A stretch of 64,000 nt of DNA from Kappaphycus alvarezii (taxonomy: Eukaryota > Rhodophyta > Florideophyceae > Gigartinales > Solieriaceae). A program made the position numbers and the translations under genes. Below are positions 1-64,000 of the stretch, one piece after another. Under the pieces are notes generated by a model. The model made no database searches. It saw only the letters and a program-made list of their open reading frames with translations, and was not told where the DNA came from. The stretch spans positions 1,302,001 through 1,366,000 of the forward strand of contig NADL03000623.1 in NCBI GenBank assembly GCA_002205965.3. The letters are read 5' to 3'. The first letter of the stretch is position 1; the number at the start of each line of letters is the position of its first letter.

Positions 1-553
1 CCCAATTTGGTGATGTACTTCGTGTTCTATGATAAACGTCGTCGATATTGGTCAGCTCGAATGAATGCGTTACAGGGACTTGGTCCAGTCGTAAGAACCA
101 AGCTTCCCAGGCGATCACTTCGTTTAAGTTAAGTATTGCAGCAGTAGTCTCAATTTCAGGGAGAGAAAGGTGCTTCAGCTTGTCATGAATGGCGTCCAAC
201 TTTTCTGATTTGTTCATCACGTCGCACCACGCAGCGTCTTGTTTCGAACCCTTGGTACTTAAACAGCCATTTCGCACCAGGTGAGAACGACTATGACCTT
301 CTCCTGTTATTTTGGAGCGTCATTTGAAATCTCGGTTGCGGTCTTTGCATGAGGCCATGTATATGTAGATTTGTTTGAGCCTCGTCGGCTTACTGCCGAC
401 TGTAAGGTAGCCAGAATCTGGATTCCCACCAGCGAAGTTCGGAAATTTCTCTTGGTCCGGTTCTGTTAGTTCTTTCCCTACCGTAACTTTGGAGCCACTG
501 ATGTCATAACTGGACGTGAAATCTTCGCAATTTGCTCCATTAAATTTCTCCAA
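1..553 (-). pseudogene. Partial unrecognised ORF running off the left edge, one in-frame stop
   Basis: On the minus strand an open frame starts near 553, meets one TGA near 321, and then stays open in the same frame to the window edge. The second half (about 105 codons) is acidic and looks helical, and contains no obvious domain. It lies on the same strand as, and downstream of, the Gag-like relic at 1083-2267, so it could be a further part of the same decayed retroelement; this is inference. No catalytic motif is visible. It may equally be a broken host gene whose remainder lies outside the window. Confidence 0.3.
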
Positions 554-1082
554 ACAAATTCCTTTGTCTTAATTCAATGGAAGCCTCACTTGTTTTCCGT
601 CAATTTAGACTGAGAATATTTGATTACCTAGTTCGATACAAGCTTCAAGTTGCTACATTGTTGGAAAACCAATAATTGTGTCAAAAAGAAATTCTTACAT
701 CACAAGGAAGTCCGAAGACAGTGAGATACGGCCCCATCCGCGATAGTTATCCTCCCAGTGGTTGGGAGGAAATCGAGGCCTAGTTACTCGACCAGATCTC
801 CTGAAATGAGATTTAGGACTGCTCCGTAGTGAAATAATGCCTGTGAATCTCTTCCTTGTACCTTGACAGGGACTAATTTACCGTAAGACTTCTGGCGGTT
901 TTGTTCGCAGAGGTAACGACAGCCTCTTCCCATTGTCAGTAATCCCGGACCTCAAGATCTTTTTCGACTCTCACCTCGCAATCTCGGCATTCCATCTCAG
1001 CAGCTGCCCGAAGGTCATACCGGATGGGGCCGTATTGAGCTCGGATATTAGGTCGTATTTTTTGACGTATCCTAACAAATCC

Positions 1083-2267
1083 CTAGTCGTAAACCGCGGC
1101 TTCCGCATTTGGGGCCAAGGTGTTCATACTTTTTGTTCGAGGAAACGACGGATCCGGGAGGTAGTATAGCGAGTCTTGGTCTAGCCTTAGATTCCTTGAT
1201 TGAACATTCACTTCAGCGTCTTGTTTGGTAACGCTAACTTTTTCGGATTCCTGAGCGACTGAAACCGTCCCCGCGTCAACATGTCCCTTCTTTTGTCCAC
1301 TTTTTAACAGCTTAAGCGTTAATCTTGATTCTACCCTTGCTTCCAGTATTCCACCTGGACACCCATTCTTCGACCTAAAATTACTCTCATAATGCCCGTA
1401 ATGACCGCGTTCCCCTACGTGTGTTTCGGTGGGGATTCTAAGGACACTGGTTAGCGAAATGTCATGTTTTGGGCAACAGGAGAATACTAATCCCTTCTTC
1501 GGGCTCGCCGTCTTATTCTCCCTATTTTTTAGGGCGAGGTTCTTGAATTGCGAATTGATCAAGTAAAAACGGTTGTCGAAATGGTTCTCCACTTTCTCCT
1601 CGAGCTTCCTGACATCGCTCCGAACAGACTCCAATTCCGCTAGACACGGAGCAGGCCTGAAGTAATTCTGCTTGTGATCAAAGACAAAATTCTTCATATT
1701 GATTTGCCCTCGTTGGGAACCCAACGACTGGAAGGTCTCGGATTTCCTTGCGTGTTACACAATTGTATCCTTCAGATCGCTAAAAGAGCGATGTTCTTCA
1801 ATAGGAAGGAAGTCAGCCAGGCGTTTGTCGACTGGCGCCGCTTTCCGGCGCATCTCGTACTTTCTTTCGTTGTTGAAACCTGACTTCTCGTCCATTCTTC
1901 ACAATCTAGCCAATGAACCCTAAAAATCCTGTTAATCTAAACGACCTTCGATGGCAAAACGAATCATATCATTGGCTTCTACCGTCCTTGTGTATTCCTT
2001 GACAAGCCACGCACAAAGTTTGTTAAATTTACGGCCATTTCCATTCAAAGACCATCCAGTTATAAACTTTGCCTTGCACCTCGCCCTAACTTCTCCAGAC
2101 AAAGAGTCAAAAACTTTTATAAACTTCTCTTCGTCGTTCTTACCTCTCATTAAAACATTGACGTACGTATAAAGGAACTCTTCCATGTCTTCCTCCCTGC
2201 TACCATTGAACCGCAAGTAGGCGGGATCTATCATGCGAATGATATTATGAGAGGCCTTGCAACCCAA
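1083..2267 (-). mobile_element. Decayed retrotransposon Gag-like region
   Basis: Two minus-strand open stretches follow each other. The first (2267-1932, 111 codons) resembles a retroelement capsid: an arginine/phenylalanine-rich start with RFNGSREEDMEEF and a later helical part ending near LVKEYTRTVEAND. The second (1724-1083, 213 codons) opens with a coiled-coil-like segment (ELESVRSDVRKLEEKVENHF) and contains a cysteine/histidine cluster (ERGHYGHYESNFRSKNGC) that looks like a ruined CCHC zinc knuckle. Capsid, then coiled coil, then knuckle is the order of a Gag protein. About 200 bases with stops separate the two parts. The neighbouring pol relic lies on the opposite strand, so the two are either from different copies or rearranged. 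The assignment rests on pattern only. Confidence 0.4.
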
Positions 2268-2459
2268 CAGCCAAAGTATAGTGCTACAGGTGCATCAAAT
2301 CTCGACATAAGTACCAACTGAGAGGGTGAAAATGGCGCTAACGGAAAAAGCTACCACCAACTATCCGAGATTAGAGTCGTTGGGAGCGACTAAAGTGCTA
2401 CGTTGAACTGTACGGAGATTACGCATTGTCCGCCACAAAACACATCGAGGAAGACATCG

Positions 2460-3625
2460 ACTGTGAAGACCCTAGGGACGACGAATTAGACTTTTTGAAC
2501 ATTTTCGCAGTGTAAGAGCCAGAGAGCGAGTTGAAGCCGCTGACAACGGATAAAATCCTCTGGGAACAGGACGAGATCCCTTCTGCAAGCAATTAAAGGA
2601 TGAATTCACGGAATTGGAACGTAATGTCAGAGACTTTACGATAGAACAGCGTAGACTAGTTGTTAGACTTGCGAAGGTAGACGAATGGGTGCAGATCCAC
2701 CTGCAAAGGTCGCTGCGACCGAGCGTCATAATGATATCTCACTACGCGAAAATGTCCAGACATCCCGGAAGCTCACATATGTACATAACGTTACTTCGCA
2801 CATTATTCTGGCCAGACATTGCGATAGATGGAGCTTGGTGTTTAAAAAACAGTGAGGCAATGTTACTCCTATAGAAAAGAGCGTATCGCTCTTAGGAAGC
2901 ATGCGAATTTACTCAAACACCTTCCTGCCTCGAGACCTCCCCAGTTTGTGGGCATCGATATTCTCGGCTCGTTACAAAAGCCTTCATTTGGTTTTCACTA
3001 TCTGTTAGTGATCAAAGGTAGGTACTCGAATCTATTTAGCACCGTACCGCCACGCAGTGATACTGCATAAGCTGTCACCAAAGAATTCTGTGAAGAAAGG
3101 GTGTTTATCTACTGGCCTCCAGTGTATGTATTGTCCGACAATGGCGGACAGTTCGTGAGTAATTTTTTCTAGATCATTTCCTCCGTATTAGGCACGCGTA
3201 ACCTCTTTACGACGGCCTATTATCGGCAGACCAATGGTCAGACGAAGATATTTAACAGGACAATCCCGTTTGAGTTGCGTCACTTTTGCAGTGAGTATGG
3301 AAGGGACTGGGACCAGTTGTACTCCTCTGTAGCATACCGCTAAAACAGTAAAGTCCACAGGGCTACCTGTTGCATCCAATTTGAGTTCTTGTGCAGTCAG
3401 GTTCCGTCTCCGCTTGCGCTCGCGCAAGTAGAGGCGATGGACATTGAACAGTTCAACCAAAGTCAAGTGAAGCGTTTCTTCCATGACAGCTTGAAAGGCA
3501 CATTGGCAAGTTCAGAGAAAAAATTAAGCTCCACTCAACAAGCGTTCAGACGCGACTCCGATCGCCAAGCGCTATTCCTCATTGAGACAATTGCAATGGG
3601 TGAATCCGTCCTCGTCCGCCGGTAA
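2460..3625 (+). mobile_element. Decayed Ty3/gypsy pol: RNase H-integrase junction and integrase
   Basis: The reading frame is broken but the order is clear. From about 2540 there is the basic linker that follows RNase H (RDPFCKQLKDEF), then the zinc-binding part of integrase (HPGSSHMYITLLRTLFWPD, about 2760-2822). After a frame change, the frame from 2852 to 3625 carries the integrase core: FVGIDILG holds the first catalytic Asp, VLSDNGGQFVSNFF near 3125-3170 holds the second, and NGQT near 3234-3245 lies before the expected Glu. In-frame stops occur at 3068-3070, near 3169 and near 3342. The tail to 3625 is the C-terminal part. No LTR was recognised on either side. The element cannot make a protein as it stands. 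Confidence 0.75.
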
Positions 3626-3639
3626 AAGGCAGAGGAAGA

Positions 3640-5860
3640 CGACGCTACTGTAACGACAAAAGGAACAGGTGGATCTTTAACCAGAGAATAAGCTCCGATC
3701 TAAGGCACTGGGTACCTATCCAGTCTCAAGGAAGTCCTCAAATGCAGTAACGATCCTCCACGATGAGCCGAAGGATATGGTGTCACAAGACAGGGTGACC
3801 AAGGCACCTATTCGACATCGAACGAGTGTTGAACCTATGGGACACCCGTTTGGGAACATCAGGAAACTCCTGAGTCGTGAAAGGAAACATATGTCACTTC
3901 CGAAGAGACAGGCCAAGTTAAAGTAAGAACCTCTGCTGAGGTTGCCGTGCAACGGGCACCAAAAAAACCCTCTATAAAAGGAATGTTTCTTATGTAATGT
4001 CAGAAAGATGTAGCCCTAGACCCGCAACGTACGGTTGACGAAGCTCTGCGTTGACGTTCGGCGTGAATCAAAACAGGCGAGGTATCGAGCTTGGGGCAGA
4101 CCCGAGGCGATGTACGGGCCACGCTCATCACCGTTGAAACAACAAGGGTTAATACTGAATACAATATCAGAAACAACGCAAGAGACATAGGTTCTTACTC
4201 GTTCGATCGGATTGTGGATCACGATCTATAAAGAGTACTTTACTGCGTCCGCTGGACGAACTACTCTTCTAGCGATGATACATGGGAGCGGATGCACTCT
4301 ATTCCTTACAATGCCGTATTACAGTACCTCAGGCGTTGGCGGCTGAAGCCACCGCAGAATAAATCATCCTCGAGGTAAATCTTGTAATTTAACAGTGAAC
4401 AAGGAAGGCCCTTGTCTGACCGCGCCGGATGCGTCCGGGTCGCAGGAGAAAAGAAGAACACAGCTCATTAATTGCTACTAAATACACGCTACGTGTTAGA
4501 GAATGATAAGGGAAGCTACGCTTTCTCAAAGGAGACATGTGAGACGTAAGTCTAGTTGTTTATTCATGAACACAACAAAAAGCCGGCTACGCCCCTGCTC
4601 TCATGTGTCGGTCACTTAATCGTCCATCGAAAAGGAACGTCATCTCCCCAGACCCCGACGCACCGACAGTGTCCTGCTGCTCAGCAGGGGGAAGAAAATG
4701 TTCCTTCCCTTCAACAATAATGCCCCTGAGCATATCCAGGAGGCAGATGAAGGTTAGACGGCGACTGTTGCCGTTGCGATGAAGGGCCCAGGCGAATTGG
4801 GGACCCCAGTTGTTGCTAGAAACCATGCTGAGCATACGCACAACGTCTTCGTACGCGTCACGCTAACGGCTCCGCTGAGCTTGTGACGGGAAAATTCCAC
4901 TCGATATCCATTACGGAAAACGCCGCCAAGGGTCTGTCATGTGCGACCCGCGATCATCGCGTTGTATGCGACCGTCCTCACCCCGTTAGATCGGCCTGTA
5001 ATGCAAGAAGGCGGATGTACCGCGCTAAAGTCACAAAAGTTCGGGGAGAAGGGTAGGCGATCGGATCCAAAAGGGGGAAAATAAGAAGGGACAGCAAATT
5101 AAAAAAACAATGAAGGTGATAGATAGCTGCAGTAGTAGAGCGAGTAGCGCAAAAGCAAGGAAAAATGCGACTGTAAACGGGATCTCCGGGTTCCGCAGTC
5201 AAACCGTGCTGACAAACTAGAGTGGTAAAGGAGGACGCCGGGCCGGGCGCGAAAGAGGTGACCAAAGGGGTTAGACGAACAAAGACGAGCCCAAGAATAG
5301 AGAGTTAAGTCTAAGGTTGGGGGTTTCAAGTCCGAGTAGACAATGATAAATTTATTGCAGTGAGAGTAGATTCTTTAGACTAAATAGTAAACTGGCTCTA
5401 GACTAGTAACTAGAAACATACCCTAATGGCACAAAATAAAAAGGAGCTGAAGATAGGGAAAAATAAAAGATTGAACCGCCCAGCCTAAAGTGATAGGCAC
5501 CATTACAGTAGATCAGTAGAAGGTGGTGGCTAGCAATAGGATATCAGGTAAACTGAATTAAGTAAGTAAAACAATGAGGCACAGAAAAACAATATTACCC
5601 GTCTGGAGCTCAGGTCCAGGAAGGCTCATGCACTACGCAGCCCATCGAACGGGTCAGTGGCGGTCAAAATGCCCGGTTTAAGTCCAACCCAATCTCCTCC
5701 GGCATGTACTGGAGTGAATTTTTCCCTCAATTCATGAAGTATTCTGCTTGAAGGAGGCATCTGCGACCAACGCACGGGATCGACAAGGTCGATTAACGCG
5801 ACACCGTTCTCTTTACAGAGATGCATATTCACAAAGCGCAACCGCTATTATTGTGACCCT
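3640..5860. other. Intergenic DNA, no supported gene
   Basis: Several short open frames occur on both strands but none shows a domain, a run of conserved-looking residues or a plausible start context. The stretch lies between a gypsy relic and a Harbinger relic and is probably further transposon debris. I see no tRNA-like T-arm, no array and no clear repeat. Confidence 0.4.
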
Positions 5861-5929
5861 ATTATTGCTTTCTGCGTTGTTTTGCGAATAATTTCGTCCC
5901 CCAGTAGTTTATTAGATATCGAGGAGGAG

Positions 5930-6670
5930 TTTGTTATGCACTCTTCAAGATTGAGTGAGGTATTTTGGGAGAGCGTGGAGATATTTTGGAGTCCAATGGG
6001 CATCTTCTCGAATTTCGTCCGCAGTTGCTGCGATCCAGAGCATCGATCTAACCAATGGCAATGGAGGAGAATGGATGTCCTCTGGATCGCTGCGTTGGGT
6101 TTATTGACTGTACCAAGATTTAGATGAAAAGACCAGGAGGACATGAAATCTGCAGCGAAGGTGCTATTCAGGACACAAGCGCGTACACTGCCTGGTATAT
6201 CAGTCAATAGTGACTCAGGACGGCCTTATATTTTGCCTTCAGGGACCGCAAGAAAGCCGAAGACATGATCTGACTCTTTTACTGGAGAGCGGAATGGAGG
6301 AGAAGCTAAAGGCAGCCCTTTTAATTGATGATGTTCATTACTACATATACGGAGATTCCGATAATATCACAGGCCCTACATGAATAGGCCTTTCGACCGA
6401 ATGATCGCCACCGCTGATCAGAAGTCTTTCAACACTGCGATGAGCCAGCTTCGCATCAGCGTTGAGAGAGGCTATAAAGATTTGAAGAAACAGTGGTCTC
6501 GGAACGAATTTGCTCGCGGATTCAAGGTGAGGATGTCTCCTGTTGCGCTTTATTATCGGGCTTCTGCCCTTTTGCTAAATATTAAGACATGTATAGAGAA
6601 GAGCGGCCGGACGTGTTGTTACTTCCAGTGCTCAACGCCCTCACTACAGCAATATCTTGAGTCCGAGTAA
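5930..6670 (+). mobile_element. PIF/Harbinger DDE transposase relic, copy A
   Basis: Pieces in different frames add up to a DDE_Tnp_4 (Harbinger) nuclease. CVGFIDCTKI near 6090-6122 holds the first catalytic Asp, followed by RPGGHE. The next block is CLVYQSIVTQDGLIF near 6190-6235, then RRHDLTLLLESG. YIYGDS near 6348-6362 holds the second Asp. A clean frame from 6380 to 6670 then holds the C-terminal helices with NTAMSQLRISVERGYKDLKK, where the family's catalytic Glu normally lies. MHSSRLSEVF near 5936-5965 recurs almost unchanged in copy C at 62.8 kb. At least two frame changes and several stops make it dead. Confidence 0.8.
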
Positions 6671-7047
6671 ACGAGACATTTTGAGTTACGTTTACTCTGG
6701 TCTAGTACGGAATGGACGTCAATCATTCAAACATATTTTCAATCAATCAACCCAATCCACCTTTTATTAGGAAATTCAGGTACACCCACCCCATTTAACC
6801 CAATCCACCTCACAAGAACACGAAGGAGGCAAGCGTACGAACGAGCCACCGATGAAAAAACAGTAGCCTTCAAAAGAGTAGCCGGTTGGTTTGAGTTGCA
6901 GTGTGTTGCCACAAGCATCGTTTGCAGCTCCTTATTTATGTTAGAAGATGGGTTGTTTGAAAGTGAGTCTCCTTTGTGAGGCAAACTCTATGCTTCGGAA
7001 ACTGTGGGCTCTTAAAAAAATCCTGTTATCAAGTTCGTATCAACAAA

Positions 7048-7062
7048 GTACAGTATACAGTA
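7048..7062. promoter_or_regulatory. GTAC palindrome cluster
   Basis: The stretch reads GTACAGTATACAGTA, two overlapping near-palindromes of the family found upstream of most genes in this window. It lies about 400 bases upstream of the EF-hand start codon. Confidence 0.3.
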
Positions 7063-7190
7063 TGTTGTTTCCGCTTGTACTGTAGTTGCACGTTTTCCGA
7101 TACGTGAATTAACATCCACTCCGCTTGACAGTACGGACAATCTGGGATCTTACAGTATCGGGAATCTGTGCGAACGTTTGTGGGATAACC

Positions 7191-7204
7191 CAGTACAGTA
7201 CTGC
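7191..7204. promoter_or_regulatory. GTAC palindrome
   Basis: The stretch reads CAGTACAGTACTGC, which contains a nearly perfect dyad around GTAC. It lies about 260 bases upstream of the EF-hand start codon. Confidence 0.3.
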
Positions 7205-7357
7205 ACACGTAAAGTAATATCAATTACAGTAGCGAGGAGATTTTGGGGTTATTTAAACGCCTGGAAGATGTGGTCGGTAGTATCCATGCCGCTAGTGCGA
7301 ATTACAGTAGTAATCGCGCCTTTTGAATTTCGCCGAGTGCAGTTCCCGCCTACTGAG

Positions 7358-7382
7358 CAGTACTGTACAAACTGTACAGTAA
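7358..7382. promoter_or_regulatory. Double GTAC palindrome near the EF-hand gene start
   Basis: Two copies, CAGTACTGTACA and ACTGTACAGTA, lie side by side about 80 bases before the ATG at 7461. This is the closest placement to a start codon in the window and fits a core promoter or transcription-factor site. Function is inferred from position only. Confidence 0.45.
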
Positions 7383-7460
7383 CCGGAAGGGACCACTGCT
7401 GAGCGTGTTTATTTCCCAAAGCCAATTTCTCCAATACGCTACAAAGAAAACGTGTCTTCA

Positions 7461-8139
7461 ATGCCCAACGCCTCTTCTCCCGACAAGTCGCCACTCCCAT
7501 CTACAAGTCGTCTGGAACCAACTCGTCAAATCAGTCAGCACTGCACAGCAGGCATCGCTGCAAACTTCATCGCATCATTCCCGATGACAGACTCCATCAC
7601 AAATGACGAACGACGCGAGCTCAAGCTTTCTTTTGATCTTTTCGACGACAACAACACCGGTAAGCTCACATCATCCCTTTGAAACCTTTCATCACAAACA
7701 CTTGCCATCTCCACTCCATCACCCTAACCTCTCTCCCTGCTATTTCATCGGCCCCCATGATCCAGGTGTGGTATCGGCCAGCCAGATTGGCATGATTATC
7801 CGCGCTTGCGGTGAAAACCCCTCTGAGGCTCGGATTGCTGCTATCGTCGAAAAGGCCAATGAAAAAGATGGCACCGTTAGCTTTGACGACTTTCTTGAAA
7901 TTATCATTGACCTTCGTACGAATGAAAAGCGAATCACCGTTTCTGACTTGGAGGCCGCATTCAAGGTATTCGACACAAATAACACAGGAACAATTCACAA
8001 GGATGAGCTGCAACGCGTCCTCACAAACTTGGGCGAAAAACTGAATCAACAGGAGATGGCCGAATTTTTCAAATTGGCACAACCTAGTCCTGACGGAGCC
8101 GTGGACTATGAGCGACTGGCCAAGGTCCTTATTCCCTGA
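7461..8139 (+). CDS. EF-hand calcium-binding protein, centrin/calmodulin-like (one intron)
   Basis: The CDS joins 7461-7659 and 7766-8139 and gives about 190 residues. The intron at 7660-7765 has GT and AG ends, and the split codon restores Gly in the first loop. I chose the ATG at 7461; an in-frame GTG nine bases earlier is unlikely. After a non-conserved tail of about 45 residues come four EF-hand positions. Loop 1 is DDNNTGVVSASQ, with Gln where the last ligand should be Glu. Loop 2 has lost its first ligand (ANEKDGTVSFDD). Loop 3 (DTNNTGTIHKDE) is canonical. Loop 4 (QPSPDGAVDYER) is degenerate. The four-hand layout with an N-terminal tail suits the centrin/calmodulin superfamily, but a myosin-light-chain-like role is also possible. 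It is convergent with the Obg gene, 191 bases away. Confidence 0.85.
7660..7765 (+). other. Spliceosomal intron in the EF-hand gene
   Basis: The 106-base intron begins GTAAGC and ends CCAG. Removing it joins the two frames in the middle of the first EF-hand loop, which is what makes this call firm. Confidence 0.85.
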
Positions 8140-8330
8140 TCGTCACATCTTGACATACTCCTCTCCTTGTACATACTACGCTTCCGCAGCATTGTGCCAG
8201 CGCATGAAAACTCGCTAACGTAAACGATACAGCATTTCCGTGGCTCAGTTTTCTTTCATTCTGCCAAAAGGCACTGGCAATGGCCACCCTTCAGTCGGGG
8301 GGAATCACGTCACGCCACTATTTCCACCAC

Positions 8331-9587
8331 CTATCGTCCTTGGTGTCCATGTGTTTCGTCCTGCGACCCATCATCAATGTCTTTCAAGACACCCGCCGAT
8401 AGGAATCTCACCACAGCCTCCGTTCCGGTCCCATGCTTTGCGGAGAGCGGGAAAATGGGCACCAAGCTCCCGACAGAATCCAGCAAGATGTGCAAGTTGT
8501 CATAAGACGACTGTCCAACGTCCATTTTGTTTGCCGCAATGCAACACATCCGCTCCGATAATCCCTCCTCGTGCATCTCCAATTCGTGTCTCAAAACCTC
8601 CCAATCCTCCACTACCTGTCCTGTCGACACAGACAAGTCCAACACATACACCAACACTTTTGTCCTTTCAATATGCCGCAAAAATTCATGTCCCAATCCT
8701 CTATTCTCATGCGCACCCTCTATCAATCCTGGTATGTCGGCCACCGTGAGTCTGCAATCCTTCAACCGCTCTTCATCCGTGATGGCTGATACCACTCCAA
8801 TGTGCGGGCGGAGAGTTGTAAACGGATAACACGCTACCTTTGGTTTCGCTCTTGATATTGCTCGCAGCAATGTACTTTTCCCTGCATTCGGAAATCCCAC
8901 AAGACCCACATCAGCGATCGTCTTCATCTCAAGCTCTACACGACGCCGTTCTCCTGAGCCACCAGGCTCAGCTCTTTGTGGCGACCGATTCTGAGATGAC
9001 TTAAATGCCGAGTTGCCACGTCCCCCGGCCCCTCCTCGCGCGAGAAGTGCCTGCTGTCCCGCCCGGCTCAGTTCGGCAATAGTCACTGCCTCGCCACGAT
9101 CCACGCTTTTGCCATCATCACAAGGTTCTATCACCGTGAGAAATTTCATTTCAAAAGGCTCTTCATCCACAACATCCTGGAGTTCACGGATTACAGTCCC
9201 AGGGGGAACATTGATAACGAGATCGGCGCCTTGCCTCCCTCGCCGGTTATCAGATCGTCCCGGGGTGCCATGCGCAGCCTGGAATGTTGTTGATGACATG
9301 CGAAGCGAGTTGCAGTCAGTGCTTGCCTCAACCCAGATAGAACCGCCGGTACCGCCATGCCCGCCATCTGGTGGCGCTATTTCCTGATGTGGTCCAGAAC
9401 CGAATGAAACGCAGCCCGGACCACCATCTCCAGCCTTCAACGTGAGAACAGTGCGGTCTACGAAGGATCGGCGGGATCCTGAGTACCCTCTAGAGTGACG
9501 GACTGGCGCGAGGCACAGCAAATTACGAGGCCGCGGGCGTGCTCGAAGAGACGTACAGAGGAAGGAAAACCGAGGTCCAGGCCTCAT
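8331..9587 (-). CDS. Obg-family GTPase, probably mitochondrial (MTG2/GTPBP5/ObgM type)
   Basis: This is an intact 418-residue frame from an ATG. Residues 1-40 are rich in Arg, Ser and Leu and almost free of acids, as in a mitochondrial presequence. The Obg fold follows at about 42-225, with its glycine-rich strands (AGDGGPGCVSF, PDGGHGGTGG, ARGGAGGRGN). The G domain has the P-loop GFPNAGKST (231-239), switch I YPFTT (254-258), DIPG (284-287), NKMD (353-356) and SAK (382-384). Obg proteins assist late assembly of the large ribosomal subunit; with this presequence the mitochondrial ribosome is the likely client, though plastid targeting cannot be excluded. It is divergent from the SpoU methyltransferase gene, whose ATG is 320 bases away. 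No GTAC palindrome lies in that shared promoter. Confidence 0.93.
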   Translation of the reverse strand: MRPGPRFSFLCTSLRARPRPRNLLCLAPVRHSRGYSGSRRSFVDRTVLTLKAGDGGPGCVSFGSGPHQEIAPPDGGHGGTGGSIWVEASTDCNSLRMSSTTFQAAHGTPGRSDNRRGRQGADLVINVPPGTVIRELQDVVDEEPFEMKFLTVIEPCDDGKSVDRGEAVTIAELSRAGQQALLARGGAGGRGNSAFKSSQNRSPQRAEPGGSGERRRVELEMKTIADVGLVGFPNAGKSTLLRAISRAKPKVACYPFTTLRPHIGVVSAITDEERLKDCRLTVADIPGLIEGAHENRGLGHEFLRHIERTKVLVYVLDLSVSTGQVVEDWEVLRHELEMHEEGLSERMCCIAANKMDVGQSSYDNLHILLDSVGSLVPIFPLSAKHGTGTEAVVRFLSAGVLKDIDDGSQDETHGHQGR

Positions 9588-9907
9588 TGGCGCTCAACAA
9601 GTTTGGTGGGGTTGTCTGAATTCCTGCGCAATACCCGGTGTCGAGAGGGCATAGTTGTCAGATCAGATCGAATTTTTGCGACCGATAACTGCTGGTTGAG
9701 AGAATCACGGACCTGTGGAATTTTTCTTAAAGGAGTACTCACCGCTCAGGACTTTGCGTTGCAATCAGTAGGCTCTGTTTAGAGCAGATGAGTGCTTCTG
9801 CGCTCATTTAATGCATATTTTGGCTAATTTTTTGAGCTGATGCTCAACCGGCGATTTTGCGGTACCTTGCCAGCGACCCAGTAGCTCTAGCGGCAATAAA
9901 GAGCTTG
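9588..9907. promoter_or_regulatory. Divergent promoter region between Obg and SpoU genes
   Basis: The 320 bases between two opposite start codons must hold both promoters. I see no TATA-like box that stands out. None of the GTAC palindromes found upstream of most other genes here is present, so these two genes are the exceptions. Confidence 0.5.
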
Positions 9908-11014
9908 ATGAAGCCACCACGAGAGATGCCCTCTACCGCACGCACGATGCCACTTTCTTCGAACTATCCGGCTCCAAAATGCAAAATCAGCACATTAACA
10001 ACTCTATGTTTTGCCGCCCAAGTACTTGTTCCCCATCAAAAGATTGTCAGGTTTAAGCAAGCTCGGCAGTCAACAAGGCGCATGCGGGCAACGTCGCAGC
10101 AACAAACCTACATTCACAGTTTGAAAAATCAACGCATCAAGGATACAAGGGCACTGCTGCGTAGGCGGCAAAGGGAAAGGGAGGGTAAGATTTTACTGGA
10201 AGGACAACGCTTGATTTCAGACGCCATCCATGCGGGAGCTCTACCACTCGATTTTTTCTGTACCAGAGAGGCGCTTGAAAGAAGTGAATCTGTAAGGGCA
10301 TTAAGGGCAGACATTGCGAGTGCCGGCTCACGTGAGTTTCTTGTCACGGAAAGTGTCATCGAGTCGTTTTCCGACACCTCAACGCCACAGGTACGTCCAA
10401 GTTGAGAGAGTGGAAGGAGCTTTCTTCCAAACATGCGGCATAGTTGGTCACCAGCAGAGGAAGGCGACTGATTGAGATAATCTAATGTTCTTTTCTGTTC
10501 ATCGCAGGGCCTTGTGGCAGTGTTTCAGCGCCCACTCTGTAATCTTCCCGCACTATCCACCCTTACCTTGGTATGTGATGACATTAGAGATCCTGGGAAT
10601 CTGGGAACTTTGTTGCGCTCAGCTGCTGGTGCAGGTGTACAGGCAGTGGCTCTTACCGCTGGCTGTGCGGATGTATGGAGTCTCAAGGCCCTAAGGGCAG
10701 GTATGGGAGCTCAGTTCCGTCTACCATCCCAAAGTAATATGACATGGACGCAGATTCAAGACTACATTCAAGCTAGTGGAGGCCGTATCCGGGTTGCAGA
10801 GGGAACTTCAAGTACCCTCTACACAAATGTAGATTGGTCGGTGCCATGCGCGCTCATTATTGGCTCAGAAGCTGCAGGGCCAAGCGAGGAGGCGTTTAAT
10901 GCCGCAGATGAAAAGATTGCTATCCCATTAGAGGCCGGGGTAGAGAGCTTGAACGCAGCGATGGCAGGGGCAGTTATTCTATTTGAGGCATCCAGGCAAA
11001 GGCGAGGCAAATAG
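9908..11014 (+). CDS. SpoU/TrmH-family RNA 2'-O-ribose methyltransferase (one intron)
   Basis: The CDS joins 9908-10390 and 10508-11014 and gives about 329 residues. The first in-frame ATG is at 9908. Its first 60 residues are basic, poor in acids and may be an organelle transit peptide. Next comes the SpoU substrate-binding domain (REREGKILLEGQRLISDAI, about residues 90-110). The catalytic SPOUT domain has all three motifs: motif 1 NLGTLLRSAAGAG, motif 2 IIGSEAAGPSEE and motif 3 SLNAAMAGAVILFEASRQR near the C-terminus. SpoU enzymes methylate the 2'-OH of a nucleotide in rRNA or tRNA using SAM. The sequence best suits an organelle large-subunit rRNA enzyme such as RlmB or MRM types, but the exact target cannot be read from it. 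The gene ends 103 bases from the convergent JmjC gene. Confidence 0.9.
10391..10507 (+). other. Spliceosomal intron in the SpoU gene
   Basis: The 117-base intron begins GTACGT and ends GCAG. It lies exactly between codons (CAG then GGC), and both exons share one frame class, which supports the join. Confidence 0.85.
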
Positions 11015-11117
11015 AATAACAATACAAGACGTAACTTGCATAAGAAGTACCTTTTACAGCTTTAGATGTGCTCGCAAAGGGGCAGTTTTCACGTCAACTT
11101 TCGCGAAGACATACAGT

Positions 11118-12292
11118 TTAAAACCAGAAGTTTACTGAGATTGACGCGGTGCGTGCCTTGACCCAGTGCCAATGCCCCGCGGGAATGTAAAGCGCGTCCC
11201 CAGGCATGAGCCGTACAAGCTGGCCCCGAACTGCAGAAAAAGACGGGTGGACTTTAAGGTCCGGGTTTTCTACATTGACCGGGATATGTTCATTGGTGAG
11301 GGAGGTGAGTTGCGATACAACAAATTACTCTGGTCTGGCGAGATCAACACCACCAGCTTTTGCCCCACGACTTGCACGAGGAGATTGTCGGCAGAATCGA
11401 AATGAAGTTTGGAACCGCTACCAGCAGTCCCCATCCAGACGTTTGTCAAATCAGCACGTTCCTTACCCACGACCAACATGTACTCTGGCTGCACCACATC
11501 TTCTTCCAACTGCGGGACGTAATCGAACAAGGGGTGTTGGGCCATATAAACGCTTTCCTTTCCCTCTGCTTGCCGCATCTTCCCCAGTACGTCTGTAAGT
11601 AGGCAAAATTTTTCTTCTATTCCATTGCCATCGGGGCTCAATTCCACAGGCACAGTCCGGTGTCCATACCTACTATCTAGATAGCCGTCTTTGCACCAAT
11701 TCTTGGTTGCCGACCAAACTGAAGCACACCCTCGAATAACCACCGGTCGATCGCTTTCAAAATAAGAGCGAAAGTCTTCAACAGAGAATTCTGAGGCCTG
11801 AAACTCGGCACATTTCTCCGAAAGGGAATCAGGTAACGACACGGCCGTCTTGACCTGAATTTGGCCAAGTGGCATAGAAGGTTTGCCTAAATTTCGACGC
11901 GATACAACGTGAGGCTCTATCTCCTCTACCAGTTGCCTGACAGCAAGGGCGGTGGGCATTCCGAACATTACCATTGCAATGTCTGCAGCAGCAACGGCCT
12001 TTCGAAAATTGTGTTCATTTGCGAAACGGGCAGCCGCGGCTGCCGACGCGACAGCTAGCGCCTTGGAACAAGCGGGCAGGTCGTTGGTGGCGTGTGCAAT
12101 AATTTTCTCATCAGCGTCTGAAGGCAGAGAAAGAACATGACGAGCTATCCGTGAGCGTCCTTCAAGTCGAAGTTCGGCTGCAATTGACGTTTTGACGTGT
12201 TGGACCAGGGCGTTTACAGGGGATATGGAGGAAGCATATTGGTTTCCTGGGATGTTTGTGGGAGGAATTGGGGTTTTGGCAGAGGGTGTCAT
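11118..12292 (-). CDS. JmjC-domain (cupin-8, JMJD5-like) dioxygenase, frame broken once
   Basis: The main frame starts at the ATG at 12292 and encodes 340 residues to a stop at 11270. The real C-terminus continues in another frame to the stop at 11118-11120, giving about 391 residues. The N-terminal 150 residues are helical, alanine-rich and not recognised. The JmjC part has RPVVIRGCASVW (182-193), the VPVE strand (214-217), and the iron ligands HFD at 297-299. After the frame change come NEHIPVNVENPD, the typical GDALYIPAGHWHWV with the distal His, and a final SVNFWF. These are Fe(II)/2-oxoglutarate enzymes that hydroxylate or demethylate proteins; the JMJD5/JMJD7 group is the closest in pattern. 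One missing base near 11295-11310, in a C-rich run, would join the two frames. An intron cannot do it. Confidence 0.85.
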
Positions 12293-13314
12293 TCCTGTCC
12301 ACGTTGGGTGTCAAGGCGGCGAGAGGACTTGAAAAAGTTAACGTAGGAAAGGGTTGTGTCAGGCCATAATTTCGTATTGACGAGGGAAAAAGGTGAATCC
12401 TGGGACACTGCGCGGGACTAGTTTGCCAATGTCGACGCGTCCAAGCTCACCAGAACGTACAGTACGTTATGTACAGTACAGTAAACGGCGGGTACAATGC
12501 AGAAGAAGAAGTTTACTGCATTCAGTATCCACTGGTGACTGCGCACGCCCCAACTATACGGCCAAGACCTAACCGGATGTATCCTTCGTACCTCGTCGTC
12601 CATGCGCATCGGGGCTCGTGAGAGGATGGCTTGAGCGGTGGATGACCAATAATGTGCAGTATTCTGCAAAACTGTGCAATGAATATAGCGTTGTACTGCG
12701 CAGTCTGGACTTGAATAAACGTGTTTCACTTTATAAAAGTGGATTATGTTACAAAGGAAACAACCATCGACAACTTACACCAATTTAATCCCGCAATATT
12801 GCGAGGGGAGAGGCAATTCGGTGCATCATTCCACGCCACGCCACGTCAAAAAGATGCCAACCGCTGCTGATTGCCACCAGCTGCTATGCAGCAGAGCAAT
12901 ACGGCCTCAAAGCACAACCTGCAATGTCATCCAATGTGTTCCACGAGTTACATTTGGCTCAGATGCAGTGAGACGCTATACCACTCCTTTCCATTCCCAA
13001 GTCTTAGTGACGATGCAATCAATGGAACACCCATCCATCGATTGCTCAACGCAGACCACACCACCTGATATACCAACACTGGTTGGCTCAGTCTTCTTTC
13101 AAATCCCCTCGCCATCTTTGCCACGTGCCCTGGTCATCCCCATGTGCCTGACTGATAACCCAATTTGATCAGCATACTTGCAAAAGCAAGGCTCTTCCCG
13201 ACACAACCTGAAACAGTGACAGCTGGCATGTCCTCCCTATCCTAATCATGATCACTAACTTCACCCCAGCGTCATCGCGCCTATGCCCTCGCTACTTTTC
13301 GGTTCTTCCGCCGT
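12293..13314. other. Region between JmjC and membrane-protein genes
   Basis: The left part must hold the JmjC promoter, including the palindrome cluster at 12456-12484. The right part contains a 140-codon plus-strand open frame (12746-13168) with no recognisable domain, and minus-strand frames with fragments that look faintly protein-like but contain several stops. I cannot support a gene here. It may be the 3' region of the membrane-protein gene or a degraded gene. Confidence 0.35.
12456..12484. promoter_or_regulatory. GTAC palindrome cluster upstream of the JmjC gene
   Basis: Three overlapping units (GTACAGTACGTTATGTAC, then AGTACAGTAA) lie about 165-190 bases upstream of the JmjC ATG, which is read on the minus strand. 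The role is inferred from position. Confidence 0.4.
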
Positions 13315-14346
13315 TCACCCTCCCAAATCTAATACGGTTTCATCCATTCGCGGGTCTCCCATCAAAAACCCTCGTGCAGTGCTTTCAAGACATCGATTGA
13401 TAACATTCACCTGCTCCATTGTACGCCCGGTTGCCCTTCCTTTTTTGTTCACATATACCACCGCGTCCGCCGCAACACGTCGAGCAACCCAGCCAATAGG
13501 CCTCTCATCGTCGGCACCGACATTCTTCGCCTGCCATTCCACTGGTAATCCACTCCATTTTTCGAAAAATGGTTCAAAGTTTACCTCAATATGCCCGTTT
13601 CTGACAGCCCGTGCCCCCGTTTTGGAAGGGAGGGACACATTGCCCCAGCCCAAAACGCCCTGATTGCTTCTCTCGTTACTCCCGAGGGGACGAAACGGCA
13701 AGGCCCTCATGACGACTTCGTAAAAACGTTTGTACGCTGTTTCTACGCTGGCCTGATCCACGTTCATGTATTCGACGGTGCCAAAAATATCGAGCTTATC
13801 CGAGTGCAGACCCTCTTCAACCAGTCTAACCTCCCATGTGCAGGCCTTTTCGTGAAAGGTATCCGGGGCTTCTTTGACGCCGCGCCAATAATGTTGACCA
13901 GGGGGAGCCTTGCGAGCTCCCCTCCTAATGACCAGCTCCCAATCGTCCTTGCGCCTACAATTGTCCGTCTTGTCTGTACTAAAGCCGATTCTCATGGTGC
14001 GCAATTCCCTCAAGGCCAGGGCGACCTGGAAGAGACGGCTTTCTTGAGATTCAGGGCGGTTCATTCGCCAGGAAAGCCACAACCAGCGTCCAAGATAAAC
14101 CACGCTACCGACGAGAAATTCGCGGGGACCGGGTGAAAGAAAGATTCCCTCTCCTATGAAGCGGAAGGCGGAATAAGCGATGGAAAGGGCTTGGGTGAGG
14201 AAGAGGAGGGCATTGTGAAAAGGGGAGCGGCCCCAGACTAAGCGAGAAGGGGCGAGGCCGCCGACGTAAAGAGAAAGAATAAGAAGCACGAGGGAACCCA
14301 GGTCTGCCCAGGCGGCAATGTGTTCGAAGGTCTCCTGGGACAGCAT
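13315..14346 (-). CDS. Membrane-anchored protein of unknown function
   Basis: The intact frame is 343 residues from the ATG at 14346; an in-frame TTG 14 codons upstream is less likely. The N-terminal third is hydrophobic, with three probable membrane helices: LGSLVLLILSLYVGGLA (about 16-32), ALLFLTQALSIAYSAF (about 46-61) and FLVGSVVYLGRWLWLSW (about 77-93). The rest is soluble and mixed basic/acidic, with no motif I recognise. Clear codon structure without stops, a position inside a housekeeping gene island and a palindrome cluster upstream all argue that it is a real gene. The C-terminal domain would face one side of a membrane; which membrane cannot be told. No function is proposed. Confidence 0.7.
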   Translation of the reverse strand: MLSQETFEHIAAWADLGSLVLLILSLYVGGLAPSRLVWGRSPFHNALLFLTQALSIAYSAFRFIGEGIFLSPGPREFLVGSVVYLGRWLWLSWRMNRPESQESRLFQVALALRELRTMRIGFSTDKTDNCRRKDDWELVIRRGARKAPPGQHYWRGVKEAPDTFHEKACTWEVRLVEEGLHSDKLDIFGTVEYMNVDQASVETAYKRFYEVVMRALPFRPLGSNERSNQGVLGWGNVSLPSKTGARAVRNGHIEVNFEPFFEKWSGLPVEWQAKNVGADDERPIGWVARRVAADAVVYVNKKGRATGRTMEQVNVINRCLESTARGFLMGDPRMDETVLDLGG

Positions 14347-14800
14347 TCGGGACAAGCGGCAAGCGTGTGTAAGAATTTGCGACTGCAAAATGCGCGTGAC
14401 CTAGTCGAGGAATGTTGGGTGACAAGTGCAATGTATGTGCAGAATGTGTACGAGGGCGAGAGCAGCTGAGGTGAGAGGTAAGGTCGCTCAGGAAAGGGGG
14501 CCGTGGATGGGGCTAGTGAAACATTCAGGTGTAGAGTAGCTGAAAGGTAGCGGAGCGTTTCGCGGATGATTGGCAAAAGCAGGAGAAGAAGCGCAGCAAC
14601 ATGGATGACCTTGCAATCTTGTTGCAGTCTTTGAGATGTGGGGTTGTGTACGTCCCCACATATCTCGCAAGCAATAAATGCGAGGGTCCAACCGGAGTAT
14701 GGACTTGGAAGGTGGACGGAGCATTGCATTGGAAGACCTGAATTGATGGCCTGATGCTTTTGTACTGCCGTAGGAACGTAGGAACACACTCTTCACCCGC

Positions 14801-14841
14801 TGTACCGTACCGTACTGTACTGTACTGTACAGTACAGTACA
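14801..14841. promoter_or_regulatory. Long GTAC palindrome array upstream of the membrane-protein gene
   Basis: This is the longest array in the window: about 40 bases of repeated GTACCGTACCGTACTGTAC and CTGTACAGTAC units, giving a long perfect dyad in its centre. It lies about 455 bases upstream of the minus-strand ATG at 14346. Confidence 0.4.
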
Positions 14842-15109
14842 ATATATGAAAAATTCTTTTTCCAAGTAATCTTACTCCCCTCCCTCAAGCCAACGCCGAA
14901 ATTACCATTCTACAGTCAGTCATAATTGTCACAATCCAGGTCATCAATTCCCCGAAAAAAAAGTGCTGAAACCCAGAGGGCTGTTGGAGGACGGCAGACG
15001 TCTGCATTCTGTCAAGAAACCTGTTGGGAGCCCAGACAACAGACAGTCTTGCATGTGAATGTAACCACTATCGCAATTATATTAGAATGACACTAGCCTT
15101 TCATTCGGG

Positions 15110-15480
15110 TCAACGAGACGGGCTGGGATTTTTAAGCACCACAACATATGAGAGACAAGGGGCGACGGGAGACGGTGTAGGCCGAGAGTTGCAGACCGAG
15201 GGACGAGAGGGTGGTAGCGAGATGATGGCATTCGTTGGAGGCATGTATACCGCGTCGGGTGGCAAACGAGGCGAGGCGGTTCTTCCAAGGGCTTCCAGAG
15301 CTGGCTCGCCCATTCCCCCGTGCGTGTCCACCCCAACATGGAAGAGCTGCGCGTGTATCGTAGCGTACAAGCCGGCATAGTATGTCCTCTTCTGGGCATT
15401 GATGGGGAGGTTGACGCCCGGTTGAGTGTTGCATGTCCGGAGGGGCCCTCGCTTTATTAATTTGAGTTTTATGAATCAAT
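15110..15480 (-). pseudogene. Coding-like fragment, possibly a retroelement C-terminus
   Basis: A minus-strand frame without ATG is open from a TGA near 15480 to a stop near 15110. It contains the conserved-looking run NLPINAQKRTYYAGLYATIH and then HVGVDTHGGMGEPALEAL. This kind of sequence resembles the extreme C-terminal part of reverse transcriptase ORFs from algal non-LTR elements, but I give that from memory of the pattern and cannot verify it. The end is low-complexity (Ser/Pro). It has no start codon and no upstream partner, so it is a fragment. Confidence 0.3.
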
Positions 15481-15741
15481 GGAATACCGTTCCGGCAAAG
15501 TCATGACCAGACATGTTCCGCCGGGAACAAAGGCTCACTGTAACGTGAAGTACATGATAGGCTGTTGATTGCGCAGGTCGTGCTCATTCATGTGTTTCCC
15601 CGATCTTGCTGTTGCAACGACCGATGGGTTCGGCCTGGCCAGCGAGCAATGACACGTGTTTCCATGTGCGACGTCGCCATGAATCCCCCCGCCCCCATTT
15701 TTCCTGTTCTCTTTACAGGTATTCCATTTCGCCCAATTCAT

Positions 15742-15761
15742 TGTACTGCACAGTGTTGTAC
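15742..15761. promoter_or_regulatory. Degenerate GTAC palindrome upstream of aspartate kinase
   Basis: The stretch TGTACTGCACAGTGTTGTAC is a looser member of the palindrome family. It lies about 180 bases upstream of the probable ATG at 15939 and about 315 bases upstream of the first in-frame ATG at 16076. Confidence 0.3.
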
Positions 15762-16075
15762 CTCGGAAAAAAGCACCATTCGAACCGCTTCTATCCACAC
15801 CTGCGCCAGCACAGCGTCGCCTTCGACATCCGCATCCTCCCATCTCTTCTCCATTTTGTCATCCAGCACCCATTCTTCACTCGCCGCCTCGTCTCACACT
15901 TTCCCCGTCGCTCGAATCATTCCACACCTTTTTTCAACATGCATGCCGTTGCTTTTGCCGCCGCCCCGCCCTCTCATCACGCTCCCACTTTACATCCGCT
16001 GTCCGCACTCATCCCACCGCCTTGCGCCTCTCTCCACTGCGTACGCCAATACGACCTGCAGTGCCACCTTTGTGC

Positions 16076-17497
16076 ATGACAGCCGCCGATAGCGTCGTCC
16101 TTCCGCCTACTGTCGCCCCAACTACCACCGCCGTCGACCTGGATCGCGTCGTATGTAAGTTTGGAGGCTCCAGTTTGGCAGACTCTACTCGATTGAAGGA
16201 GGTTACAAAATTGGTCAAGTTGCAGATTGCAAGGTCACGCAAAATGCCTGTGGTCGTCTTATCCGCCATGGGGCAGAGTACCAATGAGCTCTTGGCGGCT
16301 GGCAATCGAAGTTTGTATGATGGTGTCGTCGATACTTCCACAGTTCGAGCAAGGGCTTATGAGGCCTGTGACGCATTGGCGTTGGATAGGAAAGAGTTGG
16401 TCGACCCCTTGTTGCATAATCTCGATGAGTTGCTGGTCGGCGTCAAGTTTATCAAGGAGCTCAGTCTCAGAACAAAGGACTACCTGGTCTCTTTTGGCGA
16501 GCGCTTAAGTGTCAGGATTTTTGCAGCTCATCTTCGACTGAATGAGGGCTTGAACGCTCTTCATGTCGATGCCTTTGATGCCGGTTTCCTCACCAACTCA
16601 AACTTTACACGCGCCGATTTGTTGGAACCCACTTATACAAACGTTAAGGAATACTTTGACATTAACATCGGTCCTGATAAGCTTGCTGTCGTTACGGGGT
16701 TCATTGCAAAGGATGAAAATGACAACATTACTACTTTGGGACGCGGAGGCAGCGATTTGACAGCTTCTACCTTGGGCGTGGCCATCGGTACTACAGAGGT
16801 CCAAGTCTGGAAAGATGTTGATGGAATCCTCTCCTCGGATCCCAGGATTGTTGATGAGGCCGTTCCAATTCCCAGCATTTCGTTCGAGGAGGCAGCCGAG
16901 ATGGCCTTTTTTGGTGCCAAGGTTTTGCATCCCATTGCCATGCAGCCGGCCATGAGGGGAAATATCCCTGTCCGCGTCAAAAATAGTTACAACCCGGATC
17001 ATCCTGGCACTGTCATTGTTCGGTCGCGGGACTTTACGTCCAACCCAGTCACAGCTGTGAGTTTGAAGAAAAACGTCCAGATAGTCGATATAGAGAGCAC
17101 TAGGATGCTAGGTGCATACGGGTTTTTGGCGGAAGTCTTCAAGGCATTCGCTTATCACAAAATCTCTATCGATATGATTGCAACTTCGGAGGTCTCCATC
17201 TCCATGACTCTTGATGACTCGGTGTGTGATCTGGAGGTCTTGAGTCAGCTCAAGGAAGAGCTGAGTTCAATTGCAAAGGTCTCTTTCTCAGAAAACAACA
17301 AGGCCATCGTTTCACTGGTATCAGATTCATCAAGAAGCACGGCAGTCGTTGGCAGGGCTCTGTCGGCATTAGATTCGGCAGGGGTCAAGGTCTTAATGAT
17401 ATCTCAAGGTGCGAGCAAATTCAATGTTTCCGTTATTGTCGAGGGTTCGGACGCCAAGAAGGCTGTGAAGGTCGTTCATGAGGAATTTTTTGGTTGA
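16076..17497 (+). CDS. Monofunctional aspartate kinase with two ACT domains, probably plastid
   Basis: The frame from the first in-frame ATG (16076) encodes 473 residues. It makes aspartyl-phosphate from aspartate and ATP, the first step to Lys, Thr, Met and Ile. The kinase lobe has CKFGGSSLADS (27-37), VVLSAMGQSTN, SFGERLSVRIFAAHL and the TLGRGGSDLTAS motif, then WKDVDGILSSDPR. Two ACT domains follow (about 330-400 and 405-473), as in lysine-sensitive plant and bacterial enzymes, so feedback by lysine is likely. There is no homoserine dehydrogenase part. The frame is open upstream of 16076 without an ATG. An ATG at 15939 in another frame begins MHAVAFAAAPP, which looks like a transit peptide; one missing base would fuse it to the kinase. 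Plastid location is inferred. It is convergent with PEX5, 315 bases away. Confidence 0.93.
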   Translation: MTAADSVVLPPTVAPTTTAVDLDRVVCKFGGSSLADSTRLKEVTKLVKLQIARSRKMPVVVLSAMGQSTNELLAAGNRSLYDGVVDTSTVRARAYEACDALALDRKELVDPLLHNLDELLVGVKFIKELSLRTKDYLVSFGERLSVRIFAAHLRLNEGLNALHVDAFDAGFLTNSNFTRADLLEPTYTNVKEYFDINIGPDKLAVVTGFIAKDENDNITTLGRGGSDLTASTLGVAIGTTEVQVWKDVDGILSSDPRIVDEAVPIPSISFEEAAEMAFFGAKVLHPIAMQPAMRGNIPVRVKNSYNPDHPGTVIVRSRDFTSNPVTAVSLKKNVQIVDIESTRMLGAYGFLAEVFKAFAYHKISIDMIATSEVSISMTLDDSVCDLEVLSQLKEELSSIAKVSFSENNKAIVSLVSDSSRSTAVVGRALSALDSAGVKVLMISQGASKFNVSVIVEGSDAKKAVKVVHEEFFG

Positions 17498-17812
17498 ATT
17501 AGTTTGCCTGTGGACACCGCGTGGCCACTGGATATCTTGGGGCATTAGACGCGAAAACAGTTTTTCCCCTTTCCTTTCCCAAGTGACGAGACGGGTTTCC
17601 ATGGCAGAACCTGGCTGCCATTGTGGTCCACCGAGGGGCTACGGGGTTTGTGAATATATTAGTCAGCCATCAGCTAGGAAACCTTAACAATGAAGCCAAA
17701 TTATTCTTATCCCCTTGTTCGGAGGTCGGTGAGGGCAATGACGCACTACGCGGTCTCCTGCCCAATTGACAGTAGTCAAAATCAGTTTACACGCATGGTC
17801 GCAACTCAGTAA

Positions 17813-19745
17813 CTAGAAATTGAAATGCGCGCGTAGCCCTTCTAAGTCCCTTGCGTCCGCTAGGGGTAAAATATCAGCCCGTGACATTGAGAGAAGACTC
17901 GTCCTCAAATAGCCCCAAACGTGTGCCATTCTGTCCTGCGTTATTGCATCAGCCGGTTTGGTAGATCCCTTGTTTGATGTGCCTCCCTCGTGTTCCTTTG
18001 CTAGGGAAATTGACTTCAGATAATACCGCACAGCCTTTGCGTACTCTTGTCTGTTTGAGTACGCCGTCCCTACATTCACCCACGCTCGAACCATGGCCGG
18101 ATTTATGTCCACTGCTCTTCTGTACGCCCTTAAAGCATCGTCGAAATCTCTCCCGTTGGCCAATGTCGCACCCAACTTGTTCCACAAACTGGGATCCTCC
18201 GGTCTTAACGTGACAGCATGCCGAAGTACTCCCGCCGCCTCCTTGTACTCGCTGTGCAAATTGTGTAAAACTCCAATAATGACAAACAAATTCGTATCGC
18301 CAGGATTCCTCTGGGCTGCTACCATCATTTGCCTCGAGAGGCGATTCGCACCTTCCTTCGTTGCATCGAGTAACACATCTTCAAAAGAGTCTCCAGTGTG
18401 CGGTACCTCCCCCTTCTCTTTGCACCAAACCTCAAACCACTCCTTAATATGCCCGAATGCCATGTTTTGATCTAGTTCGTTTGTGTAGCTCACCGCTAAT
18501 GCCATCAACGTATCCTTCAAGTAGCGGTTATCTTCCCTCCTCTGACCCGCAGCACTCCCGTCGAATTCCGCCAGCCCCTTCCGCAATGCCGCAATCGCCA
18601 TCTCATCATCATCACTCTCAGCCAATGTGATACCTAACAAAAACCAAGCTTTGCTCCTCATATCCCGTTCTAATGGCGGAAACGGATCATCGGCTGCTCT
18701 GTTCAAGGCCTCTTCAAACCTCTCCATAGCCACTCCCAGCCTTCCCAGAGTCCTCATTTTGACCCCTTCCTCCAAAGCCTCCAATGCGCTTCTGTTATGA
18801 TCTCTAGCTTGCTTCTCTCTGAAAACGTAGTCTCTCCCACCAGGCGTTCTTCCGACAAAATCCATGAATGCAGCTTCATACATCCTCTCAAACGTGTCCT
18901 CATCTCCGAATAAGCCGCTTTCCCTCTCGACATTCCCTCTAAAGAGGTGAACTCGTCACCCCAACTAGTACTTTTCCTCAGCTCCGTCACCTCTGCTTTT
19001 TCATCCTCTTTCTCCTGAGAAGTTTCCACTTTGGTCTCTGCTGTTCTTTGCTCTCTGTTTAACACTGTTTGCGCAGGCCGCTGTGCCTGAACTGCACCAT
19101 CCATCCTCATGCCGTACGCAGCGCCATCGAAGCCCCCCATCTGCCAAGAGCATATCTGGACCTCCACCCCGTGTGCATCATGGGACCGCCTCGTAAACGC
19201 GTCCATTCGTTGCCCTTAGCATGGTGCTGATTCAACATAGTCATGCGGGAAAAATCTGCCGCTAAATCACTGTTCACATCGGCCCACCGTTGCTGAAACA
19301 CCTCTGCGTTTTGCCATGCCCTTGCACCATCAAAGCTAGCATTATGGGCAGATGTCGGATGAGGCGCAGGAGATTCCTGAAATGCACGTTCGAAGGCCTC
19401 GGTGGCGCTATTCTGCCATGCGAGCGCATGATGAAGTTGAGATTGGTGATACGAGTGTGGCGTATGGGTGGAGACAGAGAAGGGCGAGTACGTGGGGGGG
19501 ACGTTGGCATGGGTGTGGAGAGGTGGCAAAGGTTTGTTTTGAAGGAGAGCGACCTCTAGTGGGGAAAGTTCATTTGTGGAGGAAGAAGAAGAAGCCTGGT
19601 TGGGAGGATTGCGGGAACTGGATGCAAGCTTCGAAAAGGGAGTTGTTGAGGTACCGGGAAGGAGATTGTCTGCGAGAGATGACAGAGCGTTACCTTGAGA
19701 TGGATTTGGGCAGGCAGGAGGGCTAGTTAGGTCGCGCAGAGACAT
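17813..19745 (-). CDS. PEX5: PEX5-type peroxisomal targeting signal receptor, frame broken twice
   Basis: The minus-strand gene gives about 640 residues in three frame blocks. The first starts at the ATG at 19745 with MSLRDLTSPPAC; the Cys at 12 is where PEX5 is monoubiquitinated for recycling. The Ala/Asn/Leu segment after it (NALSSLADNLL) is also typical. The middle is unstructured and contains a WxxxF docking motif (WGDEF) and further Trp/Phe pairs. The last block (18883-17813) holds the tetratricopeptide repeats, for example LFVIIGVLHNLHSEYKEAAG and LWNKLGATLANGRDFDDALR, which bind the C-terminal SKL signal of cargo. The first frame change falls at a run of six C (19133-19138); the second lies near 18930. 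Both are repaired by one extra base. The TPR domain is intact, so the broken frame more likely reflects sequence error than decay. Confidence 0.9.
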
Positions 19746-19877
19746 GGCAGATGGTGATGATAAGTTAGTTTGCAAAGTGTTTGACGAGCTCGAGCAAGGA
19801 CAAAGAGAGTCAGTACGGCTTGACAACGATTTAGTTGACCAAGTTACCTCAGGATGTGAGTGGAAGAACGGCACAGC

Positions 19878-19915
19878 TACAGTACAGTAAGTACTGGACT
19901 GTACAGTACAGTCCA
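19878..19915. promoter_or_regulatory. GTAC palindrome array upstream of PEX5
   Basis: Units TACAGTACAGTA and GGACTGTACAGTACAGTCC lie about 135-170 bases upstream of the PEX5 ATG. The second unit is a perfect dyad of about 15 bases with GGACTG arms. Another array follows at 19984-20002. Confidence 0.45.
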
Positions 19916-19983
19916 GAATCTACTGTAATTGTTTTATTTCGATGGATTTTTTGGTTGAGCGTCCAGACCTACTGGACTGTATG

Positions 19984-20002
19984 ATACTGTACTGTACAGT
20001 AC
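19984..20002. promoter_or_regulatory. Second GTAC palindrome upstream of PEX5
   Basis: The stretch ATACTGTACTGTACAGTAC lies about 240-260 bases upstream of the PEX5 ATG. A TGGACTGTA half-site sits just before it, matching the arm of the first array. Confidence 0.4.
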
Positions 20003-20228
20003 GCAACCGGACCTTTACGAGAGGATACTGTCGAGGGGCTGGTTGCGACTTACAGAAAAATCTCGTTTAAAGAATAGAACTGAAAGTAAGCTTGCAGGCA
20101 GCATCAAAAATGATTCCACTGAAAAAAAATCTGGGATTTTTGCTAAATATGCAATTGAAGTTTAGATAAAATTCAAAACCAAACTGTCACAAGAAATATT
20201 TATATTTGGAAGAAATGGGGCGTTCATT

Positions 20229-20258
20229 TACTGTAAGCAAGGTCCCGTGCTTACAGTA
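20229..20258. repeat. Perfect 11-bp inverted repeat with 8-base loop
   Basis: TACTGTAAGCA and TGCTTACAGTA are exact reverse complements separated by eight bases. The arms share TACTGTA with the GTAC palindromes but lack their centre. Confidence 0.5.
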
Positions 20259-23106
20259 GACGTCGTTATGTCTAATGCGGCATGCCTGCTCGTTTTGTAG
20301 TATCATAGCCCAAAAAGTATGACACGTGTAGCACACTGCATTCTAAAGATTGGAAAAACGACTCCTCAATCTCAAATTTGATCACCACACATGATTCGAC
20401 TAAAACAGGATTCCAGTGACTCGAGCATCGCGAATTTCAAAGCAAATAAAAAGCAGAGTGGCGCTTGCAGGCGACTCTGAAAAAAAAGAAGATTTTTGCC
20501 TCATACATTTGGTTGTTTGTTGATAGAAAATTTTGTCTTGGGTCTTTCTTTCTACCCTGGCGCAATCGCCCCGTTCTTTATTACCAACTTCGGCACTATT
20601 CTCTAGGTCTATCATGCTCGATTGTTGGCATCTACTACAATAAACTCTCAAAATGCTCACAATAATATTGAGAAATTTCTACAATAACAAATATCTGTAG
20701 GAATAGTGAGCTAGAAAGAATTACCGTAAGCAAATATCTAAAAAAATATCTAAAGGCTACATCAGGAAGAATAAAATCCATCAAAGGAGTATTAGAAGGT
20801 GAGCTTTTACGGTAACATTTTCAACACCAAAGCGTTTTCTTTCTGTAATTTAAGTTCAATGAACACTTAACAATAGGTTTTGTACACAAATCTAAACCGA
20901 AAAGGTGCTCCACAATTTTCTGTAGTCCCGGAATATTTTGCAATACCCATAAAAGTCTCAACTTTAAAAATATAGGCCTAACCGCATCTCTTTTAACAGT
21001 CTTTTAAGATTCAATTGAGTCCTAGACCGATTGAAAGCTCAGGAAGTTTTCAAATGAATGAGATTATGTTTTAGCGGTAAAAATAAATCCGCGAGGAAAA
21101 ACCTCACAATCTATAAGATTGAATTACAAAATTTAAAAATCATGTTAGTAAACATTTACCGTCATGTAATCTTTAGTATGACTCATTAAATGAAAATTAT
21201 AAGTAGTAAATTTACAAATAATGCTTTTGGGTAAATTTGGCAGTAGCTTTTGTAGTCCCCCAGCTGCATGGAAAGCAGTTTGTAATTATCAATTTACGGA
21301 TATGTAATAGATAGACTACTTTCATATATTTGACGGCCCTTAGCACGAGTTGTTCTTTGGGAGCTGTCTAGAAGAAGTAAAACAAGCTTTGGCAGCGAGG
21401 AAGAAGATGACTGAGTGCTTTTTGGAAGCAAAACTATTAACAATTAAGGAGATAATGGTGATACTTCAGGTTCCGTCATTCACAGAAAGGAGGAACACGT
21501 CGGAAATATTTGAGATTCTTAGAAAGTTACTTGTCAATATCAATGAGGTTGGTACTCTTTTTTCTCTCAAATCCCTTACTAACACTCCTCAACTATCAAT
21601 GGGAAGCATTCCCTTAGTTAAAAGAATAAGCTGCTTTCCAAATCCAGGACATCACATTCGAGGTATTTTCGTACAGTAATATAATTCAGGACTTCCCTCA
21701 ACGAAGGATTTAAAAATTTTTGTCAAGTTAACCTTTCTTTTGGCATATGATTGTACCTTTTCTCGATTATTCACGTCCGATAACGCCGAATTGGTGGCCT
21801 TTGTAACACGCTGTGTCCATAATTGTTTGAACTTTCGATTGTACTGCGGAGGAGTGCTCAGAGTGGAAAGAGTCAATTATGGATCAGGGACGCATAATTC
21901 GACCAAGTGCGAATAGAAATCGAATTCCGAATTCCGATATCAACGTCGGCCTTACGAAAGAAAAGGCTCCGAGACAGCTCTTTATTTCTTAAAGAAATAA
22001 GCCAAAACGTGAATATAAGGTGGATCTCTGCATCTCAGGCTGGACAGAATGTATGTGCCTCTAAGGCGCCAAGCCTTCAACGACAGTCCGGTTATCAGTT
22101 CAGCACTCAACCGGGCATTATGTGACATATGATCCTCTACTTCAAGAGCAGAGCTTTTCTCAGCACTCAAATCCACTAATCCGTCTCCCTTCTATTTCAT
22201 GAAGACATGTCCACATTCCTTTGTCTCTAATCCTCAGCGCTCCCATAACCTCTTGCTGCTTTCTCTGGAATCCAAGCTGAACCTTGTTCTACGGGACGGA
22301 CTTGAAGGTGCTTCCTATCCTCGCCGCTCTCACCCGGGCGGACCGTATCCCTGCCAAAGAGCACGTAGGTGCAAACAATCTTTTACACTTGGACGCTGAT
22401 ACCGGTTGCCTACAATCCTAGGCTGTCATCAATACCGCTGCTTCGGCATATCCCTTCGACCCCCCCTAACTGAACTGCGCTCCCGGGAGGCCTCTTTCAT
22501 GCAAAGCATGATCAAGAAGACGAAATATCGGCTGAGAATGGCGATCAAAGCCTCTGTCATGGGTAGTCTTCAGAGAGTTAACCCTTCGTTGGATACGCTT
22601 CCTCCAAATTTCAAGCTTACCATCGGGTGATAAGATAGGAGGGTCGAAAAATACAGGGTTTTTTTGACATCTTAATCCCTGGGCCCATAACTGCGGCGAC
22701 GGAACGGACGGAAGGTAGAGGAGGCGGGGAGTTGCCGGCTCGGTTGCGCGAGCGGTAGAGGGAGTAAGGATTACGTGAAACAAAGAACAGAACTTAGGGA
22801 GGATATTGGAACTGCTAGATTGGTTAGAACGAGAGAGGTGGCCGGCAGGTGGAAAAGGTAGCAAGCGCGCACCACCGGAAGCACTAGATCCTTTCAGTTG
22901 CTCTCCCCTCATTCAGTGGTGGGAGAGTTTTGAAGCCTCCCCATGCCACCCAGGAAATTAGATAAGTGTAAATACATTTTGTCCGGTCAATCAACATTAG
23001 TTGGCAGTGGCTACGATTCAATTTCGCCAAACTTGAATCATAAATGACACAACCGCACTGCATAACACGCTATTTATATTTACTGTACCTTCGTTTCAGC
23101 AATACT

Positions 23107-23132
23107 ACAGTGCGCGAAATATCTATAGATGC
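23107..23132. repeat. Repeated 26-base motif, possible Tc1/mariner end
   Basis: The 26 bases begin ACAGTGCGCGAAATATCTAT and run on through AGATGC. They recur at 26279-26305 with about three differences. CAGTG after TA is a common start of Tc1/mariner terminal repeats, so both may be transposon ends. Confidence 0.35.
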
Positions 23133-23696
23133 GGGTTTTTTCAACCTATTTGGGGCAAAGAAAGGTCAAATCATGTTGATGTATGCGTCGATGACACCGC
23201 AGTCTAATATCTCATATTGGATCTGATCCGGCTGGATCCAATTTATGGCATGCGATTTGACTTGATCAGGTGTGATGCGTGTTGTTTGAATATGAATTGA
23301 TTTGGTTTTATTTTCGATTATGTGTGATTCAATTTAGTACTGTAATGCAGATTTGAACTGCACAAGGTGTGATGATTTTTGAAATTATTTTGGTCAAGAT
23401 TACAGTATGTAATGTGATAATTTACATTGATGTGATGATCGACCGCCGCCCGAAGACCGCCGGCAGACGATTATTTTCGGATGTCGGTTGCCTATATAAG
23501 CAGGCACCCCAGCCCCCCATTTGTGTCCTGGTCAAGCGAAAAGAACTTCACTCATAAAACTCAACCTATCCAACTATCATTTACAATCTCAAATCAAAAA
23601 AAAATTGCAAAACGTTGTTCTTGCCGAGACTCTCGTGTCCCGCTAAATATCAGAACTTCTTATTATTTTCTTAAAAAATTAATGTAAAAAATGTTA

Positions 23697-24860
23697 CCAC
23701 AGGGGGTGTCAAAACTATACTCGCAGGGACCATTATGGCCAGTCATTAGCCTTATAAAGGACTAAATTCAGAAATAAACACAGCAAAATCAATGAACTAA
23801 CCCTTCTGCTGCTCCCCAAGACCGACAAGGATGCCTCAAAAGGCATTTTTGTCACCACTTGAGCAAGGTAAGGTGTAGAAGTGGGCGGAAGATAAACGAT
23901 CCAACAGAGAGATCACAAAACGCATAAACTCACCGGAAAAAGTCGTCCGCACGTGTCTCAAAGACCCCGAAGGCTACAACGAAAAACATAAAGGAGGACT
24001 TCTCCCAAAAGTGTCACTAAAAGACCCCCGTCATCTCCGACGGGGAGCATTAAAAGGCCAAAATCAGCAGAAACAATAAGAAAAAAGCTTAAATTGCCCA
24101 CAAGCAAAAGAAGAACATACGACTACCTTTCCCAGGCCCTTTTTGCAATACCAGAAAGCAAAAAAGGCCCATATTTTGAAGCAATGTCACATTACAGCCA
24201 GCCTTTCTTGAGATCGGGAGAAAGGGAGCTGAAAATGGTCCAGTAGGGTCGCTTTATCTTCTTGGTTGAAGAAAATCAATCTAGACGGACCTTTTTGTCT
24301 GCAATACTACTGGAACTATTTACGGCAAGAGGAAATCACTCTTTTTTCAAGACAAGGTAGAGGAGGGTCGGTCATGATTTGGGGCGCGTTCTCTGAGAAC
24401 GGAGTTTCTGCTCCTTGCATTTTGAGTAGAAAGCAAAACTCGGAGAAGTAAGTGAAGACCCTGGAGGAATTCTTGCTATCATTTGTGGAAGAGAAACACC
24501 AGAATGTATTTGTATTTAAGCAGAACAACATCTCCATGCATATGTCATCCCTGCGGAGGAGTTGTTTTATGAGCAAAAATATTAATGTAATGAAATGGCT
24601 TGCTAAAAGTCCTGATTTAAACCCAATAGAATATGTGTGGGGGATACTTGCGCCTTCAGTTTATGGTGAGTTGAGGCAGTATTCGAATCTAAGGGATGCC
24701 CACAGGCGTCAGAGTTGGAATACATATCATTAAGCGCCTTTAAGTTAATGAGAAGTTGTTTAAAAAGCCAGTGCGTCTCTGGTTTTGACACCCCCTGTTT
24801 TAAGTGAATGAGAAGTTGTTTTAAAAGCCAGTGCATCTCTGGTTTTGACACCTCCTGTGG
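23697..24860 (+). mobile_element. Tc1/mariner element with both terminal inverted repeats, inactivated
   Basis: The left end CCACAGGGGGTGTCAAAACT (23697-23716) and the right end GGTTTTGACACCTCCTGTGG (24841-24860) are inverted copies with two mismatches, and each is flanked by TA, the target this superfamily duplicates. The 1164-bp interior holds a broken transposase on the plus strand. A helix-turn-helix part is near 23860-23985 (SNREITKRINSPEKVVRTCL, then KDPEGYNEKHKGG). The catalytic part at 24266-24733 runs through GGSVMIWGAFSENG, a stop at 24449-24451, and ends with SPDLNPIEYVWG, where the last acidic residue survives. The first catalytic Asp is lost and the second has become Asn (FKQNNIS). 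The final 60 bases are duplicated in tandem. Confidence 0.92.
24741..24860 (+). repeat. 60-bp tandem duplication of the mariner 3' end
   Basis: 24741-24800 and 24801-24860 are near-identical 60-base units, each ending in the GGTTTTGACACC terminal repeat. The element therefore carries two stacked copies of its right terminus. Confidence 0.85.
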
Positions 24861-24862
24861 TA

Positions 24863-26278
24863 GCCGCGAAATAATAAAATGAAATAATGTTTTAAAAAAA
24901 TTAATGAATCGTTCTTGTAATGCCCCGAGCGACGGGGCTCTTTGACCCTTTATTTTTGGGTTATTTTGGGACATGTTCCTACGGGCGCAAAGTCGCCAAA
25001 CGGTACATCTGGAAATCGTAGTTTTTCGGTAATGTTTTACCACTCATGTTTATTTTGGTTCTACAATAACCACCTACGCACACGGCGCATCGCACTCGCG
25101 ACCCGAGTGTACAGTGTACACTTACACTGTAAGAGTGCACGGGACTGTAATGCTGTATACTTCAGTAAGGGGACAACTGTCCCGGCAATTTTGGCAATTT
25201 AAGCCACGCGCGTGCACTGTATGCGAGGTAACACACGCGACTTTTGAGCTCACGGCTCACCCCGCCAGCTCGGGACTGTACAACCTCTAATTAGCTAATA
25301 GCTTTAGTTTTATTTGTATTTCTATCTTAACCGTTAACTTTACAGTAGCTACTCTAACTGCAAACTTAGTATTTAGCGCTTGGCAACTTGCCACTACTGA
25401 GTAAACAGGAACCAACCCCTTAGCGCTTGGGAATTCCCCATCTTTGGAACCATTGGGCAATGCCACCCTTTTCCAACTTGGGCATACGATCCCGCGCTTC
25501 GCTAACGTTTATTGTGACAACTTTTTGTCAGTTGGCCGTGGTCGTGGTTGGTCGACCTAGTGCCGCCCCTTTGTCTTTTGGTTAACTAACCACTCGCGCC
25601 CTAGCTCTATGGTTATTTCACAACCGTCCTGGTATTCATATCAACGTTCTACCGCCTACCGAGAAAGCGGCCTGAACACTCGGTGGCTTTGTCCCCATAT
25701 TGGTGACATTGCACCACAGTTCTTAAATTTCGCGAAAGCACGAGATTTCCTGAAAGAAAGCATTCCATCTTTACGAACATAGATGCGCTGATTTTGGCCC
25801 GTCCATATTAGGAAGGCCAAATATCGTCTCAGGACATTTCTACAAACAAAGTAGGCACATAAAATCTACTCAAGAACCCTAACTTGGCAGGTAACGCGGT
25901 ATAATTTTATGGTTCTTCTTTATCCAAATGAGATATGCATTTGCAACGAAGTCGGGAGGAAGGATGGGAAAGATAGAGGCATGACCGCATCGTCGACCAC
26001 ATACAGGTGTCACGATCCAATATGTATTGTAGAAATTCAAAGCTGCCGACGGCTCAGTAGGATCACATCAGCTCATAAATCCATTCCTACGCAGCGCGTT
26101 CACCAAAATCAATTAGGACCGCCTTTATATTCAGTGATTCCATGTTTCATGGGCATAAACCTCCGGTCTACACACGTACAACAATTTTGACCATAATTTT
26201 TTAAATGAACCTTTGTTTGCCTCAATAAGTTTGAAACACCCCGCGTCAATAATTATGTCGCGCACTATACTTAGACGT
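24863..26278. other. Intergenic DNA, no supported gene
   Basis: No coding evidence was found. Around 25107-25140 lies a run of TGTACA and ACACTGTA words that resembles the GTAC palindromes. A possible end of an inverted transposon copy (TCGCGCACTATA) lies at about 26259-26270, just before the element that follows. Confidence 0.35.
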
Positions 26279-27604
26279 ACAGTGCGTGAAATAACTATAG
26301 AATGCAGTATAGACTACCTCGGGCGACTGAACAAGTCGGAGCGAAGTACATACTAGAACAAGTACTACAGTACTTCGTGTTGAGGACAAAATAGTTGGTT
26401 TTACCACTTCGAGGTGCCCGAGTCGGAACAAGTTGACCTCTCTGATCTTAACTAAATACTATCCCGCTCGGAAACTACTCAAAAGCAAAAGCGCCGCCAC
26501 AGTATCTTCCATCCTATCCGCAAGGACTTATTTATGCTGACGCAGCGGTGGCATCACAGGGCTGGACCACAAACCACATACCGTTCGGATAAATGAAACA
26601 AGAATTGAAAAACACATAGACGAATTACCTTACCGGGTATTTGATGCCTCTTTGCAGTTCCGACACGGTCAAATAAAATAAACGTAACAAACGCATATGC
26701 CTATCCTTCTGAGGTTCCTTTTTCCGTTCTCGGTATTAGAAATTGGATGACTCAACAATGATTCATTCCAACACTTTATTACTAAAACAGGCACTGCTTC
26801 GCTCCTATTTACTGTACTTAGAAGTATAAGAGAACAAGTAATACAGTACTCTGCTCGATAAACCAATTTTTAGCCGTATTCGAAGAATGACCAGAATCGT
26901 TATCATGTTAGAATATCCAATCAACTGGCAACTCCTCGTCAGCTCAGTCCAAACGCTTCCTCTCGAGAATATTTACGTACTGCTTTCCATTTAATCTCAC
27001 ATTAACATGCACTAATTTCCACTTACCATGCGCACAAAAAGCTGCCTAAACCAGTATTCCATTTCCACAATGCTGCTGCTTTGATAAAACCTTCTTCTCC
27101 TTTCGTAAGTAATACCAATGGCAATAAATTTCATCGGGACTATCGCGTTTGAACCTTTTCTCGTCACTGAAAACAACTCCGCCCCAACAGCGCTCGTATT
27201 CGTTGGAGTGAGACCAAACCCATTTTATGCGGCCTCACGATGGTGTTAAGAAGCAGGGACTGGCGTTTGATCTTTTTGTAGGTTAGGAAGGCACAACAGC
27301 TGAGGTAAGCTCTCTTCTTGTTGGTAGATATCGGAAGGTTCAGCTCGTTTCATAAAGTTCTTGTACTTTAGTTGAGTTGGACGCTGCACAAACGAGACGT
27401 CGGGCTTCTCTTTGGGTCACTTCTTGCCTATTTCAGCGAGGTATTCGCGTCCCGTACAATGCAGGGTTACAAAGGAATGCTGACATCATTGTGCGGGAGC
27501 TATGTATTTAACTGCCTGGCAATCGCTTGAATGGAGAGGCTTACTTCTTTCAAACTTTTGATTTTAGCGCGCTCTGCCGCATTCAACTGCGTGCCTTTTG
27601 GCAT
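26279..27604 (-). mobile_element. Tc1/mariner transposase relic on the minus strand
   Basis: Reading the minus strand from an ATG at 27604, the first 33 codons give a helix-turn-helix start (AERAKIKSLKEVSLSIQAIA, then RQLNT). After a broken stretch comes the linker KIKRQ, then VVFSDEKRFKRDSPDEIYCH near 27190 with the first catalytic Asp, YYLRKEKKVL, and IFQHDNDSGHSSNTAKNWF near 26900 with the second Asp. The third acidic residue is not clear; the region after it is rearranged and contains stops. The probable outer end is the ACAGTGCGTGAAATAACTAT motif at 26279. The opposite terminal repeat was not found. This copy retains two catalytic Asp residues and belongs to a different lineage from the 23.7 kb element. 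Confidence 0.75.
26331..26354. repeat. Left arm of a 24-bp perfect inverted repeat
   Basis: The arm begins ACAAGTCGGAGCGAAGTACA and is repeated in inverse at 27935-27958. The arms enclose the minus-strand mariner coding region. Confidence 0.65.
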
Positions 27605-27934
27605 GGTCGATTGTTGCAATAAAGGGAATGATCTTTGGGTCCATCCAGTGTGAATAGGCATCAGGAGTAGCTTTGTTTAAGCCGACAAAGTCTCTTTATA
27701 TGTAAATGTCTTATGGCGTCAATTACCCCCCTTTTACTTCCCCATGGCCTTGCTCACGTGTCAAGAACTACATAACGTTCATTGATGTTTCTTTCACCGT
27801 TATATGTCAGGGGCTATATTGGTGCTGTCGGTTTTTTATGGAAGCATTGGCAACTTGCCACTTCTTTTGTGTAGTAAAATGGGGGCGTCTTATGGCATCA
27901 TCAGTCAGGAGTGTACGCCACTGCGAGAAAAAGT

Positions 27935-27958
27935 AGTATGTACTTCGCTCCGACTTGT
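27935..27958. repeat. Right arm of the 24-bp perfect inverted repeat
   Basis: This arm is the exact reverse complement of 26331-26354 and lies about 1.6 kb away. It may be one end of a transposon that took in the mariner copy, or of a non-autonomous element. Confidence 0.65.
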
Positions 27959-28099
27959 CGAAGAGGATCTCTACTCATTGCTTCTCGAGTGTTCCGTCGC
28001 GCGAGGTAATCGCAGCAGTTTATAAGCTGACAACTCTGTCTCCGTAAAAAATTCGGCGCACATCGAGCAATCTTCCTTTAAAATTCGACCCAGCTCCCA

Positions 28100-31000
28100 T
28101 CAAATGCTCTCTCTATTCTAGACAGGGTGCAGCAGGACGCTACATCCCGGGCCCACCGGAAGGACCACGAGAGGTTAACCATTCCCGCATTCTCCGAACG
28201 AAGTGGCGCGGAAGTACGCCTTCGCATCCGCGGGCTTGCCTTCCGCCATAACCTTGTTGCCCCCTTCCTTACCGCCCACCCCACTAAATCGACTTCCTTC
28301 GTGGCACCCCCGCGGCCGCCAAGGTCGCCAAATTCCTCGCTCTGATCGCCTCCGACTCCCCCAACTCTGCAAAGCCGCCTCCTACCCCGGACCAAGCATC
28401 CTCGCCATATCTCGCCGTTGCTCCTCGCCCGCCCTCGTCCATATCTCCGCCGACTCGCTTCCAAATTTAGGCCGCAATACAGCCACCCACCCCAACCCCG
28501 CTCCTCCGATCCACCCCACGTTGCCAAGGAGCATAAACCGCATTTCTACCCGGCTCCTCAACAATGGCCCATAGGAGTTGGCTCTTGTCTCAACCCCTCG
28601 CGACCAACGCCCACTCCACAACGCGTTGTATCTTCGCGAAGCCCTGACCGCCGGGCCCCGGCTCCAATTACCATCGTTTCCACCGATCCCCATGTGACCA
28701 TCGTCTATGCCGCCCGCGACTCTCACCAACGCACAAAATCCGCGTACGATGCCTTCCGCGGCCACTAGCAATTCTCCCTTCTTCCTATCACAGTGTCTCC
28801 CTCGTCACTCAGCATCTCTCACTGCCATTCCCTTGCCGCTGCCCAATGCCTCTTACCCATCCTCCAAGCCGAAGTCGCCCGCCTCTCCAACCCCTCCTGC
28901 GCTTGGAGGCCCATGCAATACTTCATCGATGTGCTGCGGCCCTCCATCTCGGACCTAAGATCCTGGGCTCGCCCGGACCGCCAAACCCGCCAACACCCCC
29001 CGCTCAAACACTCTCCCCCATCCCCTCCCCAAAACCCCGGTCCTGCCAAACGTCTCCGAACGTCAGGACCTGAACCAGGTTCCCACATGGAGGAGGCTTC
29101 GCCCCCAGCGCGTTCCATCGCGGAATAACGGTTGCCCCACCCACTGAACCTACCCAACAATGCCCCCCTCCATTGTCTTTGCTCTCCCTGTCCCCACCCT
29201 GGCCTATCTCCAGAACTCCCTCAGACTTCCCTTCCATTCTCTGGTGGCCAATCTCTACTGGCGCTTCGTTGAGGCTGGCTCTACACAGGCGTGCACTGAC
29301 CAACTCCACAAGCTCATGCCTCTCGCTAAATTCGTTCTAAGCAAGAACGGCCGAGGGGAACCCCCAAACCGTCATCGCTCTAGCCTGGTCGCCTCCCTTA
29401 AGCGCAGGATCCGCCTAGCGCAAGGGGGGCAGCGGTACCGCCTCCTTGACGAAGCCGCTGACGCCTTTGGCGCAGTTCTCCATGGCAAAGCAGTTCCTGC
29501 CGGCTTCCCACAATACCGCTGCAAACGGGCGTTGCTCAACGGCTCCGCAAACAAAGCCGCCCAAGCCCTCACTGCCGCAGCCCCGCCAGTCTCGCCCACC
29601 GCGGCAAATGCAGACCGGCTTCGCTCCCTCCATCCCACACCTTTCCACTCCGATAACCCAACCGACAGAGATGCCCTGCCACCGCCGTACAAGTTCACCA
29701 AGGCCAAAGTCAACCGCCAGCTGCGAAGACACCCCTACCACAGCATTCCTCGTTTAGGTGTACTTCGCCCCTACATATTCAAAGCCCCACCGCATGCCCA
29801 CGGCGGCAGTTAGACCTCGAATTCGGCCGTCAAGTGGTTCACCGTCTCCATCAACACCCTAGTCGATGGCAACTGCCTCACTGAGACCAGCGAGTACCTC
29901 GCTGGTGCTACCCTCCCGGGCCTGCCGAAAGATGGAGCCTGTCGCACCCTCCGCCCGATCACCATTGGCCTTGCCATCCGTCGACTTGTTGGGCGCCTGA
30001 CAATGAAACGAATCCGGAATAACCAAGAGTTGGCCAACTATCTGAAGCCTCATCAACTATGCGTAGGCATTCCGAGTGCTGCGGAAGCCATCGTGCAAGT
30101 CGCCCAAGCGACATGCACGATGACGCTCGGGGGACATGCACGATGGCTTCCGTATCTGCAGAGCAATGGCACCGCTCACTTCCTCATTTAGGTTGACGCC
30201 CAAAACGCCTTTCACTCCGTTGAGCGTTCCGAAATTCTTTCTCAGGCTATCGCCCGCATCCCCGCGGCCACACGTTGGTTTCGCTTCCTCCACAGGGCTA
30301 CTTCTTGCCTCTTCTTCGGCCATCACCTCATATGGATTCTAAATTGCACGCAACAGGGCAGCCCCTCGGCATGTTGCTCCTTGCTATTGCCCTTCATTCC
30401 CTTGCGCAAGGCTGGCGTCCAATTTCCCCGCCCTCCCTCTTCGCACATGGTACGCGGATGATGGGACTCTCATTGCTCCCATCCTACATGCCCGTGCTGT
30501 TCTCCAGTACCTGCGCCTGAAGGGCCCGAACCTCTGGTTCCATATCAATCTCAAACTCCACAAAACATGGGCCTGGTGGCCCTCTCTCTCACCTCACCCC
30601 CTACTACATGACCTGCCATGCGACGTCCTCTCTTCGGATGCTATCATGGTTTTTGGTAGCCCGATCGGCACCCCGGATGCATGCATTTCCTTGGCCCTCC
30701 AAGCCCTACAGAGGGCGGAATCACCCTGGACATCCCTCTCCTCCATGAAAGAGGCTTAGATCTCATACTATATTCTCCGGTTCTGTGCTCATCATGTCTG
30801 GTTCTGCACTTGTTCCGCTCAATCCCGCCGCATATTACCTCACCACTTGCTAAAGCTTCTGACAAGGGGTTGCGAACGGTCTTCGAGCAAGCTCACCAGG
30901 AGATGTCCGACATCGCATTGGTTCAAGCCACGTTGCCATTCCGCCATTGGGACCTCGGCCTCACGCCATTCACTCCCATCAACGCCATCGCGTACGCAGT

Positions 31001-31245
31001 CTCAAACTTTACAAACATGCCTCTCATTCGACGACTTCTGCACACAAGACCCACGCATTCGCATGTCGTCAGGCTTCAGGCCCCATCCGACAAGCCCCTG
31101 GCCATGAGTTTGAACCTTCCTGGAAAACCACGACTAGAAGCATTCTTATCACGCTCCTACCACCTCGACCACAAGGCTGCCCGTTCCCTCCAAGAAGAGA
31201 TCACCCATCACTTCCACCCCTCCTGCCTCTCCCTGCCCAGGTAGG
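28100..31245 (+). mobile_element. Non-LTR-type reverse transcriptase element (YADD), decayed
   Basis: The plus strand is GC- and C-rich. The 5' kilobase has overlapping proline-rich open frames. From 29160 a long frame contains ALLNGSANKAAQAL and LRSLHPTPF, a typical domain before the polymerase of algal elements. The same frame continues with RPITIGLAIRRLVGRL, GIPSAAEAIVQ, a TAG at 30189-30191 and then VDAQNAFHSVERSEI with the first catalytic Asp. After a frame change come QQGSPLGMLLLAIAL and the catalytic WYADDGTL with YADD at 30451-30462. A thumb-like end (QATLPFRHWDLGLTP) lies near 30920-30980. Stops and frame changes make it inactive. No endonuclease domain was identified. The family is inferred from motifs. 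Confidence 0.75.
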
Positions 31246-32300
31246 GCAGCGCTGGAAGCCGCCCAAAGGTTGACCATTGTGCGCCACATCTCCCCGGAGG
31301 TGTATAGGTCGGTGGAAGGCAACGGCAATGTCGAGTAGGGGGCAGAACCGTGGACGAGGCAGTAGAGGCCAGACGAGAAAAAAGATGCGAAGAGGAGCCG
31401 GTAGAGTCCGATGAGTGTAGCCTTGAAAGTAACTATACTGTTCCCCTCTCCTCGACACCGTGGGCCATCACACAAAAACCAGTTGCCGCCGCCCCCTCAT
31501 TCCTCCGCCTCTCAACCTCCAACCACAGCCACCGATCCCCAAGCAGCCCTCCTCTCGCCCTCCCCATCCGCCAGATGGCCCCTACCTGCTCCTCCCCCGG
31601 TGACCAATGGCAAGATATCCCTGTCCACCCACAATCCCCATCGGAAGTGCCCATCCCCAACACCATGTGAGGCCTGTACTCTTGGATCTCAAAAGCTGGG
31701 CGCATCACCGACCTCAAATGGTCCCTGCTCTCATCGGTCCTCAGCAATGACAGAAGACTCCTTCGCAGCTACTCCAAGCACGGAGGGCAAGAATCGGCCA
31801 TAGTTCAAATAGTCGCAGACACCGACTGCTGTCCCGCTCAAACAAAAATGGCGGCTGCAGGCATACGCCGCCTCGCTACCCCATACAACCCTCTGGACCT
31901 CCACCCCCACGACCAACGCTCGGGATAGCACAAGAACAGGCCCTTCTACAACATCTTTCAACCGTCGTTCCTTCTGGCGGGGCAGTGCAGAGCTCTCCTT
32001 CAATGCAATTACACGCCTGTTCTTTCACAACTCCCTCCACTCCGTCGACTCAGCTTTTCACGCACAAATGGCGCGACTTCGCTCTGTTCATCCCCGACCT
32101 CTCCCTCCAGGTCCCCCAACACCGTCACCAAACCCTCCACACACGCCCTGCCGTGCCCCTACATCCCCCGTACCACGGACCGCTTCCCCTCACTAAGTCC
32201 CTTTCCCTTCCAAACGCCACCACAATACACCCCACGGAACGGAGGACGCCGACACAACCATGACAGCAGCGAACAATCTACCCACCCTCACATCGGCGGC
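31246..32300 (+). other. Region between the two retroelements, ORF1-like or 3' tail
   Basis: The same C-rich plus-strand bias continues with short proline/serine/threonine-rich open frames (31411-31803, 31985-32263). They may be the ORF1 of the following LINE or the tail of the preceding element. I recognise no zinc knuckle, RNase H or other domain. Confidence 0.3.
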
Positions 32301-34354
32301 CCCGACATTCACCATTAAAACTGTATCCTGGAACGTTTGCAGCTCCTTGACTACTCTCTCCCGATAGCCTTCTTACCGAGACTCGATGTGATGCATATCC
32401 GTATCTCACTCATCTTTGGCCACAAAGCACCTTGTTTCAAGCTTCAAACTCGCTCTTCGCCACCTTCTCCACTCTCCCGCCCTCCATCACATCATTCTTG
32501 GCGACCTCACGAACAGCACTGCAGCTGGGACTCTCACACAAATGCACGGGGACGCGCCATTGTTACAGTCGTTCACCCCATCCGTTACAATGCGTATGCG
32601 CCACCTTCGTCTACCTTCCAAGCCCGCGACCGCTTGGGCTCTAGCAAGCCGGATATCGTTATCGCATCCGTACCTCACCTCTACTCTCCAGCCTGGCTTC
32701 AACGGCGCCTCAGTTCATTTGCCAATCCTGGTAACAGTCCCCATGTCCGTGCCCCCTCCCTCGCCCCGAGGGATCACGAAATCCCTACTGGCTTACCCAG
32801 CAAATAGAGCACGGGTAACCCAGGTCTACAAAGCTACCCTCCCCGCAATTATCTCCTTCCTGGATAACTGCACCCTGACATCCGCCCATGGACTGTGCAC
32901 ATACGCCACCTCCGACATTCTTCAACCCTAGCAAGACATGGCGTCACGAAAACCCCCACGCCACGAGCTGTTTTGGAACCCCGTATTGGAGGCCTTGGTG
33001 TGCAAGCGCGCCGCCGCATTCCGTCGAGCCTGCCGTGCCCAACAACCCCTACAGGAATTTCAACGACTCCGCTCAGTAGTCCGCAGCGAAATACGCCCTG
33101 AGAAGCGACTTTTTAACTGTCGCACTGCACTCCTTCCCGAGCCTGGCCCCTCCTCAGCTCCATTCCAAGCAATTTCCACAGATCGTCGTAACGCAGAATG
33201 CAGAACAGCAGACGTATGTCGCTCAGGGACCGAACTCGCCCCGCACTCCTTTACCAAGTACATGCAGACGGTTCATGACCAAAACGAACCTCCACTCAGC
33301 CTCCCTCCATTCAAGCCCCCCCTTTCCGCGCTGCTCTCGAAATATGCATTTGTCAGGCACCCACAGGCCGGGCCGTTGGTACGGACTCAATCCACATCGA
33401 AATGCTGAAAGCCACTCCCCGTCTCTCCTCATCCCTCCTGCTCTCCAGATGGAGTGCAGAATGACGAATAACTCAGTATCCCCGGCAATAGTCCCAGGAC
33501 TTCTTATACCGACGTACAAGAAGGGCAAACGACAGAGCCCCGCAAACTGCCTCCACCTATTTCTTCTTTCCCACTGCGGGAAAGCAGTCGAAGCAGCGCT
33601 ATCAATGTTAATCCAGCAAGACCCGCGCAGCGACCCCTCTCAGTACGGCTTTCAACGAAAAAATGGTCCCCTGCACACTCTCATTGGAGTCGATGAAGCC
33701 ACTCGATCAGGGCAGGGAACGCTCGGTGACCTCAACATGTCAAAAACCTGCGATCGTGTTGACCGCCACCCACTCGTATCGGGCTGGTACTATTTAGGGC
33801 TGCCCCTCCGTCGCATGATAGCTGCTTCGCTTCTCCATACACTGGCAGTACCAAGGGAGACGTGACTCGGTTCCAGACCCAGATGACCCTAGGTTTTGTA
33901 CACGGGTGCCCGCTCTCTCCAACCCTCTTCCTCATAGACATCAACAGCCTGGCCACTGCAGTATCTAATAGCACTGCACGACGCTCACACCCTGTGCCGT
34001 GCAAACTTTCGCAGATGACGTCCTCCTACACACCACATCCTTCCTGTTTCTGCAGGACTTCCTCTCCGTCTGCCAAGGATCCGCCAAGGATGGGCAACCA
34101 TCCGGAACATGCAAAGGAACCGAGAGAAATACTTGATCATGCTGCGGATCCTCCCCAAAGACACCCCTTTGCTTCTTCGAAGGCAAATCAACACAGCGGG
34201 CCTCCTCCGCAATGAATCTAACCTTCTGGTCAACACAGACTGCCCGTCGCCCGTATCCGTCAGGTCTCTCGGGTTATTACCTGAAATGTTTAGTCGATCA
34301 CGTGGACGGTCACAGCGATTTACGTTGTCTGGTGCGGTCAGCGCCAAACTGTAA
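32300..34354 (+). mobile_element. LINE with AP-type endonuclease and FADD reverse transcriptase, decayed
   Basis: The frame-shifted plus-strand remains give two domains. The endonuclease spans about 32315-32810: TIKTVSWNV at its start, HHIILGDL near 32480-32505, STFQARDRLGSSKPDIVIAS in the next frame, and HLPILVTVP near 32715-32745. The polymerase spans about 33470-34210: IVPGLLIPTYKKGK, QYGFQRKNGPLHTLIG, DLNMSKTCDRVDRHPLV (the first catalytic region), GCPLSPTLFLIDINSLA and FADDVLLHTTSF with FADD at 34008-34019. The order endonuclease then polymerase is that of Jockey/I/CR1-type LINEs. It differs from the preceding YADD element, so two lineages sit head to tail. Several stops and frame changes are present, and no poly-A tail was seen. 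Confidence 0.8.
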
Positions 34355-34495
34355 GATCAGGTGAGCCCTTATGATGCACACGTCCAAAAAATAGTCAAAA
34401 GTATAAAGTACTTTACAAGCCAGCAAAAAGTACAGCTCGTTGAATACAGAACATGTACAGGCTGAAACTGTCTAACTGTGGGCCATACAGGAACT

Positions 34496-34518
34496 TACTG
34501 TACAGTATAGTACAGTAA
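34496..34518. promoter_or_regulatory. GTAC palindrome cluster upstream of the RING ligase gene
   Basis: TACTGTACAGTA, the perfect 12-base palindrome, is followed at once by TAGTACAGTA. The cluster lies about 125-145 bases upstream of the ATG at 34641, directly beyond the end of the LINE. Confidence 0.45.
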
Positions 34519-34640
34519 GTGCAACAGTATGGCAGTTTGCGTAGAGATGTACAACCTGTTGCCCATGTTTGCGTGTGGGTTAGTTACCCAAAGCAGCTCT
34601 TACCTCGCCCCTCCTCGCCACCCTTTCTTGCTCCCCAACC

Positions 34641-35754
34641 ATGGGTGCCGCCTCCTCACAAGAACCGCCTCCTCCAACCTCCGCTCCTAACCGTCCTGCG
34701 TTAGGACCTCGTCCCTCCAATCCCTATCTTCCCCCCACCCAACACCAATATTCACGACAGCCGCAACGTCCCATTGAATACCGTCCCCCCGTCCAACAAT
34801 CCTCCATTGTCCGCAACACCATTGCCCTTGCAAAGTCTTCCATTTCTTTCCTACCCTGCCCTCTTAACCCAAACTCACTTCTCCTCACTTTTCAATTCAA
34901 TGCAGACGTTCCCGGCGCCATTTCCGTCTATTATCATGCAAAGGAAATCATCCTTCGCAACGGTAACACAAAGCACTCCCCAGTCGTCAAGCTGAGTTAC
35001 CTCACTCGAAACGATGATCCACCCTCCGACACAACAGTCGTGAGTTCCTCGACCGCACTGAGTGGACCGCCGGTCAAGACGAAATTCAGACCCGGCCACA
35101 AGCAGACCTACACCCAGAAACCAGGCCGCGGACTTGACACTCGTCAGTACTCCCCCAGACTTTCGCTACAAGCAAGGCCAGGATCGATACCCTTTAGTCA
35201 TTCGTTTGGAAGCCTACTACCCGCCGACTGGCCAACTCCGTCCCACATGAGAGTGACCAACCATGTCACCTTTGCAGAGCTTATTCCCGTTGACAATGCA
35301 GACGTACCATATGCTGTCAATGTGATAGCCCAACAAGTGCTAGTAGGGGGCACTGTGCATCGTGTCATGGACTTGTACGGCATTGGCGCGCCACAGTGAC
35401 CGCAAAGGAGAAAGAGGAGAAGGCTGGCGGTTGGAGGGACACGAGTGTGTCATTTGTTTAACCGAAAATTGTAACACTGCTGTCCTCCCATGTAATCATT
35501 TTTGTTTATGCGAGGATTGCGCAAGAGTTTTATGTTCAGAGACAGACTACAATCGACGAAAATGTCCAGTTTGTCGTGGACCATTGGAAGGTTTGATGAG
35601 GATCATTCCTGGTGAGGGTGGAAGGGGTGAAAGTGAGGGAAGCAGTAGTATAGAGGGAGGTCCAAGGGCTGGCAGTGAGGGTGCGACACTCAGGGACGAC
35701 AGAGAGAGTAGAGACGATGCGGTTGAAGACGCGTGGGAAGGGCAGGGGAGGTGA
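34641..35754 (+). CDS. MGRN1/LOG2-type RING E3 ubiquitin ligase, frame broken
   Basis: The gene starts at ATG 34641 in a good context (ACCATGG). The N-terminus MGAASSQ is an N-myristoylation signal, as in plant LOG2/LUL proteins, which are membrane-linked ligases. A proline-rich stretch (about 8-55) precedes the family's beta-rich domain (NTIALAKSSISFLP, LLTFQFNADVPGAISVYYHA). Near 35150 the frame shifts by one at a CCCCC run; YPLVIRLEAYYPP is read in that frame. Near 35245 it returns to the first frame for NHVTFAELIPV and VMDLYGIGAP. After about 35395 the RING is read in a third block: ECVICL, LPCNHFCLCEDCA, CPVCR, a complete C3HC4 set. An acidic low-complexity tail ends at 35754. All conserved blocks are present, so either the sequence has small errors or the gene is a very young pseudogene. 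Confidence 0.85.
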
Positions 35755-36696
35755 GCAGAGGGTTGTGAAGAGCAACTCGCAAGTTGTCGTCAGAATAGGG
35801 GCGTCTGCCGCAGGCGCGGCGGAGGCGGGAGAACAACCCTCGGAAGGAAATACCGTAGGTGTCCATAGACGCGTTGCGTAATATGATTTCAGTGTGTTGT
35901 TTAGGCTTGGTTTGCGGTTACATGATATCACGCCACTGATGACCATTAGAGTTAGAGGTTGGACAGATTTTCTGATTTCTGAGCCCTAGTTAACGTGTTC
36001 CTTTACGGCATGGACCAAGTTGCGTCAACGTTGGATGATAACTTGCACATTGCGCTAAAGGTTATGGTACACCCTGTATTTTTACCCGCAGTGTGCAAAA
36101 GAGCCTCGAAAACCCCGCAGCTGTCCTCATACCACCGCTGCAGTCCTATGTAACCGAGTTTCGAGCTGTTTCATGCAATCGTAATAGGACGCTGAACTGT
36201 CTACGTGCTCCTGCCTCCTCACCCACCTCTAACTTCTGCCATCAGTTACTCGGAACTGCATCCCAACACCAACACAGAAACCAGTTTTCTAGTCGTGCGC
36301 TTCGTAATTACGCAACCAGAGAGTTTCCCGCTGACCTCACCGCACTATGCCACATTCAAGTGCATGTATAATGCTTGATATAATTAAATGACGATGTTGA
36401 TGCCCCCTCACAATATCCGTCTGTTGAAGGCACATATGATTTGCGCCTAGTTATCCTTACTCTTCCTCTCAAGCTCGGCAATGAGCTCAAGAGTTCCATT
36501 TTGAGGCGCTTTCATAGTGTCCGCCGGAACTGCGAAATGAATGAGCAATTGGATTTGAAACATGAATCCCATTCATGACGCATATGTTACCCGGTTACCC
36601 GGTAAATGCTCGCATGCCATACTTTGGCACATTCCGAAACATAACCTTAGCTATCTCAAACTGCAACATATTCCCTGCCCAGGAGCCCCTGATCTT
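35755..36696. other. Convergent 3' region between RING ligase and PurF genes
   Basis: No gene is supported. The 92-codon open frame at 36093-36371 shows no domain. The region must hold both 3' untranslated parts. Confidence 0.4.
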
Positions 36697-38177
36697 TCAG
36701 TACCTCGCGGTTAGTGGGCGAGTGTCTTTGACTGCGGGCAGAACGGGATAATTACCAGAGAAACAGGCATCACAAAAAGTAACAGCTTCGTCTCCAAGAA
36801 ACTGATGCATGGCCCCAACGGCAAGAACGACAATGAATCTGCCCCCACATACTCACAGGCTTCCTCGTCACTCATGAGATAACTCAACAGCTTTTCTCTG
36901 TCAGGTGTGTCGACACCGTAAAAGCAACCGCCCGTGATTGGCGGGCATGCAATCCGTAAATGCACCTCTCGTGCGCCCGCCTCTCGCATCATTTTGACAA
37001 TCTTCTTTGATGTGGTCCCTCTTACTATGGAGTCATCTACAACAACCACACTCTTTCCCTTGATTAACGCTTCCACTGGCGCCAACTTCAACCTCACCCC
37101 AATATCTCTTGCAACTTGAGTCGGTTGTATAAAAGTTCTTCCCACGTAATGACTCCTTATAATAGCTTGTTGATATGGCACCCCGCTTGCCGACGCATAA
37201 CCCAATGCCGCTGGAACTCCACTCTCCGGCACGGGTACAACCGCATCCATGCCGCTGAGTTTCTCCTCTTTTGCCAACAGTTCTCCAAAGCGAAATCGAC
37301 TCATATATACGGACCTTCCAAACACGACGGAACTTGGTTTGCTAAAATAAACATGCTCAAAAACACAGGCCCTACGTCGAACACTTGGAAAAGGAAACTC
37401 ATGCCGTACTCGGCCCTCGCGATCAACTACCACCATCTCCCCAGGTTCCACTTCCCTGACGAATTGAGCATCAACAATATCCAATGCGCAGCTCTCTGAT
37501 GCAAACAAAATGGCCTTTCCAGATTGTCCCTCAACAGTGAGCTCACCCATAACTAAAGGGCGAAACCCGTATGGATCCCTTACTGCAATCAATTCATCCT
37601 GCGTTAAAATAACGACTGAGAAAGCACCTTCTACTCGACTCAGAGCATCTGCTGCTTTCCGCTCTACCCCAGCAGAACTACCCACGCTGGTAGCCATGAG
37701 ATGCAAGACGACCTCGGTATCACTGCTCGTCGCGAAAATGCTACCCCTCAACTCTAATTCCTCCCTCAAAACATCTGCATTTGTCAAATTGCCATTATGA
37801 GCAATGGCGACTTGACCCTCACGAAATATAGCTCGGAACGGTTGCACGTTTCTGACAGACTTTTCACCTGACGTTGAATATCGGTTATGAGCAATAGCCA
37901 TAGTGCCTGGCAAGGACTCATCGGTGAGCGCATTTCCAAACACTTCCGAGACGAGACCCAAGCCTTTGTGTTCACATAGACCGGTGCGGGTATTACCGGA
38001 GGTTACCATTCCTGCGCCCTCCTGACCACGATGTTGGAGAGCATGAAGCGCATAGTAGGCAACTGCAGCGGCGGAGGGGTGGCCCCAGACAGCTACTATC
38101 CCGCATTCCTCATGTAATTTGTCGGCGCATTCTTCACTGAGTGTGTCGGAAGCATGGAGTGAGGAAGTACATGACAA
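36697..38177 (-). CDS. purF: Amidophosphoribosyltransferase (PurF), frame broken near the C-terminus
   Basis: This enzyme moves the amide of glutamine to PRPP, the first step of purine synthesis. The glutaminase domain begins at the Cys nucleophile (EECGIVAVWG, Cys about residue 25), with LQHRGQEGAGMV, RYSTSG and AHNGNLTN. The phosphoribosyltransferase domain has the PRPP loop VVVVDDSIVRGTT (377-389). Cysteines at about 271 and 418 and a FCDAC pair near the end match the iron-sulphur ligands of the Bacillus/plant type. The main frame runs past the break to 36711 with wrong residues. The true end (AMHQFLGDEAVTFCDACFSG, then NYPVLPAVKDTRPLTARY) is in the next frame and stops at 36697-36699; one missing G in a GGGG run explains it. 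The start is unresolved: the frame is open upstream without an ATG, and a Met at 38338 in another frame begins a transit-like peptide. Confidence 0.93.
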
Positions 38178-38434
38178 GCGACATAGGGAAGGAGAGGAGC
38201 GAGTGCGTCGAGGAGTTGAGCAGGTACGTGGCTGCAGAATAGACTTAGAATGAGAAGTTCGAGTTGGTACAAAGGTGTGGTGATGGGGATAATTGGGATG
38301 AGGGGAATGAACGCAGAGACTGGCATTGGTTCTATCATCTGAGGAGGGCTCCGTGCTCGCAGACGACAGAGGCTTTGGTGGTGAAGGTGATTCTCCGCGG
38401 TAAGAACTCCCTTGGGATCACATTCAAACCTTGT

Positions 38435-38526
38435 CTGTACGGTACGATACGGTAGTGCACTGTACAGTACAGTACATCCGATAATGCTGGAGGACCTTCG
38501 CTCTTCCAGGAATGTACAGTACTGTT
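38435..38526. promoter_or_regulatory. GTAC palindrome clusters upstream of PurF
   Basis: A long cluster (38435-38476: CTGTACGGTACGATACGG and then GTGCACTGTACAGTACAGTA) and a single unit (38513-38526: TGTACAGTACTGTT) lie about 100-350 bases upstream of the unresolved PurF start. Confidence 0.45.
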
Positions 38527-38839
38527 CAATATTTGAATTACAGAACGCCTGGGAAAAATTATGCAGTGGAACTGCAATTACAGTCCCGGAAATTCAATTC
38601 CGACATGAGAACGAACCGCGCAATTCTAGAAACTTTGGCCTACTGTACCCATTCTTTTCATTTCGTATTCCAGTTGGCCGTAAACAATCAAAAAATAAGA
38701 CACCATTTGCCCCCGGTTTTGTTGGCCGCAAACAGCAAACCGTACTGGCAAAGCTATTCTAATTTTCTGCACACGTGTATCGCTCCGATCCAGACAACGG
38801 GTCCTCGCAGCTTTTCTACTCACCCTTCCAAGGTCAACA

Positions 38840-39780
38840 AAATGACCCGCATGGAAGACTTTGATGCCATTGACACATCCTCTTGCACTGCGGTGGCGTT
38901 ACATGGGCTTACTATCTACCAAGTTTGTATAGCCGTAACAAATGCAGCAATAACGCTCTCATTGGAGCTGCATGACGATTAAATTCGAGATTTCTCCGTC
39001 AATACACTGATCGCTAAAATTGGCCGCCCCAGTCATATGATTCAAGGACATATCTCATTATTTAAAGCACAACCCAGCATCTATTGGACAGAATATGAGG
39101 CATTCTGTTCTATCTTGTGCCTTGTATTAACACAGCGCGCCAGTAACACGAATGAAATTATGGTCTTGTGGGGTCGCCTTTCTAAGCTGGCACTACAAGA
39201 GCGTGTTTTTAGTTGCATCATGTACTTGCGAGGAAGAAACGGGGTGCGCGAGGAATCTGCTGCTTGGAATAATAGTCGCACTGCACTGAGGTATGGTGCA
39301 TTTTTTGTTTTCTCGGTCATAAATGAAACTATGGAATCCGAGATTTGCTGGCCAACCGCTATAGACAGTTGAAAAACTCAAAACTGGATCCCTCTTTTCG
39401 GAGGGTGCATTGGTTATGTGGACATCACCCTCTGTCGAATTAAACGCCCACAATGCTACACACACCGCGCATATTTCAATGACAGAAAGAAGATATATTG
39501 CTTTAACAACGCAGTTGTAATTAATCATGATGGTCTTTTCACTTCTATAGCCCCCATATGCGCGGGCTCATACCATGACATATCAGTGCTAGGAGGCACA
39601 CATCTCTGCCGTAACTGACAGCAGCACTTCGAGGTCGACCAGAGCTCTCCACATACTGTAGAGTACCTCCTTGGAGATCCAGGCTACTTGGGTCTGGACC
39701 ATTTTATACTTAGGAGGATTGACGCCCGAGAATTAGCAAATCTAGAAGATGATCCGGTCATACGCACTTTTACTAAGCTT
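38840..39780 (+). mobile_element. PIF/Harbinger DDE transposase relic, copy B
   Basis: The frame holds the Harbinger N-terminal part (39037-39372: RGRNGVREESAAWNNSRTAL), then the core in pieces. VDITLCRIKRPQ lies near 39418, where the first Asp is expected. AYFNDRKKIYCFNNAVVINH and DGLFTSIAPICAGSYHDISV follow. LLGDPGYLGLDHFI lies near 39670-39705 with the second Asp. A stop occurs at 39616-39618 and another near 39790. It differs from copies A and C in its core blocks and looks like another lineage of the superfamily. Confidence 0.72.
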
Positions 39781-39981
39781 CATGAATGGTAACATGTGCG
39801 AGTAGGGTGTGGTAAAAAGACTCTTTCGGTGCTTTGCAGACATCTGCCTGCACCGTCGCCAAACTTTCGTCAGCATGTTTTCTACAGCAGAAATAACAAC
39901 AAATTACAACCATTGGTGCTGTCAAGACTCTTCCATGAATATCCAAGCGGCTGAAGAGCATAGAGAAGCTTAGTTGGGCAC

Positions 39982-40733
39982 TTAGATTTTCACGATCGCT
40001 TTGACACGAGATCTGAATTCTCCTTCATCAAGAATGCCTTGGTCATGTAAAACAATCAAGCGATTAATCTGCTTATCTACCTCCTCACTTTATAAAGGTT
40101 CCAACTGTTTAGTGCGCAGAGTTTGCCTGCTTTCAATGTCAGCTTGCTGAAATTTTGTTTGATTGTTTACAGCATCGCGAAGAGCATCCGATTTCTTGTC
40201 CACTACGTTTAAAATAGGTGCGATTGCGCACGTCTGGTTCTCCAGAAGCTTTTTTTGTAACCAGCCTAGTGACAGATTTCTGCTCCTCGCAATCTTGTGC
40301 TATAATTTATACGGAACCATCATTCCCAAAAGGATTCTCTGATACTGCACACTTCTCTATTTTACCTCTTTTCTTACTATATTAAGGCCTCCCTGAAGGT
40401 GCTCATATTCTTCTTATTGTAGGCATCCCACTCTTTGAACTTTCCTAGGAGGTCATCGACTAGAGGATAAACTTTCTGCGAAGCGCATGTATCGGATACA
40501 CCAGTTATGATGCTATAAAAAGCACTACGGAGGGCCTTTTGCAGATTGCGCTCGTTGGGAATGTCAGAAGTATCGAATGTAGTGCCGTAATGCTTTTGAA
40601 TTGCTTTCAAATCATCTATATAATCTTTATATAAAGCCTCCACGCTGTAGCAGCCACTTTGCTGCACAGCTTGTTTGCGCGTTTTGAAGTATTCAGAAAA
40701 GAGTTTGACGTAGCTGCTCGTAAGGGACGCCAA
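39982..40733 (-). pseudogene. Companion ORF convergent with Harbinger copy B, SHOCT-like C-terminus
   Basis: The first block (40733-40377, 118 codons) is helical and lysine-rich (YKDYIDDLKAIQKHYG). After stops and a frame change near 40370 the frame continues to a stop at 39982-39984, with one TAA inside. The end reads SEEVDKQINRLIVLHDQGIL and then DEGEFRSRVKAIV, which fits the SHOCT pattern (Leu, helix, D-x-G-I-x-x-x-E-F). Harbinger elements usually carry a second, DNA-binding gene, and this is a candidate by position. The function is not known. Confidence 0.4.
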
Positions 40734-41439
40734 AGCATCCGCGCCGATGACTGGTAGGCGCTTTTGAATCTTTTGGCCCCTGCTGCCATCAGATACACTG
40801 CATATTCCGTGATGTACACGTACATTGACATCTGAAACTACTACTTTGTGTGCAAAGCAGCAGGATCGGCAGTAGAAGTAGACAGTTCGGTGTCGTTCGG
40901 TGTTTGATTCTGGTGGAATAGGGCAGTTTTTTGCTGTCCTGGCACTGACATATAGGTCTTCTCCGACATCAGGTGTACGGAGTCTCTTTAATCACAGCTG
41001 CCTGTTGCATTCTTGGGATCTTCATTACCCATCTTGGGAATTTAATCGGCACAAGTAGACTGCGGAGAAGTGGTGGGACTGTGGCTACGGAAAGTGGCGG
41101 TGGTGGTCACTCTTGATTGCCGGTGGCGTTGCGGTTGATTTGGATAGAATCCTTAGGGAGGTTCTTCTGTAAGTCCGAACTCGTCATGAACTTTCAAGAG
41201 CACCAGTTTGGGTTCCTTTGAGATTTTCGCAAAACAAGACAAAAATGGGACGAAGCCATTTCCAAAAGAACATTTTACTTGCATTTTTTTGGTATTTTGC
41301 GGTTATTTACGACCAAATATATTATATGAAGGATCAAAATTTCGTACTTATTTACCAATTATTTGAAGAAAAGTTCTGGAAAACGTTACCGGAGAGGAGG
41401 AAATCTAATTACGATACTTAATAATTAATTCCCGGTTTT

Positions 41440-42480
41440 GCGGTGTTACCGCCAATTTGAACACTTTTTAGCCATGGAAACTCTTCCAGGCAGTTCAGGA
41501 CTTGCCGCAAACAGTACAACACACCCCAAAACATGGGTTGTAAGCCTGGATTGACGTAAAAGTAAAGAGAAGTCATTATTGCGCTTCACAAGCTCAGGCT
41601 TCCTGTCGCGGAGATCGCAAGACGTTCCACACGGTCTCGGTCATGTATGTCTTTGTTCCCTTAAGACAAAAAGAATTATGGGAAACAACCATAAACTGAC
41701 AAGAGCCACCTTTTTCCGCCAGGCTTGGAAAGCACTTGCGAGCGCAACCAACCTTCAGAACGACTTCTAATTGCCAATTTTAGATAACAGAATATGTCAG
41801 TTGCTGTCAGCAGCATCAAAAGTGCAGCACAAGAAGCTCAAGCAGTCCCCACCGCAAACAGAATCTCATAAATGGGCTCGTTTCGATTGGGCCTGGGAAA
41901 GACACAATTGGTTCCGTCTTCAATGGGTTCGTGTGGTTTCTTCGGATGAGAAAAGTGGAATAGTAACGGCCCTTATTGATAGAAATCATATTGGCACGAC
42001 ATGCGCAAAGAGGAAAAGGGTTTGTCCCGTTGACAAGAAATAGATAGGGTTGATGCTTTGGGCAGCATATTGCAAAGGTGGTTACTCCAAAAATTTCTTT
42101 TTTGCAGGCCGGCAGAATGCAGCAAAGTATTGGAAGAAATTAGAGAACTATCTCGTTGAGTTTTACTGATCTTTTTTCAGGTAAATGGCATTTTAAGCAA
42201 TAAATTACCTCTATATACAAAGCAAAGTGAACATTGGAGTATTTTGATGCAAGTAATGTGAGTTTTATACCATTTTTTGCGCTAAATCCAGATTTGAACC
42301 CCATTGATAACGTATGGGGGTGCTTTCTAAGAGCATTAACGCCAATAGAAAGCAGTTTGCAACTAGTGCAGACTTGAAGGCTTGCATTGTCGCTGAATGG
42401 GACCAAGTGGAGCGAGAATTGCGCTATAATTCAATCAAAAGCATGACTGATAGATGACGGGAGGTGTTTTAGAATATGGA
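41440..42480 (+). mobile_element. Tc1/mariner transposase relic, third copy
   Basis: The plus-strand frame at 41771-42043 has the linker and catalytic start typical of the superfamily: KKLKQSPPQTESHKWARFDW, then RVVSSDEK with the first Asp near 41945. After a stop come LMLWAAYCKGGYSKNFFFAG and NAAKYWKKLENYLVEF. The block that should hold the second Asp reads FFQVNGIL, so that Asp is lost. The third block NPDLNPIDNVWGC (about 42276-42314) keeps its Asp. The end (LQLVQTCRLAL and following) matches the C-terminal helix. No certain terminal repeats were found. It differs in sequence from both other mariner copies. Confidence 0.78.
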
Positions 42481-42499
42481 AAGGAATATAAAGTACTGA

Positions 42500-45290
42500 A
42501 AGTCACGTTTACTTCTTGTTAATGTCATACACGTATTTTGTGTCGTAAACTAATTTAACCCTCCATTGTGGCCTTTTTGCATATGGTTTAATTATATTTG
42601 GTAAATATTTATGAAAATTTGCTCCTTTATGCAATTCAAGGAAAGAATAGGTATTACAATACGGTAAAGTTTCGCATAAATTGCGTGGTTATTTTCTCTT
42701 TTTATTAAAAAACTGGGGGCTTCGTATTTTAATTTCCCGAACCGCATTCTACATACTCAAAGCTGCGCCGCAACAGTATCAATTTACAATGCTGCCTGCC
42801 TGGAGGCCGAACTCCGGACTATTTTCAAGGTGACGCGGCTCCGCTGCTAACCTCATACTCTGTAAGCACGCCCCCACTCATTTCAATCCCTAATGGAACA
42901 TGTGACCTCACTTCAGGAAATGACATTACTTATCCAAATAATAAATCACCCAAAATTTCCCCCATTCTACAACCGTGAGCCTCTAGAACTTTACAGTACA
43001 TAACCTCCCACCCTAAATTTCAAGAAATAACAAGTCTCTCTTTCTCTGTTTACTAAAGATACAGGGCCACCGCTGATACCAGCGTCGCCTTGGTGGCATC
43101 TTGTCCGTCATCACATATTGTGCGCCCAGATTACCCTCAAAAAAAATTCAGATTTTCTCCTTTCCTAGCCAGAAAAGCAAGACCAAATGACTTTAATAAG
43201 GTTCAAATCCTTCTTACCGAGACCCAACTTATCAGTTCAAATGCCATCACTGAAAGCTTTGCAGCCGCTAAAATCAACAAACAGCGTAAAATAGACTCTC
43301 TGACTCATCTGAAACTCTCGCATTCAAACTTTTCCCATTGTACCGATATCCTAACCATCATCACAGCCTTAGTCGGCACAAAACTGTGCTTCACTGTGAA
43401 CTACCGCCCCCCACCGCCATACTGCAGCAGCGTATCTTGCTATGAAGTTCAACTGTATGAAAGCCTTAATCATGCAAAAATTAACGAATGAGATCATCGA
43501 TCTACTTATCTCATACCATCTTCTCCCTCAACCCCTTAAATATAATCCGGACCATCTCCTCGCACATCAGTGAAGTTAATTTGGATGATCATGAAATTAG
43601 CACTACCACAGCACATGCCAGTTACTTTAATGCTAACGAAACGATTCGAGCCCGCATTTACTATACCTAATAACCATGTATTTGCAATCAAAAGATCAAA
43701 ATTCGTTTCCTCATCCATAGAATCAACGCAAATATACACTTTGTTCTGCTGGACATCGTCATGGCTGGCGCACCCCCTGCCTCAATCAAAGAGTTCTCTA
43801 GTAGCCCACAACAAGCGACTATACTGCATCTCTTTATTTCGGGCCCCCAAGCTACTATCATTGACATCATCGCCTCAGCCCTACGCTTTATCTAAAATCG
43901 CTGCCATTCGAGCCGCCGCTCTCCTCCTCTCATGACTAAGTTATATCCCCACTGAATAAACATCAGGCAGCAACAATCGACTGAAGCAAGAGGAAGTTGT
44001 GCCACGTTGGCCAATTTGTTGCCCATAAAGATACCAAAAGCAAGCTTCAACATTCTAAGAACGAAAAGCAACTCTATGTAATCCAAAAACGACATAAAAA
44101 CTCTGGAGAGGATTAACGTTCTCAAAAAATTGCACGAACCACCAAAAACCCAAGGATATCACACGTGATGGTAAGTTCGCCCTTGACTCAGCGAACACCT
44201 TCCACCCATGGCCCATTACCAACTCAAAATGATTCTACTTCCCCTCCCCGTAAAAAAAGCTCAGCCTTCGGTAAAAGCTCCCATATCACTCAGCAGGGAT
44301 CTTTATCCGCCCAGACATCAAATTAGGCCTTTAATATTCCAGATGGAGTCCATTCTTCACGCATTTAACGAAATCTGCTCTCTGTTTACGCACTTTTATC
44401 CCGATATGGCATGGTATACACCCTCTTACGCTGCAAATTTCTCTGCCAAAGCCTTTTGTGATAAACCTCTCTCTATTTACACTGCCTTTGCATTCTTGAC
44501 ACGTATGCTTTAGCCTATAGTAGTCGTACCTCTCCTGCAACCGCCACCGAGCACCGTTCCTCAAAGCCCGTTACGAACTCGTCAAGTCCCTCAACGCCTC
44601 TATTGTACCTTAACATCTCTGCAACGGGACGTCGCAACTCACTCCATCGTACTTCTGAATCTTCTCCGTAAGATTACTAGTTCTTCAACCCTTATTCCAG
44701 CATGACCCCACGTTTCTTCAATAATTCGCGGCTACATGAACTCGAACCTCTAACTTGGCAACATCAATCCTCTCTCCCTCTTACAAATAGATAAGCACAA
44801 GCTGCTTCAATAATCCCCGAATTGATCTGAAAAAAGCTTACGTAACTCCAATGGGGTGATTTTCGCTACGACAAAGCTAAATATCAACCCCAATATCACA
44901 CAACTCTTCACCTTGGGACAATTGTGCCATTAAAATCGATATACGCAGCCCAATAACACCTTTATTTCTCCAAGGCAATCTCCTTGCACTTTTTAGTACA
45001 GATAAGTTCACAATATTCCTATAAATCCACTTCCTAAGCTCCTGTGCTGACCCTAACAACAAATCGATGGCCATTTACACCTATATATGCTCTCCATGGC
45101 AGATGAACTATTGACTTTACAGCTTTAATGGTAAATTACTTACCTCTCAATCTTTCCTTGCCTCATTCAATATTCTTGGAATAAAACTCTATACTACCAC
45201 CCCCTACTGACCCCAAGAAAGCCCCTTTGCAGAAACAGTCAACGGAAACCTCCTAGATTCCAATCGGGCAGAACTCGCCCGCACCCCACT
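42500..45290. other. C-rich, G-poor block of broken open frames
   Basis: From about 42.9 kb the plus strand becomes C-rich and G-poor, as in the two LINEs at 28-34 kb, but the overall AT content is higher. Plus-strand open frames at 43090-43491, 43570-43935 and 44208-44513 show no recognisable motif. It may be an old LINE copy that has lost its CG bases. This is a guess from composition only. Confidence 0.3.
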
Positions 45291-45296
45291 ACCTGT

Positions 45297-45505
45297 CTAC
45301 CATTAGTAGGGTTCTGGTGAATATTCCACTTTAAAGTACAAATTTATATACAGGTCTTCAATCCACAACCTTCCCTGCACCCTTTTACCAGAACCCTACT
45401 AATGTTAGACTACCCGCCTACCATTAGTAGGGTTCTGGTGCATATTCTACTTTAAAGTCCAAATTTATATACAGGTCTTCAATCCAAAACCTTCCCAGCA
45501 CCCTT
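45297..45505 (+). repeat. Direct repeat of an 88-bp unit, period 121 bases
   Basis: 45297-45384 and 45418-45505 are near-identical (a handful of changes). Both start CTACCATTAGTAGGGTTCTG and end in CAGGTCTTCAATCC-type sequence and CACCCTT. Only the first is followed by the inverted end. Confidence 0.8.
45301..45404. repeat. Small foldback element with 18-bp perfect terminal inverted repeats
   Basis: CATTAGTAGGGTTCTGGT (45301-45318) is exactly inverted as ACCAGAACCCTACTAATG (45387-45404), enclosing 68 bases. This is the layout of a MITE of about 104 bp. A second, left-hand copy follows. Confidence 0.7.
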
Positions 45506-45509
45506 AAGT

Positions 45510-48500
45510 ATGGCCGAACGCCCACCATTCCCCACATATTCCCATTTAGGCATCTTGGCACCACTTAATAACTTCAGAAAAATGAGAAGTAACTCCATTG
45601 CCGCACCTAAATGGCACGGCAGCTTCATCCCGTCAGTGCAACTCAAATCAAAAGATGTAACATTGCCGCCAATCGGGCTAATGAAACATTATGGTCAACC
45701 GGGATCACATCTGCCGCAAAGTCACCTTCTCCCCCTTGCAATCAGACCTTGACCCATGCAAACCATTTCATCATGCTTTCTAATCCATCCAGGCAACTCT
45801 CTTGCAATATCGTTCCTCCGTGGCCCCGAAAACAAACTGCAAAATAACCCGATGCATTGGGGAAAAGCTCGAAACGGCGAAATGGACCAACTTGACGACA
45901 TGGAAGGCATCTTTTGGGTCCCATCCACACCTCTTATAAAGCCAGTGCAGATTAAAAGCCAGTGCAGATTACAATACAATATCTCCATAAGATCACATCG
46001 AGAAGCCAAATTGAAGCACGCATGGCTCTACATCCTGTCCCCGGTGATCTCTTGGTGGTACACTAGCATTTTGACCCTAACTGCACAGCCTCCTACAATT
46101 TGGAGAAATCACTTACTCGTTGACTCCTTTCACTTTCCGCCCGGTCCCAACTGCATTTGTAAGACATAAATATTAAAGGACCATATCTCCATAAAACCTG
46201 TTTGCATTCGCCGACCTTCTCGCCTGTACGTTTTCCTTAAGAATAAAGAGAAATTCGGGCAACTCATAGGCGGTATTTACGGCAACTCTCCAGAAGCGTA
46301 TATCTAAAACGAAGTACTCTAATCTAATGTCTATATTTAGCTTCCATCAGACTCTAACATTATCCTCAGATGCAGCAACCTTGCAACTGTGCTCATTTAT
46401 ATCACCACGGACAACTTTTTGGAAGCTGCAGCACAGACTTTGCTATTAACGCCTCTTTTCGATATCCTTTCCCTCAAGCACACCATCAATTGCCTCGAAT
46501 AATCCTCAAAAAAAATATCTGGACTTTTTTGTACCTCTTGAAAGGTTCCGGGGCACCAAAAAGACCTATATGTGCCAACCAACCATCCTCTCACGCAAAG
46601 AGGTGGAGAGTGGCTCCGTACACAAAATGTTCGCCTTAACTTTCTTCACACGGCGTTCAGTTCTATTCTTCTCTACCCATCTCTTCGCCAGCATTTGGCC
46701 ACATAAACCAACCCATACAGCTGATGCTGCACATAAAGCTCTATAAAGCGCAGGCTCCAATACCATTGTCGACCTGGGGCATTTTGCTCGTCATCAAATT
46801 TAAAGAGATATATGGAAGGTAAAAACATTTTTAGTGAAGTGAATTGCAGAAGCGTGCTTACGGTACGTTCACAAGTAAATTCTTCAAAGCGCGAGTATTA
46901 ATACCTCTCTCCACTTCTTCTATTTCAAAATTAACCTTCCTTGCTTACTTGCTCTGCTCAGTTCTGTCATAAATCCCAGCGATGGATAGTTGGCGTCTGC
47001 GGGGATGAAATGTATGGAATAAGCATACAGCGCGCTCGAATATAGAGAATTTTCCCCCAAATGTCTTTTACCCATGAAAAAGCATGCCGAAAACTCAGGC
47101 GTAATATTAGCAGCAATGAGAAGGTATATAAAGAAAAAAAGACAATTTAGTACATTTCAAATAGTAGATTTCGCAGTCATATTTTAGGATATACCAGACG
47201 CTGATTGTATCATTTTACTTTACTTTAATAGAACACAAATAGATATGTAAATGGCTGTCATTGAATTTCTATAACAGAAAAGTTCTGTCTGAAGTAACAT
47301 ATGTTCAACGTCACCTTTACTCTAAACATTAGTTTCCTTGAAACTGATGACTAGCCCCAACAGAAGGAATGAAAAGTAGTACTGATTTAGAGAGGATAAT
47401 AGGCATCTTTGCATGATATTTTGGCAATAATTTCAGGAGTTTTACGAAAGATAATTGTACCTACTTGTTCTATAGCTGAATTAATCATAAATAATCAGTA
47501 GTTAAATTGTTTTCTTTGGCAGTTTTGAAGAAAAGTAACCCTCTTTTGAGTTGAATCAGTCGTTTTTATGGTAATATGATAGTTATTTTAAGTTCTATAG
47601 ATTAAAAAACCGCAAATATGTGCAAAACAGTCATAAATGAAAACTTGTAAAAAATTGTAAACAGTTTTGACACCTGACCGGATTTTTTGGGCATATGCAT
47701 GGACTAACTGAGGACCTCAATTATAATATTTCATTTTTGATAACGACTTTGATTGATGTAACATCGAAACTGCCCTTAATATTGAAAGGAAACAGGTTTG
47801 AATGATGTTGTGTTGTTGCCACTTTGCAGATATGTATATGGTGATTACAACTTAACGTCATTTCAGGGGTTCAGATTTCAAGGTTTCTCCCTAAATTATG
47901 CTCAGAGAGATTCCAATAAGGCCTTTTCTATTAGTTTAGTAACTATTGAATGGCTACTCAAATAAATGAGGTTGTAATAACGCGTAATGACTTAAAGTGG
48001 AAAAGTGTAATTTGTTACTCCCAGTTGGTACGAAGCACATCTTCTCTTGGAAACCAACCCCTATATTCAAGTCAACTGTAATTTTGTCCCAGTCCCATTT
48101 GAAACCTCTTGCGCGCTTCCTGTGCTCTCTGAACGTGTCCTTAATGTGATATCATCGTATCGCCACCAACAATTCCTCACTAATTCAAAATGCTGACAGC
48201 GAACTGTTTCTCACAATAAGAAATTACATCGACCTGTCTGGATGGCTAAAGACCGGCTCATTAAATAAAAAGAAGGTTTCTTTCTCTTTTTTGTGAGAAT
48301 CATACTCTACATCCCTTAAATTTGTAAATCTGCCAGGACCACTTCTTATGATGGAGATCCTGAAAGTTTTTGATTCTTTTGGAAATATTTTTTTCATCAT
48401 TCAACCCGTCTTTGGTGATTATCTTCTTTACGGAGATTACATGCATGGATGTTAACATTCTACAGCGCTGTGCAAACCGAAAAAAGAACTCCAACTGATC

Positions 48501-48838
48501 CCATTTCTGGCGCTACTTACTCCTATATTATTCCCACAGTGCATATACCCACATGGAAAAGTTTTTTACAATAATAAGATCAGACTACGTTTTTAAGATT
48601 TCAGTATGTTCCTCTCGAATTTGATTGCCATTACGAGAATGTTTTTCGAAATAGACGCCCACCCCAGCTCTGTTACCCCTTGTTATCCATTTATATAGCC
48701 CAGTAGTTAGTTATTCTGCGCAGATTGGACCAAAGTACAGAAATTCCTGAAGTGCAATTGGCACGCATACTGTACTGCCATCGGAAGAGCTAATTTTGGT
48801 GATCTTTTTTTGATCTGATTCACTGCTAACCAGTAGGC
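45510..48838. other. Intergenic DNA, AT-rich from about 46.8 kb, no supported gene
   Basis: The open frames at 45510-46170 and 46566-46766 show no domain. A 16-base tandem duplication (AAAGCCAGTGCAGATT) lies near 45942-45972. From 46.8 to 48.8 kb nothing but short AT-rich frames is seen. Confidence 0.35.
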
Positions 48839-48860
48839 ACTGTACTGTACTGTACAGTAA
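48839..48860. promoter_or_regulatory. GTAC palindrome not linked to a recognised gene
   Basis: The stretch ACTGTACTGTACTGTACAGT is one of the few strong members of this family with no recognised gene nearby. It lies about 120 bases left of the long inverted repeat. Confidence 0.3.
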
Positions 48861-48974
48861 GGGCAATTTTCTTTTGTCGCCCACTATTATTTTTGGTACT
48901 GTATCCTCACCCGATGGTGCTTGATGGCTTGCAATCTGGACCACTCGGCCCCCAAATGGGACCTGATATTTTCG

Positions 48975-49765
48975 CAAGTGAAAGGCACCTATTGGGCCAA
49001 GTGCAGACTTTGCTTATCTCTAACTTGGATCTCCCTAACTTGACTGACCCTAACCTACTCACCCCGCCGTCCTAGATAGCCCTAACCTAGTTAACTAGTA
49101 TTTATACCTACCTGGCCACTAGGGCCCCAGATTAAACAGCCACCCCGGTGTTGGCTCTGAACTTAACTCCCAACTTCCGCCTTTGCAGAAACCTTACCAA
49201 CGGCAACTTTGGCTATAGCCACGTTTATCCGCCCGGGTCCCCCTTTCTATTCCTCCCCCTATCAAATATTATTCTACCCCTTTTGTTGTTTGTTTGTGAT
49301 ATTCACTCACACTTGGCGCCCCGGACTCCGGCGTCTATATACAAATAGGGACTTCAAGGTTGTCGTTGGTGACAACATCCTTATCTCCAAAGGAGATAAT
49401 CAGCACAGCTGACCCCATACTACATCTTCTTTGTCCAGTATTCCACCCCTGGCGTCTACGGTTATTTGGAATTGACCCCGACCACGTTTCTAGCATTCCG
49501 CGGACCACAGAACGGCCTTACAACCCGGAGGACAAGTTTACCGTCCGGCCATCCCAGGAATTACCCTCGCTCTTCCAACCCCATTTCTCCTCGCGATCGG
49601 CGAGCTGTGCTACTGCATCGCAGGGTGCTTAAAGAGAAAGAGGGACAGCTAACACCCTGTGGGTCTTCGTGTGTGTGTGTTGGATTTCTCATTGTCTGAC
49701 GGTGTTCCGTTCCTAGACGAGAAGAACTGCGCTCCGTGCATTGCACTAAAATTTCCCTGCGGGTC
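48975..49765 (+). repeat. Left arm of a long imperfect inverted repeat
   Basis: About 790 bases match, in inverse orientation, 51640-52450, with numerous substitutions and small indels (my rough impression is around three quarters identical). Shared landmarks include GTGTTGGCTCTGAAC, TGGCTATAGCCACGTTTAT, GGCGTCTATATACAAATAGG and CTGTGCTACTGCATCGCA. The TATATA at about 49339 lies in a promoter-like context. The arms could be two LTR-like copies in opposite orientation, or the ends of one 3.5 kb element. Confidence 0.75.
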
Positions 49766-51639
49766 TCCTCTTCTGGAGGGCGCACCTCTGGAAGCCTTTT
49801 ATCTACTGAAGTGTTTCTACGTTTACTACCATCAACGGCTAGTGGTTCTATAAGTTCTTAGATTTTGTGTTCATTAAACTTAAAATACAGCTTCGAACCA
49901 ACTATTTTCGTGCGTACCGTCAGAAAAACTTCTATCTTCTTCTTATTTACTGTTGGTCGATTTTCATTGTTGAAAATTGAAGACAATGGTGTGCCTAGCA
50001 GTAATACATGACCTCAACTTTTTTCTGTCCTTAAGCGTCTCAATATAACAAAGTGAGACTTGTTGCGTTCTAAAAGTGTTTAGTAAGGAGATCAAAGAGA
50101 AACTACATGCATTTCATCATCTTTTTCTCGTGTCTTGGAAAAAAAACTTATCGTTCGCGTTGAAGTCAATTTTATTGCAATCAAATGCCCGCGACTCCAC
50201 TTCTTGCTTTATCTCACCGTCCGCTAGAGCATGAGGATAATTTTCTTCTCTTTGCTGAGTTGAAGCTGGAGCAGAGTTTTGGGCAATTTTCGTTGGTCTT
50301 ATTATAGATATTGCGAATAGAGGATCTTATTTAGATTAGTAGGGGTGAATTTATACTTTACGATATATTAATAGCCTTGCACTTATTGAAATTATTTGAT
50401 GTTCACATTTAATACATTATTCTTACAAGATGCTGCCTTATTTCAAGGATTTGATCATTTCTATAAAGAAAGGGTTTGTCATTAAGATTTTCTTTCATTT
50501 TCAATTGCCTTTATGATGTCTGTTATATTCATTTAAGAGTTTGATTACGAGAGGAATTTTCTATTTTAATTATGATTAACTTATGACAAAAAAATTGCAG
50601 ACTATAAATATTTGCAGAAGTATTGAGCGCTCTCGCGAAAAAAAGCTGAAATAGGACTTGAAAGTAAACAATGATGCAAAAATCCTTCGTATGAAAAATC
50701 AATCTGTCCTTTCCAAGGCACCCCAATGTCAACCCTAGATTCACCCTCTATCTCAATTTCACGTGAACCAATCATGTCGCTGTGTAACCGTCCTTTCCTT
50801 GAGTCGAGGCAAGGCCTGTACTTGGAACTCTTTTTCAGCCCTCTGTTGATGCCTTCGCAGCTGCTGTATAGACGAGCTGAAATGGTTCGGGCCTTAATAT
50901 AAACAATTCCATGTTTAAGAACTGGTAAACAGCGAAAAATACCGTCAATCTCGTTTTACATCTTAAGAGTATCTTACAATTACAAAGGAAGTCGCAGCTG
51001 CAAGGATCAACACATAGTAATGATAAGGCCGTCTCTAACGCGACATGGAAGTCAATGAAGTCTGTTACCTTTTGTTCTCTGTAGTTTGGCGCTTTTTTGT
51101 TGATTCAAGAGAGATAATGGTGGGTACCGTTGGTTTCTGGCCACTTCAGAAAGAGAATGACTTAATATTTCCTGTGTGCAAAAGAAGACGCTTCGCTTCG
51201 TACAGCATAAAATATTGCGTATTTTCTTGCTATCACCACGATAGGCATCTCTTCATGCGATTAATTTATCTACCGTTAACAAGAGAGCGATATTTACGCC
51301 CATGAGGATATCATGTCTCCGTACTGACCGTTTATTTCATATACTTCCTGGTACTTCTTTGAGGTATATTTGTCGACAAGCCTGCTGGTTTCCAATCCCT
51401 AGTGGTGTCCAAATGTGCAGCATTGATCTGCAAATTGTAATCTGCCCGCGCAAGTGAGGAACGAATGCAAACTTCGTAGAAAAAATCAGACAATTGCAGT
51501 CAATTAAATATCGAGTCAAAGCCTGCTGAATGCATAGGAGGGGTTACAGTAGTTCCAATGTGGATGATGCAGAGTAATATGTGATTTTTTGCCCTTGAAA
51601 TTGTCATTTTGATTGATTTATTTGCTCTTAAAGCAATTT
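49766..51639. other. Spacer inside the long inverted repeat
   Basis: This AT-rich stretch of about 1.9 kb has only short open frames. The longest are 86 codons at 51045-51305 and 71 codons at 50529-50744, and neither shows a reverse transcriptase, recombinase or transposase motif. Confidence 0.4.
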
Positions 51640-52450
51640 TGGGAGGAAATTTGAGTCTTTTTTGTAGTTCAATGCGGGGTACTCAGTTATTCCCGTGTAG
51701 ATACGGAGTCCCGTAAGATAATGAGAAAAACAAAAAACACCCCAAGAATCACAGGGTTTTCGCTGTCCTTTTTTCTCCTCAAGCAACTTGCGATGCAGTA
51801 GCACAGTCCGGCGATGACGAGGACAAGTTTTGGGGAGTTGAAAAATGGGATTTTCCTTGTACAGCTGGACAGTATAATTGTCCTTCCAGTTGTAAGGCCA
51901 GGCCGGGATCTGTGTAACGCTAGAGTCTTGGAAAGAATCGGGTAAAAAGAAACGAAGACAAAAGGGGTGCAAAATTTGACAACAAGAGATGTATTAGTGG
52001 GTCATAAGTACTTAGTATACCTTTTGGAGATAATGGTGTTTTCACTAACGACACCCTTGAAGTTCCTATTTGTATATAGACGCCAGAGTCTGGAACGCCA
52101 AGTGTGAGTAAATATCACAGAAAAAAATGAGAAGGGTAGTATAATATGGGATAGAGAGGGAATAATAGAAAGGGAACCAGGCGAATAAACGTGGCTATAG
52201 CCAATGTTTTAGTTGGAAAGAGTGTTGCAAAGGCGGAAGTTGGGAGTCATGTTCAGAGCCAACACCGTGGTAGCTTTTTATTCTAGTGCCCTAGTTGCCA
52301 GATAGATATAAGTATAGCTAGCTTGGTTAGGTCTTTTTAAGACGGCGAGCTAAGTAAAGTCAATATAAGAAAAGTAGTAAATATACAAGCTAGAGATGAG
52401 TAAAATATTCACTAGGCCAAATAAGTGCCATTTACCTGCGGCAAAACCGT
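51640..52450 (-). repeat. Right arm of the long imperfect inverted repeat
   Basis: This is the inverse copy of the left arm. It is more AT-rich than its partner, as if it had decayed longer. A 114-codon minus-strand open frame (51972-51628) falls inside and includes a shared block (RHRRTVLLHRKLLEEKKGQR), also present in the left arm as a plus-strand frame (RDRRAVLLHRRVLKEKEGQL). The arm may therefore contain a short coding remnant. Confidence 0.75.
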
Positions 52451-55400
52451 GCCTAAGCTGAGAGCCAAGCGTCCCGGACTGTAAACATTTAGATCTACTC
52501 TGATAAAAATACGGTATCAAGGCCAATAGTAGTCGACATTCGAAAAATTGCCTTAACTATACAGAGCAGTACCTCTAATAGAAGTGCGCAAGCATGAAAA
52601 AAAAATTAGATCTTAAAAAGACACTTAAGTCAGCTCTGCCGGTGTCTGTACAGTAGACATGCCAACTTCACTGCACTCCTCTTCGCCTGGGAACGAATAT
52701 GTAAATATTCTATTAGAAATGGAAGACACCAATGTGAATCTAGATAGGATTCCAACTGGACCGCGCGAAGGTTATTTATGTGCCAGTTTGTCTTGGAGAT
52801 CAGGCCCGTGAGAAACGAAATTGGTTTAGTTTGTCTTTCAAATTCTTCCTTCAAAAATCAATTATGTGGCGACTTCTTCAAAACATTTGCTGAACGCATA
52901 GAACTTGGAAGGGAATAAACAGAAACCTCTTGAAGCAATCTGATATTTTGAATTGGCTGTAAAGCAAGTTTTCAGACAAAATTTCTTTTGTAGCCGAACT
53001 ATTTTGTTCATTAAACACGAGGTAAGAGGAGATATTTAATCTCTGAAATTCGTTTCACACGACGTCTGTACCGAAAAATTCCTTTGAACATATACCATTG
53101 ATATGAAAATTACGATCTTGGGTGAAGGATACTAAGAAAGCAAAAATATTCTTCACTTATCGTTACGATTCTTTCATTAGAGACCGAGAAGGCAATCCAA
53201 TCCAATTGAGGGATGATGACTCCTTCCGGAAATAACTTTACAATGACCTGTATAATACCCCTTGAGAGAGCGAATATAAGGAGACATAATGTAGCTGCTA
53301 CATATTCATAGCAATACCAACGGATAGATTTCAGATATATGCAAAAAATAACTTACAGTCGTGCCTGATAGCTGTTTTGCCCACAAAACTCCCCCGATTT
53401 GCCTTTTGTAGGTGAGAAAACTATTTATCTGGGGCTTGTCGGCGAAAAACGACAGCCAGTTCATTTTAGTACCTATTTTTATGCTTAATAAAAAACATCG
53501 CAAAAAGTATTTAAAATGGAGCACTCCAATGACTGTTTATGAAAATTCAGACCTCTGCTCTCTATTGCACGTTTTTTGGGGGACTTTGGACCTTTAAGAG
53601 CTTACAAATGTAGCCAAGCTGAATGGTACTTCTGATAAATGTGCATTTTACTTCTAAGGGCTTAGAAAGTTTTGCCTCCGTGCATGTAACCTCCATTCAT
53701 TCCCTTAGAAAAGTTTTTATTGCAATGAATCGGGTCGATTACGCCTCTTGTAATTGTGAAATCAGTTTGAATAAAATTTTAGAGATGCAAATCGTATGCA
53801 CACGCTGAAATCGCTTCATAAGTCAGGTTTTAGTCTTTGGAAAGTTCAGAAGTAATTATTCTTCAATGAGAGCCGCGCAAATTTTCAGACTGGTTTTGTG
53901 TTGTTGCAAAAGATAGTATCGTTCCATTCCTTCAGAATTGGTACCTTGCACCTTAGTATTAATAATAACAGCATAGATATGCTTTCAATTCTCAAAGGTG
54001 CCAACCATAACCTTAAAATATTAGCAGAATACGCTGATTAAAGTATTGTCATAAGCCATAGTGCAGTAAGAAAGATAAATCTGAAAATTAGGTCACTAGC
54101 TAGTTCGACGTCCTAGTGCGTTTTCGGCGGAAGACTCAGAACTATAGATTGATACAAGATATGGGTGGAATAATAGCAGAGATATTTTTTTCTTAGCTAC
54201 AGTATCTTACGATTTGACGGTAACATCCCTCCTTTGACGCTCCAAGGCCCTCTCAGATTTAAAATTGTTCTAGACTCATCTTATTTCCCCTTCATCAATG
54301 ATGGGGACCTACAGGAGCTTTCGCAAAATTTAATGGGTTATGTCGCTTCTTTAAAGAATATTTTACGATATCAAAAAACTTGCGTTTGGTTTTCATGCTC
54401 ATTTCGCATCTTCTATCGTAATTGCGAAAAACGCCATACTCTGCGGTTCAATCGTTAAATAAGACCAATACTGGCTAGAGATTTTTGTATGATCAATAAA
54501 AGAAAGATTTAACGCCTTGTCCGGAGCAACCACTTCAATCAATAAAGAGTTCAAAAATTCAAGAAAGCTCTAAGTTTTCCTTCAGACACTATTCTTCAAC
54601 TGAAGATTATATTAATAGCAACGAAGAAGATTACATTGATTTTGAATTAATAAATGCGGCTGATACAAAATTTGGTCAGATATGCACGCTTTGACCGCAA
54701 AATACTGAGAAAATGAGTTTCAAAGAGAACATGAGTATGAGACTGGGAGCTTTGCCATGCTTCTATGCATTAACAGCGTTTCAGTTCAATGAGAATTATT
54801 CCAAGTGATATGTTTATCAAGAACACGCCTCGACGCATATACCTGTCAAGAATTTATGTGAAGGATTTTGGGAGGTCATTGGCCCCATCAATCCGACATG
54901 AAACGTCCCAAAATACCAAGATGTAAATACCACGTGGCTGTAGAGTTTTAGTGTTTAATGAGATTAGTCGTAAAACTGGAGGATAGCATAGTACGGCCAG
55001 GTGAGGAAGTAAGTACCGTCCACCTACACGATCAGGTGGGATATTGGCACGAGTAAACTTTTAATGGAAGATTGGGCCTTTGGGTCTGAAGTAAAAGAAG
55101 TTGGTAAGCTTCATTACAATAAAAGTCGACACGGTCTTGCGTTCCAATACACGAACGCTATCAATGTGTCTGTTATTTCAAATTAAAACAGTGTTGTGGA
55201 GCATACGTACCAAGCGAGCCAAAATTCCTTAGAGAAGATTGTAAAAGACATATTTGCTAGACCCTCATCGCAACGTGCGTTACCTGTTGGAAGCAGAATG
55301 GTTGATGCCGTCTCTTTAGACGACATCAAACTATGGATGGGTAGCTTTATACCCCCTCATGGAATGCGGCCCTGAAGATTACCATTCCAATGCGTCTTGT

Positions 55401-56100
55401 TGCCAGTACGGAAGTGGCCGCTGAGGGCCCTAGACTTTTATCACGAAGTTCTTTGACGATTTGAGGTATTTTTCGAGAAGTCCAATTGTTGGCGATCTGT
55501 GGGCTATGATTTGTTTTCGAAAATACTTCCTCATGTCACCAACAACTAGCAATGTGAATCACCGTAGAGATCGTCGAGATTACCGTTCTCTGTAGATCGC
55601 TGTGATTCGAAAGAAGATAGGTGCTGAGAATCTGAATGGTAGATGATGAGAAAGATAAGGACGTCTGTCGAAGAAGAGGAACGGGCCTAGCGATTAAAGC
55701 TATAAGATCTTTAGAACGTTAGATCTACCTACTTGGTTTATTGGAAGCCATCACACTGCGTTTTATATCCAAGAAGTGACTACTGTTTCGATCGGATCAG
55801 GTACGATATAGATTCTGGTGCAAATAATTGGGCATTTGGTCCGTATTGGAGTTTGCTGCTCAACGGAATGCTTTGATAGTTGTATAAAACGTAGAAACCT
55901 TGATATTTTCCACTATGGCGTCAACGCCGTTGACATTATTGATTTTCTAGATGCCTCAACCTGACCAATCGTGCCTCTATCGAAAACGAAAATTATTTGT
56001 TCATATTTCAGTACAGACTTCTAAATCTTCCAATATCCTAGCTAATATTATTTCATATATTAATTGAAAACATGAAACGAGCCAGTGTAATGTTTTCGTA
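52451..56100. other. AT-rich decayed DNA, no supported gene
   Basis: Only short open frames are seen, without motifs. From about 54.7 kb onward single runs of coding-like residues occur on the plus strand (for example VVKLEDSIVRPGEEVSTVHL near 54970), which may be the 5' part of the gypsy element that follows. Confidence 0.3.
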
Positions 56101-56139
56101 ATTTTATTGAAATAGCAGGGAACTTAAGCTTTTGAATAG

Positions 56140-58860
56140 TAGATGGGCCACATATCGATGACATTAGAACTTTTACGCGCATCTCGTTGCGTAATGTGAA
56201 TAACGCAAGAAAAGATTCCGGCAAGACTCCAGATGCTTTCCAAATGTGTGGAAATTGTCCGCTAGGGGAAGTGGAACGAGAGTTATGAGTTTGCATCAGC
56301 CTCCATTTAACGCTTGCGGCCTTCCTCTATGATTTGATATATCAGTATCTCCAGCTGTATCGTGGAGAACAGCTTCATATAGGGCCTCCTAGCACCCAAG
56401 ACCGATCCATGCATATATTGTGATAAAAAAGACGCTAATAGCAGCAAAATTTCAAGGCTTTACCCGGCGCAAAATACTAAGGCGAGGGAGGAATTTTGGC
56501 ACGTCCAGGAATAAGCCTGATGAATGAAGGAGCATGCACTGGAAGGCCTGGATTCACCTACTGGCAAATATCTCGGTTATATTGCAACTGCAAAGGTGAA
56601 ATGATTTTAGACTGATAAGAAAAGAATAAATAATAAAGAAACAAAGGGACGATTCTTGCATAAAGTTCCTGCAAAAGACTGCCAAGGGGGACAGAGACAC
56701 CAGCCGAGGTGTTCCCGTGGTGTAAGTTTTGCATAAGCTACGGGCCATTCATTGGAATAGGATAGGAGTTGACGCTCAATTAACACGTCGAGGTGATCCG
56801 AAAGCATGTGGAGCCGAAACATGGTGATCAGTTGATGTTTTTTCATGGAATCTTGATATTTCTCATGGCCTTCGTCGACCACTTTGCCCATATGACTGTT
56901 TCACTTTGAGATATGTTGCAAAAAAGTGGATTCAAAAAAGTTGAAACAGAAAGAGGCTGTTTGTCTCGTATAAGAGCAATACCAGGGGTCAGCGAGGAGC
57001 ATGGAGAGAATTGAAACAATCCATAAGCCACGCAATAGTTACCTCGCCCTGATTTGGGGAGCTCCAGAAATAATAATGACCAATAACAGCTCGAACGGAT
57101 TTGATGGAGTGTTGCTTGAGTTAGAGCAGGAAGTGAAATTGCGCCTGATTTCTTTTTTATGTGTGTTTTTTGCAAGTCAGAAAAAAATTATATAACGACG
57201 GAAATGGAATGCCTGGCTGTCTTTGAAACCCCAAAAATGGCGGCTTTACCACCATAGGGAGTTTTCACAATAGCAACCAATCATCTCTCTCTGAAATGGT
57301 TATTGGACCAGAAAGAACCCATGGAACCTGTGGAAAGAGGTATAGAATGGTAATCGCGACTCATGATTTCGACGTTAACATCGAACATAGTAATGGACCT
57401 TAATGTAGCGTTATCGGGTGTACTTAGCCCTGATGCGGTTCCAAACACCTTTTACAATGTTTTTATGCGGAAATTGAATCCAAAAGGCTCGCTAGGTTCT
57501 GATAAGTAAGCCAAAATGGAAGTAGTTTCGAGACTTTTGGAACGATTATCAATAGAATATTGGCAAGAGAATTTCGAAAAGTCCCCACCTGATGCTCAGA
57601 GAATCAAAGAGGCACAGATTACCTAATTTGGAAAAATTCAAGCCTACCGTTAACACATTGATAACTTTTCTAGAGACGAATGAGTGTGTATGCTGTCCCT
57701 CCTAAAAAATAGCTTTCTTCTGTGGTGCAAAAGTCGGTAGTACAGGTTCTTCTGCAAAGGAAATATGTTTTAGAGATTATTGGGTGTTACGACCCGTAAA
57801 CAAATATTGTCAAGTTTCTTCCTCCCTATCACTAGGAAGGTATGTTCAAAGATGTAGCTGCCTTTGCTAATAAATGTATCCCATGTGACGTAGCCCAGGA
57901 ACGAGAACCAGACAGTCAAGCTACTTTGTAGCTAGTAAATTCTAAGCGTATATTCCATCAAGTCGCTAAGACGTCCTGACTATCGCAGTATGTACCATAA
58001 GTGGTAATTAAAAGATCTTCGCAATAGTAGACGTTTCCAAACGGTACTATAGGACAAGAAATATTGCGGATGAGTGCGCGGAAATCACGGTTCTTGTCTT
58101 AGTGGGCGATGAGATCTCTATATTCTGCATGATGGAGACTTTTCCTTCGGATTTGAGACCTAGTTTGGTCCAAAGAGTCTTTCCTAATGTTGTAGGATTG
58201 CGGCAGTATGCAGTTCCATCACTTGCAATCAACCCACAGAAAATTCCACGGTTTAGAGATAGAACTTAATTCTCATATATAGGATCTTGCATGCTTCTTT
58301 TTCACGGGAGGGAGAGGACTTCTTCAGAAAATTGACCTGGCGACCGTCCTTTTTATACAATATACTACGCAACTACACATATGACGCACTTCTGGGGTAT
58401 TTTTGGTGTGGAGGCTTTCCAATAATAGAATTAAAAGGATTTAATGTGCTTTGATGGAGATTCAGAGAATCTCTAGACTCTTTTAGAGCTCCTTCATCGT
58501 CACTTGAATCGCAGAAACGCCACTCAAGGCCCGGAGCTCAGAAAAAATATGATAAGAAAGTCAATATTGTCGCATTTATGGAAACTGATCGCGTCCTCCT
58601 CTGTTCGAATAAGTTGAATAAAGCAGAGGGAAAAAAGACCCTTAAGCCTTTGACTGGACCTTACGAGTTGACTCGAAAGCTCTGTAGAGTGTAATATCTC
58701 CTTAAGTCTGAGGATTGTTGAAAGACAGTCTGATTCCCTTCAAATAGAGGTCGATGGATCGGTGAATCCGTCGTCTAGACGGTAAATACTACAAAATGTT
58801 TGTCTCTAGGTTACTTGAGAACTTCGAAAAATATGTTAAACATAAAAAAAGATGTATCCA
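56140..58860 (+). mobile_element. Strongly decayed Ty3/gypsy pol: RT end, RNase H, integrase, GPY
   Basis: The order of domains survives although every frame is broken. A possible reverse transcriptase active site (HIDDI) with following helix lies near 56145-56230. RNase H is clear: MTNNSSNGFDGVLLELEQE near 57078-57135, ITTEMECLAVFE near 57190-57225 and TNHLSLKWLLDQKEPMEPVE near 57275-57335. The integrase zinc-binding part ends in KDVAAFANKCIPC near 57848-57890. The core has IVDVSKRYY near 58030, with an Asp, and ETFPSDLRPSL near 58137-58170. The GPY module (LKPLTGPYELTRKL) lies near 58650-58685. LTRs were not found. It is older than the 2.5-3.6 kb relic. Confidence 0.68.
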
Positions 58861-59040
58861 GAGTAATTTCAAGATTATGCTTCGTCGAAGACAGTTTCTG
58901 ACGAGAAATTGAAAGTGCAGTTCACGAAAAAATGGAATGCGCGCCACAAAAAGATATCTGCCAGACATTCTCGCTTTAATGCACCCTTAACAACTCGTAA
59001 ATAACGATCGAGATAGCAAGGCGGCGTATCCGCTATTATT

Positions 59041-59343
59041 TTAACTCTTCAAGCTCGAGTCCGAAATAAATTTCATTAACCGCTTGGCACTCAAGAGTTG
59101 CCAAAATTGATTATTTTGAATACTTATACCGGAAGATGGGTGCTCATTGATGTAACCAAAGGTAAGATTTTCAGTATACACTGTGAAATCTACGCCATAG
59201 TAGTGAGTAGTGCTAATTTTTGAGAGGGGAGAGAGCTGCTGGTCTTTTGGGGTCATTTGGGTTGCCAACTGGAGAGCTGATGAATGCAAGAAACGCTCTA
59301 AAGTATAGGGCATTGGAAGCGAATCACATAGGATAGATTTCAT
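59041..59343 (-). mobile_element. Probable retroelement RNase H fragment
   Basis: A 100-codon minus-strand frame contains YYGVDFTVYTENLTFGYINE, which resembles the strand and catalytic-Asp region of gypsy RNase H (FTVYTDN, then alternating hydrophobics). Here the Asp is Glu. It lies on the opposite strand to the preceding gypsy relic, so it comes from another copy. The assignment is by pattern only. Confidence 0.35.
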
Positions 59344-60560
59344 TTTTGACGTCTGGATACCGAAAAAATCTTAGCAAGAACAGGAGGAAAAGTCTTTTCT
59401 CTTGACTGACCTTGCCCTCTGGAAAATGTTGAGCGTTTCCTGTGGATTATTTCTACTAAGATTAGAATAGCATGGAAAGTGGTATAGGCATGGTCAAAAC
59501 AAAGTGATATCCGGGGAAAAAATTCCCGTCACTCGAAAAGCGCTTGACTAATAGTATCTAGTCAGAGTTTGGCCAGCACTTCGTGGCGTCACAAAAAATG
59601 AGCTTCTAGGTGAAACAGTTTGGTGAGCATTTGGTTATACGCCCTTGTAACCACTTAGACAGTGTTGCATGTGTCATTTTTTGCACATTACAACCATCTG
59701 AGCAACAAGCTCCCTTCTCTCGAGACTTACACCAGGCCATGCCCCCTTATTTGCTGTACCAAGACAAATATGACAAATTATTGAGAAAAGTCTCTTGCAA
59801 CGTAATTATGACTGCTGAATGTGAGACTTAGGTTTTGGGCGAGTCAATTCATGCTGATTGCCTGAATTGTCCTTCCTATTTTATTTCCCAACATACCAAG
59901 CATCTCATTTCCATCTTTATCCTGAATATGGACATATTCCTCTCTTCGTTAAAGCTGATCCCTCAATTCATCTATTGCGCTGTCCTGAAATATTTTGGCG
60001 GTTCGTTCCTAGTGATAATACATCTCCATGAAAGTGGCTGAGTACACTGTTTCTAATTCGGCGGAGGCATACATTTCAGAGTTTACTATTACCGAGAATA
60101 AGTTTTCATAACTGATATTTCTAAGAAAATCTTTGCAGAAGTATAATTCGCAGCTGAAGTACCTATTGATGTAGTAGAGCTACCCCAAAAATCGAGTAAA
60201 GAGGCGAGTGTTGAGATGGAACTTTTTGATAATAATTTTGCGCAGACAAAAATATGTATCCAGATAAGTTAGATCCAAAATCCGTACTGCTCAGGGATAT
60301 TCCTGGTTTGTATCACATAATTTAAGAGCGCAATTGTCGCAGTGATATGTTTTTGCGGTTCGGCACAGTCAGAAAGAGTTGCGTGCTTGCGAATTACAGA
60401 CTACATGATCCTTCATAAATGCCATCGGCAGTAGAAACTAAGAAAACGCAGAAGGATGGAGGTCGGACCTCAATTACAGGTCGAATGGCCTTGTTTTTGG
60501 TTGGTCCCAGGACTCCAAATTTGAGAATAAAATGAACGACGGAATGTAACAGGAGAGGAA
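59344..60560. other. Decayed intergenic DNA
   Basis: A plus-strand frame at 59610-60041 is open except for one TAG at 59829-59831 (about 144 codons) but has no recognisable domain. The rest is short AT-rich frames. Confidence 0.3.
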
Positions 60561-60589
60561 GGACTTTTTTATGCGCATTTATAGATAGT

Positions 60590-60810
60590 AACACTTAATT
60601 TGGTAGGCTTATTGGTTGGTTGTCAACCCATGCTTTGGCCAAAGCCGTTGACTCGTCCTCTGTGAAACGCTTTTCATGACCTCGAGCTCTAGCAACCACA
60701 TCTGAATTGTCCTGTGCTCGGGCCACTGAAGCCACTAGTTTGCACTAGTTTCGGGAACCTTTCGGTGTTCCGCGTCTGCGCGGCTGAGAGGGCGTAACAA
60801 CAGATAAGGA
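60590..60810 (-). pseudogene. Myb/SANT-like domain fragment
   Basis: The minus-strand translation contains PRRRGTPKGSR (AT-hook-like) and then HEKRFTEDESTALAKAWVDN. The last part is the first helix of a Myb/SANT-like domain of the kind carried by the companion gene of PIF/Harbinger transposons. It is read through several stops. It lies about 2 kb from Harbinger copy C and on the opposite strand. Confidence 0.4.
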
Positions 60811-60824
60811 AGGCGTCTCGTTTC

Positions 60825-62760
60825 TTGTGGGAGACTGATTTGGACGGCCTTGCCATGATACATCTAGGTTGGAATTATTATAGAAGACTGCGGACTCAAG
60901 ACATTCCTAGTCTCTCTTTGACGGAGAGAAGGAGGAGTTGCAACTGGTCGGTTACCTTGGCGATAGCTGAATTCAGGGGTATTTGTCTTCAGAGGGGACT
61001 AAATTCGAGAGAAATGAGACCCTACTAGTCTCTGTGATCTGCAATCCGTTGAAAAATCTTTCTGTAATGTCTGGATTTTTTGGACCAGGTTTCTCGAGTT
61101 TCTATACTTCGATAAAACAGGAAGACATGACGAGTTGTAGTCGGAGACCAGAATATGGTTTATTGTTACTTTTGACATCAGCAATTCATCCGGTCCCGTG
61201 CCATCGACGGACTCAAACGTAATCTCCGTCATTTCTTGTAAGCTGCCTTGACAGGCTGTATGAAACGATGGCAGGGTCTCTGGTCAACGCGAGAAGTTGC
61301 CCTTTTGCAGCAGTGTGGAGCAATCGTAATGTTTTTTTGTTGGTGATCCTATGATCAAAGGACTGTGCGATGGAGAGTCTACCTTCCGTTAAAAACTGGC
61401 TGTATTCTCCGATCTGGAGCCAAAAGTCATAGAATTTTCTCCTCTTGAACTGCTGGTGCCAGTGTCAATTGAAGAGGAAGCACAGGTGGTGGATTGTGGA
61501 ACTTCATCTGTTGTTTTTGAAACCAATCATCAACATGAAACGACTGTCGGCGGGAGTTGGGCGCCGCCGAAGGCCTCCGTGCAGCGCCTTGGGCTGGGGA
61601 AAATAACCATTTTTCTCATTGGCTAGGGTGATCTTGTTTTACAGATAATAAAATTGGTTCGGGGGTATCCGTCTGCCTACCCGAAAATTCGGATAGGCAC
61701 GCAGATAGCCAGAAAAAAATGTAATAGGAGAAAAAGTAGATAGCACGCTGATAGGATGGCATCTGGCCTAAAATTACTGACAAACATTCCAGATAGCTCG
61801 CTGGTATTCTTGCTCCTATCGTAAGTTTTATGCTTAAAGAAGCGGTCGCTGTGCTTAGTAAAATGGCGGAAAAGGATTTGTGGACTCCCAGAGAAGATAT
61901 GCAGGAGATATAAAAGGCTACAAGGCCGTCAGGACAGACCACTAAAGGGAAATAAAGTTTCTCTCGGTGCTTAATCGGACGACGGACCACGCCCATGCAA
62001 TAAGGGATAAAAAGTAACCCGTGTAAACGAAAAACGCAAAAGAGGTAGAATATGAAGCCAATGGCTCGTCGGCTAAGTCCGGAAAGACTATAGAAGATAC
62101 TTTATGTATACAAGGGGTGATTTACAACTACAGAAAACGATTACTGGAAAATCATACCCCACGGGAAGAAGAGAGTGAGTTCTTCTCCTGAGGAGAGGAA
62201 AGGTGGAGGCAAGAAGGGTAGTCACCCTCCTTGCCTCCACCTGGCCAGTCAAATGGAAATAAATGAACTTCATAACAAAAGATTCCATCTGAATAACGCC
62301 AAGGGGATAATAAAAAGCTAGAATAGAGAATAAAAAGGGACAAATTTAGTACCTAAATTTCCGACTTAGCCTCCAGCGAAATCGCTCACGAAACTTTGAA
62401 TGAGCTGGTTTACGGTAAACGAATTTCTTTGTTTAGTACGACTCGAGCTTCCCATGCATCAACGGGACTATGCCCTTCATATGTGCATTACTCGTCGTAA
62501 GCAATGGCTACAATGCACCATCGGGCTCAAAATGAGAGAGCCAATCATTTTGCGGGGAATTACACGAGCTCGTCTAGAAGATAAAAAAAAAATTATCTTT
62601 TGCAGAAAAGGCCCCGACGCATTCACTTGATCAGTTTTAAACTAAACGCGATCTCCGAGAGTCGGCACCTGACTGATTCTAGGTTTAAGCTGTCTGAGAT
62701 GAAAAGATCTCCGATGCCCTTGCCTAGAACGGTGTAGCATCCCTAAATTCCTACATATGT
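60825..62760. other. Decayed intergenic DNA with one strong hairpin
   Basis: Short open frames at 60825-61028, 60983-61222 (plus) and 61616-61996 (minus, 126 codons) have no recognisable domain. The hairpin at 62202-62241 is listed separately. Confidence 0.3.
62202..62241. repeat. Hairpin, 18-bp stem and 4-base loop
   Basis: GGTGGAGGCAAGAAGGGT and ACCCTCCTTGCCTCCACC pair along 18 positions with one mismatch, with the loop AGTC. Such a tight GC-rich stem stands out in AT-rich surroundings. It could be the centre of a foldback transposon or a structured transcript end. Confidence 0.7.
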
Positions 62761-62766
62761 GAGTCA

Positions 62767-63557
62767 ATGGTAGCATATGCGATAGTGCTGTTCCAATTTC
62801 CTACCAACCACCGTTGGTACGAAAGCGAGCTCAAGTTCTTCATGCACTCTTCACAATTGAGTGAATCTTTTCTGGGGGATGATCGATTTATTCGTTGGCA
62901 AGTTCAACAAGTTGCTCGACCTGCGCGATGGCGAACTTCTTATGCGCCCAAAATGCTACGCTGCAAAAATACACAGCGCTTACACTCCTCTTTAAGACTG
63001 CGTGTGTTTCATATATTGTACCAAGATCCGAATCCAACGTCCTGAGGAGGGAACAAAAACCAGCGTTCTTGTTCTTCTTGGCACAAAGTATCTATTGCCT
63101 GGTGTACCAGACACTCAGTACTCCAGATGGGCTTATGTTTGCATTGTAACAACCCGAAGGACACCGTCATGATCTTACTCTACTGCGAAAGAGCGGATGG
63201 GAAACGGGTTTACAAGGAATTATGACACTCGCTGAGCGACAATTCTGCATCTTCGGCAATAGGGCATATCTTACCCGACCGTGGATGATGCGCCCTTTCT
63301 CCGGAATACTTTCAACAAAAGATGAAGAATTTAATGCAACTATGAGTTCTTTTAGAGTATCCGTAGAGCATAACTTCAAAAATATCAAGAAGTTATGGAT
63401 TAGCCAATACTTTGCTCCCAATGTCAAGGTGCGCATTGCACCGGTCGGATTGTTATGCAAGGCAATTGTTTTATTGTGTAACTTTCATACATGTGCCCAC
63501 AGAGGTGGGCAGACTATAGCCGGGTACCAAGTCATGCCACCTAAACTCGACGAGTAA
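62767..63557 (+). mobile_element. PIF/Harbinger DDE transposase relic, copy C
   Basis: This is the same family as copy A. FFMHSSQLSESF near 62838-62873 matches MHSSRLSEVF of copy A. CLVYQTLSTPDGLMFAL near 63099-63149 and HDLTLLRKSG near 63170-63200 match the blocks that carry the core there. The clean C-terminal frame 63222-63557 has FCIFGNRAYLTRPWMMRPF, in which the second catalytic Asp has become Asn, and then EEFNATMSSFRVSVEHNFKN with the Glu. A stop at 63147-63149 separates the parts. The block with the first catalytic Asp was not located. Confidence 0.8.
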
Positions 63558-63614
63558 ATGTTTGCTTGAATAAACTTTTTTACTTCATCTTGTCCGTAAG
63601 GAACTTCAGTAGCT

Positions 63615-64000
63615 CTAACATCGCACCTTAATCAGCGTGAGCAGCTTCGCTTTACTTCGCCTCTTCCGCAAATTTCTTCTCCTGAAGCTCCAACTCACGC
63701 TTTTGCAGTTCAAGTTCCTCGAAACGACATCGCGTACGCCCGCTAATCTACTCCTTCGTATCAACAATCCGCCCTTCGAAGTTGTCATTGTCGTTGCGAT
63801 TGCGCTTCGAAGTCGACGCGGAGACAGGTTCGCGCGTTGGGCGTCCAAGCGCTTGCGCGCAAATCGCCTCTCCGGCGGCAACAAGGCGCTGGTATGCCTC
63901 AGCTAGTTCACGGCGGGACTCTCGTTGCTTCTCTTCGCATTCATTCTTCTCATGAAGGAGGTCGTCCCAGAGCAAATCTGTTTCCGATAGTTCCTCAGGT
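63615..64000 (-). pseudogene. Companion coiled-coil ORF of Harbinger copy C, runs off the right edge
   Basis: The minus-strand frame enters from beyond 64000 and ends at a TAG near 63748. It contains a coiled-coil stretch (KNECEEKQRESRRELAEAYQ), then a basic low-complexity segment and DNFEGRIVDTKE. After a one-codon break the same frame continues with a second coil (ELELQKRELELQEKKFAEEA) to a stop near 63655. Heptads of this kind are usual at the end of the Myb/SANT-like partner protein of Harbinger elements. It is convergent with copy C, with about 60 bases between. Confidence 0.45.

Follow-up and report, generated by a model that had tools for sequence, protein, structure and literature searches.

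TACWGTA words upstream of genes in the red alga Kappaphycus alvarezii as probable self-stacking excision footprints of Tc1-like transposons

The sequence data suggest, with a probability of about 0.8, that Tc1-like transposons left the palindromic word TACWGTA, which in this red alga is concentrated upstream of genes, as their excision footprint and that these footprints stack on themselves. Among the possibilities raised for the 12-mer TACTGTACAGTA in the original prediction, a small mobile palindrome with a preference for open chromatin came nearest; the palindrome itself is static, however, and the best explanation is that a Tc1-like transposon left it behind as a scar.

In the mechanism that we propose, (i) transposons of the Tc1/mariner type with the ends CAG...CTG would insert at TA, (ii) the transposase would nick one strand at a position three bases into each end, a cut that we infer, leaving CAG on each side beside the TA, (iii) the two overhangs would pair except at the middle base, which repair would set to A or T, giving the end product TA-C(A/T)G-TA, which exceeds the starting TA by 5 bp, and (iv) each scar would turn one TA into two, such that later insertions could re-use it. 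Re-use of scars as targets would build up arrays with a 5-bp period and A or T centres, TACTGTACAGTA included. The elements would insert mainly in the region 0.25-2 kb upstream of genes, perhaps favoured by open chromatin, and scars in coding sequence would shift the frame and hence be lost, presumably by selection.

The TACWGTA unit, its abundance and its decay

The cluster family of TACTGTACAGTA is real: the window, i.e. the whole stretch of 64,000 nucleotides that was analysed, contains 34 matches with ≤2 mismatches versus a mean of 1.50 in 100 shuffles of the window (sd 1.15, maximum 4). The 12-mer is not the core of the family, however; the basic unit is the 7-mer TACWGTA, which occurs singly or as overlapping units stepped by 5 bp. 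Among the 7-mers of the window TACAGTA/TACTGTA ranks first (54 observed versus 9.6 expected), and among the TANNNTA words in 234 kb TACWGTA is the one large outlier (324 versus 26 expected). The genome-wide count, run for the exact 12-mer, gave 9195 copies in the 336-Mb assembly versus 26 copies of the reversed string. The corresponding density of 27.4 per Mb is the only genome-wide background for the densities at 17 kinase loci (47.1 per Mb; 8 copies in 170 kb) and in the window (62.5 per Mb; 4 copies). The 12-mer was found in none of the published papers searched for it, and a literature search for a red algal GTAC promoter motif returned nothing on the subject, as judged by titles.

Outside the window, the counts were made on kinase loci, 20 of which form the first half of a 40-locus list drawn in descending order from 134 ranked kinase matches, passing over copies of equal score and some matches without a domain start. 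The counts of centres, flanks and placement and the random model refer to 17 loci and exclude the duplicates L006, L017, L021, L025 and L026; those of TANNNTA words and variants (234 kb) exclude L001-L004, which were fetched by motif, and L006, L017 and L021; and those of 5-bp spacing, array size and W/S centres rest on the full set of 20 kinase loci with its three duplicate pairs.

In the 20 kinase loci, neighbouring TACWGTA are spaced by 5 bp in 79 cases, any other spacing occurring ≤12 times. Tandem runs are not the main form of TACWGTA, as 216 of the 279 arrays consist of a single unit. The centre base is about equally A or T on the gene strand (141 TACAGTA and 129 TACTGTA in the 17 loci). 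Like centres outnumber unlike ones among 5-bp neighbours in the 20 loci (55 versus 24 A/T pairs, n=79) and, by 20 versus 15, in exact two-unit arrays in the 17 loci. Random re-use of TAs, modelled in blocks of 250 bp, would give 19.2 ± 2.7 stacked arrays in the 17 loci, where 26 were observed; arrays are thus somewhat commoner than this model allows.

One-letter variants of TACWGTA are in excess in the 234 kb and are transition-biased at all positions, a pattern that resembles the decay of old sites. Isolated units at the 17 kinase loci share no inner sequence, and their flanks have no preference beyond TA (45 sites). A GTAC target preference, hinted at by the flanks of 192 singletons, disappeared once units with decayed neighbours were excluded, which left these 45 sites.

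Placement relative to genes and the possibility of a transcription factor site

The proposed enrichment upstream of genes is upheld in the window and in the 17 kinase loci, which were picked by protein family and not by motif. In the kinase loci, TACWGTA peaks 0.5-1 kb upstream with 6.7 per kb versus 0.14 per kb in coding sequence, is rare over the 250 bp that adjoin the start codon, and is present within 2 kb upstream in 16 of 17 loci. None of the 54 TACWGTA in the window falls inside the 9.5 kb of listed coding sequence. Six of the nine recognised window genes have TACWGTA within 500 bp upstream, where 5000 circular shifts gave 1.61 on average (p=0.0084); within 1000 bp the number is likewise six of nine (shift mean 2.90, p=0.039).

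The clusters lie upstream of an EF-hand gene starting at 7603 (nine TACWGTA, 7049-7381), of a JmjC/Cupin_8 gene starting at 12292 on the minus strand (three, two of them stacked, 12458-12483), of a membrane-protein frame starting at 14346 on the minus strand (a stacked array (TACNG)n with five TACWGTA, 14803-14844), of a PEX5-like TPR gene starting at 19745 on the minus strand (seven in two stacked groups, 19878-20001), of a frame at 34641 (three, 34496-34517) and of purF at 38009 on the minus strand (three, two of them stacked, 38463-38521). The claim that the family sits near most recognised genes thus stands for six of nine, the other three being without a copy: not only the Obg and SpoU genes lack one, as had been stated, but also the aspartate kinase gene, which has no TACWGTA within 1 kb upstream. 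The cluster reported before the latter at 15742-15761 is a mere 2-mismatch variant, TACTGCACAGTG at 15744-15755, which contains no TACWGTA and is perhaps a decayed array.

The main rival to excision footprints is that an abundant transcription factor, probably a dimer, binds TACWGTA in homotypic clusters upstream of most genes, the 5-bp stacking being due to multiple binding. The upstream placement in 16 of the 17 kinase loci and six of the nine window genes, the palindromic form of the word and its lack in window coding sequence all speak for such a site. In the comparison of five duplicate pairs, however, in which conserved control elements were sought, TACWGTA is not conserved above its flanks: 74 of 152 words are intact (0.487) versus 0.525 for flanking 7-mers within 100 bp. 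This is not decisive because single factor sites can turn over fast. Isolated units lack a flank preference, the decay is transition-biased at all positions instead of showing position-specific tolerance, and the word is identical to a transposon footprint and crowds around Tc1 copies. We therefore regard a factor site as unlikely, and a conserved core-promoter or factor site, as originally considered, receives no support, given the lack of excess conservation, the low number of words in the last 250 bp and the flanks without preference beyond TA.

Tc1-like elements as putative sources of the word

If TACWGTA is an excision footprint, its source should be sought among Tc1-like elements. DDE_3 matches number at least 150, i.e. 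all those scored, out of 1153 candidates in the genome. The Tc1-like elements have sizes of about 1.2-1.6 kb, TA flanks, inverted ends, and ends of the types CAG/CGG, CAG/CAG, CAC/CAC and CCA/CCA. The families tested carry a DDE_3 transposase. Only CAG ends predict TACWGTA at both resolutions; CAC and CCA ends do not. In two of four delimited copies, L043 (1593 bp) and L044 (1552 bp), both ends read CAG, TA stands on either side and the open frames of 365 and 372 aa are free of stops, so that they are candidate makers of the scars; the other two have CAC ends. No TACWGTA is present in the 222-259 bp of flank on each side of L043 and L044. Other copies measure 1534 bp (L034) and 1553 bp (L041 and L042).

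A second family, with the ends CAG and CGG, occupies 33 places and carries DDE_3 and HTH_Tnp_Tc3_1 domains above cut-off. Around its copies, TACWGTA occurs 14 times in 3000 bp (≤250 bp away) versus once in about 12 kb (>500 bp away), with copy borders that are approximate and, for L035, set by hand. This family, which was searched in depth, would alone yield TACCGTA as often as TACAGTA, but W centres outnumber S centres by 327 versus 46 in the 20 kinase loci. At the one place where one duplicate carries the element, the other has the scar-like word TACGGTA and not the predicted TACAGTA or TACCGTA.

The window contains a Tc1-like element of 1164 bp on the plus strand (23697-24860) with TA on both sides, the terminal inverted repeat CCACAGGGGGTGTC and SPDLNPIE-type words seen by eye; no family search passed. 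Its ends are CCA, and it is therefore ruled out as a source of TACWGTA. Among the strong copies said to lack a recognised gene, that at 25.1 kb (GTGTACAGTGTACAC) contains no TACWGTA. The 26.36-kb copy adjoins the inverted end of a repeat spanning ~26.3-27.96 kb, and that at 48.84 kb belongs to five TACWGTA, three of them stacked (48768-48903), inside a TA-flanked unit with inverted ends (48770-52653). A repeat common to L009, L016 and L018 and starting with TTTACTGTGGTAGATATG was rejected as an element, as the similarity continues through its border.

Alternatively, TACWGTA could mark a target at which transposons prefer to land, or be the terminal part of small transposon derivatives, and not a scar. 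Three copies, L041, L042 and L031, are located inside or directly against a TACWGTA, and small inverted pairs with TACWGTA at both bounds exist, e.g. TACTGTAAGCA...TGCTTACAGTA at 20229-20258 in the window. Most Tc1-like copies examined occupy other TAs, however, isolated units share no inner sequence, the terminal repeats that scans of the loci picked up as shared were mostly artefacts of arrays, and a landing preference alone does not create the word, which makes this reading very improbable.

Clean indels between duplicates speak for excision scars: they number 14 at 5 bp and 8 at 10 bp, each remaining size between 3 and 11 bp having 2-4, and exact TACNG units make up 9 of the 14 at 5 bp; most 5-bp changes fall in arrays, where slippage could act too. 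That TACWGTA is a pentanucleotide microsatellite (TACAG)n spread by slippage without a transposon is nevertheless the least credible reading: the 5-bp arrays, the excess of like-centred neighbours and the 5- and 10-bp indels within arrays would fit it, but slippage cannot start the 216 single-unit arrays, unlike centres are common (24 of 79 A/T pairs) and the crowding near Tc1 copies is unaccounted for. For isolated TACWGTA, the other duplicate is empty at 2 of 32 scorable sites out of 58 examined, and the remaining TANNNTA words gave 2 of 92 out of 171 (p=0.27); single cases of a plain TA in a related copy at the scar position were seen at L020, L008, L023 and L026.

Implications and comparison with known systems

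By extending the excision reading to the genome, we lean slightly towards the view that much of the new sequence upstream of genes in this alga, with self-stacking Tc1 excision as a main source, consists of ~100,000 to 300,000 TACWGTA (a rough extrapolation), a slowly decaying record of earlier cycles of insertion and excision upstream of most genes. If so, the most over-represented word in the sampled red algal DNA would be a scar instead of a signal, and motif searches in genomes of this kind would mistake it for a promoter element in front of many genes. In a lineage for which functional data are sparse, scars counted per locus would trace earlier transposon traffic, excision by excision, and perhaps also the openness of chromatin. 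The stop-free CAG-ended elements would then qualify as candidate active DNA transposons of red algae, and the conversion of one target into two per cycle would offer a simple route by which a cut-and-paste element enriches its own targets.

GTAC copper/SBP-box elements are known from green algae and plants. GTAC is also present in stacked TACWGTA units; unlike those elements, isolated units have no GTAC context, G-TA-C flanks being found at 3 of 45 sites versus 9.2% of plain TAs.

The closest parallel is the Tc1/mariner transposon Sleeping Beauty, for which the published excision footprints are TACAGTA and TACTGTA. These are the same seven letters as TACWGTA, with an A or T centre and a TA target, and like Sleeping Beauty the candidate source elements described here combine CAG ends with Tc1-type transposase domains. 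TACWGTA also agrees with a published CAG footprint at TA targets. The footprint itself is therefore known, and we found no description of this scale or stacking in the literature searched. Unlike Sleeping Beauty, the system suggested here would represent a natural, genome-wide build-up of footprints that stack in 5-bp steps and are concentrated upstream of genes in a red algal host.

The repeated unit and its stacking

The original prediction singled out the self-complementary 12-mer TACTGTACAGTA. This palindrome pattern is genuine and very strong: at up to 2 mismatches the window holds 34 copies versus 1.5 in shuffles, and in the assembly that contains the window as C619:1302001-1366000 (336,021,096 bases, 884 contigs) exact copies number 9195 versus 26 for the reversed letters. 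The 12-mer is not the unit, being in reality two overlapping copies of the 7-mer TACWGTA (TACAGTA or TACTGTA) with unlike centres. This core occurs 54 times in the window (9.6 expected) and 327 times (45 expected) across 200 kb of sequence surrounding 20 protein-kinase genes, and among all TANNNTA words in 234 kb it is the sole large outlier (324 versus 26), the second-ranking word, TACSGTA, reaching 51 versus 18. On a coarse scale, 12-mer density shows a modest contrast, from 27.4 per Mb genome-wide to 47.1 around the kinase genes and 62.5 across the window. TACWGTA and 12-mer stand in a ratio of 270 to 8 across 17 kinase loci and of 54 to 4 across the window; scaling up the 9195 12-mers accordingly gives, as a rough extrapolation, perhaps some 100,000 to 300,000 TACWGTA genome-wide.

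Single units make up 216 of the 279 arrays at the 20 kinase loci. Stacked units share two bases, giving a 5-bp step, and among neighbours up to 60 bp apart at these loci 79 are spaced at 5 bp, with at most 12 at every other spacing. Placing an equal number of units at random TAs inside blocks upstream of 17 genes gave 19.2 ± 2.7 arrays of at least two units for 250-bp blocks (largest of 200 runs, 27) and 10.7 ± 2.9 (largest 18) for whole 2.5-kb regions, versus 26 observed. Re-use of TAs thus accounts for much of the stacking. Slippage likely contributes somewhat, since like-centred neighbours exceed unlike-centred ones by 55 to 24 at the 20 loci and by 20 to 15 among exact two-unit arrays. Isolated TACWGTA (45 sites) have no flank preference past the TA itself.

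Placement and turnover

The predicted enrichment ahead of genes was borne out in the window, where TACWGTA lies within 500 bp before 6 of 9 genes versus 1.61 by circular shift (p=0.0084); the aspartate kinase encoded there is 75% identical to the Gracilaria domingensis enzyme and 93% identical to an unnamed protein, which places the host among the red algae, probably within the florideophytes. Upstream of the genes at 17 independent kinase loci, density rises from 1.16 per kb (-6000 to -4000) through 1.41 (-4000 to -2000) and 3.18 (-2000 to -1000) to 6.71 (-1000 to -500), and falls to 2.35 (-500 to -250), to 0.94 over the final 250 bp and to 0.14 within coding sequence (3 copies over 21.4 kb). 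An upstream copy lies within 500 bp of 3, within 1 kb of 14 and within 2 kb of 16 of these 17 genes. At the 20 loci, nine other 7-bp palindromes stay at or below 0.80 per kb in every bin, whereas TACWGTA reaches 7.8. Directly upstream of the kinase gene in locus L010 lies an 830-bp foldback (4125-4955, gene-oriented strand) with arms 83% alike.

Five of the kinase loci occur twice in the assembly (L005/L006, L010/L017, L020/L021, L008/L025 and L023/L026), with longest alignments 93.6-97.1% identical; these pairs are either divergent haplotypes kept separate in the assembly or recent duplications. Counting both directions, 74 of 152 aligned TACWGTA are intact (0.487), versus 0.525 for 7-mers up to 100 bp away and 0.658 when every aligned non-coding 7-mer is counted. 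Thus, constraint on single sites is not visible, and the surrounding DNA changes fast. Away from intact sites, one-letter variants are over-represented, the surplus amounting to 21.6 for each transition variant and 9.0 for each transversion variant, as expected for old sites decaying through ordinary mutation.

Clean indels between the paired copies (exact 10-bp flanks) number 4, 3, 14, 3, 3, 3, 2, 8 and 2 for sizes 3 to 11 bp, with none of 12 bp, and exact TACNG units account for 9 of the 14 5-bp and 2 of the 8 10-bp indels. TA alternates with TACAGTA at single places in L020, L023 and L026, and beside an array in L008. Under a strict isolated-site filter, 2 empty and 30 filled sites were found among 58 TACWGTA examined, versus 2 and 90 among 171 other words, too few cases to separate the two (p=0.27).

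Probable excision footprints and candidate source elements

We suggest, at a probability of roughly 0.8, that these words form a field of putative footprints left by Tc1 excision, densest ahead of genes and stacked through TA re-use; among the guesses in the original prediction, which included promoter, origin and nucleosome signals, that of a small mobile palindrome came near the mark. Three-base overhangs would pair save at the middle base, leaving A or T there, and each cycle of insertion and excision would add 5 bp and turn one TA into two.

One candidate source is a Tc1-like family found at L005/L006, where one copy has the transposon start TA followed by CAGTGCTGGTAAAAATCTTGGG and the other has TACGGTA; the prediction being TACAGTA or TACCGTA, this single case fits only with later change. 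A 250-base query from this transposon matched 33 places, and in 23 of them the match starts at query base 1, 2 or 3; base 3 is the T of the flanking TA. The left end is CAG in 8 of the 14 copies read (L027-L031, L033, L034, L040) and the right end CGG in 5 (L032, L034, L035, L038, L039), the remaining ends being altered, cut or beyond the stretch. L034 is 1534 bp long, and frames in L038 pass the cut-off for DDE_3 (1.9e-12) and HTH_Tnp_Tc3_1 (2.5e-5) but fall short of it for HTH_Tnp_Tc3_2 (3.1e-5). As the main source this family is rejected, because it predicts TACAGTA and TACCGTA in equal numbers, yet A or T centres outnumber C or G centres by 327 to 46 at the 20 kinase loci.

A DDE_3 search gave at least 150 matches (150 scored of 1153 candidates). 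Of four copies taken from the matches listed (L041-L044), L043 (242-1834) and L044 (260-1811) have CAG at both ends, TA on both sides and stop-free frames of 365 and 372 aa, respectively; judged from their termini, such elements would leave exactly TACWGTA. No TACWGTA lies in the 222-259 bp of flank on each side of these two copies, which counts against an association. L041 and L042 belong to another family with CAC ends. TACACTA/TAGTGTA, in mild excess at the 20 kinase loci (38 versus 15), could be its putative scar.

Transposons do enter existing units, as L041 interrupts a TACAGTA array, L042 interrupts a TACAGTA and L031 directly adjoins one. The left flanks of 12 CAG/CGG-family copies hold 14 TACWGTA up to 250 bp away (3000 bp in total), 6 at 250-500 bp (3000 bp in total) and 1 farther out (about 12 kb in total); excluding L027, which is the same as kinase locus L005, the three counts become 11 (2750 bp), 2 (2750 bp) and 1 (about 10.9 kb).

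The window has other features. Inverted repeats of ~1 kb (48748-49751 and 51662-52675), 71% alike, surround a TA-flanked unit (48770-52653); a frame matching DDE_Tnp_4 (9.9e-08), a transposase piece, lies at 63150-63557; the remnant of another Tc1-like end, CACTGCGGGTAAAAATACAGGGTGTACC, lies at about 36065-36095 (- strand); and reverse-transcriptase-like words, RTLRPITIGLAIRRLVGRLTMKR, were read by eye from the DNA at about 29.9 kb (+ strand), in a C-rich stretch.

Comparison with Sleeping Beauty

In the open PMC library searched, mostly as listings, we found no description of such a footprint building up on this scale or stacking. The footprint itself is already known. Red algae are reported to have Pogo-type relatives (PMC7386202). 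A related element from zebrafish leaves 0-3 bp behind, a result likened to those of Sleeping Beauty and Frog Prince (PMC7913693), and according to a review Sleeping Beauty targets TA and has CAG for its footprint (PMC8151067). Within the library searched, both words occur together only in PMC4378557 and PMC3432063, which give TACAGTA and TACTGTA as the consensus footprints of Sleeping Beauty, the same words as the 7-mer repeated in the alga.
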